Shown: positions 1 to 36,058 of the stretch, one piece after another | Layout of the letters: every line of letters begins with the position of its first letter | How positions within the stretch are numbered: position 1 is the first letter of the stretch | Assembly (NCBI GenBank): GCA_030550205.1 | Contig: JAUQPS010000007.1 | Coordinates: 1-36,058 of the forward strand | DNA from: a bacterium | GTDB taxonomy: Bacteria > Hydrothermota > Hydrothermia > LBFQ01 > DSFT01 | Direction: 5' to 3' | DNA length: 36,058 bases | Position numbers and translations under genes: made by a program | Notes under the pieces: generated by a model | The model's input: the letters and a program-made list of their open reading frames with translations, nothing else | Database searches by the model: none | What the model was told of the DNA's origin: nothing

Positions 1-1427
1 AAATCCCATGTTCTGCCACCAAATTAATCTTAATAGGTGAAAACCAATTTTCAAGTGTTCCTTTATTCCTACCACTTAGTATAACTACTTCATTTTTTTC
101 ATATTTAACAAGCTATTTAAGTAAATCTAATAAATCAGCATCTGGTTTTGCTCTCATGGGCATTCTGGAAAACGGAACAAGCGTCCCATCATAATCTAAT
201 AATATAAGTCTTCTTTTAGATTGTTTATAATGCTCAATTATTTTTTCTTTCAATTCTGAATTTAGCAATTTAATGGAAAATTTCTCTTGTTCTTCCTTAA
301 TAGAAATTAATTCTCTTATTAACTCATTTCCCCATCTTACGATATCATATTTCCTTAATCTATCTTGCATTATTTTATTTCTTTTAATTTGTTCTTCAAT
401 TAGCAATTTCAGAAATATCATTTGGATTAACTAATGCGGTTTCGCTTAAAATCAAAACCCCTTTACCATCTCTCTTAGATGCAATAAATTCTTTGGAAAT
501 TAAATTCATTCCATCACGCAATGGTGTAACAAGCATTACATCTATACCAGGTGTCCACTCTATATTTCCAAATTCACCATTTATCTTTCCAACATATTCA
601 TCTATTTCACTTTTTGTTTTTTGATAGCGCTCAACCCCAACCCGCCCTGGAACAACTACCATAATTAAAACAACTTTATTAAAATATTGAGGATTATTCC
701 TTAAAAATATCTCATAAGCTTTCAGTCTATTCAATATACCTTTTGTATAATCAAGTCTATCTATTTCCGAGTTAATTCTTGAACTCTCTCAAAAATTTCA
801 TTATTTTCTAATGCAAGATAAAACTTCTGAAAATTTATACCCATTGGAAATGTCCCTACTTTTATAACCCTATCCTCTGTTAAAATTTTACCCATTTCAT
901 TTCTATAACCCAAGAATCTCAAAACTGTTTGAAGAAAATTTTGAGAATATTCATATGTATGGAATCCTATTTTCTCCAAGAACGTGGCAATAATTGAAAT
1001 GTCTCAAAGTGTGGAAATGGAATATGTAAGAAAAAAATTATTTTAGAATTCCTAATATTCTTTCTTAACATCAAAGGCAAAAGCATTAAATGATAATCAT
1101 CTATTCCTGAGCAAAAATCTCATTTACTTCTACATATGCTTTCCAAAATTCTTCATCCCATTCAACATAATTTGTAAATAAATGAAATAACGGCCATACT
1201 ACTTTATTACAAAAACCATAATAGAACTTATCTATAAGTTTTTTGGATAAAAAAACTGGCAAAGAATTATACTCTTTAAAAAGCTTTTTGGATAAAATTT
1301 CCTTTTGTTTATTATTAAAATCACTACTTGGAAATCCAAGACCTCCAACACTTTTTTTAACTATTAAATTACCATCAACTTCTTCTATGGTTATTGGCAA
1401 TCTATTTGATACAATTAACAACCTCAT
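1..1427 (-). pseudogene. otsAB: Broken fused trehalose-6-phosphate synthase/phosphatase (OtsA-OtsB), continues past window start
   Basis: Five fragments in different frames read in order like one bifunctional TPS-TPP enzyme, which makes trehalose 6-phosphate from UDP-glucose and glucose 6-phosphate and then dephosphorylates it. From 1427 downward I see IVSNRLP, SVGGL, PVFLS and WPLFH (to 1101); after a frame change DYHLMLLP and FLHIPFP (about 1095-985); then GFHTYEY and FPMGI (979-761), DRLDYTKG (about 757), VTPLRDGMNL (about 500), and the phosphatase motif DYDGT plus VAEHG (about 200-10). Frame changes fall near 1101, 980, 761, 396 and 113. Blocks normal in the family are missing at or near most breaks, and also in frame, for example between WTP and DVMLVTP (about 20 residues). 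Small deletions rather than single-base errors therefore explain it. The promoter element (1435-1444) is intact. It is divergent from the YeaH gene. Confidence 0.85.
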
Positions 1428-1434
1428 TACTAAA

Positions 1435-1444
1435 AAATTTTAAA
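1435..1444 (-). promoter_or_regulatory. Leaderless-type promoter element for the otsAB remnant
   Basis: Read on the minus strand, CTTTAAAATTT ends 7 bases before the ATG at 1427. No Shine-Dalgarno sequence fits in between. No clear -35 hexamer is visible. Confidence 0.5.
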
Positions 1445-1463
1445 GTTATAACTTTATATCTAC

Positions 1464-1494
1464 TTGACTTTTTACTTTAAGTCCCTTAAAATTT
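1464..1494 (+). promoter_or_regulatory. Promoter with -35 and -10, leaderless start for the YeaH-SpoVR-PolX operon
   Basis: TTGACT (1464-1469), a 17-bp spacer and TAAAAT (1487-1492) inside CTTAAAATTT form a good sigma-70-type promoter. The ATG at 1503 lies 10 bases after the -10 hexamer, so a transcription start 6-10 bases downstream leaves almost no leader. This is the best-formed example of the recurrent element in the window. Confidence 0.65.
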
Positions 1495-1502
1495 AAAATA
1501 GC

Positions 1503-2552
1503 ATGAACACAAAATGGAAATATCTTAGAAGGTTGTTAAAAGAAAAGCCTAATGTTTCACTTGATAAAACTACAAAAATTCCAAGATTAGTATTACCAAG
1601 ACCATTATATATTTGGGAATTTGATCTTGGAATTACAAAAGGAACATCACCTGGAAGTGAAGATGAGGGAGCGGTTGGAAGAGATGAAATTGTTAAGTAT
1701 TTCCTTTCTGATTTTCAAATTCCTATAATTATTGAAGAGACAAGCTTTGAATTTGATATTAGAAAAGAAGGAAAATCAAAAATTGGAAGAATGAGCCAAC
1801 TTGATATTGAAAGAACATTAAAACAAAAGATGAAAAGATTAGCTATTGAAGGGAATTTAGAACCATCCTCTCTATTTGAAGAACCATTTATTGATGAAGA
1901 TTTAATTTTTAATAGATTTTCAATAAAGGAAACCCTTAGTAAAAAATGCTTAGTAATTCTTGGAATTGATGTTTCTGGATCAATTAGTGATATTGAAAGA
2001 GTTATTGCAAAATCCTTAGTAATAGGTCTTATTCAATTCTTTGGAACAAATTTTGAAACTACTGAATTTTATGGTGTATCCCATGAAGTATCTGCAAAGG
2101 TTTTTGGACCATTAAAAATCCCAAAATCAGAAAATCCATTATATATTCTTGATAGTGAAGATGCTAATCCTATTAGGGAATTTGCAAAAATTCAAGGTGG
2201 TGGAGGAACATCATTATATGATTTTTCAATAAAAGTAAGGAATATCGCAAACAAATATAAAAATTATAGTAGATATTTATTTTATGCAGGTGATTTTTCT
2301 GTATTTTCAAATGATTTAGAAGTTTTTGAAAAAACCTTATTTAGAGGTGATCCATTTCATTTCTATGGCATAATTGTATATGATAGCGAGAGTGCATTTA
2401 ATACATTTTCCTATATTCCACACAATAGCTCAATTTTGTTTATGGGAAGAGAAATAGCAATTTCTAATAATGTTGATACTGTAAATGTTTTACATTGGAT
2501 ATTTAAACATCTTGGAAAGATAGGGAGATTTAACTATGCCCAAAATAGATAA
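1503..2552 (+). CDS. YeaH/YhbH family (DUF444) von Willebrand A-domain protein
   Basis: This 349-residue protein resembles YeaH of enterobacteria and YhbH of Bacillus. These are accessory proteins of the PrkA (YeaG) serine kinase/AAA stress system; their exact biochemical role is unknown. A charged N-terminal region (about 1-145) with SPGSEDEG is followed by a vWA domain. That domain has the metal-binding MIDAS motif DVSGS at residues 156-160 and GGGGTS at 232-237. It is shorter than the usual 400-430 residues. The ATG at 1503 follows the leaderless promoter directly. The gene overlaps the SpoVR gene by 17 bases, the standard partnership, but no prkA precedes it here: the upstream neighbour is the divergent otsAB remnant. 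I infer that the kinase is encoded elsewhere or is absent. Confidence 0.8.
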   Translation: MNTKWKYLRRLLKEKPNVSLDKTTKIPRLVLPRPLYIWEFDLGITKGTSPGSEDEGAVGRDEIVKYFLSDFQIPIIIEETSFEFDIRKEGKSKIGRMSQLDIERTLKQKMKRLAIEGNLEPSSLFEEPFIDEDLIFNRFSIKETLSKKCLVILGIDVSGSISDIERVIAKSLVIGLIQFFGTNFETTEFYGVSHEVSAKVFGPLKIPKSENPLYILDSEDANPIREFAKIQGGGGTSLYDFSIKVRNIANKYKNYSRYLFYAGDFSVFSNDLEVFEKTLFRGDPFHFYGIIVYDSESAFNTFSYIPHNSSILFMGREIAISNNVDTVNVLHWIFKHLGKIGRFNYAQNR

Positions 2553-3963
2553 AAAAATTATTGAAGATTTAGAAGCTCTTGTAAAAGCTCATCATTTAGA
2601 TCCATTGCCTGTTGAATGGATTATACTTGATAATGAAGAAATAGCAGATACAATAATGGGTAGAGTGCCCTATGATATTGAATTTTGGGAAGATGGATAT
2701 GCATATTGGCAACAAAGCTTACTTGAAAGGGATTGGACAAAAAACTATGTAATTGGTGTTCTTGAAGTAATATATGATATGGGGGATTATGCTATTGGAT
2801 TTATTAGAAGTGATATGCCAATTGCTTATCAAATAGCAGTTATTTTACATGCATATGCTCATGCAGATTTATTTAAAAATCACACATTAAAAGCTAAATT
2901 CTATAATCCCATCATATCTTATACTTCCTCTGTAAGCAAGTATAGAAACATTTTAAGAAACTATGAAGAAAAATATGGAATAGATTTTGTTGAAAGTGTT
3001 GAAGATATAGCAGAAATTTTAAGTGAAATATCTTCTTCATTCAGGGAAGGAGAAATTCAACCAAGTTCAATATCTTATAAACCAAGAGAAAGATTTGACC
3101 CCGAAAAGAAAACATTTATTATTGAAGAGCCAGAATATCCAAGTGAAGATGAAGGCGATATTTTATATGCATTGATGTCAATACCTTGGATTGCCCAACC
3201 TATTAGAGATATTATTTCAATTTTTAGGCATAGAGCTATGTACTCTTATCCTATTACACTTACAAAATATATTCATGAGGGTTGGGCAACATTTTGGGAA
3301 AAAACATTATATGTAGAAGCGGTAAGATATATAAATGCAAAAGAATTTATAACTTCAAATTTAATTCCAAGATTTCCTTATATTCCAAAAGAGCATTTGG
3401 AGGAATTTGAAAAAGGATATTTAATATATTTAGCAGAGATTGTAGATATATTATATAAAGTTCTTAGCGACCCATATGCCCTTGGTTATTTATTTTTCTT
3501 ATATAAATCAAGAAAGGGAGAAAATATATTTAAGTATTCAAGAAATCTATTAGATTATCAAGTTTTTGAAATGTTTGACTTTGAAATGTTTTTGACACTA
3601 TTAGAAGAAAGTTTGCCATTTAAATTTTATGACCACATTAAAGAAAATGAAAATATAAAAACTCTTATAAAATTTGCTAATATATTCTGGCTTCAAAGAA
3701 TTTATAAAGGTTATGTTCCAAAAGGAGGAATAAGCAAGGACCTATTTACAATAAATCTTTATTCAAGACCAGAATATGAAATTGAATTTGAAAGGGAAAA
3801 TGAGCCCTTCAAAATAGGAGATAACGTATATCTATATATTCATGACCTCTATATATCTTCTAATGCCACTTATGGCTTAAAAGATACAGAAAAGTTCATA
3901 AGCCAAAGAATAAGAAATTTGTTTGGAATAAAAAAGTTTAAGTTTAACTTTGAAAATGAATAA
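2536..3963 (+). CDS. SpoVR/YcgB family protein
   Basis: This 475-residue protein matches the SpoVR (Bacillus cortex formation) and YcgB (enterobacterial) family in length and in motifs. The hallmark stretch HEGWATFW lies at about residues 247-254, and an N-terminal HAYAHADLFKN block also resembles the family. The family's enzymatic activity is not established. It is normally encoded beside YeaH and the PrkA kinase, and in Escherichia coli it belongs to the RpoS-controlled group. Here the gene overlaps the YeaH-like gene. AGGGAG lies 8 bases before its ATG and supports this start. There are no membrane segments or signal peptide, so it should act in the cytoplasm. The presence of this pair in a presumed non-sporulating bacterium agrees with a stress or stationary-phase role rather than sporulation. 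Confidence 0.85.
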   Translation: MPKIDKKIIEDLEALVKAHHLDPLPVEWIILDNEEIADTIMGRVPYDIEFWEDGYAYWQQSLLERDWTKNYVIGVLEVIYDMGDYAIGFIRSDMPIAYQIAVILHAYAHADLFKNHTLKAKFYNPIISYTSSVSKYRNILRNYEEKYGIDFVESVEDIAEILSEISSSFREGEIQPSSISYKPRERFDPEKKTFIIEEPEYPSEDEGDILYALMSIPWIAQPIRDIISIFRHRAMYSYPITLTKYIHEGWATFWEKTLYVEAVRYINAKEFITSNLIPRFPYIPKEHLEEFEKGYLIYLAEIVDILYKVLSDPYALGYLFFLYKSRKGENIFKYSRNLLDYQVFEMFDFEMFLTLLEESLPFKFYDHIKENENIKTLIKFANIFWLQRIYKGYVPKGGISKDLFTINLYSRPEYEIEFERENEPFKIGDNVYLYIHDLYISSNATYGLKDTEKFISQRIRNLFGIKKFKFNFENE

Positions 3964-5686
3964 TAACCAAATTTTAGCAAAAATTTTTGAAGAAATAGCA
4001 GATGCATTAGAATTTCTTGGTGACAATCCATTTAGAGTAAGAGCATATAGAACTGCCGCAAATGTTTTGGAAGGATTACCAGAAGATATTAGCGTTTATA
4101 TAAATAGAAATGAGAAAATTTATGGAATTGGTGAGGAATTAAGAGAAAAAATTATAGAGTTTTTAAATACGGGAAAAATTAAAAAGCATGAAGAATTATT
4201 AAGTAAAATTCCAAGAGGGATATTTGAAATTATGAAAATTCCATATATTGGACCAAAAACTGCTAAATTATTATATGACTATTTTAATGTTGATAGTATT
4301 GAAAAGTTAAAGAAAGTTCTTGAAAGTGGTCAGCTTTTAAAAATTAGAGGATTTGGTATTAAGAAAATAGAAAATATAAAGAAGGGGCTTGAATTATATA
4401 AAAAGTTAAGTGAGAGATTTGCTATTGGTGAAGTTTATCAAGATATTATAAATTTAAAAAATTATTTAAGTAGTATTGAAGGTGTTGAAAAGGTAGAAGT
4501 CGCTGGCTCTTTTAGGAGATTTAAGGAAACTATTGGAGATGTAGATATTTTAATTTGTTCAAAAAGAGATATAAGTGAAGAGATATTAAAGCATCCAAGA
4601 ATTGTAGAAGTAATTAATAAAGGAGAAACAAAAATATCATTTCTTTATGAGCTTTCAAATCATAGACTAATACAAGTTGATATAAGAATAATAGAAGAAA
4701 AAAGTTGGGGTTCCGCTCTTATGTATTTTACAGGTTCAAAGGAGCATAATATATTAATGAGAGATTTAGCAATTGAAAAGGGTTATAAATTAAATGAGTA
4801 TGGTTTATTTAAAGATGAAATTTATATAGCGGGTAAAACAGAAGAAGAGGTATTTGAAAAGTTAAATTTACAATATATTCCACCAGAAATAAGGGAAGCA
4901 AGAGGAGAAATTGAACTTGCAAAAAATTTCAAAATTCCAAAATTAATAGAATTAGAAGATATAAAGGGTGATTTACAAGTTCATAGTAAGTATTCTGATG
5001 GAGTTATGGACTTTTGGGAAATTGAAGCAGAAGCATTAAAGTTAAATTATGAATATGTAGCAATTACAGACCATTCTAAAAGTTTAAAAGTAGCTGGTGG
5101 AATGGAAACTGAAGATTTAATAAGAAGAAATGAAGAAATTAAAAAGTTTAATAAAAGCTCAAGAGTTAAATTACTTATTTCAGCAGAAGTTGAAATTTTA
5201 AATGATGGAAGTTTAGATTATCCTGATGAGATTTTAAAAGAATTAGATTTAGTTCTTGCTTCAATTCATAATGTTAAAAAGGATGAAGATATTACAGAAA
5301 GATATTTAAAAGCAATGGATAATCCTTATGTTGATATAATAGCGCATCCAACAGGAAGACTTGTTATTTCAAGAGAACCATATAAGATGGATTTAGATAA
5401 AATTTTTAAGAAAGCAAGCGAAAGGAAAATTGTTCTTGAAATTAATGCTCATTATAATAGATTGGACTTAAATGATTTAAATATATTAAAAGCAAAACAA
5501 TATGGTATAAAGTTTTCAATTGGAACCGATGCTCACAATAGAGCTGGATTTAGTATGATTTTATTTGGAGTAAAATTAGCAAGAAAAGGATTATTAACAA
5601 AAGATGATGTGATAAATACATTAAGCCTAAATGAGCTTTTAAGTTATATTAAACTTTGTAGAGAATATAGGAAAAGCAAATTTTAA
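3956..5686 (+). CDS. polX: DNA polymerase X family protein with PHP domain (PolX)
   Basis: This 576-residue bacterial PolX is a gap-filling DNA repair polymerase fused to a PHP domain that in related enzymes carries Mn-dependent 3'-5' exonuclease/AP endonuclease activity. An N-terminal 8-kDa-like region carries FRVRAYRTAA. Helix-hairpin-helix segments (IPYIGPKTA, IRGFGIKK) follow. The polymerase palm has GSFRR and the metal-binding GDVDIL (Asp195, Asp197). The PHP domain from about residue 339 has DLQVHSKYSDG, TDHS, a HPTGR block, NAH and TDAH, so all metal sites appear present. The start chosen is the ATG at 3956, which overlaps the SpoVR stop; a TTG two codons upstream is less likely. It is co-directional with the stress genes before it and the coiled-coil nuclease-like genes after it. 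Confidence 0.93.
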   Translation: MNNNQILAKIFEEIADALEFLGDNPFRVRAYRTAANVLEGLPEDISVYINRNEKIYGIGEELREKIIEFLNTGKIKKHEELLSKIPRGIFEIMKIPYIGPKTAKLLYDYFNVDSIEKLKKVLESGQLLKIRGFGIKKIENIKKGLELYKKLSERFAIGEVYQDIINLKNYLSSIEGVEKVEVAGSFRRFKETIGDVDILICSKRDISEEILKHPRIVEVINKGETKISFLYELSNHRLIQVDIRIIEEKSWGSALMYFTGSKEHNILMRDLAIEKGYKLNEYGLFKDEIYIAGKTEEEVFEKLNLQYIPPEIREARGEIELAKNFKIPKLIELEDIKGDLQVHSKYSDGVMDFWEIEAEALKLNYEYVAITDHSKSLKVAGGMETEDLIRRNEEIKKFNKSSRVKLLISAEVEILNDGSLDYPDEILKELDLVLASIHNVKKDEDITERYLKAMDNPYVDIIAHPTGRLVISREPYKMDLDKIFKKASERKIVLEINAHYNRLDLNDLNILKAKQYGIKFSIGTDAHNRAGFSMILFGVKLARKGLLTKDDVINTLSLNELLSYIKLCREYRKSKF

Positions 5687-5688
5687 AT

Positions 5689-5946
5689 ATGAAGAAGAAA
5701 AGAAAGAATAAGGGCTATAGGGAATTGGAAGAATTAAAACAACTTTATGAAATAAATATAGAAGCTATAAGAGAATTAAGAAAATTAATAGAGGAAGATA
5801 GAAAAAGAGCTAAGGAAGATAGAAAGAGAGCAGAGGAATATGAAAAGCAAAGAGAAAAGGAACATAGAGAAGCAATGAAAAGATTAACAGAGCTTAAAAA
5901 AATAATTTTTGATGGATTAAAAAATAGAAATTATTCAAAGCTTTAA
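5689..5946 (+). CDS. Short coiled-coil protein, internally deleted copy of the next gene
   Basis: This 85-residue, very charged protein is nearly all predicted coiled coil with EEDRKRA repeats. Its first 45 or so residues match the next protein closely, including a 58-bp stretch identical in DNA (5754-5811 and 6025-6082). Its end, IIFDGLKN followed by NYSKL, looks like IILDGFEN of the next protein joined directly to that protein's C-terminal DYSK, with the nuclease domain in between gone. I infer a tandem duplication followed by an internal deletion. It starts two bases after the polX stop. There is no convincing Shine-Dalgarno site, and only a weak AT-rich element precedes it. Whether it is functional, perhaps as a truncated partner of the full-length copy, cannot be told. 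Confidence 0.6.
   Translation: MKKKRKNKGYRELEELKQLYEINIEAIRELRKLIEEDRKRAKEDRKRAEEYEKQREKEHREAMKRLTELKKIIFDGLKNRNYSKL
5754..5811 (+). repeat. Direct repeat copy 1 (58 bp, perfect)
   Basis: This stretch is identical to 6025-6082, 271 bp downstream, and lies at the same place in the coiled-coil coding region of both paralogues. Perfect identity over 58 bp suggests recent duplication or gene conversion. Confidence 0.9.
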
Positions 5947-5951
5947 AATTA
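5942..5951 (+). promoter_or_regulatory. Leaderless-type promoter element for the coiled-coil nuclease gene
   Basis: CTTTAAAATTA overlaps the stop codon of the preceding short gene and ends 5 bases before the ATG at 5957. One base differs from the common TTTAAAATTT. Confidence 0.45.
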
Positions 5952-5956
5952 TCAAT

Positions 5957-6574
5957 ATGAAGAATAAAAGAAGAAGGAATAAGCGTGATAGGGAATTGGA
6001 AGAGTTGAAGCAACTTTATGAAAAAAATATAGAAGCTATAAGAGAATTAAGAAAATTAATAGAGGAAGATAGAAAAAGAGCTGAAGAAGATAGGAAGAGG
6101 GCAGAAGAAGATAGAAAGAAAATAGAGAATTTAACAAAATCTATAAGTGATTTAAATGGCATATGGAGTGATTATGCTGAAAAGATAATTTTAGATGGAT
6201 TTGAAAATGCAGCAAAAGAATATGGATTAGAAATAATACAATTGATTGAAAGGCAATTGATTAGAAGAGGTGGTGATAATTATGAAATAGATGGATTAGC
6301 AATTGGAAAAGATTTTGTAATAGTAATTGAAACAAAAACAAAATTTAGAAATGAAGATTTTGAGCAATTAGAGAATAATTTAAATAGATTTTTTGAGTTT
6401 TATCCTTTTTATAGAGGTTATAAGCTTTATGGGGCAATAGCGGGGATAAGAATTACTGAAAATATAAGAAATTTAGCAGAGAAGAAAGGATTTTTTGTAA
6501 TAGAGCATAAGGATGGAAAGGATGTAAGAATTTTAAATAGCAAGGATTTTAAACCAAAGGATTATTCAAAATAA
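5957..6574 (+). CDS. Coiled-coil plus PD-(D/E)XK nuclease-like protein (DUF3782-like)
   Basis: This 205-residue protein begins with a Lys/Arg/Glu-rich coiled coil (about 1-65, EEDRKRAEEDRKRA pattern). A compact domain follows with EIDGLAIG (about residue 112), a beta strand, and IVIETK. The spacing Asp-x(n)-Glu-x-Lys is that of the PD-(D/E)XK nuclease fold. Similar coiled-coil plus nuclease-fold proteins, often labelled DUF3782, occur in many copies in thermophilic bacteria and archaea, and their function is not known. The catalytic residues look intact, so nuclease activity is possible but unproven. The gene is the downstream member of a tandem pair and has its own promoter element. Its stop is 4 bases from the convergent FTR1 gene's stop. 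Confidence 0.7.
   Translation: MKNKRRRNKRDRELEELKQLYEKNIEAIRELRKLIEEDRKRAEEDRKRAEEDRKKIENLTKSISDLNGIWSDYAEKIILDGFENAAKEYGLEIIQLIERQLIRRGGDNYEIDGLAIGKDFVIVIETKTKFRNEDFEQLENNLNRFFEFYPFYRGYKLYGAIAGIRITENIRNLAEKKGFFVIEHKDGKDVRILNSKDFKPKDYSK
6025..6082 (+). repeat. Direct repeat copy 2 (58 bp, perfect)
   Basis: Partner of 5754-5811; see that entry. Confidence 0.9.
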
Positions 6575-6578
6575 TTTT

Positions 6579-8564
6579 TCAATTATTTTTCTTTATCTCT
6601 TGATGAACTTCTTTAAGGGCATTTTCTAAATTTTGTAAGTGTAAAAGGGCTATGTTTAACTTTTCTGGAACTTCTGAAAAATTTACAATTAAATTTTGAA
6701 ACTTACATATTCTATCTTTTGCATTATTTATATTTTCCAAAATGTTTAAAATTTCCCTTTCTGCAATTTCAATCTCACTAATTAACTTCTCTCTCTTTTT
6801 CTTTTCATTTCTAATAATAATTAAGGCAAAAACTACAAGAATAATAAATATGCTTTGGGCTAATAATGTTTCAAGGGTTGGATATATTCCTAAGAAATCA
6901 ATAGGTGGAATGATATTTAAGCTTGTAGTCGGTATTATGTTTGCTTCTTGAAAACTTCTTATAGCCTGACCAGTAAATATAAAGGAAAGTAAATATAGAG
7001 CTGAACCTGTAATAGGAAAAATTAAATTTAAAGGTAATCTCATTTGAAGTTTAATAATTGCATACGCGATCAAAAGAATCAAAATAGAACCTATTATAAA
7101 TCCAAGAAAAATATAACTTATAGATGTTTTTGGAGTATTCATAAGCATGGCTTGATAAAATAGAACAGTTTCAAAAGCTTCTCTATAAACTGCTAAAAAG
7201 CTTAAAAAGAATATAAAAATCAAATTCCCCTTATTTATTGATGTTTTTAATTTCTCCTTAATATACCCTATCCAAACTTTGCTTTCAGCCTTACTTATAA
7301 GCCAATAAGAAACATGAAATAATACAATCGCAGCCAAAATTCCCACAATCCCTTCAATTAGTTCTCTTGATAATGTTGAAATATTTATAATAAAAACCGA
7401 TATAAACCAAGTTAAAAAACCAAGTAAAATTGCACTTATCCAACCAAAATGAACTAAATATATAGCCATTTTATTTTGACTTAAACTTACAACTGCCAAA
7501 ATAATACCAATTAATATCGCTGCCTCTAACCCCTCTCTAAAAATAATCATAAATGAATTAAAAAATGCCCATCCTCTTGAAAATATACCCCCCTCAATTA
7601 TAGTTCTGGCTTTTTCTAAATCTTGTTTTATAGATGAAATTAAATTATCTATTTCTTTTTCTTTATCCTTTTGTTTTAATAATCCCCTCAGTTGTATAAA
7701 TTTTTGTTCTAATTGTGAAGCAAATGAAAAATCCTTTGCAAATAATTTCTTTTCAATAGGTTCAAAATTCACAAAGTATAAATCTAATGATAAAGAATAA
7801 GCCTTTTCATATTCACCCTTATTATATAAACTCTTTATAAGTTCAAGATTAGTTAAAATTGCTCTAAAATTATCTCTTTTATTTACAAAGTTTTCAATAT
7901 TGGTTCTTATATAAGCAATTTCCTCATCACTATAACCCCTTTCCTTTAATTCATAATCTGAAAGCTTTGAAATTAATGCCAAACTAATAGTATCATCCAC
8001 TCTTTTAACCTTTCTATCTCTATGTTTCAAAGATAATACATAAAAAGCAACATTCCATTTATCTTCATCAGATAAATTATTAAATGATGGCATATTTACA
8101 AGCCCTACATTTAAAACTACCCAAATTCTAAAAGCACTTAAATCATCTCTTTCTAAGAAATTTATAGGTTTTGGTTCTAATTTACTACTTGCAGGACCAT
8201 TCCCATCTCCCTTATCTCCATGACATACTGAACAATTATATAAATAAATTTCTCTACCTGCCTTTAATGAAATCTCATTTTTCGGATATATATTAAGGCT
8301 TGGATTATTCAATACAATTTCTCGAATTTTTAATAATAGCTCTTTAACCTCTTTAACATCAGCCTTTTTCTTAATAAGCTCATGTAAAGCTTTTGAATAT
8401 TCTATAATTGAGCTATCGGATAATTCTATAAGATTTTGAGAAAATTCAATCATTTCTTGATATTCATTATTATCTTTAAGAGCATTTTCATAATCAGAAA
8501 TCATGTAATCAACGATATTTAAAACCTTTAAGGGCTCATTTAAAGTTAGTATTAAAATTAGCAT
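6579..8564 (-). CDS. FTR1-family iron permease with N-terminal cytochrome c domain
   Basis: This 661-residue protein would take up iron across the membrane. The first 90 residues have the periplasmic helical region typical of bacterial FTR1 fusions (VDYMISDYENAL). A class I cytochrome c domain follows, with CSVCHG (Cys111, Cys114, His115) and a possible Met ligand in VNMPSF near residue 158. From about residue 335 there are seven or so membrane helices with the FTR1 iron-binding pattern RExxE in REGLE (343-347) and REAFE (461-465), and a further RELIE at 400-404. A coiled tail ends the protein. The heme domain presumably passes electrons during iron transport, as in yeast Fet3-Ftr1; that is inference. 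I chose the ATG at 8564, because the family starts just before this region and an upstream ATG at 8627 would overlap the E1 alpha gene. The signal peptide is unusually short. Confidence 0.85.
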   Translation of the reverse strand: MLILILTLNEPLKVLNIVDYMISDYENALKDNNEYQEMIEFSQNLIELSDSSIIEYSKALHELIKKKADVKEVKELLLKIREIVLNNPSLNIYPKNEISLKAGREIYLYNCSVCHGDKGDGNGPASSKLEPKPINFLERDDLSAFRIWVVLNVGLVNMPSFNNLSDEDKWNVAFYVLSLKHRDRKVKRVDDTISLALISKLSDYELKERGYSDEEIAYIRTNIENFVNKRDNFRAILTNLELIKSLYNKGEYEKAYSLSLDLYFVNFEPIEKKLFAKDFSFASQLEQKFIQLRGLLKQKDKEKEIDNLISSIKQDLEKARTIIEGGIFSRGWAFFNSFMIIFREGLEAAILIGIILAVVSLSQNKMAIYLVHFGWISAILLGFLTWFISVFIINISTLSRELIEGIVGILAAIVLFHVSYWLISKAESKVWIGYIKEKLKTSINKGNLIFIFFLSFLAVYREAFETVLFYQAMLMNTPKTSISYIFLGFIIGSILILLIAYAIIKLQMRLPLNLIFPITGSALYLLSFIFTGQAIRSFQEANIIPTTSLNIIPPIDFLGIYPTLETLLAQSIFIILVVFALIIIRNEKKKREKLISEIEIAEREILNILENINNAKDRICKFQNLIVNFSEVPEKLNIALLHLQNLENALKEVHQEIKKNN

Positions 8565-8590
8565 ACCTAAATTCTTACTTAATAGGTCGG

Positions 8591-8600
8591 AAATTTTATA
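8591..8600 (-). promoter_or_regulatory. Possible promoter element upstream of the FTR1 gene
   Basis: TATAAAATTT (minus strand, preceded by GC) lies just after the E1 alpha stop and 26 bases before the ATG at 8564. If used, it would give a short leader rather than a leaderless mRNA. Confidence 0.35.
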
Positions 8601-8607
8601 GCCAATT

Positions 8608-9555
8608 TTAATGCAAATGATTTGCAATAATGTCTTTTAGTTTTGGAATTGGGGTATTTTCAGCTTTTTCAATAGCATTCTCAATTTCTTGATTTATTTT
8701 ATTTTTAAAATCATCTATAATTTCTTCATTTAAAACATTTATTTCTTTTAAGTAATTTTCAAATTTTTTAACAGGGTCAAATAATTCATTCCATAACGTT
8801 ACCGCTTCAATATCCAAATACCTTGAATGATCTTCATCAGTTGTATGAGGTGTTAATCTATATACTATTGCTTCTACAAAGGCAGGTTTTCCTTTTGATT
8901 TTATTTCTTTAATTGTTTTATAAACTTCTAAAATGTTCGTTCCATCTATTCTATAACTATCAATTATATTTGAGAATTTTTTTGCTAAATTTTCAATAGA
9001 GCTTTGAAATCCTATTCCTTCTTTTTTCATTGGAATATCCTTTCTTGAGGGGACACTAATAGCAAGTCCATTATTTTCACATACGAAAATTACATTTACA
9101 TTATAAATAGTAGCTAAATTAAGGGCTTCATAAAATTCTCCTTCACTTGTCCCCCCATCTCCAAAGTTCGTTAAAACCCAATAATTTTCACCACTTAATT
9201 TACCTGCTAATGCCAAACCTACCGCTTGGGGACATTGACTTGAAATTGTTACATAAAAATTAGCAACTCTCAAATTATCTGGAAATTTTTCACCAAGTGG
9301 ATTTCCCTTCCAATATAAAAAAGCGGTATATAAATCTAAACCAAATGTAATTGCAAGAGCAGTTCCTCTATAATATGGTAAAACCCAATCATTCTTATCA
9401 AGAGCTAACGCACAGCCTACTTGAACTGCTTCATGTCCCCTGAAACCTGGATATACCCCAAGTCTTCCTTGCCTTCTTAAAATAAAACATTTTTCATCAA
9501 ATAAACGCGCTCTTAATAAATAGTAATAAAAATTTAAAAGTTGCTCTCTATTGAA
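8608..9555 (-). CDS. 2-oxo acid (pyruvate-type) dehydrogenase E1 alpha subunit without a standard start codon
   Basis: The product resembles the thiamine-diphosphate-dependent E1 alpha subunit. Seen in order are RRQGRLGVYPGFRGHEAVQ, the thiamine diphosphate motif GDGGTSEG ending in ENN about 30 residues later, and YRLTPHTT. The open frame covers the whole protein from residue LLNFYYYLL onward, but it contains no ATG, GTG or TTG before a TTG at 9273, which lies deep inside the conserved domain. A good Shine-Dalgarno site, AGGAGGG (9562-9568), sits 6 bases before the codon at 9555-9553, and that codon is TTC. A TTG there would give the expected N-terminus, so I mark the gene from 9555. Its start may have been lost by one substitution, or initiation is unusual. 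No E1 beta, E2 or E3 gene is nearby. Confidence 0.7.
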   Translation of the reverse strand, partial: FNREQLLNFYYYLLRARLFDEKCFILRRQGRLGVYPGFRGHEAVQVGCALALDKNDWVLPYYRGTALAITFGLDLYTAFLYWKGNPLGEKFPDNLRVANFYVTISSQCPQAVGLALAGKLSGENYWVLTNFGDGGTSEGEFYEALNLATIYNVNVIFVCENNGLAISVPSRKDIPMKKEGIGFQSSIENLAKKFSNIIDSYRIDGTNILEVYKTIKEIKSKGKPAFVEAIVYRLTPHTTDEDHSRYLDIEAVTLWNELFDPVKKFENYLKEINVLNEEIIDDFKNKINQEIENAIEKAENTPIPKLKDIIANHLH

Positions 9556-10381
9556 CTTTTACCCTCCTGCTATAAACTTTAAATACCGCTTGAATTGGAA
9601 ACATCCCAACCTGAAGATTCGCAATAGTAGAATCAAATCTATACATATTCATTATTCCAAGGTATGCTTTTAGATAGGTAGTATCAAAACTTGTTATAAA
9701 TGCAGTGTCCTTTTTAATTGTAGTATCATTACAAAATGGAGTTTGAGGTTTTGTTTGATAGCGATATTTAATTTTTGAAAATACCTTGGAAAATAATTTA
9801 AATGAAGTATCTGGACTTGCTTCAATAACAACTTTCTTAGAGCTATCAATTTTTAAGCTATCAAGATATATCCACAATGTGCAAGAGCCAAGTTGCTGAG
9901 CTGAAAGTCTTAAAGTATCTCCTATATATTTACTTTGAGATTCAATAGGTATCCAGTTATCATTTAATGAAAGAGGTGCTTTGAATACTTTATAACCCAT
10001 ACTTACTTGTGATGTGCTATCCAAAAAATTAACTGTCCTTATTGTATCAATAACAAAAGGATTAACAACATAAAGTGTATCATATATTTTTGATTGGGAT
10101 GTATAGAATGAGTCATAGTATTCAACATTCAAGTTTCCAAATGTATCTTTTATAACCCTTAAAAATGTATCTTGATAAACCATCGTAGTATCAGTAAGAT
10201 TTGGGATTATAAATCTGGAAGTATCAATAGCATAATATTTATGCGTTTTACCTACATCATAGCCCCAATATCTAATTACATCGTAATTTGAGAAGGTGGG
10301 GTTTTGGGGAGATGTTTGGTCAGATTTTTTGGAACAAGCAAGGAAGATAAAAATTATAAAAAATAAAGAAAAATAACGCAT
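9548..10381 (-). CDS. Putative lipoprotein of unknown function
   Basis: This 277-residue protein has a short basic N-terminus, a hydrophobic stretch and the lipobox LACSKK with Cys at residue 16, so it should be exported and lipid-anchored. The mature part is rich in Thr, Ser, Asp and Tyr, with recurring short patterns such as DTxF and YDTLYVV. It is probably all beta. I do not recognise a family. It starts right after a promoter element and is the first gene of a unit with E1 alpha and FTR1. The E1 alpha ribosome site lies within its last codons. Confidence 0.65.
   Translation of the reverse strand: MRYFSLFFIIFIFLACSKKSDQTSPQNPTFSNYDVIRYWGYDVGKTHKYYAIDTSRFIIPNLTDTTMVYQDTFLRVIKDTFGNLNVEYYDSFYTSQSKIYDTLYVVNPFVIDTIRTVNFLDSTSQVSMGYKVFKAPLSLNDNWIPIESQSKYIGDTLRLSAQQLGSCTLWIYLDSLKIDSSKKVVIEASPDTSFKLFSKVFSKIKYRYQTKPQTPFCNDTTIKKDTAFITSFDTTYLKAYLGIMNMYRFDSTIANLQVGMFPIQAVFKVYSRRVKVQ
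9562..9568 (-). promoter_or_regulatory. Shine-Dalgarno site for E1 alpha
   Basis: AGGAGGG on the minus strand, inside the last codons of the lipoprotein gene. It points to a start near 9555-9550, where no standard start codon exists. Confidence 0.6.
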
Positions 10382-10385
10382 ATTA

Positions 10386-10395
10386 AAATTTTAAA
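10386..10395 (-). promoter_or_regulatory. Leaderless-type promoter element for the lipoprotein gene
   Basis: GCTTTAAAATTT on the minus strand ends 4 bases before the ATG at 10381, in the 17-base gap after the tldD stop. Confidence 0.5.
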
Positions 10396-10398
10396 GCC

Positions 10399-11847
10399 TT
10401 AAATACTAAATAATTTTACTTTTCTAAATCTACAAGGGCTTGAACCATGTCCTACTCTTGCAGTTTGACCAGGTTCTCCTTTCCCACAATTCGGAACACC
10501 CCAAAGCTTCCAATACTTTTCATTTGCTACCCCATCTAAGCTATTCCAAAATTGAGGAGATATTCCATAATACACAGGATTTTTATAAACTTCATCCTTT
10601 ATAAGTTTTCCATTTCTAATTTTATAAGCTATTTCAGTTGAAAATTGAAAATTCAATCTTCTTTGATCAATTGACCAAGACTTATTCGTTTCAAGATAAA
10701 AACCATCCTTAATATCAAAAATTAATTCTTCTAAATCCTTATCGCCAGGCAACAAATTTACATTTGTCATTCTAACAATAGGCATTCTTCTATAAGAGCT
10801 TGCCCTACTTGCACCTGTTGATTTCTTATTTATAAATCCTGCACTATCTCTTGAAGATAAATAATTTACAAGAATTCCCTCTTTTATCAAAAACTCTTTC
10901 TTTGCTTTAACTCCGTCATCATCATATCCAAATGTTCCAAGTCCCCTTTCAATTGTTCCATCTTGAACAATATTCATATACTCACTACCAAATTTTATAC
11001 CAATTTTATCTGCCCAAGATGTTCCTGCATAACTTGCCTCAAATCCCAAAACCCTATCAAGTTCAAGAGCATGACCTACACTTTCATGGATTTGAAGAGC
11101 CATTTGATGTGTCCCAATAATAATATCATATTCTCCCATTTCAATTTTTTTGGCATATAACAATTTTAATACTTCATCTTTTACTAAATGTGCATTATCT
11201 TCCCAATTTTGTTCTAATATAATTTCAAATCCACCTGTTAGCATATTACCGCCATGACTTGCAGGGTAAGAGCGAAATTGCATATCTTCATCACTAAAAG
11301 CATACGCGGTATATCCTCCACCACTTTGATATACAATTTGATGTATAAAAGCCCCTTCTGTAGATGCAAAATATTTATCTATCTTTATAAAACTCATAGT
11401 TTGATGAACAAGCTTAATTCTATTATCACTTCTTAAAATTTTATCAACTTTTTCCATAATTTCAATTTTCTTATCCATTGGAACAGTAAATGGATCAATT
11501 AATATTTTTGTAATATATTCATCTACATAAACTTCTTCCTCCGTTAATGAGAAACCACTACCACCCACATTAAAACTAATTTTTGCTATGGTTATAGCTT
11601 TTTTAATAGTTTTATAAATATTATCAACGGAAAAATCATTTGTGCTAGCAAATCCCCAAAATCCTTTATACATTACCCTTATACCTATACCAGCTTCTAA
11701 GGTATTTAAAATATTTTCAACTTTTCCATTTTTATAAACAATTTCTTCTTGTTCTTCTGATACAACTCTAACATCCCCATAATCTACATTTTCTTTTTTA
11801 CATTCTTCTTTAAGTATGTTTATTGCTATCTCGGTTATTTCCCTCAT
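10399..11847 (-). CDS. tldD: TldD family metalloprotease
   Basis: This 482-residue protein is typical in length for TldD. In E. coli TldD forms a heterodimer with TldE (PmbA) that degrades unfolded peptides, matures microcin B17 and helps destroy the CcdA antitoxin. The zinc motif HESVGH (His254, Glu255, His259) is present, as are the family features MYKGFWGFAST (59-69) and GFEASYAGTSW (268-278). A conserved Gly-rich C-terminal region ends in GQTARVGHGSSPCRFRKV. No tldE gene is beside it. The ATG at 11847 overlaps the end of tatA by 38 bases; GGAGG 11 bases upstream supports it. It is the last gene of the nuoJ-pheT-zapA-rny-tatA operon. Confidence 0.93.
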   Translation of the reverse strand: MREITEIAINILKEECKKENVDYGDVRVVSEEQEEIVYKNGKVENILNTLEAGIGIRVMYKGFWGFASTNDFSVDNIYKTIKKAITIAKISFNVGGSGFSLTEEEVYVDEYITKILIDPFTVPMDKKIEIMEKVDKILRSDNRIKLVHQTMSFIKIDKYFASTEGAFIHQIVYQSGGGYTAYAFSDEDMQFRSYPASHGGNMLTGGFEIILEQNWEDNAHLVKDEVLKLLYAKKIEMGEYDIIIGTHQMALQIHESVGHALELDRVLGFEASYAGTSWADKIGIKFGSEYMNIVQDGTIERGLGTFGYDDDGVKAKKEFLIKEGILVNYLSSRDSAGFINKKSTGASRASSYRRMPIVRMTNVNLLPGDKDLEELIFDIKDGFYLETNKSWSIDQRRLNFQFSTEIAYKIRNGKLIKDEVYKNPVYYGISPQFWNSLDGVANEKYWKLWGVPNCGKGEPGQTARVGHGSSPCRFRKVKLFSI

Positions 11848-12010
11848 CTTCTAAAACCTCCCTTACTTGCTCTTTTGCTTCATTTAAAGCTCTTGTAAAT
11901 TCCAAATAAGCTTTCTTAAAAGCTTTTATTACTTGTGGAATTTTATCTGGACCAAATAAAATTATAAAAACCAATGCTATTAGTAGAATTTCCTGAAATC
12001 CTAAATTCAT
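11810..12010 (-). CDS. tatA: Sec-independent translocase subunit TatA/TatB-like
   Basis: This 66-residue protein has one N-terminal membrane helix (about residues 3-19), the FGPDKIP hinge characteristic of TatA/E proteins, an amphipathic helix with KAFKKAYLEF and a charged tail. It would form the pore-building component of the twin-arginine export machinery in the inner membrane. The ATG overlaps the rny stop (ATGA), so translation is probably coupled. No tatC is in the window. TatA and TatB cannot be separated safely at this length, though FGPDKIP and the small size favour TatA. Confidence 0.85.
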   Translation of the reverse strand: MNLGFQEILLIALVFIILFGPDKIPQVIKAFKKAYLEFTRALNEAKEQVREVLEDEGNNRDSNKHT

Positions 12011-13536
12011 CGTGCATACTCCACAACTCTTGTTTCTCTTATAACCACTACTTTTATCTGCCCAGGAAATTGTAATTCTTCTTCTATCTTCTTAGATATA
12101 CTTCTTGCAATCTCATATACTTCTAAATCTGAAACTTTATTAGCATCTACAATAACTCTCACTTCCCTACCTGCTTGAATAGCAAAAGCTTTTTCAACAC
12201 CCTTATGCTCATAAGCTATTTCTTCAAGTCTTCTTATTCTTTGAATATACTTCTCAATACTTTCTCTTCTTGCTCCTGGTCTTGAACCACTAATAGCATC
12301 AGCTGCTGCTACAATTGGGGCATATGGACTAATAGGTTCTACATCTCCATGATGCGCCATTACTGCATTTACAACCAATTCATTTTCACCAAATCTACTT
12401 AAAAATTGTCCTCCAATAACTGCATGTGGTCCCTCTTCATCCATAACTTTTCCAATATCATGTAAGAGTCCCGCACGCTTTGCTATATTTCTATCAAGTC
12501 CCAACTCTCCTGCAATAATAGCTGCAATTTTTGCAGTTTCAATAGAATGTAATAATAAATTTTGTCCATAACTTGTTCTATATTTCATCTTTCCAATATA
12601 ATAAACAATTTCACTATGAATAGGATTTATACCAAGATTTAAAACAACCTCTTCCCCAACACTTCTTATATGATTTTCAAACTCCTCTTCCACTTTTCTA
12701 TATATCTCTTCAATCCTTGCAGGATGTATCCTTCCATCTTCTATTAACCTTTCAATACAAATTTTTGCCTTTTCTCTTCTAATTGGATCAAAAGAAGATA
12801 AAACAATAACCTCAGGTGTATCATCTATAATAACTTCAACACCCGTAATACTTTCAAAAGCTCTTATATTCCTTCCTTCCCTTCCTATTATTCTACCCTT
12901 AATATCATCAGATGGAATTTCTACAATACTAATTGTTGTTTCAGCAGTTTGAGCACTTGCACACCTTTGGATTGCTTGTGCTATAATTTCTTTTGCCTCT
13001 CTTTCTGCTCTTAATTTTGTTTCTTCTCTAATTCTATGAGCAAGTTGAGCTGCTTCATATCTTGCTTGGATTTCAACACTCTTTAATAACTCCTTTCTTG
13101 CTTCTTCCCTTGTCATATTTGCAACCCTTTCAAGTTCTTTCGTAATTTCATTTAATTTTTCATTAATACTACTTTCCTTAATAGCTAATGCTCTTTCTTT
13201 ATCTTGTAAAATTCTCTCTTTATTCCTTAATTCCCTTTCCCTTTGGTCCAAATTCTCCATCCTTTTTTCAACTTGAATTTGTAATTGTTCTAATTTTTTT
13301 CTTTCTTTTTCTAATTCCTTCTTTTCTTTATAAATTTCATTTTCTAATTTCTTTCTTTCAGTATTTACTATCTCATCTGCTTTCAATTGTGCCTCCCTAA
13401 TAATTTCCTCTGCTTTCTTAAAACTATTTTCATATTCCATGAGTTTTCTTTTTAATTCATCTACTTTTCTCCTTCCTATATAAAAACCTAAAATAAATGT
13501 AAAAATTGAAAAAATTATTCCCAATGCCACCTCCAT
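12007..13536 (-). CDS. rny: Ribonuclease Y
   Basis: This 509-residue, full-length RNase Y is the membrane-bound endoribonuclease that starts mRNA turnover in many bacteria. Domains in order are an N-terminal membrane helix (about 3-20), a long charged coiled coil (about 25-190), a KH RNA-binding domain with GRIIGREGRNIRAFE, and an HD domain with LLHDIGK and a downstream MAHHGD. All catalytic His/Asp positions I would expect are there. The start is supported by AAGGAGG 9 bases before the ATG. Its place after pheT and zapA and before tatA is a recurring bacterial arrangement. Its presence is consistent with RNase E being absent, though this window cannot show that. Confidence 0.96.
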   Translation of the reverse strand: MEVALGIIFSIFTFILGFYIGRRKVDELKRKLMEYENSFKKAEEIIREAQLKADEIVNTERKKLENEIYKEKKELEKERKKLEQLQIQVEKRMENLDQRERELRNKERILQDKERALAIKESSINEKLNEITKELERVANMTREEARKELLKSVEIQARYEAAQLAHRIREETKLRAEREAKEIIAQAIQRCASAQTAETTISIVEIPSDDIKGRIIGREGRNIRAFESITGVEVIIDDTPEVIVLSSFDPIRREKAKICIERLIEDGRIHPARIEEIYRKVEEEFENHIRSVGEEVVLNLGINPIHSEIVYYIGKMKYRTSYGQNLLLHSIETAKIAAIIAGELGLDRNIAKRAGLLHDIGKVMDEEGPHAVIGGQFLSRFGENELVVNAVMAHHGDVEPISPYAPIVAAADAISGSRPGARRESIEKYIQRIRRLEEIAYEHKGVEKAFAIQAGREVRVIVDANKVSDLEVYEIARSISKKIEEELQFPGQIKVVVIRETRVVEYAR

Positions 13537-13545
13537 GGCTTATAA

Positions 13546-13552
13546 CCTCCTT
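13546..13552 (-). promoter_or_regulatory. Shine-Dalgarno site of rny
   Basis: AAGGAGG on the minus strand, 9 bases before the rny ATG at 13536. It is a strong canonical site, in contrast to the promoter-proximal genes that have none. Confidence 0.8.
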
Positions 13553-13553
13553 T

Positions 13554-13832
13554 TTAACTTTCATCCATTTTCTCAACAAAATTAAGAGCAGCTTCATAAT
13601 CTTTAAGTATTTGATTTAATCTATCTATCCTCTTTTCTCTTTGTAAAACCTTATGTGCCAAAAGCAAAATTACAAGTGCTACTTTTTTATCTCTTGCTAA
13701 ATTCTTATATTTATTTTCAACATAATTACAAATATCGGATATAATTTCTTTTAGTTTAGAAAGTTCCTCCTCATTTTCAATTTTCATAGTGAAACTATAA
13801 TTGGTTCCAAACAAATTAAATTCAATCTTCAC
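13554..13832 (-). CDS. zapA: ZapA-like cell division protein
   Basis: This 92-residue protein fits ZapA, which bundles FtsZ filaments at the division ring. A short beta hairpin (MKIEFNLFGTNYSF) leads to an EEELSKLKEI helix, the ZapA-type central helix (VALVILLLAHKVLQ) and a C-terminal coiled coil. The GTG start at 13832 overlaps the stop of the upstream coiled-coil gene (GTGA), and a GAGG site lies before it. The placement between pheT and rny is common for zapA. Sequence identity within this family is low, so the call rests on size, pattern and gene order together. Confidence 0.8.
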   Translation of the reverse strand: MKIEFNLFGTNYSFTMKIENEEELSKLKEIISDICNYVENKYKNLARDKKVALVILLLAHKVLQREKRIDRLNQILKDYEAALNFVEKMDES

Positions 13833-14047
13833 TTTTCATCCTCTAAAACATCAAGCTTTTCTAAAATTTGAGTAATCCTCTCTTCAAGATATTTAATAGT
13901 GTTTTTTAATTTCTCATTCTCCTTCCTTAAAAGCTCATTTTCTTCTTTTAGCCTTTTGTTCTCTTCCATAAGTTTTATAATGCTACCCATACTTTTTTTA
14001 TAAAGCTTTTCAAGTTTTTCTTCTATCTCTTTATCTTTTTCATCCAT
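13829..14047 (-). CDS. Small coiled-coil protein, ZapB-like in character
   Basis: This 72-residue protein is an almost continuous coiled coil with heptads of Leu and Ile in a Glu/Lys background (ENKRLKEENELLRKENEKL). It lies directly before zapA and overlaps it, and it starts just after pheT. Small coiled-coil genes occur at this spot in other bacteria, and some bind ZapA, as ZapB does in E. coli. I infer a cell-division role from position and shape only, because a coiled coil by itself does not define a family. GGAGG (14055-14059), within the last pheT codons, serves as its ribosome site. Confidence 0.6.
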   Translation of the reverse strand: MDEKDKEIEEKLEKLYKKSMGSIIKLMEENKRLKEENELLRKENEKLKNTIKYLEERITQILEKLDVLEDEK

Positions 14048-14048
14048 A

Positions 14049-16352
14049 TTAAATCCTCCTTACTTTATAACCCATCTGTTCTATTTTATTTATAATATCC
14101 ATAAAAATCTCATTCACTTCTTCATCCCTAAGTGTTCTTTCTTTTGATAAGAAAACTAGCCTAAAAGTAAAACTTCTATAATCTTTATCAATAGAAGGAC
14201 CTTCATAAACATCTATTAAATAAAAATCATATAAATATGGAACATTCAAAGACTTCAACTGATTTTCCAAATTAATGTAATATTCACTCTTTTTAAGTAA
14301 TATAGAAATATCCTTTTCAATTTTTGGAAATTTTGAAAATTCCTCATAATATGAAGGCTTTATTTCATCTAATTCAATTTCACACACATATACCGGAAAT
14401 TTAATATCATATAATTTTAAAACACTTCTTTTTAATTCACCCAAAAAACCAATTAATTTACTATCTGAATAAATATCAAGACAAGTTCTTAAAAATGCCC
14501 TTTGGGAAATTTTAAATTCATAGTTATAGTTTAAATAATTTAAAAGAACCTCAACATCCCCCTTTAATTCATAAATACTATAATATTCTTCCTTCTCAAA
14601 ATAACTTTTAACTTTTTTACCACCAACAACAATTCCTAAGCTTTCAAACTCCTTATTCTCTCTAAAAACATTACCAAATTCCATAAGTTTTAAACCATAA
14701 CCATTGCGCCTTATATTGATAGATAAACTATCAAGAAGACTTGAAATAATATAACTTCTATATACACTCATATCCAAGCTAATAGGATTAGAAATTTTTA
14801 AATAGTTATCATAAAAAACTTTTGCCTTTTGTTCAGAAATTAAACTTAATGTTTTTGCTTCATAATAACCCCTTGGGAATAGAAAATTTATAGCATTTTC
14901 ATAAACATTCTTTTTAATTTTTGATATATTTGCTATTATTTTTGCTTCATAGTTTGAGGGTATGTTTTCAATTCCAATATGTTTGCAAACTTCTTCTGCA
15001 ATATCATAATAATTTTCTAAATCATCTCTGTGATATGGAATTTCATATTCATTTTCAATTTTTTTAATTCCAATTCTATTTAATATATTATCAAATTCAA
15101 TTTGATTTAAATTTAAGCCCAAAAGCTTATTTACATTTTCTAAATAAACTTTTATTTTTTTCTTTTCAATTTTATTTTTATAAACATCAATCGCATTAAA
15201 TAAAATTCCATTTGCAATTTTACTTATTAAATAACTTGCTCTTTTGGATGCGATTTCAACAAATTCCCAATTCAAACCTTTTTCAAATCTTTTTGAAGAT
15301 TCTGTTTTTAATTTTAGCATTCTACTTGCTCTTGAAATATAAGACTTATTAAAGTAAGCACTTTCAAGTAAAATATGTTTTGTATCATTACTAATAGCAC
15401 TTTCCTCTCCTCCAATAATTCCTGCAATTGCTACTGGTTTGTATTTATCAGCAATTACAAGAATTTCAGAACTTAATTTCCTTTCAACATTATCTAAGCA
15501 TTTTATAGTTTCTCCATCTCTTGCATTTCTTACAATAATTTTTTCATTTATTCTTTCTAAATCAAATGCATGTAAAGGTTGGCCAATTTCCCACATAACA
15601 TAATTCGTAATATCTACAATATTATTTATAGAGCGAAATCCCAAAAGATATAATTTATATCTTAAATAACTTGGGCTATCTGAGACATTTACATTCTTTA
15701 TAATTCTTCCAACATACCTAAAACATCCTTCATTATTTTCAATCTCAATTGGAAAATTAACATCTTCAAAATTTTCTTTTTTTATCATTTCAATATCTTT
15801 TACAGATAAATTTAAATAGGATGCAATCTCATAACAAATCCCTAATAATCCCATTAAATCCCCTCTATTTGGGAATATATAAAGCTCATATAAATAATCG
15901 TTTAATTGCAAATAGTTTAAAACATCCTCATTTAAATCAAAATCAGATGGCAAAATTATTACTCTATCAGAAATATCAGAAATTCCAATTTCTTCCTCAG
16001 ATAATAACATTCCCTCAGATAAATAGCTTTTAATATATTTTTTTCTAATTTCCTCTCCATTTTTCAATTTTGTTCCCTCTAATGCTAAAACTACTTTATC
16101 ATTTATATTTACTTGGGCTGTTGTAATAATTTGAAATTCTCCAACTTTTGTCCAAACTTTTAAAATTTTTAAATTTCCATCTAATTTTAAATCCTTTACA
16201 ATTCCAGCAAAAACTTTATCTTTTAATCCCTCACTCAAATCAATAAAGTTTTCAACTTCAATACCAATATTTTCAAATAATTCTTTTAATTGATATGGAC
16301 TTAAATTGAAATTTTCAATTAGATTTTTTATATCGTTATATAAAACCCTCAT
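14049..16352 (-). CDS. pheT: Phenylalanyl-tRNA synthetase beta subunit
   Basis: This 767-residue protein matches the beta chain of the (alpha-beta)2 enzyme that charges tRNA-Phe. The expected order is visible. First comes an N-terminal region with an OB-fold tRNA-binding segment (about 40-150). The B3/B4 editing domain follows, with NNIVDITNYVMWEIGQPLHAFD and the AGIIGG block (roughly residues 245-315). Next are B5 and the catalytic-like core, and last the C-terminal anticodon-binding FDX-ACB domain with the FPKIEKDIS and FRLVFLSKERTL blocks. It is a little shorter than the common 790-800 residues. Its ATG shares one base with the nuoJ stop (TAATG). The alpha-subunit gene pheS, usually adjacent, is not next to it: nuoJ takes that place. 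Confidence 0.95.
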   Translation of the reverse strand: MRVLYNDIKNLIENFNLSPYQLKELFENIGIEVENFIDLSEGLKDKVFAGIVKDLKLDGNLKILKVWTKVGEFQIITTAQVNINDKVVLALEGTKLKNGEEIRKKYIKSYLSEGMLLSEEEIGISDISDRVIILPSDFDLNEDVLNYLQLNDYLYELYIFPNRGDLMGLLGICYEIASYLNLSVKDIEMIKKENFEDVNFPIEIENNEGCFRYVGRIIKNVNVSDSPSYLRYKLYLLGFRSINNIVDITNYVMWEIGQPLHAFDLERINEKIIVRNARDGETIKCLDNVERKLSSEILVIADKYKPVAIAGIIGGEESAISNDTKHILLESAYFNKSYISRASRMLKLKTESSKRFEKGLNWEFVEIASKRASYLISKIANGILFNAIDVYKNKIEKKKIKVYLENVNKLLGLNLNQIEFDNILNRIGIKKIENEYEIPYHRDDLENYYDIAEEVCKHIGIENIPSNYEAKIIANISKIKKNVYENAINFLFPRGYYEAKTLSLISEQKAKVFYDNYLKISNPISLDMSVYRSYIISSLLDSLSINIRRNGYGLKLMEFGNVFRENKEFESLGIVVGGKKVKSYFEKEEYYSIYELKGDVEVLLNYLNYNYEFKISQRAFLRTCLDIYSDSKLIGFLGELKRSVLKLYDIKFPVYVCEIELDEIKPSYYEEFSKFPKIEKDISILLKKSEYYINLENQLKSLNVPYLYDFYLIDVYEGPSIDKDYRSFTFRLVFLSKERTLRDEEVNEIFMDIINKIEQMGYKVRRI

Positions 16353-16834
16353 TATTCCTGTTTTCTTCCAATTATAATAGCTATTACAATAGCAAGAAGC
16401 AAGAGAATTGAAGCAAGCTCAAATGGAACTAAATAATTTGTAAGTAATAACTCTCCAATCTTACTAACTTTACCCTCTTCACCAAGTTCAAATTTTGGTA
16501 ATTTTACAATATAAAGGGTTACACTAACTAAAATAAATAATGCTATTATAGTGATAATTGAAAGCAAACCCTTAAATGAGAAATCAAAATCCATAAGTGG
16601 TTCCCTTAAATTAAGAAGCATTATTACAAATAAGAAAAACACTACAATAGCGCCAGAATAAACAATAATTTGAATAACACCAAGAAAAGGAGCATTCAAT
16701 AAGAAATAAATAATAGCTAAGCTAAGGAAATTTAAGAGAAGCCCTAAGGCATTATAAATTGGTTTTCTATGAAAAAGCACTAAAAAAGCTCCAAAAAGTC
16801 CAATAAGAGCAAAAATGGAAAGGGCAAGAAGCAT
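16352..16834 (-). CDS. nuoJ: NADH-quinone oxidoreductase subunit J (orphan)
   Basis: This 160-residue membrane protein has five hydrophobic segments and the NuoJ signature GVIQIIVYSGAIVVFFLFVIML around residues 52-73, which corresponds to the third transmembrane helix with its pi-bulge region in complex I. The C-terminal helix ends in IIIGRKQE. In complex I, NuoJ is part of the proton-pumping membrane arm. It stands alone: no other nuo gene is in the window, and it heads the pheT-zapA-rny operon. Either complex I genes are scattered in this genome or this is a stray copy. The start at 16834 follows a promoter element. Confidence 0.88.
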   Translation of the reverse strand: MLLALSIFALIGLFGAFLVLFHRKPIYNALGLLLNFLSLAIIYFLLNAPFLGVIQIIVYSGAIVVFFLFVIMLLNLREPLMDFDFSFKGLLSIITIIALFILVSVTLYIVKLPKFELGEEGKVSKIGELLLTNYLVPFELASILLLLAIVIAIIIGRKQE

Positions 16835-16841
16835 AGCATTG

Positions 16842-16851
16842 AAATTTTAAA
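16842..16851 (-). promoter_or_regulatory. Leaderless-type promoter element for nuoJ-pheT operon
   Basis: GCTTTAAAATTT on the minus strand ends 7 bases before the nuoJ ATG at 16834. It is divergent from the tRNA-Gly promoter, whose copy of the element lies 16 bp away. Confidence 0.55.
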
Positions 16852-16867
16852 GCATTTCATATTAGGC

Positions 16868-16877
16868 TTTAAAATTT
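16868..16877 (+). promoter_or_regulatory. Promoter element of tRNA-Gly/rplS
   Basis: GCTTTAAAATTT, with TAAAAT at 16870-16875, ends 9 bases before the first base of the mature tRNA. Because a tRNA needs transcription to begin at or just before this base, this copy fixes the element as a -10 region and calibrates the distance for the protein genes. Confidence 0.65.
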
Positions 16878-16886
16878 TCAAACTTA

Positions 16887-16958
16887 GCGGGCGTAGCTCA
16901 GTGGTAGAGCACCTGCTTGCCATGCAGGGGGTCGCCGGTTCAAATCCGGTCGCCCGCT
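16887..16958 (+). tRNA. tRNA-Gly (anticodon GCC)
   Basis: A full cloverleaf can be drawn: acceptor GCGGGCG/CGCCCGC, D arm GCTC/GAGC with loop AGTGGTA, anticodon stem CCTGC/GCAGG with loop TTGCCAT (anticodon GCC at 16919-16921), variable GGGTC, and T arm GCCGG/CCGGT with loop TTCAAAT. The discriminator base is T, and CCA is not encoded. Only four bases separate it from the rplS ATG. Its GC-rich stems stand out against the AT-rich surroundings, as expected in a thermophile. Confidence 0.98.
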
Positions 16959-16962
16959 CTTT

Positions 16963-17349
16963 ATGAACAAAGCGGAAATTATAAATGAGATAGAAAAAAG
17001 ATATTTAAAGGAAGTTCCTGAGCTTAAACCTGGATATATTGTAAGAGTTCATGTAAGAGTTACAGAATCAAGATTTAATCCAAAGACAAGAAAATGGGAA
17101 GAAAAAACAAGAATCCAACCATATGAAGGTATGATAATTAGAATGAGAGGAAAGGGAATTACAAAAACTATTACTGTTAGAAAAGTTAGTCAAGGTATTG
17201 GTGTTGAAAGAATTTTTCCAATATATTCACCTGTTATTGAAAAAATTGAAGTAATTAAAAAGCATAAACCAAAGCGTGCTGTATTAACATTTGTTAGAAA
17301 TATGTCAGATAGAGAAATAAGAAGGAGATTTAAAGAAATAAAAGAATGA
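16963..17349 (+). CDS. rplS: Ribosomal protein L19 (bL19)
   Basis: This 128-residue basic protein is bL19 of the large ribosomal subunit, located at the interface with the small subunit. The family patterns are clear: the PGYIVRVHVRV block, IQPYEGMIIRMRGKGI, TITVRKVSQGIGVERIFPIYSP and a Lys-rich C-terminal VRRAK-like segment (KPKRAVLTFVRN). The N- and C-termini are slightly extended relative to the usual 115 residues. The ATG is 4 bases after the tRNA-Gly gene and no Shine-Dalgarno site fits. The message is therefore probably made from the tRNA promoter and freed by tRNA 3' processing. The common partners trmD, rimM and rpsP are not here. Confidence 0.96.
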   Translation: MNKAEIINEIEKRYLKEVPELKPGYIVRVHVRVTESRFNPKTRKWEEKTRIQPYEGMIIRMRGKGITKTITVRKVSQGIGVERIFPIYSPVIEKIEVIKKHKPKRAVLTFVRNMSDREIRRRFKEIKE

Positions 17350-17879
17350 GAAAACTAATTTTTTTGTTTTTATTTTCATGTCAAAGTTTGTCACCTATTG
17401 CTGAAATTAAAGGAAAATATAAATTATTTAATCAAGACTCAGTTTTAATAACATTTCCAGATGATTTTAAGGGTAAGAAGATTCTTATAGGATTTATATA
17501 TACTCATTGTCCCGATATTTGTCCAACAATTGTAGAAAATATGATAAAAATTGACAAAAAAACAAATGAAAAGAATATTGTTTTTGTTTTAGTGTCATTT
17601 GACCCTTTAAGAGATAAACCATCCGTATTAAAGGAATTTGGAAAAATTAGAGATTTGAATTTTAATAGATGGCAATTATTAACAGGTGGGGATTGGGAAG
17701 GTTTAATGAATGAATTTAAAATAGTTGCTATAAAGCGCCCCGTAAATGATAGTGTTTACTTCATAGACCATACTTCAAGAATTAGTTTAATTGATAGTAA
17801 AGGAAGAATTGTAAAAAATTATATAGGTCATATAGTAGATGTAAATGAAGTTTTAAATGATATAAAGAGAACTAAGTGA
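17346..17879 (+). CDS. SCO1/SenC-type copper chaperone lipoprotein
   Basis: This 177-residue thioredoxin-fold protein of the SCO1/PrrC family delivers copper to the CuA centre of heme-copper oxidases. The copper/redox motif CPDICP has Cys55 and Cys59, and the distal His ligand is probably in the IDHTS segment near residue 142. The N-terminus is a short hydrophobic stretch ending in LFSC, a lipobox with Cys12, so the protein should be anchored on the periplasmic side. The family's LVSFDP and LTGGDWE blocks are also present. The ATG overlaps the rplS stop (ATGA), so its expression is linked to a ribosomal protein operon. This suggests aerobic or microaerobic respiration, but no oxidase genes lie nearby. 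Confidence 0.9.
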   Translation: MRKLIFLFLFSCQSLSPIAEIKGKYKLFNQDSVLITFPDDFKGKKILIGFIYTHCPDICPTIVENMIKIDKKTNEKNIVFVLVSFDPLRDKPSVLKEFGKIRDLNFNRWQLLTGGDWEGLMNEFKIVAIKRPVNDSVYFIDHTSRISLIDSKGRIVKNYIGHIVDVNEVLNDIKRTK

Positions 17880-18922
17880 TATTTTGGCTTGGTATTCTAT
17901 CAATTATCTTATCACTTTTTTTATCATTTTCAAAATTATTAGCGGGATTTTTACTATCTATCCTCTCTTCAATTGCATTTAAAATTGAAAACAAACGAGA
18001 ATTATTTATCTTTTCTAACATTATAGCAATTATCATTTTAATTAAAATGATTTCAAATGCAATAATCCCAATTGTTATTGCTATTGTAATAACATTAATT
18101 TTCTTACCTGCGGTAAATTATTTAAAACAAAAATATAAAATTCCAAGGTCTTTAAGCGCACTTTTCTTCATATCAATCTCACTATCTTTTATCTTTTTAT
18201 CCTTTTATTATGTTAGCAATATATTATTGTCTGAATTTGAGAAAATTTTTCAAAATTTACAAAATGTTTATAATTTTTTGCCCGAACAAGTTAGAAAAGA
18301 GCTTGAAAATTATTTAAAGAATCTCCACTACGATATAAATTATTTTTTAAAAATAGCAGGCTCTACTATATCCATAAGTTTTTATATTATCATAGGAATA
18401 ATTTTGGCATTTTATCTAATTTCTGACTATGAAAGTATTATTAAGCTTATTTCAAAAAAGTTTGAAACCAAAAATTTAGAAAAAGTTTTAGAAATTTTAG
18501 GAAAATATATAAGAGCACAAATTATTATTGCATTTATTGTTGGAATAATGATTTTTATATTATGCAGTGTATTTTCTATTAAGTATCCTCATATTATTGG
18601 GATTATTGCTGGAATTTTTAACTTAATTCCAAACATTGGATTTATTTTTACTATCATTTTATCTTCTATTATAACACTTGCAGTATCAGATAATATTGTA
18701 TTTGATTTAATTAAACTTGCTATCATTTTTATAATAGACCAAGTTATTGAAACTACAATTTTAACTCCAAGGATTATGGGTCAAACATTTAAAATAGAAC
18801 CTACACTTGTAATAGTTGCTTTTACAATTTCAAGTGCTTTATTTGGTATTTGGGGATTTTTTATAGCTATTCCTTCAATTGTTTTAATAAGGAACTTGCT
18901 TTTTGATTTCTCTGAGAATTGA
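17876..18922 (+). CDS. AI-2E/PerM family permease
   Basis: This 348-residue membrane protein has about eight hydrophobic segments and the family arrangement: several N-terminal helices, a soluble middle part rich in charged residues (about 130-170), and a C-terminal block with FNLIPNIGFIFT and the DQVIETTILTPRIMGQ signature followed by FGIWGFFIAIPS. Members of the AI-2E/PerM family export small molecules or ions, and some act as Na+(Li+)/H+ antiporters, so the substrate cannot be assigned. The GTG start overlaps the SCO1 stop (GTGA). The last 39 bases overlap the convergent TPR gene. Confidence 0.82.
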   Translation: MIFWLGILSIILSLFLSFSKLLAGFLLSILSSIAFKIENKRELFIFSNIIAIIILIKMISNAIIPIVIAIVITLIFLPAVNYLKQKYKIPRSLSALFFISISLSFIFLSFYYVSNILLSEFEKIFQNLQNVYNFLPEQVRKELENYLKNLHYDINYFLKIAGSTISISFYIIIGIILAFYLISDYESIIKLISKKFETKNLEKVLEILGKYIRAQIIIAFIVGIMIFILCSVFSIKYPHIIGIIAGIFNLIPNIGFIFTIILSSIITLAVSDNIVFDLIKLAIIFIIDQVIETTILTPRIMGQTFKIEPTLVIVAFTISSALFGIWGFFIAIPSIVLIRNLLFDFSEN

Positions 18923-20419
18923 TGCTGGAATATTATATATTTTTGAAATTAATTCAATATCATTTTTAAGTGTTTGAAAAAATGCTTCTTTTTTATAATT
19001 TCCATATTTCATATTTGTTTCATAAGCTTTCTTATAATAAAATATAGCGGAATCTACATTTTGTTTTGCTAAATAAATGCTTCCCAAATTCATTATTAAA
19101 AATGAATTATTTGGTCTCATTTTCAAAGCCTCAGATGTATAATAATAACTACTATCAATATTTCCAAGCAATAGTTCAAACCATCCCCTATTCCAATAAT
19201 AAGCATAATTTCTATTAGAACTCTCTAAATTATCTATCAATCCATTTATAATTTCAATTGCAGAATCCTTCTTTGATAATAAAAAGTAAGCATATGCCCT
19301 TTCTGGTGAATTTTCAGAGCATCTCTTAAAAATATTCTTAAAATCCCTTTTATTATATAATAACTCACAATTTGTATTTGAATCTAAGAAATTTAAAATT
19401 GTGCTATCCTTTATATTAAACTCCTTTGCAAGTTTCTTTGCATACTCATAATCAATATAAGAAATAATTGTTGTTAAATAAAAGTTCTTTAAGGGTTCAT
19501 TTAAACTATCTCTCATTGAATTTAGTATCTCAATTGCTTCCTTATTTCTATCAAGTCCTCTAAATGCAAAGGCTTTAAGTAATTTTATTTTTCCAGAAAG
19601 TTTCTTAGAACAATAATTTTCAAGTGTATCTACAACTTCTAAAAATTTATTATATTCATCATAACTTTCTTTTTCAAAATAAATAGCAGAAAATATCGTA
19701 AGAACTTTATTATAATCCTCACAATCATTATTTATTAATAATTTTGTAAAATTAAGCAAGTATTTATAACTTTTCTCAAAGTTTTCAGCATTATAAATAA
19801 GCCTAAAAAATCCATAATATATTATTAAATTTAAGGCTTTTTCTCTTACTTTTGCATCTTGAATAAGTTGAGATTGTCTAACACATTCTTCTATAAAAAA
19901 GTTAGAGCAAGTTAAATCCAAATAATCTTCTTGAAGGTTATTAGTAAGTAAGTTTATTGGGTCAAGTGAATCAATTTCAGTTTTATAAAAAATACTAAGA
20001 AACTTTTGGGTTAAAAGTAAGTTTAAAACATCTTCCCCTATTTTTAAAGCATTATTATAATTTTTTTCTTCTATGAGTTTATAAAAACTTGCAATTTTTC
20101 CAATAAGTGTTGTTTCTGGATAAACATCCAAGAATTTTGAAATTTCAGCATATTTTTTTTCTTTAATAAAATAAGAAATTGCAATTATTGAAATTTTAAC
20201 TGATTTTTTATTATACTTAACAAATTCCATAGCTAATTTTTTACCAATATTTATATCTTGAAGATATTTAAGATAAATAACATTTTCAACCTCATTAGGA
20301 TATTTCTCATATGCAACACTTAAATAATATGCAACAGAATCGTATTTGTTTTCATTAAGTAAGATATTCGCTCTATTAAAAGCTTCCTCAGGCATCAAGT
20401 TAAGTAGTTGTAAAAGCAT
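18884..20419 (-). CDS. Tetratricopeptide-repeat protein
   Basis: This 511-residue, all-helical protein has TPR-like repeats. The clearest lie at the C-terminus (roughly 405-480): AYYWNRGWFELLLGNIDSSYYYTSEALKMRPN is read as one repeat spread over two helices, followed by SFLIMNLGSIYLAKQNVDSAIFYYKKAYE. Weaker repeats occupy the N-terminal half. There is no clear signal peptide, though the start MLLQLLNLMPEEA is hydrophobic. Such proteins serve as scaffolds for protein complexes, and nothing in the sequence says which. It starts right after a divergent promoter shared with glmU. Its 3' end overlaps the convergent permease gene by 39 bases. Confidence 0.7.
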   Translation of the reverse strand: MLLQLLNLMPEEAFNRANILLNENKYDSVAYYLSVAYEKYPNEVENVIYLKYLQDINIGKKLAMEFVKYNKKSVKISIIAISYFIKEKKYAEISKFLDVYPETTLIGKIASFYKLIEEKNYNNALKIGEDVLNLLLTQKFLSIFYKTEIDSLDPINLLTNNLQEDYLDLTCSNFFIEECVRQSQLIQDAKVREKALNLIIYYGFFRLIYNAENFEKSYKYLLNFTKLLINNDCEDYNKVLTIFSAIYFEKESYDEYNKFLEVVDTLENYCSKKLSGKIKLLKAFAFRGLDRNKEAIEILNSMRDSLNEPLKNFYLTTIISYIDYEYAKKLAKEFNIKDSTILNFLDSNTNCELLYNKRDFKNIFKRCSENSPERAYAYFLLSKKDSAIEIINGLIDNLESSNRNYAYYWNRGWFELLLGNIDSSYYYTSEALKMRPNNSFLIMNLGSIYLAKQNVDSAIFYYKKAYETNMKYGNYKKEAFFQTLKNDIELISKIYNIPASILREIKKQVPY

Positions 20420-20421
20420 AA

Positions 20422-20451
20422 TTGAAAATTTTAAAACCTACTTTAAAATTT
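20422..20451 (+). promoter_or_regulatory. Promoter of glmU-gatA, leaderless type
   Basis: TTGAAA (20422-20427), a 16-bp spacer, and TAAAAT (20444-20449) in ACTTTAAAATTT. The element ends 6 bases before the ATG at 20458. An in-frame ATG at 20422 falls inside the -35 and is therefore rejected as the start. Confidence 0.6.
20426..20435 (-). promoter_or_regulatory. Leaderless-type promoter element for the TPR gene
   Basis: TTTAAAATTT on the minus strand ends 6 bases before the ATG at 20419. It partly overlaps the -35 region of the divergent glmU promoter. Confidence 0.5.
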
Positions 20452-20457
20452 CAAAAT

Positions 20458-21417
20458 ATGGAAAGATATCCTTTATCTTGTATTATTTTAGCAGGCGGAA
20501 AATCTAAAAGAATGAAATCTAAAAAAAGCAAAGTATTGCATAAATTATGTGGAAAACCTATTATATATTATCCTTTAAAAGCTTGTAAAAGTCTTTTACC
20601 AGATGAGATATATATTGTAATTGGACAAAGTAGTGAAGGAATAAAGGAGATTATAAATGATGATGTAATTTTTGTATATCAAAATGAACCTCTTGGAACA
20701 GGGCATGCGGTAATGCAAGTTGTTCCATACTTAAAAGATAAAGATATGGATGTTTTAATAGTGCCAGCAGATGCTCCATTAATTAGAATTGAGACAATTA
20801 AAGAATTATATAAATTTCATAAAGAAAATGATGCATTAGTAAGTATTTTAACAACTCAAATGCCAGACCCAACAGGATACGGAAGAATAATTAGAAGTAG
20901 TGGAAATAGGGTTTTAATGATTGTAGAAGAAGCGGATGCATTTCCAGAAGAAAAACAGATAAAAGAAGTAAATTCAGGAATTTATATATTTGAAAGCAAT
21001 ATCTTAATTGAAGCATTAAATGAGATTAAACCAGATAACAAACAGGGAGAATATTATTTAACAGATGTAATAGCTATTATTCAAAGGAAATATGGAGGTG
21101 TATATGCTTATAAAATTGAAGATTGGAAGGAGATATTGGGTATAAATACAAGAGAACAATTATCCTTAGCCCATAGTATAATGCAAGAGCGGATAATTAA
21201 AAGACATATGGAGAATGGTGTTAGTATCATTATGCCAAATTTAGTATATATTGAAGATGATGTAATTATTGAACCAGATGTTATAATTTATCCATTTGTT
21301 TCAATTTTAGGCAATAGTTATATTAGTGAAGATTGTGAAATTGGACCCAATGTAATTTTGGAAAATTATAAAACAAAAAAAGGTGAAGTTATAAGAAATG
21401 CATATTTAAAGGGATGA
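20458..21417 (+). CDS. glmU: GlmU-like N-acetylglucosamine-1-phosphate uridylyltransferase, acetyltransferase half truncated
   Basis: This 319-residue protein corresponds to the N-terminal half of GlmU, which makes UDP-GlcNAc for peptidoglycan and LPS. It has the nucleotide-binding loop LAGGKSKRM with a Lys-rich stretch and VLHKLCGKP, then EPLGTGHAV, VPADAPL, DPTGYGRI, EVNSGIY and QGEYYLTD. After the uridylyltransferase domain only three or four left-handed beta-helix turns remain (about residues 258-310) before the stop. Bacterial GlmU is normally about 450 residues and has the GlcN-1-P acetyltransferase site in the missing part. A separate acetyltransferase would be needed if this is the only GlmU. 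The start at ATG 20458 fits the promoter spacing. The stop overlaps the gatA ATG. Confidence 0.85.
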   Translation: MERYPLSCIILAGGKSKRMKSKKSKVLHKLCGKPIIYYPLKACKSLLPDEIYIVIGQSSEGIKEIINDDVIFVYQNEPLGTGHAVMQVVPYLKDKDMDVLIVPADAPLIRIETIKELYKFHKENDALVSILTTQMPDPTGYGRIIRSSGNRVLMIVEEADAFPEEKQIKEVNSGIYIFESNILIEALNEIKPDNKQGEYYLTDVIAIIQRKYGGVYAYKIEDWKEILGINTREQLSLAHSIMQERIIKRHMENGVSIIMPNLVYIEDDVIIEPDVIIYPFVSILGNSYISEDCEIGPNVILENYKTKKGEVIRNAYLKG

Positions 21418-22823
21418 AAACGGTATTAGAGTTAATTAATTTATTAAAGAAGAAAGAGATAACACCTTACGAGCTTGTTTCTGAATATATTCAAACAATT
21501 GAAGAGAAAGAACCAATTTATAATGCTTTTATAAATGTTTATAAAGAAGAAGCTCTTGAAAGAGCAATTGAATTATCAAAGAAAAATCCAGAAGATTATT
21601 TATTATATGGAATACCCATTGCAATTAAAGATAATATTGCGGTTGAAAATATGGAACTTACTTGTGCTTCAAGAATATTGCTTGGTTTTAAAAGTCCTTA
21701 CTCTGCAACTGTTATTAAAAGACTTTTAAACGAAGGAGCTATTATAATAGGTAAAACAAATTTAGATGAATTTGCTATGGGTTGTTCTACGGAGTTTTCA
21801 TATTTTGGAGCTACAAGGAATGCTATAAATCCAGAATATGTTGCAGGTGGTTCATCAGGCGGTTCAGCGGTTGCTGTAAAATTAAATGAAGTTCCAATAG
21901 CTCTTGGCTCAGATACAGGTGGTTCAATTAGACAACCCTCCGCTTTTAATGGAGTTGTAGGCTTAAAGCCCACATATGGAAGGGTTTCAAGATATGGACT
22001 TGTTGCATTTGCTTCAAGCTTAGACCAAATTGGACCAATTGGTTTAACTGTTAAAGATGTTGCATTAATATATACTATTATTGCAGGATATGATCCAAAA
22101 GATAGCACAAGTGTAAATATAGAAGTTGATAAATTTGAAGAGATATTTAAAGATAGAAAATATAAAATTGGTGTTCCAAAAGAAATAATAACAGAAGATG
22201 TAGAGAAAGAAATAAAAGATGGATTTTATTGGTCTATAAATAAGTTCATAGAGCTTGGTCATCAAATTGTTGATATTAAATTAAATTATTTAAATTATGC
22301 CTTAGGTGTTTATCATATTATAAGCTCATCAGAAGTAAGTAGTAATCTTTTGAGATTTGACGGAATAAGATATGGATATAGGGCGGATGGTAAAAATTTA
22401 GAAGAGGTTTATATTAATACAAGAAGTGAAGGATTTGGTGATGAAGTAAAAAGAAGAATTTTAATTGGAACATTTTGTCTTTCTTATGGTTATTATGACG
22501 AGTATTATATAAAGGCAAGTAAAGTAAGAAGGTTGATAAAAGAAGAATTTTTAAAGATATTTGAAAATGTTGATGTAATAATAACTCCAACAGTTCCAGT
22601 TTTCCCTTGGAAAATTGGAGAAAAAATTGAGGATCCTATGAAGATGTATTTAGCAGATATTTATACAGTTATTGCTAATTTAGTAGGAATTCCTGCAATT
22701 TCTATTCCTATTAAAATTGCAAGTAATGGTTTTCCAATTAGTATTCAAATTATGGGTAATTATTTTAAAGAAAGGGATATATTGGATTTAGCAAATCAAA
22801 TATTTACTTCCAGTAATCTCTAA
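21414..22823 (+). CDS. gatA: Glutamyl-tRNA(Gln)/aspartyl-tRNA(Asn) amidotransferase subunit A
   Basis: This 469-residue protein is the amidase subunit of GatCAB, which converts misacylated Glu-tRNA(Gln) or Asp-tRNA(Asn). The amidase-signature catalytic triad is visible: Lys in AIKDNI near residue 76, cis-Ser in GGSSGGS near 151-153 and the nucleophilic Ser in GSDTGGSIRQP near 175. Other conserved parts are GKTNLDEFAMG and the C-terminal TPTVPVFPWKIGE and NLVGIPAISIP. Length and motifs are complete. The ATG overlaps the glmU stop (ATGA). gatB and gatC are not here. The last 20 bases overlap the convergent ATPase subunit E gene. Confidence 0.96.
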   Translation: MKTVLELINLLKKKEITPYELVSEYIQTIEEKEPIYNAFINVYKEEALERAIELSKKNPEDYLLYGIPIAIKDNIAVENMELTCASRILLGFKSPYSATVIKRLLNEGAIIIGKTNLDEFAMGCSTEFSYFGATRNAINPEYVAGGSSGGSAVAVKLNEVPIALGSDTGGSIRQPSAFNGVVGLKPTYGRVSRYGLVAFASSLDQIGPIGLTVKDVALIYTIIAGYDPKDSTSVNIEVDKFEEIFKDRKYKIGVPKEIITEDVEKEIKDGFYWSINKFIELGHQIVDIKLNYLNYALGVYHIISSSEVSSNLLRFDGIRYGYRADGKNLEEVYINTRSEGFGDEVKRRILIGTFCLSYGYYDEYYIKASKVRRLIKEEFLKIFENVDVIITPTVPVFPWKIGEKIEDPMKMYLADIYTVIANLVGIPAISIPIKIASNGFPISIQIMGNYFKERDILDLANQIFTSSNL

Positions 22824-23361
22824 TTTTTTCAACTATAATTTGTTTTACTTTTTCAATTCTTGTTTTTAATGTATTTCTTACAACAAATCCCCTTTCTATA
22901 TCTTCTACAACTACTCCATATTCAACATTTTCATCCTTTACAACTTCAATATCTTTTACAAAACTTTTAACAATTTCATAATCTTTTGGACTTACTTTAA
23001 TAATAGGCTTTTGGAATGTATTATTCTTAAACACTTCTTCAACAATATGCTTTAAATAATTCTCATAAACTTTCTTATCTTCAAACATTTTTATAACTTC
23101 CTGCTCTATATTCTCAAAAACCTTATTTACTATTTCATTCTCAATATGTATTAAGTTTGAATTAATTTTTAATTGAATATCTCCAAGTATCTTTTGACGC
23201 TGTTCAGATATATAATTATTCGCATTTTTAATATATTCATCAATAATATAGGGAATTTTTTCTTTTGCTTTTTCTATTATTTCAGAGGCACCCAAAAGGG
23301 CACCAGAAATAATTTGTTCTGCTTCTTGTTTTGCTTTATTTAATATAATATTCTCTATCAT
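22804..23361 (-). CDS. atpE: V/A-type ATPase subunit E
   Basis: This 185-residue protein has the form of subunit E, a peripheral stalk component. A long N-terminal alpha-helical arm, starting ENIILNKAKQEAEQI, is followed by a small alpha/beta head with KVSPKDYEIV and ending VEKIRDYW. Family sequences are weakly conserved, but the position directly after subunits I and K makes the call firm. The ATG overlaps the subunit K stop. In most genomes subunits C, F, A, B and D follow; here the operon ends and gatA converges with a 20-base overlap. Confidence 0.85.
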   Translation of the reverse strand: MIENIILNKAKQEAEQIISGALLGASEIIEKAKEKIPYIIDEYIKNANNYISEQRQKILGDIQLKINSNLIHIENEIVNKVFENIEQEVIKMFEDKKVYENYLKHIVEEVFKNNTFQKPIIKVSPKDYEIVKSFVKDIEVVKDENVEYGVVVEDIERGFVVRNTLKTRIEKVKQIIVEKIRDYWK

Positions 23362-23666
23362 TGGGTCATTATTAAGAACATTACAACGAAACCAAATATA
23401 ATAATTGTCTCTGGTATAACAAACAAAGTAAGAACAGGACCAAACATACTTCTATCCTCTGAAATAGCACCAATACCAGCAGAACCTATCCTACTTTGAG
23501 CAATACCTGTTCCTATACCTGTAAGTCCAATAGCAAGTCCCATACCAATATATTTACCAGCCTTCGCTATATCAGAAGAAGCAGTTTGCTCCGCTCCAAA
23601 AGCCAAACCAAGAAACATCAAAATACCCAAAATGGCTAAGGAAATTCCAAGCAATTTACGAAACAT
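23358..23666 (-). CDS. atpK: V/A-type ATPase membrane rotor subunit K (c-type ring)
   Basis: This 102-residue protein carries an N-terminal signal-like hydrophobic segment (1-25, ending AFGA), as seen in several V/A-type K subunits, followed by one helical hairpin. The first helix is Gly-rich (GMGLAIGLTGIGTGIAQ). The second has the ion-binding Glu86 in FVIPETIIIFG. The polar loop is RIGSAGIGAISEDR. A ring of single hairpins is usual for V/A ATP synthases of Thermus type. I cannot tell Na+ from H+ use with certainty: the Gln in IAQ and the neighbouring Glu could fit either. AAGGAGG lies 8 bases upstream. It overlaps subunit I by 11 bases. Confidence 0.93.
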   Translation of the reverse strand: MFRKLLGISLAILGILMFLGLAFGAEQTASSDIAKAGKYIGMGLAIGLTGIGTGIAQSRIGSAGIGAISEDRSMFGPVLTLFVIPETIIIFGFVVMFLIMTQ

Positions 23667-25446
23667 AGTTCAATCCTCCTTTCTTGAAAGGTTTAAATAT
23701 CTTATCTCCTGTCTTATAAAATTGAAGGAAAAATTCTACAACTTGCAAACGCATTCCCTGTATGGTTGGATCTACAAAACCCAAAACAAACGCCAAAATA
23801 TGGAAAATTAATGCTATAATAATACCAAAAATTATTGATGGCACCATAGAAAAGAATATATTACCCATTTCTGCTAGAACCGCAGATGCCAACGCAACTG
23901 CTGCTATCCTTGCAAAGCTTAAAATTTGACCTGCGGTTGATACTAACTCAATAGGAGCAATTGGTCCATGTGTAACCAAAACTCCAATTATTCCTATAAT
24001 TATAAGTGCTATAGCAATATATAAAAATAATGGAATTTGAATAATTTTCAAAAACACCAATCCAATTAATATAATTCCTGATATTCCAATCAATCTAAAC
24101 ATTTCATATAATGCAAGATGCTTATCATTAAGTTTAAAATTATTTAAAATTCCAAAAATAATTCCAAGCACTACTTGAACAATTCCAAGAATTATAGAAA
24201 TTCCAATTATTATATCCGCTGAATGTGTTCTATGAATTATTGGTTTTAAAATACCTAATTTATAAAATAATTCACCAAATGCTTCTCCATATAAAAATCC
24301 AAAAAATAATGCCCACATAAGTGCCCAAATATAAATAGTTGTTAAATCTTTAACAATTTCATTCTTTATAAACTTATACCTGAAAAATAAAACAATTACT
24401 AACATTAAAAGAGCATATCCAACATCACCAAGCATCATTCCAAAATATGGTGGGAAAAATAACCAAAGGAAAAATGTTGGGTCAATTGTTCCATACTTTG
24501 GATAGCCAAAGAAATCTAAAACTCTCCTAAATGGCTTTGAAACTTTTGAAGTTTTAAGAAGTGTAGGAACTTTTTCATATTCAAATATGCTTGGTTCTTC
24601 AAATTTTATAAAATAGTAATTTTCATAAGGTTTTAAAGCATTTATAAGTTTATCTTTTTGATCTTTTATTATCCAACCTTTTAAGAAGAATGCATATTGA
24701 GAGAATGTTGCATATTTTCTTAATATATTTAAATCTTCTGCTTTTTCAAGAACAGAAAGCTTAATATCAGAAAACTTTTCAAAAATCTCACTTCTAAATT
24801 TCTTAATTTCATCTTCAATTTCATTTAATTCATTTTTAAGTCTTATAATTTTATTTGAAATTTCTTCATAAGCTTGTTTAAGAGTTAATTTTTCAAATTC
24901 AGAAGGTAATTTAAACTCACTAAAACCTTCCTTATAAATCAATTCTCTTACATCTTCATAAATTAAAATTGCAAATTTTTCACCCCCAAGTTTTACAATT
25001 ATACTATTTGTTATATTTAGTTTTTTAAATTGTTCTAAATCTTTCTTTATAACAATTAAAACAATATTTGGCTCTTTAAAATTATAAATTTTTGAAAGAG
25101 TTGAATAATAATCATTTAGTAAATTGAGCTTAGATAAAATTTCCTCCTTCCTACTTATTAACTTTTTTGATTTATTTAAAATATCTTCAAGCTCTAATAA
25201 GGTTTTTTCATTAATTTCTACAAATTTTTCTCCTACTGGGAAATTTCCTATTAAATGCTCAATATCCGAAATTAACAACCTTGCTTTTTTATATATTTCT
25301 TCATTCTCAATAGTAATATCGGGAGATTTATACTTTTGGGGATATTCTTCAAGATGAGCAATTCCAAGCTCTTTTATAGTATTTAAAATTTCAAAAAATT
25401 TAGATTTATCTCCTACTATTTCAAATTTTAATAATGGCTTAATCAT
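23656..25446 (-). CDS. atpI: V/A-type ATPase subunit I (a-type stator subunit)
   Basis: This 596-residue protein anchors the peripheral stalks and provides the half-channels of the membrane motor. The first 300 residues are soluble and rich in helices. From about residue 315 seven to eight membrane helices follow, with the family patterns FFPPYFGMMLGDVGYALLM and GFLYGEAFGE. Late in the protein LVSTAGQILSFARIAAVALASAVLAEMG includes the essential Arg of the channel. I chose the ATG at 25446 (MIKPLLKF), because it fits the family start and lies 9 bases downstream of a promoter element. A TTG/ATG-type start further upstream would fall inside that element. It heads the I-K-E unit. Confidence 0.92.
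   Translation of the reverse strand: MIKPLLKFEIVGDKSKFFEILNTIKELGIAHLEEYPQKYKSPDITIENEEIYKKARLLISDIEHLIGNFPVGEKFVEINEKTLLELEDILNKSKKLISRKEEILSKLNLLNDYYSTLSKIYNFKEPNIVLIVIKKDLEQFKKLNITNSIIVKLGGEKFAILIYEDVRELIYKEGFSEFKLPSEFEKLTLKQAYEEISNKIIRLKNELNEIEDEIKKFRSEIFEKFSDIKLSVLEKAEDLNILRKYATFSQYAFFLKGWIIKDQKDKLINALKPYENYYFIKFEEPSIFEYEKVPTLLKTSKVSKPFRRVLDFFGYPKYGTIDPTFFLWLFFPPYFGMMLGDVGYALLMLVIVLFFRYKFIKNEIVKDLTTIYIWALMWALFFGFLYGEAFGELFYKLGILKPIIHRTHSADIIIGISIILGIVQVVLGIIFGILNNFKLNDKHLALYEMFRLIGISGIILIGLVFLKIIQIPLFLYIAIALIIIGIIGVLVTHGPIAPIELVSTAGQILSFARIAAVALASAVLAEMGNIFFSMVPSIIFGIIIALIFHILAFVLGFVDPTIQGMRLQVVEFFLQFYKTGDKIFKPFKKGGLNYVS
23675..23681 (-). promoter_or_regulatory. Shine-Dalgarno site of atpK
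   Basis: AAGGAGG on the minus strand, 8 bases before the ATG at 23666. It suits the high expression needed for ring subunits. Confidence 0.75.
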
Positions 25447-25455
25447 AAAGAGCCA

Positions 25456-25465
25456 AAATTTTAAA
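25456..25465 (-). promoter_or_regulatory. Leaderless-type promoter element for atpI-K-E
   Basis: CCTTTAAAATTT on the minus strand ends 9 bases before the ATG at 25446. It is divergent from the GT9 promoter, whose element begins 10 bp away. Confidence 0.5.
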
Positions 25466-25474
25466 GGCAAACGC

Positions 25475-25484
25475 TTTAAAATTT
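25475..25484 (+). promoter_or_regulatory. Leaderless-type promoter element for the GT9 gene
   Basis: GCTTTAAAATTT ends 5 bases before a TTG start codon at 25490. It shows that non-ATG starts are also used in this arrangement. Confidence 0.5.
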
Positions 25485-25489
25485 AAAAC

Positions 25490-26476
25490 TTGAAAATTTT
25501 AATAAGATTTCCAAACTGGCTTGGAGATTTGGTAATGTCCATTGGCTTTTATAATAAATTAAAAGAAGCTTTTAATACTGCGAAAATATATGCTATTTCA
25601 AAATCAAGTATATCAGAACTTTTAAAATTATTTGGGAACTTTGAAAAAATTTATGAATTTTCAAAGGAGAAATATAATGGAATTTTTGGAATTTATAAAT
25701 TTTCAAGAGAAATAAAGGATAACTATGATATTTATTTTTCTTTACCAAATTCATTTTCAAGTGCTATAATGGGATTTTTCTCAAATTCAAAGGAAAGGAT
25801 TGGTTATAAGAATGAATTTAGAAACTTTTTACTTACAAAATCATATAAAAAACCAAAAAATCTACATAGAGTCCAAGAGTATTGCTATCTTTTAAAAGAT
25901 TATATTTCAAATCCTTTGGAAAATATAAAAGTTCAATTACATATTGAGCCAGAAAATGATATTTTAAGTTTAAAATCAAAATATAAAATTGCAATAAATA
26001 TAAATTCGGAAGCTCAAAGTAGAAGAATGTCTATTCCTAAATGGACAAAAATTATTGAAATGTTATTAAAAGAATTAGATTGTTATATTATTTTAACAGG
26101 AGCAAAAAAGGATGTAAATAGGGTAAATTGGCTTTTTGAGAGTTTAAAAGATAAAAATAGAGTTATAAATTTAGCTGGAAAAACAAATCTAATAGAACTT
26201 TCAAAAGTTATTAAAGCTTGTGATATAATGTTATCTTCTGATTCTGGTCCTGCCCATCTTTCAAATGCCCTTTTGGTTAAAACAATAGTTTTATTTGGTG
26301 CAGGTGATGAAAGAAATACCGCTCCATATAATAAGAATTTCTTAAAAGTTATAAGATTGAACTTAGATTGCTCACCTTGTTTGAAAAATACTTGTAAATT
26401 TAAAGTTCCTATATGTTTGGAGAATTTAGATGAAACATTAATTGTAAATAGTTTAATAAATTGGTTGGAAAAATAA
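25490..26476 (+). CDS. Glycosyltransferase family 9 protein (ADP-heptose:LPS heptosyltransferase-like)
   Basis: This 328-residue protein resembles WaaF/RfaF. The N-terminal KILIRFPNWLGDLVMSIGF has the acceptor-binding Asp13, and NINSEAQSRRMSIPKWTKII, ILTGAKKDVN and DSGPAHLSNALLVKTIVLFG form the nucleotide-sugar domain. The C-terminus keeps the usual Cys pattern, LDCSPCLKNTCKF. Such enzymes add heptose to the LPS inner core on the cytoplasmic side of the inner membrane. Substrate specificity is inferred from the family only. Initiation is at TTG, since no ATG lies near the conserved N-terminus. The next gene, a ferredoxin, has its own promoter. Confidence 0.88.
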   Translation: MKILIRFPNWLGDLVMSIGFYNKLKEAFNTAKIYAISKSSISELLKLFGNFEKIYEFSKEKYNGIFGIYKFSREIKDNYDIYFSLPNSFSSAIMGFFSNSKERIGYKNEFRNFLLTKSYKKPKNLHRVQEYCYLLKDYISNPLENIKVQLHIEPENDILSLKSKYKIAININSEAQSRRMSIPKWTKIIEMLLKELDCYIILTGAKKDVNRVNWLFESLKDKNRVINLAGKTNLIELSKVIKACDIMLSSDSGPAHLSNALLVKTIVLFGAGDERNTAPYNKNFLKVIRLNLDCSPCLKNTCKFKVPICLENLDETLIVNSLINWLEK

Positions 26477-26478
26477 GC

Positions 26479-26488
26479 TTTAAAATTT
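26479..26488 (+). promoter_or_regulatory. Leaderless-type promoter element for the ferredoxin gene
   Basis: GCTTTAAAATTT overlaps the last base of the GT9 stop region and ends 7 bases before the ATG at 26496. Confidence 0.55.
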
Positions 26489-26495
26489 CAGAGCT

Positions 26496-26789
26496 ATGGC
26501 ATATGTGATAACACAACCTTGTGTAGGAACCAAAAGTGGTGAATGTGTTCAAGTCTGCCCAGTAGATGCCATTCACCCAAGAAGAGATGAAAACTGGGAT
26601 GAAACAACTCAATTATATATTGACCCGGCAACTTGTATAGAATGCGGAGCATGTGCTTCTGTTTGCCCTGTAAGTGCTATATATCAAGAAAATGATGTTC
26701 CAGAAGAATGGAAAAGCTTTATAGAAAAGAATGCAGATTATTATAAGCTAAGTAAAGAGGAATTTAAGGCTAAGTGGGGTTCATTATAG
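26496..26789 (+). CDS. Thermus-type 7Fe ferredoxin ([3Fe-4S][4Fe-4S])
   Basis: This 97-residue, low-potential electron carrier closely follows the seven-iron ferredoxins of Thermus and mycobacteria. The first cluster motif is CVGTKSGECVQVCP, with Cys at positions 9, 16 and 20 and a longer loop that suits a [3Fe-4S] cluster. The second is CIECGACASVCP, a standard CxxCxxC...CP set for [4Fe-4S]. The tail DVPEEWKSFIEKN is characteristic of this type. The start follows a promoter element without a Shine-Dalgarno site. A hairpin at the stop codon may end the message. A partner enzyme is not evident; the nearby genes do not use ferredoxin as far as I can see. Confidence 0.94.
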   Translation: MAYVITQPCVGTKSGECVQVCPVDAIHPRRDENWDETTQLYIDPATCIECGACASVCPVSAIYQENDVPEEWKSFIEKNADYYKLSKEEFKAKWGSL

Positions 26790-28504
26790 GGACCTTTGGT
26801 CCCTTTCTCTTAAACAATTTAGATTATTATTATCTTTCAAAATCATTACATAATTATGGACTTAATTTAAATGATTTAGGCTATAAAAAAGATATTTCCG
26901 TAGAAACTCAATTAAAACCAAAAGGATTTTTAGAAATTTTAAAAAGCCCATTAAAAATTGATACCCTTGCTTTTAAGTTATCTCAAAAAAACTTATTTCT
27001 TCAACTTGAAGCAATTTTAAATGATTATTATAACTTAAACATAACTGGTCCTTATAACATAATAATAAATACAGATACTATGTTTAGCAATTTTGATATT
27101 CCCATTCAAGAAGCTTTAATTAGATTTATTCAAACTTCAAAAATTTATTCATTTTACATAGAACACATAGGAATTAGTCTTGATAGAGCAGAAAGTTTAA
27201 TTCAATTTGCAAAAGAGCAAATTTTAAATGATAGTTCAAATATATCAGAAGATAGTATAATTAGTTATCTGCAAAATGTAGATTTTAAAAACTTCTATTA
27301 TGCAAATTTAACCCTTTTAAATGCATTTTTAAATTTAAAGGAAGCAGTAAAATCATTAAAGGGCAAAGATATTAATGTTATTTATGAAACAGAATTTGGA
27401 AAAATTGTTATTACTGATAGTTTGATGCCATCAGATAGTGATTTTATTTATATAAATACAAAAGGTAATCAGCATTATAAAAGTATATGTAAGGTAAATG
27501 TTAGAATTTGTGCATTTATAGACCTTGAAGGCAATGATATATATGAATTAGATAGTCTATCAATTTATTCTGAACTTGGAGCAGTGTTTTTTTATGATGA
27601 AGAGGGAAATGATATTTATAAGTGTTTAAATTTTTGTATTTCTTCTACAATTTTAGGTATTTCATATTTTGAAGAGAATAAGGGGGATGATTTTTATGAT
27701 GTTGGAAAATTTACAATTTCTTCAAGCTTTTATGGAATATCAATTTTTGTTGATAATGAAGGAGATGATATTTATAGGGCAGTCAATCATGCATTAAGTT
27801 TTAGCTCTATTTGGGGTGTTAGTATATTTAAGGATGTGAAAGGAAATGATATTTATTATATTGGGAGATTTTATGAGCATAAACCCCTTTGGAAAGATGA
27901 ATATTATTCCTTAGGACTTGGATTTTCCATAGGATTGAGAGAAAAAATTGCAGGAGGATTTTCTTTATTTATTGATTATGAAGGGAATGATATTTATAAT
28001 TGTGGAACATATTGTATTGGTTCAAGTTATTGGTATTCAACAAGTATTTTCATAGATATAAAGGGAAATGATAGATATATTGGAACAGAATATGGAATTG
28101 GAGCAGGTATTCATGTTGGTATCGGAGCATTTTTTGATTTAGAAGGAAATGATAGTTATTTATTTAAGGCAGGTCCTTCTATCGGAAGTGCACATGATTT
28201 TAGTATAGGATTTTTTTATGATAAATTAGGAGATGATATTTATTATGTTTCAGGGGGTATAGGAAATAGTATAGCAAATGGGCTTGGAATTTTTATAGAT
28301 AGTGAGGGAAATGATAGTTATAATTTTATTGAATATGATTTAAGTTGTGGAGCAAGCCAAAAATTAGATAAACAAAGGGAATTATTAGGGATTGGAATTT
28401 TTATTGATATTAAAGGTAATGATAAATATCCTATTTTTTCAAGTTGTAAAAATAATTCCATTTGGAGAAAAGGGGATATTGGAATTGGATTTGATGGAGA
28501 ATAA
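26774..28504 (+). CDS. GNDxY-repeat protein of unknown function
   Basis: This 576-residue protein has two parts. Residues 1-235 are helical and unrecognised. Residues 224-552 carry a repeat with consensus F-x-D-x-[EK]-G-[ND]-D-x-Y. I count 11 good copies, beginning at residues 248, 273, 299, 325, 352, 399, 426, 453, 481, 507 and 543, plus a degenerate one at 224. Most are 25-28 residues apart. Between motifs come short alternating hydrophobic strands and Gly/Ser, which suggests a beta-solenoid whose turns bind cations through the Asp residues. The repeats look like RTX nonapeptides in composition but have a different period. No signal peptide is clear. The GTG start at 26774 overlaps the ferredoxin gene, and no other standard start lies before the conserved part, so the N-terminus is uncertain. 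Confidence 0.65.
   Translation: MGFIIGTFGPFLLNNLDYYYLSKSLHNYGLNLNDLGYKKDISVETQLKPKGFLEILKSPLKIDTLAFKLSQKNLFLQLEAILNDYYNLNITGPYNIIINTDTMFSNFDIPIQEALIRFIQTSKIYSFYIEHIGISLDRAESLIQFAKEQILNDSSNISEDSIISYLQNVDFKNFYYANLTLLNAFLNLKEAVKSLKGKDINVIYETEFGKIVITDSLMPSDSDFIYINTKGNQHYKSICKVNVRICAFIDLEGNDIYELDSLSIYSELGAVFFYDEEGNDIYKCLNFCISSTILGISYFEENKGDDFYDVGKFTISSSFYGISIFVDNEGDDIYRAVNHALSFSSIWGVSIFKDVKGNDIYYIGRFYEHKPLWKDEYYSLGLGFSIGLREKIAGGFSLFIDYEGNDIYNCGTYCIGSSYWYSTSIFIDIKGNDRYIGTEYGIGAGIHVGIGAFFDLEGNDSYLFKAGPSIGSAHDFSIGFFYDKLGDDIYYVSGGIGNSIANGLGIFIDSEGNDSYNFIEYDLSCGASQKLDKQRELLGIGIFIDIKGNDKYPIFSSCKNNSIWRKGDIGIGFDGE
26788..26811 (+). terminator. Hairpin with T-rich tail after the ferredoxin gene
   Basis: AGGGACC TTT GGTCCCT forms a 7-bp stem with a 3-base loop, followed by TTCTCTT. 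It begins in the ferredoxin stop codon. It is the only strong intrinsic-terminator-like structure I found in the window. It lies inside the 5' end of the next reading frame, so translation from GTG 26774 would run through it. Confidence 0.6.
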
Positions 28505-28515
28505 TTAAAAAATAC

Positions 28516-28525
28516 CTTAAAATTT
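28516..28525 (+). promoter_or_regulatory. Leaderless-type promoter element for the 28533 gene
   Basis: CTTAAAATTT ends 7 bases before the ATG at 28533, in a 28-base gap after the repeat-protein stop. Confidence 0.5.
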
Positions 28526-28532
28526 AAAAGCT

Positions 28533-29177
28533 ATGAAAGAATTTTTTTTAATTTTTTTATTATACTTTCAACAAGAAGATATAAAATTCGTAAAGGGAAA
28601 GGAATTTGCCTCTGTTGAAAAAGAACCCTTAGAAGGATGGTGGGCTCTTGTTGAAAAAGGAGATAGCGGTTATGAAGTTATACCTACAAAATTAACAAGA
28701 AGTAAAAGTTCTATATACTGTGAGCCAGCTGGTGATACTATTAATTTTTACACTTATAAGGCAGAAATTAATAATGCTTATATTCTTTTATATGGATTAA
28801 AACTTCAAAAAGGTTTTATTCAAAGGATAAAAGGGAAAATAGAAAAAACAACTTTAAGCAATGAAAATCTAGAAAAGATAAAATCTATAACTTTTACATA
28901 TGAAGGAAAGGAATATAAAATATGGTTTGAGGGGAATAAATTTGAGGGTGGGAATCTTTTAATTAGGAGAGGTGATAAAATAGATACTATTTTAGATGTG
29001 GCTACATCGCTTGAAGAAGTAAAGGCATTTGATTTGAATAAAGATAAGAGGCTTGATTTTATTATTACATTTAATTCCTTAGGTCTTGGATTTGAGTCAG
29101 ATGTTATATTACTTATCTCAGAAAATGAAAGTTATAAAATTATTCAAAGTCAAAAGGATGGTATTTGCGGAGAATAA
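28533..29177 (+). CDS. Exported hypothetical protein
   Basis: This 214-residue protein has a short hydrophobic N-terminus (MKEFFLIFLLYF), probably a signal peptide. The mature part is mostly predicted beta strand. Near the C-terminus FDLNKDKRLDFIITF looks like a calcium-binding loop of the FG-GAP/VCBS or dockerin-like kind (DxNxDxxxD), which often occurs in surface proteins. I do not recognise the family as a whole. It is the first gene of a short unit with the two membrane proteins that follow. The next gene's ribosome site lies directly after its stop. Confidence 0.55.
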   Translation: MKEFFLIFLLYFQQEDIKFVKGKEFASVEKEPLEGWWALVEKGDSGYEVIPTKLTRSKSSIYCEPAGDTINFYTYKAEINNAYILLYGLKLQKGFIQRIKGKIEKTTLSNENLEKIKSITFTYEGKEYKIWFEGNKFEGGNLLIRRGDKIDTILDVATSLEEVKAFDLNKDKRLDFIITFNSLGLGFESDVILLISENESYKIIQSQKDGICGE

Positions 29178-29183
29178 AAGGAG
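29178..29183 (+). promoter_or_regulatory. Shine-Dalgarno site deciding the start at 29192
   Basis: AAGGAG directly after the preceding stop codon and 8 bases before ATG 29192. Confidence 0.7.
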
Positions 29184-29191
29184 ATGAGATT

Positions 29192-30148
29192 ATGGAAATT
29201 TTGAATATTTTGGGGTTTCTTTTGATTTTATATTTATTTATGATTGGAATCTCTTATGTTGTAAGAAAGTTCTTTGCAAAAAATTATCTTTTTAATTTTC
29301 TACTTGCTCCTCTTGTAACACTCATTTTTATAATCATCCTACAAATCCTTTTATCCTTACCACCTCCATACTTCGAAAATTTGATGATTTCTTTGATTTT
29401 AGGAATAATAATAGGCTTTATTGCATTTTTCTGGATTGTGAAATATATGAAAAGTTTAGGGATAAATACACGTATGAAAATAGAACAAACTTTCTTATAT
29501 GATGTTTTTACTTATCCTATACTTTTAGGGTTTATTCTAATGATAATATTATTAATATTTTCAAAAATTGCAGCCTTAGGCATTTTTGGTATTATGGTAG
29601 GAAATTTATTGGGATTGGGATATAGCACAGGATATAATTTAAAGATTATTGATGAGCATCAAACAGCTATTAAGATTGTAGAATATTTAAAATCCATATT
29701 GAAAGATATTGAAAATATTTTAATACTTAATGATTATAATGGAATTTTAGCACTTAATTTAGCAAGATATGGGAAATATAATATTTCCATAGTTGCACCA
29801 GAAATGCACATTAAAAAATTAAACAAAATTTTTGAAAAGGAAGGTTTAAAGGTTAATATATTAGAAGGTTTAGATGTAGAATTTTCACTTCCCCTTTTGG
29901 AACCTGAAAATAAATTTGATATTATTGTAATAAAGGACTTTAAAGATGAGCTTACATCAAAAGATGTATTAAAAGAAGCTCTTTCTCTTCTTAAAGAAAA
30001 TGGATACATTTGCATAATTTCTGGTGGAGGATATGAATTTAAAAAGGAGATATTAAATGAATTGAAATTACAAGATATTTCCGAAGTTTCTGTAAAATTA
30101 TCACCTGATGTAAATTGCTATATAGTTTATGGTAAAAAGCAAATATGA
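29192..30148 (+). CDS. Membrane protein with C-terminal methyltransferase-like domain
   Basis: This 318-residue protein has four or so membrane helices in its first half (about residues 2-140). The soluble second half has the alternating strand/helix pattern of a Rossmann-type SAM methyltransferase: a first strand NILILNDYNGILALNLARYG, then NISIVAPE, NILEGLD, FDIIVIKDF and ENGYICIIS. The first loop lacks the usual Gly-x-Gly of the SAM site, so catalysis is doubtful. I know of no characterised protein with this layout. The start is the ATG at 29192, supported by AAGGAG 8 bases upstream; an upstream TTG at 29165 would lie within the previous gene. The stop overlaps the next ATG. Confidence 0.6.
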   Translation: MEILNILGFLLILYLFMIGISYVVRKFFAKNYLFNFLLAPLVTLIFIIILQILLSLPPPYFENLMISLILGIIIGFIAFFWIVKYMKSLGINTRMKIEQTFLYDVFTYPILLGFILMIILLIFSKIAALGIFGIMVGNLLGLGYSTGYNLKIIDEHQTAIKIVEYLKSILKDIENILILNDYNGILALNLARYGKYNISIVAPEMHIKKLNKIFEKEGLKVNILEGLDVEFSLPLLEPENKFDIIVIKDFKDELTSKDVLKEALSLLKENGYICIISGGGYEFKKEILNELKLQDISEVSVKLSPDVNCYIVYGKKQI

Positions 30149-30729
30149 ATTTGAAAGAAATTTTAATTCTTATAGGTTTTATTTCTGGAATCGCACTTTT
30201 TATTACTTTCTTTCTTTTACTCCTACTTAGAGAAAAAGAAGAAATACCTGAAATTAATTCTCCAAGAGAGCTTATTATAGTTATTATTATAGGAATAGAA
30301 ATTTTGATATTAAGTTTTTCCATTAGTATGATAGGTATAGGAAATTTATTAGAAGAAATCCAACTTATAAAAAGTATGGAAATTAAAAAAACTGGAATAA
30401 GAACAATGGCAATTATAAAAGAAAATGAAAAAACATATGAATTAGAATTTACAACTTATGATGGAAAAATAATAAAAAAAGAATATAATGAATCCGCTTT
30501 TGGTATTAAACTCTATTTGGGCTTTTCAACTCAAAAACAAATTCCTGTTGTTTATAATGGAAAAAATCCAAAAGAAGTAGTAATAGATGTGTGGTGGATA
30601 AAATATGTTAATTTGCTTCCATGGGTTTTCGTAGTCTCAGGACTTTGTTTTTTTGGAATTTTAATTATTGTAGGTAGTTTAAAGAAATTGATAGAACAGA
30701 ACCAAAAAGAAAAACAGCAATTGCTTTAA
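30145..30729 (+). CDS. DUF3592-like membrane protein
   Basis: This 194-residue protein has membrane helices at about residues 6-28, 44-68 and 152-174. Between the last two lies a soluble beta-rich part with TYELEFTTYDGKIIKKEY, and VVYNGKNPKEVVID just before the last helix. That layout, with a VxYxxxNP motif before the final helix, is typical of DUF3592 proteins, whose function is unknown. The ATG overlaps the stop of the gene before it. Its last codons and stop lie in the first copy of the 29-bp direct repeat (30719-30747), so its natural C-terminus may have been altered by the insertion described there. Confidence 0.6.
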   Translation: MNLKEILILIGFISGIALFITFFLLLLLREKEEIPEINSPRELIIVIIIGIEILILSFSISMIGIGNLLEEIQLIKSMEIKKTGIRTMAIIKENEKTYELEFTTYDGKIIKKEYNESAFGIKLYLGFSTQKQIPVVYNGKNPKEVVIDVWWIKYVNLLPWVFVVSGLCFFGILIIVGSLKKLIEQNQKEKQQLL

Positions 30730-30747
30730 AATTTTAAATGGTTATCA
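30719..30747 (+). repeat. 29-bp direct repeat, left copy
   Basis: It matches 31719-31747 at 28 of 29 positions (T/C difference at 30743). The repeat consists of the promoter element plus the ATG and first three codons (MVI) of the carboxyltransferase gene downstream. The starts of the two copies are exactly 1000 bp apart. Confidence 0.9.
30725..30734 (+). promoter_or_regulatory. Promoter element in the left repeat copy
   Basis: GCTTTAAAATTT overlaps the stop of the DUF3592-like gene and ends 3 bases before ATG 30738. It probably drives the remnant and the methyltransferase. Confidence 0.5.
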
Positions 30748-30962
30748 TGAATACAAAATCAAAACTTTGGATAAAACTTTGTAAGGATGGCGAAATAATA
30801 TGGGAAAAGACATATGGAAGTCCTTTTGATGATTTAGTTTATACAGTTCATCAAACAAGAAACGGTAATTTTATTTTATCCGGCTATAGAACGCCTAACA
30901 GATATGATTATGATGGATGTATTATGAAAATTGATAAAAAGGGAAATGTACTAAAAAGATAG
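30738..30962 (+). CDS. Single-blade beta-propeller remnant
   Basis: This 74-residue reading frame holds one repeat of the delta-60/beta-propeller kind found in large secreted proteins: GEIIWEKTYGSPFDDLVYTV, then GNFILSGYRTP, then CIMKIDKKGNV. Full proteins have many such blades and a signal peptide; this has neither. Its first three residues, MVI, come from the repeated start of the carboxyltransferase gene, so the frame looks like an accidental join of that start to a piece of propeller gene. An internal ATG at 30747 is an alternative start. A functional product is unlikely, though it is probably transcribed. Confidence 0.5.
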   Translation: MVIMNTKSKLWIKLCKDGEIIWEKTYGSPFDDLVYTVHQTRNGNFILSGYRTPNRYDYDGCIMKIDKKGNVLKR

Positions 30963-30972
30963 GGAAATTAAA

Positions 30973-31737
30973 ATGAAAGAGGAAAAAATTGACAAATTTG
31001 CATCTAACTTAAAAGCTGTTTTTGAAGCAAATGATTATTTATACTTCTATAAGGATGTATTGACAGAAGAAAGAACAAATAAGGAAGTTGAATTTCTTAC
31101 AAAAGAACTAGAACTTAATAGTCCGATGAAAATTCTTGATCTTGCTTGTGGATATGGAAGACATGCAAATCGCTTAGCAGAACTCGGGCATAATGTTACA
31201 GGAGTTGATATTAACTCCGATTTTCTTGAAATTGCAAAAAATGAAGCAAAAGAGAAGGGGTTAAGTGTTGAATACATCAGAGAAGACATGCGCAAAATAT
31301 CATTCTATGAGGAATTTGATAGAGTGCTTTTACTTTTTACTTCTTTTGGATATTTTGAAGATAACGAAAACTTCTTAGTTCTTAAAAATGTAGCAAATGC
31401 TCTAAAACCAAATGGATTATTTTGTTTTGATATACTCAACCGTGATACTTTCTTAAAGAATTTTCCACCATACATTGTAGAAGAAAAAGGAAATGATTTA
31501 ATGATAGATAGAATTACTTTTGATAGCACCACGGGAAGGATTTATAATAGAAGAATTTATATTAGAGATGGTAAAAGGAAAGATGCCCCTTTTTTTGTGA
31601 GACTTTACAATCCAACGGAGATAAAAGAATTATTAAAAAGAGTTGGACTTTCAATTCAAAAAATTTATGCTGATTTTGACTCAAAACCCTTTACATCCGA
31701 ATCAAAAAGAATAGTAATAATTGCTTTAAAATTTTAA
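30973..31737 (+). CDS. SAM-dependent methyltransferase (class I)
   Basis: This 254-residue protein has the class I methyltransferase motifs: motif I ILDLACGYGRHANRLAELG (about 52-70), an acidic residue at the end of strand 2 in VTGVDIN, and the later LLFTSFGYFEDNENF and LKPNGLFCFDIL blocks. It has no target-recognition region that would reveal the substrate. TAGGGA lies 9 bases before the ATG. Codon choice is slightly different from its neighbours: three CGN arginine codons and several CTC/GGG/ACG codons appear, where adjacent genes use AGA, TTA and GGA almost only. Together with the flanking direct repeats this suggests acquisition from elsewhere. Its last codons and stop lie in the right repeat copy. 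Confidence 0.85.
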   Translation: MKEEKIDKFASNLKAVFEANDYLYFYKDVLTEERTNKEVEFLTKELELNSPMKILDLACGYGRHANRLAELGHNVTGVDINSDFLEIAKNEAKEKGLSVEYIREDMRKISFYEEFDRVLLLFTSFGYFEDNENFLVLKNVANALKPNGLFCFDILNRDTFLKNFPPYIVEEKGNDLMIDRITFDSTTGRIYNRRIYIRDGKRKDAPFFVRLYNPTEIKELLKRVGLSIQKIYADFDSKPFTSESKRIVIIALKF

Positions 31738-31747
31738 ATGGTCATCA
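31719..31747 (+). repeat. 29-bp direct repeat, right copy
   Basis: Partner of 30719-30747; it contains the presumably original promoter and start of the carboxyltransferase gene and also encodes the last residues (IALKF) of the methyltransferase. Confidence 0.9.
31725..31734 (+). promoter_or_regulatory. Promoter element of the carboxyltransferase gene
   Basis: GCTTTAAAATTT ends 3 bases before the ATG at 31738 and includes the methyltransferase's last codons. Confidence 0.5.
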
Positions 31748-33354
31748 AAAGCCAAATTAGTATAAATAGTTCTGAATTTAAAGAAAACTACGAATATAAC
31801 AAAGCACTTGTAGAGGAATATAAAAGAATTTTAGAGGAAGTAAGGAATAAAAGGGATGAGAGAGCAGTTAAATTACAAAAAGAAAGGAAAAAATTATTAG
31901 CAAGGGAAAGAGTTTTAAAACTTATAGATCCAAATACTCCATTTTTTGAGCTTTCACCCTTAGCAGCATATAATTTATATAATAATGAAGTGCCACAAGC
32001 GGGAATAATTACAGGAATAGGAATTGTTGAAGGAAAAGAAGTTGTAATTGTAGCAAATGATAGCACTGTTAAAGGTGGCACATATTTTCCAGAAACAATA
32101 AAAAAACATATAAGAGCACAAGAAATAGCACTTGAAAATAATTTACCAATTATATATCTTGTAGATTCTGGTGGAGTATTTTTGCCAGTTCAAGCGGAAG
32201 TATTTCCTGATAAATATCACTTTGGAAGGATATTTTATAATCAAGCATTAATGTCAAGCTTAGGAATTCCACAAATTGCTTGTGTTATGGGTATGTGCAC
32301 AGCTGGTGGAGCTTATGTTCCCGCTATGAGTGATGAAAATGTTATTGTAAGAAATCAAGGAACAATATATTTAGGAGGTCCCCCACTTGTTAAAGCAGCA
32401 ACAGGTGAAGAAGTAACAGAAGAAGAACTTGGTGGTGGTTATTTACATTCTTATATTTCTGGGGTAACAGATCATCTTGCAGAAAATGATGAGCATGCTA
32501 TTGAAATTGTAAGAAGTATTATTAGAAATTTAAATAGGATTAAAAAACTTGATTTTATAGAAATTACAGAACCAGAAGAGCCTTTATATGATATAGATGA
32601 AATTCTTGGAATAATTCCAAAAGATATTTACAAGCCATTTGATATAAGGGAAGTAATTGCAAGGATTGTAGATGGGAGTAGATTTGATGAATTTAAAAAG
32701 AATTACGGACAAACCCTTGTTTGTGGATTTGCAAGAATAAAAGGTATTCCTGTTGGAATAATAGGAAATAATGGGGTTTTATTTTCTGAAAGTGCTTTAA
32801 AAGGTGCTCATTTTATAATGCTTTGTTCTCAAAGAAAAATTCCACTTATATTTTTACAAAATATAACGGGATTTATGGTAGGAAAATTTTATGAAGAACA
32901 AGGTATTACAAAACATGGAGCAAAAATGGTTCAAGCGGTAAGCACTACCCAAGTTCCAAAAATTACAATTATTGTAGGCTCTTCACATGGAGCTGGAAAT
33001 TATGCAATGGCTGGTAGAGCCTATAATCCAAGATTTCTATTAATGTATCCATTTAGTAGAATTTCAGTAATGGGAGCAGAGCAAGCTTTTACTGTTATGA
33101 AAATTATAACTGAAAATAAATATAAAAGGATGAATAAAGAAGTGCCACAAGAAGAAATTGAAAAAATAAGAAAGGAAATATATCAAAAATATGAATATGA
33201 AAGTTCTGCTTATTATTCAACTGCAAGATTATGGGATGATGGAATTATTGATCCAAGAGATACAAGAGAAATTCTTGGATTTTTACTTTCAGTATGCTTA
33301 AATAAACCAATCGAAGATTATTCAAATAAATCTTGGCCTGTATTTAGGATGTAA
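31738..33354 (+). CDS. Acyl-CoA carboxylase carboxyltransferase (methylcrotonyl-CoA carboxylase beta type)
   Basis: This 538-residue crotonase-fold carboxyltransferase moves CO2 from carboxybiotin to an acyl-CoA. The sequence follows the methylcrotonyl-CoA carboxylase beta branch more than the propionyl branch: [63 protein letters not shown] and late GAEQAFTVM. Both oxyanion-hole glycine regions are present. The usual biotin carboxylase/biotin carrier partner and the leucine-breakdown genes are not in the window, so the substrate remains open. The first 3 codons lie in the direct repeat. The stop overlaps the convergent grpE gene by 11 bases. Confidence 0.9.
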
Positions 33355-33832
33355 TTTTTTTAGATACTACAACTCTTGCAGGCTTTAGCAACTTCCCTTT
33401 ATATAAATAAGCTTTTTCAAATTCTTCTATAATATAATTATCCATTTCTCCTTCCTTTACCATTAAAACTTCACATAATCTTGGGTCAAAAGGTTTTCCT
33501 TTAAGTGAAACTTGTTCTATTCCATTATCATTTAAAAATTTCATAAGTTGCTTATATATCATTTCAATACCTCTCTTTAGTTCTTCATTTCCTTCAAACT
33601 TATTTATATAATCCAAAGCTCTCTCAAAATTATCCACAATAATTATAATCTCTTTGAATAACTTCTCTCTTTCACTTTCTTTTGCTTCATTAATTCTTCT
33701 TTGAACATCCTTTTTATAATTATCATAATCTGCCAAAAGCCTTATATATTCTTCTCTTGATTGCAGCAATTTATTATTTAAAAACTTTACCCGCTTTCTT
33801 ATTTTAAGCCAAATCAAAGGATTATTTAACAT
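33344..33832 (-). CDS. grpE: GrpE, nucleotide exchange factor of DnaK
   Basis: This 162-residue protein has the GrpE architecture: a long N-terminal coiled-coil helix (about 10-65), the conserved VDNFERAL helix, and a C-terminal beta domain with [14 protein letters not shown] and [12 protein letters not shown]. GrpE releases ADP from DnaK and acts as a heat sensor. The N-terminus is shorter than in most bacteria and lacks the acidic disordered tail. It stands without dnaK, dnaJ or hrcA, has its own promoter element, and no CIRCE operator is visible. It lies 10 bases after rfbB. Confidence 0.92.
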
Positions 33833-33837
33833 AGTGA

Positions 33838-33847
33838 AAATTTTAAA
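33838..33847 (-). promoter_or_regulatory. Leaderless-type promoter element for grpE
   Basis: CACTTTAAAATTT on the minus strand overlaps the stop of rfbB and ends 5 bases before the grpE ATG at 33832. Confidence 0.5.
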
Positions 33848-34847
33848 GTGTTTTCTCCTTATAAAATTTAAGAAGATTTTCTACAAATTTATTTACAATT
33901 TCATATTTCTCTTTTAACCAATCTATATTTCTTAAATACCAATCTATGGTTTTCTTCAAGCCTTCATCAAAATTATATTTTGGGGAAAATCCTAAATTTT
34001 TAATTTTATCATAATTTAGAGAATAGCGAAAGTCATGTGAAGGTCTATCTGGAACAAATTGAATAAGCTCATAAGGTTTATTTAAATTATCAAGAATTTT
34101 CTTTACAACTTCCAAATTTTCATATTCTTCATCAGAACCAATATTATAAATCTCTCCAATCTCACCCCTTTGAATAATAATTTCAATTGCTCTTGCAAAA
34201 TCTTCTACAAATAACCAAACTCTTCTTTGCTTACCATTTCCATATATTGGAATTTTCTCATTATTTAAAGCTTTTAAAATTGTTAAAGGAATTAATTTTT
34301 CAGGATATTGAAAAGGTCCATAGTTATTTGTAGGTCTTAAAATAATTACAGGAATACCATATGTTTTATAATATGCTCTTGCTAATAAATCTGCACTTGC
34401 TTTTGAAAATGCATAAGGTGAATTTGGTAATAAGGGACTATTTTCAAAAAATTGTCCTTCTCTAATTTCTCCATATACTTCATCTGTTGAAATATGAATA
34501 AACTTTTTAATTTTTATATATTTGACACTTTCAAGCAAATTAAATGTTCCAATAATATTACATTCTATAAAGTCCTTTGGAAATAAAATACTTCTATCTA
34601 CATGAGTTTGAGATGCAAGATGAACAATATATTCTGGTTTTTTTTCAATTAAAAGCGCTTTTAAATTTTCAAAATTTAATAAATCCAACTTATAAAACTC
34701 AATATCATCTATTACATCTTCAATTCTTTTCATATCACCTGAATAATCCAGCTTATCAACTACAATAACCTTAAAACCTTGTTTTAATAATTGTTTTACA
34801 ACAAAACTTCCCATAAAACCAGCGCCACCGGTTATAAGAACTTTCAT
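33843..34847 (-). CDS. rfbB: dTDP-glucose 4,6-dehydratase
   Basis: This 334-residue short-chain dehydrogenase/reductase-fold enzyme catalyses the second step toward dTDP-rhamnose and related sugars. The NAD-binding loop GGAGFMG is at residues 7-13. STDEVYGE (around 121-127) carries the Thr/Asp/Glu catalytic set, and YAFSK the catalytic Tyr and Lys. LRPTNNYGP and RRVWLFVEDFARAI are family blocks. Final family assignment among nucleotide-sugar dehydratases rests on these. The ATG overlaps the stop of the gene before it (ATGA). RmlA, RmlC and RmlD genes are not nearby. It fits with the GT9 enzyme in making envelope polysaccharide. Confidence 0.9.
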   Translation of the reverse strand: MKVLITGGAGFMGSFVVKQLLKQGFKVIVVDKLDYSGDMKRIEDVIDDIEFYKLDLLNFENLKALLIEKKPEYIVHLASQTHVDRSILFPKDFIECNIIGTFNLLESVKYIKIKKFIHISTDEVYGEIREGQFFENSPLLPNSPYAFSKASADLLARAYYKTYGIPVIILRPTNNYGPFQYPEKLIPLTILKALNNEKIPIYGNGKQRRVWLFVEDFARAIEIIIQRGEIGEIYNIGSDEEYENLEVVKKILDNLNKPYELIQFVPDRPSHDFRYSLNYDKIKNLGFSPKYNFDEGLKKTIDWYLRNIDWLKEKYEIVNKFVENLLKFYKEKTL

Positions 34848-35695
34848 AAGTTATAAATTTTATATGTTGTTCTACTTTTAATAGGAAAATTTATATCCAA
34901 AATATCAGTAAAGATATACAAAGTTTTAAAGTTTTCAAAAATTAAATTCTCCAAAAGTTTTAAAAATCCATAAATTTTTAAGTTTTCATCTTCTAATTCA
35001 TAATGCCATAAATAAGCCTTTGACTTATAAGCAAATACAATAAAATAAAATTCATTATCAATAGTGAATAGTTTTAAAAAGTTATTTGTTTTACAAATTG
35101 AAATTAAATCAGAAACAAAAATTTGTAATTTTTGGGGAAGTAAATACATTTTTGTTTTTATTAAAAGCTCATAAAAATCAAAATTTTCAACACGAACAAA
35201 ATTATAACTCTTTGAATACTTTTTTAAAATTTTAACTAATTCATCTCTTTTCTTTGATTTATAAATCATCTCTTCTAACATCTTTGGAAGCTCTAAATAA
35301 TATATTTTTGAAAATTCTTGCTTTTGGACATTAAATTGCTCAAAAAGAATTTTTACACTTGGACTTTCATCTAAAATTGGAAATAGAACAAAATGTTTAT
35401 CTTTCAAAATCTCACTTATAAATTGCTTTCTAAATCTATTATCTACAATAAAATCTTGATATGGATTAACATTCTCATAAGTAGGAAATCTATAATAATT
35501 TTCATCAATTTGTAATGCACTTATTCCCACTAATTTATTTTCATAAAAATAACCATAAAACTCACATAATTCATCTTTTAAGATATCATATAGTGGAATT
35601 TGAAAATAAGGAGATAATATAAAATCATCATTTGAAAGTTTTTGAAATGTTTCAATGTTTGAATATATTTCTTCAATTGTAATTTTTCTTACCAA
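34844..35695 (-). CDS. FemAB/GNAT-like protein of unknown function
   Basis: This protein of about 283 residues has alternating strands and helices and looks like a double GNAT fold (FemAB or CelD/BioF2-type). The first half has CEFYGYFYENKLVGISALQI, the second YFIVFAYKSKAYLWHYELEDE, and both resemble the central strands of acetyl- or aminoacyltransferases. Proteins of this kind often modify cell-wall peptides or polysaccharides, which would match the following rfbB gene, whose start it overlaps. No catalytic residue can be named. Two TTG codons, 35701 and 35695, could start it. I chose 35695, because it lies 6 bases after the promoter element, whereas 35701 touches it. Confidence 0.55.
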   Translation of the reverse strand: MVRKITIEEIYSNIETFQKLSNDDFILSPYFQIPLYDILKDELCEFYGYFYENKLVGISALQIDENYYRFPTYENVNPYQDFIVDNRFRKQFISEILKDKHFVLFPILDESPSVKILFEQFNVQKQEFSKIYYLELPKMLEEMIYKSKKRDELVKILKKYSKSYNFVRVENFDFYELLIKTKMYLLPQKLQIFVSDLISICKTNNFLKLFTIDNEFYFIVFAYKSKAYLWHYELEDENLKIYGFLKLLENLIFENFKTLYIFTDILDINFPIKSRTTYKIYNL

Positions 35696-35701
35696 GTTCA
35701 A

Positions 35702-35711
35702 AAATTTTAAA
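35702..35711 (-). promoter_or_regulatory. Leaderless-type promoter element for the FemAB-like gene
   Basis: GCTTTAAAATTT on the minus strand ends 6 bases before TTG 35695. It is divergent from the pdxT element 18 bp away. Confidence 0.5.
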
Positions 35712-35729
35712 GCTTTTATTTTTTAAAAC

Positions 35730-35739
35730 TTTAAAATTT
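35730..35739 (+). promoter_or_regulatory. Leaderless-type promoter element for pdxT
   Basis: ACTTTAAAATTT ends 5 bases before the ATG at 35745. Confidence 0.55.
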
Positions 35740-35744
35740 TCAAT

Positions 35745-36058
35745 ATGGCAAAGAAAATTGGTATTTTGGCTATCCAAGGTGATTTTGAAGAGCATAAGTT
35801 AATTTTAGAAAGACTTGAATATCCATACAAATTAGTTAAAAATAAAGAAGATTTTAAAGATATTCATGGATTAATTATACCAGGTGGGGAATCTACTACA
35901 TTTAGAAAAATTATAAAGGATAATAGTTTAGAAGATGAGATTTTAAGATGGAAAGAAGAAGGAAAACCAACCTTAGGAACATGTGCAGGCGTTATTATAA
36001 TGTCAAAGGAAATTTTAAATGATGAAGAGGGGAAAGGTTATGGATTTTTAGATATAGT
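35745..36058 (+). CDS. pdxT: Pyridoxal 5'-phosphate synthase glutaminase subunit (partial, runs off the window)
   Basis: The first 104 residues of PdxT, the glutaminase that feeds ammonia to PdxS for vitamin B6 synthesis, are visible: KIGILAIQGDFEEH at the N-terminus, the signature LIIPGGESTT near residue 50, and GTCAG with the nucleophilic Cys near residue 83. Full length is about 190 residues, so roughly half lies beyond the window. The ATG at 35745 follows a promoter element. pdxS is not upstream; whether it lies downstream cannot be seen. Confidence 0.93.
   Translation, partial: MAKKIGILAIQGDFEEHKLILERLEYPYKLVKNKEDFKDIHGLIIPGGESTTFRKIIKDNSLEDEILRWKEEGKPTLGTCAGVIIMSKEILNDEEGKGYGFLDI

What the first reader, a model, noticed from the sequence alone, without database searches (positions are those of the whole stretch)
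1428..35744. A recurrent CTTTAAAATTT element next to start codons suggests leaderless transcription of first genes
About 16 genes that open transcription units, on both strands, have TTTAAAATTT (a few with one change) ending 3-9 bases before the start codon, leaving no Shine-Dalgarno space. It contains TAAAAT, a good -10 hexamer; upstream of 1503 a TTGACT stands 17 bp away, and upstream of 20458 a TTGAAA 16 bp away. The tRNA-Gly has the same element 9 bases before its 5' end, which sets the distance to the transcription start. Many internal operon genes (rny, atpK, the small pheT-zapA gene, 29192) use GGAGG-type sites instead. Leaderless mRNAs fed by a -10 element are known in Deinococcus and Actinobacteria; this element and its frequency here look distinctive.
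Basis: partly seen in the sequence, partly recalled or inferred. Interest (0 to 1): 0.72.

Follow-up and report, generated by a model that had tools for sequence, protein, structure and literature searches.

The report
Leaderless promoter box before start codons
In a heat-loving, mostly uncultured group of bacteria (candidate division WOR-3), most genes that begin a transcript carry one near-identical 11-letter promoter box so close to the start codon that the messenger RNA should begin at, or a few letters before, the protein's first codon.

Summary
In the window 16 of 37 protein starts, plus tRNA-Gly, have CTTTAAAATTT (at most 1 mismatch) ending 3-9 nt upstream; circular shifts give a mean of 0.15 and at most 2. 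Genome-wide, CTTTAAAATTT-N3-9-ATG occurs 313 times against 13 for the reversed control, and only 32 times at N13-19, where several gaps hold a Shine-Dalgarno site. The element precedes 30 of 31 first-of-cluster tRNAs and 0 of 13 downstream ones, and also tmRNA and 16S rRNA, so it is a promoter rather than a translation signal. De novo motif search finds it at about 84% of divergent first genes, with almost no Shine-Dalgarno there and no general -35. In sister-genus rRNA promoters TTGACA stands 17 bp from TAAACT, which fixes the register. The host is a WOR-3 relative of Ca. Caldipriscus/Hydrothermae. Leaderless expression from a -10 box next to the ORF is known (Deinococcus, Actinobacteria). 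New are the lineage and the box: near-invariant, with C at -15 instead of TG, plus C at -18 in the Caldipriscus family. No RNA 5'-end data were available.

The parts
1435..1445 (-). Promoter box CTTTAAAATTT, 7 nt before ATG at 1427 (frame-broken trehalose-phosphate synthase-like gene)
1484..1494 (+). Box CCTTAAAATTT (1 mismatch), 8 nt before ATG at 1503; TTGACT 17 bp upstream of TAAAAT
5941..5951 (+). Box CTTTAAAATTA (1 mismatch), 5 nt before ATG at 5957
10386..10396 (-). Box CTTTAAAATTT, 4 nt before ATG at 10381
16842..16852 (-). Box CTTTAAAATTT, 7 nt before ATG at 16834 (NADH dehydrogenase subunit J homologue)
16867..16877 (+). Box CTTTAAAATTT, 9 nt before tRNA-Gly 16887-16959; divergent with the box at 16842-16852
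20426..20436 (-). Box TTTTAAAATTT (T at -15), 6 nt before ATG at 20419
20441..20451 (+). Box CTTTAAAATTT, 6 nt before ATG at 20458 (GlmU-like); TTGAAA 16 bp upstream of TAAAAT
25456..25466 (-). Box CTTTAAAATTT, 9 nt before ATG at 25446 (V-type ATP synthase subunit I)
25474..25484 (+). Box CTTTAAAATTT, 5 nt before TTG at 25490; back to back with the box at 25456-25466
26478..26488 (+). Box CTTTAAAATTT, 7 nt before ATG at 26496
28515..28525 (+). Box CCTTAAAATTT (1 mismatch), 7 nt before ATG at 28533
30724..30734 (+). Box CTTTAAAATTT, 3 nt before ATG at 30738
31724..31734 (+). Box CTTTAAAATTT, 3 nt before ATG at 31738
33838..33848 (-). Box CTTTAAAATTT, 5 nt before ATG at 33832
35702..35712 (-). 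Box CTTTAAAATTT, 6 nt before the likely TTG start at 35695
35729..35739 (+). Box CTTTAAAATTT, 5 nt before ATG at 35745 (gene runs off the window end)

Best explanation
CTTTAAAATTT is the core promoter read by the housekeeping (RpoD-type) RNA polymerase: a -10 hexamer TAAAAT (T-12 to T-7) with a fixed upstream C at -15, TT at -14/-13 and TT at -6/-5, usually working without a -35 element. RNA starts about 6-9 nt after the hexamer. For most first genes that is at the start codon or a few nt before it, so the mRNA is leaderless or nearly so and is translated without a Shine-Dalgarno site. Where the start codon lies further away, the same promoter can give a short leader holding a Shine-Dalgarno site; internal operon genes often use Shine-Dalgarno sites. 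The spelling is lineage-specific: GCTTTAAAATTT (window genome), ACTTTAAAATTT (sister species), CTTTAAAATTT (sister genus), CAACCTTANAAT (Caldipriscus family). Shown: the sequence, its position, its occurrence before mRNA, tRNA, tmRNA and rRNA genes, the absence of a general -35, and the SD split between first and internal genes. Inferred: the exact transcription start, which sigma factor reads it, and leaderless translation.
For: Positional peak 313 against 13 and 32 at 13-19 nt. 30 of 31 first tRNAs and 0 of 13 downstream tRNAs. tmRNA and rRNA genes. De novo EM: 84% and 95% of divergent first genes, 6.2 and 5.9 log units per sequence against about 1.0 shuffled. T-7 to start mostly 6-11 nt. 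SD-like at 0-3% of first and about 20% of internal genes, with a normal anti-SD. Register from TTGACA-17-TAAACT in G033/G034 rRNA promoters. The reverse box upstream occurs only at divergent genes: 30 of 40 and 35 of 49 against 0 of 35 and 0 of 26 tandem.
Against: No RNA 5' ends have been measured. About 14% of box-led genes start with TTG or GTG, which is unusual for leaderless translation, though start calls may be wrong. Roughly 20% of divergent first genes have no recognisable box next to the start. The assembly is 86% complete with 6.7% contamination.
Confidence: 0.9

Rival explanations
1. The box is a translation-initiation signal, an A/T-rich replacement for Shine-Dalgarno lying in the 5' UTR of longer mRNAs.
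For: It lies 3-9 nt before start codons, where a Shine-Dalgarno site would be, and box-led genes lack one.
Against: It stands before tRNA, tmRNA and rRNA genes. Some genes with the box 13-19 nt upstream have AGGAGG between box and ATG. Internal genes use Shine-Dalgarno sites.
Confidence: 0.03
2. The box is an operator of a global regulator that overlaps ordinary promoters.
For: It is 11-12 bp long and far stricter than usual -10 elements; divergent genes carry inverted pairs.
Against: It is at most first genes, nearly all first tRNAs and the rRNA and tmRNA genes. Inverted pairs have no fixed spacing and occur only at divergent genes. It contains a good -10 hexamer in register with TTGACA in rRNA promoters.
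Confidence: 0.04
3. The box is a -10 element read by an alternative sigma factor rather than by RpoD.
For: G000 and G032 also encode smaller sigma-70-like proteins.
Against: rRNA and tRNA genes use it; RpoD is the sigma factor found intact with regions 2 and 4 in each genome of the order examined, and the register matches a -10 with a canonical -35 in rRNA promoters.
Confidence: 0.04
4. The enrichment is an artefact of A/T-rich composition or of a dispersed repeat.
For: The box is mostly A/T and the genome has 27-28% GC.
Against: Reversed-pattern controls give 13 against 313 and 1 against 239. It is also found in G033 at 51% GC. Flanks are not conserved.
Confidence: 0.005

Closest known systems
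-10 motif adjacent to ORFs in Deinococcus-Thermus (PMC12340547)
   Same: A -10 element 6-7 bp before the ORF in about a third of genes, no need for a -35, leaderless mRNA, Shine-Dalgarno sites for other genes.
   Different: There the motif is TANNNT with only three fixed positions. Here about ten positions are nearly fixed, with C at -15 and T at -5/-6. Different phylum.
TA-led leaderless genes in bacteria (PMC3160421)
   Same: TA-like -10 signal about 10-12 bp before the start codon, taken as a sign of leaderless genes; anticorrelated with operon-distal genes.
   Different: That survey covers RefSeq genomes of 2010, well before these metagenome-assembled WOR-3 genomes; its signals are TAnnnT or TAtaaT without an upstream C, as described in the passages read.
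Extended -10 promoter (T-15 G-14) of RpoD/SigA
   Same: Conserved base at -15 next to the -10 hexamer; lets the polymerase do without a -35 (PMC4593229).
   Different: C instead of T at -15 and T or C instead of G at -14; in the Caldipriscus family a further C at -18.
Leaderless transcriptome of Mycobacterium tuberculosis (PMC3898074)
   Same: A -10 element placed so that transcription starts at the start codon (general knowledge; only the start of the abstract was seen here).
   Different: Different phylum; here the box is far stricter and also drives tRNA genes in the same geometry.

Membership tests
Bacterial leaderless promoter (-10 next to ORF) | -10 hexamer 6-11 nt before the start codon | tested here: met
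   Modes 7 and 9 nt (G000), 7 (G032), 6 (G033), 8 (G036) between T-7 and the start codon
Bacterial leaderless promoter (-10 next to ORF) | No Shine-Dalgarno at these genes, but present at internal genes | tested here: met
   0-3% against 19-20%; anti-SD intact
Bacterial leaderless promoter (-10 next to ORF) | RNA 5' end at the start codon | not testable with these tools
   No transcriptome for these genomes; needs 5'-end mapping
RpoD/SigA promoter, -10 element | T-12, A-11 and T-7 fixed | tested here: met
   EM without a fixed pattern: 97, 98 and 96% in G000; in register with TTGACA-17 in rRNA promoters of G033/G034
RpoD/SigA promoter, -35 element | TTGACA at 16-18 bp | tested here: not met
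   No clear enrichment at mRNA promoters; present only in some rRNA promoters
Classical extended -10 (TGn) | T-15 G-14 | tested here: not met
   C-15 at 91%, 88%, 74% and 100%; -14 is T or C (pattern-anchored, but EM gives C82, C90, C74, C91)

The most novel reading that the evidence does not exclude
The Caldipriscus/Hydrothermae lineage has a housekeeping RNA polymerase whose promoters are defined by a C-15-extended -10 box (with an added C-18 in one family) in place of TG and of the -35. The box is read by a sigma subunit with lineage-specific changes at DNA-reading positions (Q446H in the two families of the order; T440M/I in the window's genus; V454I more widely), and it drives a largely leaderless set of first genes.
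Probability: 0.5. Interest if true: 0.7.

Novelty: new variant of a known kind. Interest (0 to 1): 0.55.

Why it matters
It extends leaderless, -35-free gene expression to another thermophilic phylum, with an unusually strict box that changes spelling between families. That makes co-evolution of sigma factor and promoter directly testable, because a WOR-3 isolate (strain sy37, NBRC 116057, genome AP038914, PMC12285271) now exists. It also allows better start-codon and transcription-unit annotation of metagenome-assembled genomes of this group.

Tried and rejected
Naming the host with PheT in genome contigs found nothing; a 16S pattern worked. A -35 was sought with TTGACA, TTGAAA and TTGACT at 15-19 bp: no clear excess over slid positions; only an A-rich tendency near -33 in G000 that G032 does not share. 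A dimeric operator was tested through divergent-pair spacing: no fixed spacing. V454I as the cause of C-15: rejected as sole cause, because G027 keeps V454 yet shows C at -15 in about half of its promoters. T440M/I as cause: confined to the window's genus while C-15 is wider; T440I is known to suppress T-to-C at -12 (PMC2613000), but T-12 is invariant here. The first promoter control (reversed core, at most 1 mismatch) was uninformative because it overlaps the core. G022 and G030 gave no convincing first-gene motif with the data taken.

Full report
WHAT WAS CHECKED. The window is contig C181 of a 1.89-Mb, 210-contig assembly. I located every core site in it, took 20 further own-genome loci (255 kb with the window), 12 loci of a same-genus genome (G032, 239 kb), and samples of a sister genus (G033), a sister family (G036) and other families. 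Genes were called with a simple hexamer-based script, and first genes were defined as divergent ones.

THE OBSERVATION. 16 of 37 protein starts in the window have CTTTAAAATTT (at most 1 mismatch) ending 3-9 nt upstream; circular shifts give 0.15 on average and never more than 2. The tRNA-Gly has it 9 nt upstream. Genome-wide, CTTTAAAATTT followed by ATG after 3-9 nt occurs 313 times (reversed control 13) in the own genome and 219 times (7) in G032; at 13-19 nt it occurs only 32 and 33 times. GCTTTAAAATTT occurs 239 times against 1 reversed, and 127 against 4 in G032; in the other 145 phylum genomes searched the counts are at most 13.

IT IS A PROMOTER. Independently of start codons, 30 of 31 first-of-cluster tRNAs in G000 and G032 have the box (at most 2 mismatches) 5-24 nt upstream, mostly 5-15, and 0 of 13 tRNAs that follow another tRNA or lie in the rRNA operon have it (my tally). 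tmRNA genes of G000, G032, G033 and G034 and the 16S rRNA genes of G000 and G032 have it too. In G033 and G034 the rRNA promoter reads TTGACA, 17 bp, TAAACT with C at -15, and in G036 TTGACA, 17 bp, CATAAT (spacers counted by hand). This fixes TAAAAT as the -10 hexamer.

IT IS USUALLY -35-FREE AND PROBABLY LEADERLESS. Anchored profiles show no clear TTGACA signal at mRNA promoters in G000, G032, G033 or G036. Divergent genes are packed so tightly (starts mostly 18-60 bp apart with one box each) that a -35 of one would often overlap the -10 of the other. Between T-7 and the start codon there are mostly 6-11 nt (modes 7 and 9 in G000, 7 in G032, 6 in G033, 8 in G036), which places a standard start point at the start codon or a few bases before it. 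First genes have almost no Shine-Dalgarno (0-3%) against 19-20% of internal genes, although the 16S 3' end is normal. When the box is 13-19 nt from ATG, several gaps contain AGGAGG: the same promoter with a short leader.

LINEAGE AND VARIATION. 16S sequences place the genome in candidate division WOR-3 (Caldifarciminota in the NCBI taxonomy), in the same order as Ca. Caldipriscus T1.2, whose 16S is identical to that of G035. EM motifs without a fixed pattern: G000 G-CTTTAAAATTT-TAA, 84% of first genes; G032 A-CTTTAAAATTT, 95%; G033 (51% GC) CTTTAAAATTT, 91%; G036 TTCAACCTTANAATAC, 84%. More distant families give weaker TANAAT-like signals with a lesser C at -15 (G027 49%, G018 59%, G053 40%), with about half or fewer of the sites next to the start. 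So C at -15 looks like a class-wide tendency that became near-invariant in this order.

THE SIGMA FACTOR. The primary RpoD aligns with E. coli RpoD. In E. coli numbering, residue 440 is M (G000) or I (G032) but T in the sister genus and most others; 446 is H in both families of the order but Q, N or T elsewhere; 454 is I in most of the class and V in families f6 and f7. T440I in E. coli suppresses T-to-C at -12 (PMC2613000); V454 is proposed to touch T-15 and was 100% conserved in 1002 primary sigmas (PMC4593229). These are leads, not tests: one clade gives no statistical power, and V454I alone does not track C-15.

COMPARISON. A -10 element next to the ORF, in about a third of genes and without -35, is known and experimentally supported in Deinococcus-Thermus (PMC12340547), and TA-led leaderless genes occur in many bacteria (PMC3160421). 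This case works like those. It differs in the near-invariant 11-bp box and in the C-15 (and C-18) extension. I found no earlier report for this phylum, within an open-access library only.

LIMITS. No RNA data; script-made gene calls; partial genome samples; completeness 86% and contamination 6.7% for the own assembly. The profiles are anchored on the pattern and so overstate conservation; one search is the unbiased version.

Noticed in passing
G000 C105:3008-3430 (L239), G032 C22:7721-8152 (L141), G033 C168 (L238), G034 C114 (L237): HARP (PF08745, protein-only RNase P) is found in all four genomes of the window's family, in none of which RNase P RNA class A (RF00010) was found; G036 has the RNA and no HARP. 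This suggests that the family replaced the RNA enzyme by the protein one; other RNase P RNA classes were not searched.
   Followed up: partly
L239 (minus strand) and L141 (minus strand), HARP gene: In both G000 and G032 (16S 90% identical) the HARP gene lies in two frames that meet at a run of about nine A; G033 and G034 have it in one frame. Such runs are almost absent from called genes. This could be programmed transcriptional slippage or frameshifting rather than an assembly error.
   Followed up: partly
WOR-3 RpoD, region 3.0 (L033-L051, L210-L235): Residue 454, reported as 100% V in 1002 primary sigmas (PMC4593229), is I, V, A or S in different WOR-3 families, and residue 458 (E) is D in several of them. 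Whether all of these are the primary sigma was not proved.
   Followed up: partly
window 1-1427 (-): A trehalose-phosphate synthase/phosphatase-like gene is split over several frames although it has an intact promoter box at 1435-1445; it may be a decaying gene or the result of assembly errors.
   Followed up: no
G036 promoters (L075-L082, L113-L122): First genes have a box TTCAACCTTANAATAC with C at both -15 and -18 and T at about -20, a spelling clearly different from the window's family.
   Followed up: partly
window 1503-3963 (+): The two genes resemble YhbH and SpoVR at low scores, sporulation-named families in a lineage not known to sporulate.
   Followed up: no

Follow-up and report, generated by a model that had tools for sequence, protein, structure and literature searches.

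The closest proven precedent for the gene described here is sigR of Streptomyces, which starts at GTC after AGGAGGTG, a codon present in 32 of 34 species; sigR is repressed by IF3 and its partner gene starts with ATG (PMC5472188). The infC gene of Escherichia coli starts at ATT and is also repressed by IF3 (PMC5472188). Overlapping gene pairs offer a further point of comparison: across 1,695 species, overlaps of 4, 1 and 8 bases are the commonest classes and are read as marks of termination–reinitiation (PMC10666635). During reinitiation in E. coli, non-AUG codons are usable with an initiator tRNA altered to pair with them, and reinitiation is damped by excess IF3 if the ribosome site is absent (PMC2268962). 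With a complete E. coli system in vitro, UUC forms no initiation complex with the initiator tRNA, but when IF3 is left out, 70S complexes assemble on UUC at nearly the rate seen with AUG (PMC7907450). In the full texts searched, which lack most subscription papers, mention of UUC (TTC) as a start or initiation codon was found only in this in vitro study, where UUC is a wrong-codon control (PMC7907450).

Here we describe a gene for an E1 alpha-like protein on a 36,058-nucleotide stretch of bacterial DNA (contig JAUQPS010000007.1; hereafter, the window), which, from comparison with a second genome of the genus, very probably has a conserved non-canonical start.

An intact E1 alpha frame lacking a canonical start

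The initial annotation had described a conserved E1 alpha reading in one frame, with no ATG, GTG or TTG before 9273 and with AGGAGGG (9568–9562) six bases ahead of a TTC codon (9555–9553). We confirmed all three observations on the minus-strand frame, which ends at TAA (8610–8608; Table 1) and matches Pfam E1_dh, NCBIfam TIGR03181 and Protein Data Bank entry 1w85 over nearly its full length. The 316-residue translation from AAG matched E1_dh at residues 17–307 (E = 7.7e-55; 186 bits against a cut-off of 22; profile positions 7–299 of 300) and TIGR03181, the pyruvate dehydrogenase (PDH) E1 alpha equivalog, at residues 2–313 (E = 4e-85). Because the latter score, 285.7 bits, does not reach the curated cut-off of 411.35, we class the predicted protein only as E1 alpha-like, without assigning a substrate. 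Its alignment to 1w85 chain A (PDH E1 alpha) spans residues 4 to 312, and a GDG...ENN stretch sits at the place of the cofactor motif in PDH-type E1 alpha; the window protein is without some 40 residues that come before the aligned region in 1w85.

Following an in-frame TAA (9561–9559), the frame reads AAG TTC AAT AGA GAG CAA, base 9553 being the C of the TTC codon. The TTG at 9273 lies 94 codons past TTC. Open reading frames (ORFs) with a canonical start would encode 221 residues in the window and 281 in the ortholog described below, compared with 315 and 314 for the full frames.

Table 1 Features of the E1 alpha locus and of two further genes from the start survey.
Feature	Position	Strand	Remarks
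Upstream lipoprotein gene, first of the module	9548..10381	-	277 aa; lipobox LACS by eye
GCTTTAAAATTTT, -10-like motif directly 5' of the lipoprotein ATG	10385..10397	-	Also in G001
E1 alpha (PDH-type, TPP-binding)	8608..9555	-	TTC to TAA, 315 residues; domain, structure and ortholog matches
TTC, inferred initiation codon	9553..9555	-	Same in G001; modal ribosome-site spacing
AGGAGGG, Shine–Dalgarno	9562..9568	-	Within the lipoprotein gene end; G001 has AAGGAG in the same register
TTCAATAG, 8-base overlap of the inferred start with the lipoprotein stop codon	9548..9555	-	Identical in G001
In-frame TAA closing the E1 alpha frame upstream	9559..9561	-	Window only, absent in G001
TTG, first canonical in-frame start	9271..9273	-	A start here would trim the conserved protein by 94 residues
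Third gene, cytochrome c domain and FTR1 iron permease	6579..8564	-	Conserved ATG; 67% aa identity to G001
Family 2 glycosyltransferase	L109:17814-18530 (G000:C137), G001:C11:137709		ATA in both, directly behind tRNA-Val
Split PIN_5 gene	L124:3002-3442 (G000), G001:C22:7721-8155	-	A9 run

The startless frame is conserved in a second genome

We compared two genomes of the genus, the one holding the window (G000) and that of WOR-3 bacterium SKYB27 (G001), so that conservation here means a single comparison. The G001 ortholog of E1 alpha, at 80% protein identity, has a start region that reads ACAAGGAGAATTAAAGTTCAATAGAGAAGAA and contains the block AAAGTTCAATAGAGA in common with the window. No ATG, GTG or TTG stands at the conserved start in either genome: the first canonical codon of the G001 frame is a GTG at codon 34, and the frame stays open for about nine codons further upstream than that of the window, again without ATG, GTG or TTG.

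At the DNA level the two genes are 79% identical (21% of bases differ), with dN 0.14 and dS 1.0 over 313 codons (dN/dS 0.14). Selection extends to the first codons. Over codons 1–36, nearly all of which precede the first canonical start of G001, dN is 0.12 and dS 1.9, and of the codons that differ within codons 1–34, 14 do so synonymously and 6 non-synonymously, a synonymous excess with a binomial p of 3e-5 against an assumed null of 75% non-synonymous change. That a startless frame has dN far below dS in these codons shows that its N-terminus is translated and under purifying selection in both lineages.

This comparison bears directly on the three ways in which the missing start had been explained, namely a start just lost, initiation on a rare codon, or a wrong consensus base at 9553. 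A sister strain with TTG or ATG at this point would have indicated a sequence error or an ordinary gene; G001 has neither, carrying the same startless sequence after a divergence of dS ~1, which refutes both the recent loss and the base error and leaves rare-codon initiation as the sole option, for which the spacing statistics given below point to TTC. An error in the sequence, a very recent loss or pseudogene status would be in keeping with the draft state of the genome (86% completeness, 6.7% contamination) and with the trehalose synthase gene, likewise in the window, which is truly broken; against this, the startless sequence is repeated in a second species at the DNA identity and dN/dS given above, with the frame undamaged, so that only an error common to both assemblies could rescue such an explanation, and we regard it as exceedingly improbable. 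Ordinary decay and sequence error are excluded as causes.

Two features of the start region call for caution, as both also serve the overlapping lipoprotein gene. The C of TTC is also fixed by the lipoprotein Gln codon CAA, and because that codon forces the C, the identity of TTC in G001 is not independent evidence. The AGG AGG or AGG AGA of the ribosome site also codes for a conserved Arg-Arg in the lipoprotein frame; AGG AGR makes up 21/147 and 29/173 of the Arg-Arg pairs in the two genomes.

No further E1 alpha above 36% identity was found in 60 relatives plus 40 genomes of the class, and a scan of GTDB contigs with E1 alpha returned G001 and one match of 27% from Pelagibacteraceae. Both sister-genus genomes lack this type of E1 alpha, their best match being at 35%.

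Ribosome-site spacing and gene overlap point to TTC

For reference, 353 likely start sites were collected from ortholog pairs in stretches of G000 (557 kb, including the window) and G001 (772 kb), and 65 of these were led by a ribosome site (a match of at least 5 bases, with spacings of 2–12 counted). The modal spacing between ribosome site and start was 7 bases, in 22 of the 65. In each genome E1 alpha has a ribosome site of six matching bases in one and the same register, at 7 bases from TTC, 4 from AAG and 10 from AAT. Only 0.14% (G000) and 0.16% (G001) of coding positions have a match of at least six bases placed so, which speaks against chance. Taking TTC as the start, the co-directional lipoprotein and E1 alpha genes overlap by a short stretch of 8 bases, stop with start, in both genomes. 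We therefore place the start at TTC, where modal spacing and the 8-base overlap class, two separate expectations, coincide, and UUC is the likely start codon.

The neighbouring codons AAG (9558), AAT (9552) and AGA (9549), all conserved in G001 and one of them, AAG, a single base away from ATG, could in principle receive a non-canonical initiation event directed by the same ribosome site. Their spacings of 4 (1 of 65), 10 (6 of 65) and 13 (outside the counted range) compare poorly with the mode, however, and their overlaps of 11, 5 and 2 bases with the upstream stop are not among the enriched classes (PMC10666635), so that we think initiation there rather unlikely.

It is quite unlikely that translation begins at an internal codon, for which the TTG at 9273, the GTG at codon 34 of G001 and an ATT/ATA at codon 25 are candidates, or on a leaderless transcript, of a kind with starts that are frequent in the genus. 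An internal start conflicts with the strong purifying selection on codons 1–36 and with their alignment to the solved E1 alpha; as to a leaderless transcript, the scores of the upstream motif at TTC, AAT and AGA ranged from the 0.5th to the 74th percentile of those at random positions, and a matrix of 132 leaderless-type starts gave no in-frame support for a leaderless promoter at the E1 alpha start. An AAGUU/AACUU hairpin around the start, present in both species, was weak and no better than shuffles (z of 0.15 and -0.47 over 120 nt, and of 0.41 and -0.84 over 66 nt).

A separate start would be dispensable if ribosomes underwent a programmed +1 frameshift where the lipoprotein gene ends and so made a lipoprotein–E1 alpha fusion. 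The overlap between lipoprotein stop and E1 alpha frame is identical in arrangement in both genomes, and AAA to AAG would allow a +1 slip of the lysine tRNA; yet the upstream protein bears a lipoprotein signal, by which the fused enzyme would be exported, and the ribosome site lies at initiation spacing, unlike the shift site of prfB, which has its ribosome site at close spacing. We consider such a fusion very unlikely.

A three-gene module with unlinked E1 beta-like genes

The lipoprotein gene, E1 alpha and the cytochrome c–FTR1 gene form a module common to both genomes, with differing flanking genes. The lipoprotein, in which no Pfam domain was matched, has 58% amino acid identity between G000 and G001 (dN 0.33, dS 2.3). 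In both species the lipoprotein ATG comes directly after the GCTTTAAAATTTT motif, and the simplest reading therefore makes E1 alpha the second gene of the lipoprotein transcript.

The remark that no E1 beta partner lies nearby holds for the window, in which none was found, the three Transket_pyr matches of the genome all being on other contigs; as a sign of decay it does not stand, as each genome has two E1 beta-like genes, unlinked to E1 alpha on other contigs and starting with ATG, so that the partner expected of the family is available elsewhere. A second, longer E1 alpha is likewise unlinked in each genome. The pair of sister-genus genomes gave, taken together, one E1 beta-sized match, and the others were longer and transketolase-sized.

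Elsewhere in the window (113–1427, minus strand), trehalose-6-phosphate synthase/phosphatase is present as at least three pieces matching successive parts of PRK14501, and, judged by these matches, is a broken gene, unlike the intact E1 alpha.

Start codons elsewhere in the two genomes

The laxity of starts in the genus was surveyed in 276 reciprocal-best pairs, reduced to 237 non-overlapping pairs and then to 229 after 8 had been dropped with the frame running off the end of a stretch. Flagged pairs were judged by eye with the aid of a list of 61 pairs in which the two genomes share no canonical start close to the conserved boundary; in most of these, each genome has its own canonical start and the two lie only a few codons from one another. 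From a table of homologs the plus-strand rows were used, 9 of its 18 rows (minus-strand loci) being left out. Judged in this way, E1 alpha was the sole pair of the 229 with neither NTG nor ATN at the start. Three other pairs lacking ATG, GTG and TTG in both genomes use ATA, ATT or CTG: a family 2 glycosyltransferase, apparently with an ATA start, a lytic transglycosylase-like gene starting at ATT behind a -10-like motif, and an O-antigen ligase-like gene with CTG in both genomes, directly behind tRNA-His. Pairs encoding a HAD hydrolase and a signal peptidase have CTG in one genome and ATG or TTG in the other. These other non-canonical codons retain two bases of AUG and lie on leaderless-type or tRNA-released messages; E1 alpha alone among the non-canonical-start pairs combines a ribosome site with the lack of any nearby NTG or ATN codon.

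One further pair flagged as startless was rejected. This is the PIN_5/RNA ligase partner gene, which in both genomes changes frame at a stretch of nine A and so falls into two parts; the run reads as a conserved slippage site.

An IF3 domain was present in 7 of the 7 genomes searched, and the initiator tRNAs of G000 and G001 retain GGG/CCC in the anticodon stem. A relaxed initiation machinery is not supported by these normal-looking components, and a global loss of initiation stringency is not indicated by them. The IF3-domain ORF of G001 (G001:C55:7610-7867, L156) has a TTG start behind AAGGAGG and so differs from E. coli infC, whose start is of the AUU type.

At 132 of the 353 start sites there was no ribosome site but a TAAAATT-like element, mostly 12–15 bases upstream, of which GCTTTAAAATTTT is a common form; by this measure, leaderless-type transcription is widespread in G000 and G001. 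ORFs of at least 100 aa with ATG, GTG or TTG at -2 to +7 of a tRNA end followed 16 of 35 tRNAs in G000 and 12 of 36 in G001, with a further 4 and 5, respectively, having only CTG, ATA, ATT or ATC. In other genera, such starts followed 3 of 18 (G002) and 0 of 21 (G018) tRNAs. Within the window, tRNA-Gly (16887–16963) is followed by the ATG of the L19 gene. Processing of the tRNAs would release leaderless messages at their 3' ends, as in the tRNA punctuation of mitochondria, where messages are released by tRNA processing.

Discussion

We judge it moderately probable that E1 alpha is a working gene translated from a non-canonical start, most likely UUC (9555–9553), after the upstream gene ends. 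Ribosomes would translate the lipoprotein gene and terminate at UAG (9550–9548); the post-termination ribosome, held by AGGAGG pairing, would shift back a few bases and restart on UUC with the initiator tRNA, so that the first residue would be formyl-methionine. We infer such a restart after termination, as opposed to fresh 30S initiation. The reinitiation route may lessen IF3 control and so let UUC serve, and it is attractive because UUC is rejected in the complete in vitro system and accepted without IF3. More tentatively, we suggest as one possibility that this is a maintained natural UUC start, in which a post-termination ribosome, anchored by a strong Shine–Dalgarno sequence, escapes IF3 checking and restarts on a codon with a single base of AUG; the lineage has AUA, AUU and CUG starts as well, on leaderless and tRNA-released messages. 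By analogy with sigR, a weak start would keep E1 alpha at a low level, the E1 beta genes having ATG.

Gene callers assume ATG, GTG or TTG, and genes like E1 alpha are consequently shortened or missed. If UUC is used, reinitiation would succeed where fresh initiation refuses the codon, and the locus would be a natural test case for the avoidance of IF3 proofreading.

Against the known systems, the likeness is greatest to sigR: in both genes the codon is not NTG, has C as its last base and follows an AGGAGG site of extended form, and both have genus-wide conservation, a misannotation to a canonical codon, and a partner gene with a canonical start (PMC5472188). They differ in that the codon is UUC in E1 alpha and GUC in sigR, that E1 alpha is second in an overlapping pair, that E1 alpha is an enzyme subunit and sigR a sigma factor, and that the sigR case is experimentally proven. 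With infC, E1 alpha shares a conserved non-canonical start on a functional gene (PMC5472188); AUU, however, has two bases in common with AUG and UUC only one, and there is no autoregulatory logic for E1 alpha. The 8-base start/stop overlap is that of termination–reinitiation pairs, although known pairs of the 8-base class have NTG at the start position (PMC10666635). UUC is thus a new codon for an already known phenomenon, the conserved non-canonical start, and not a new category.
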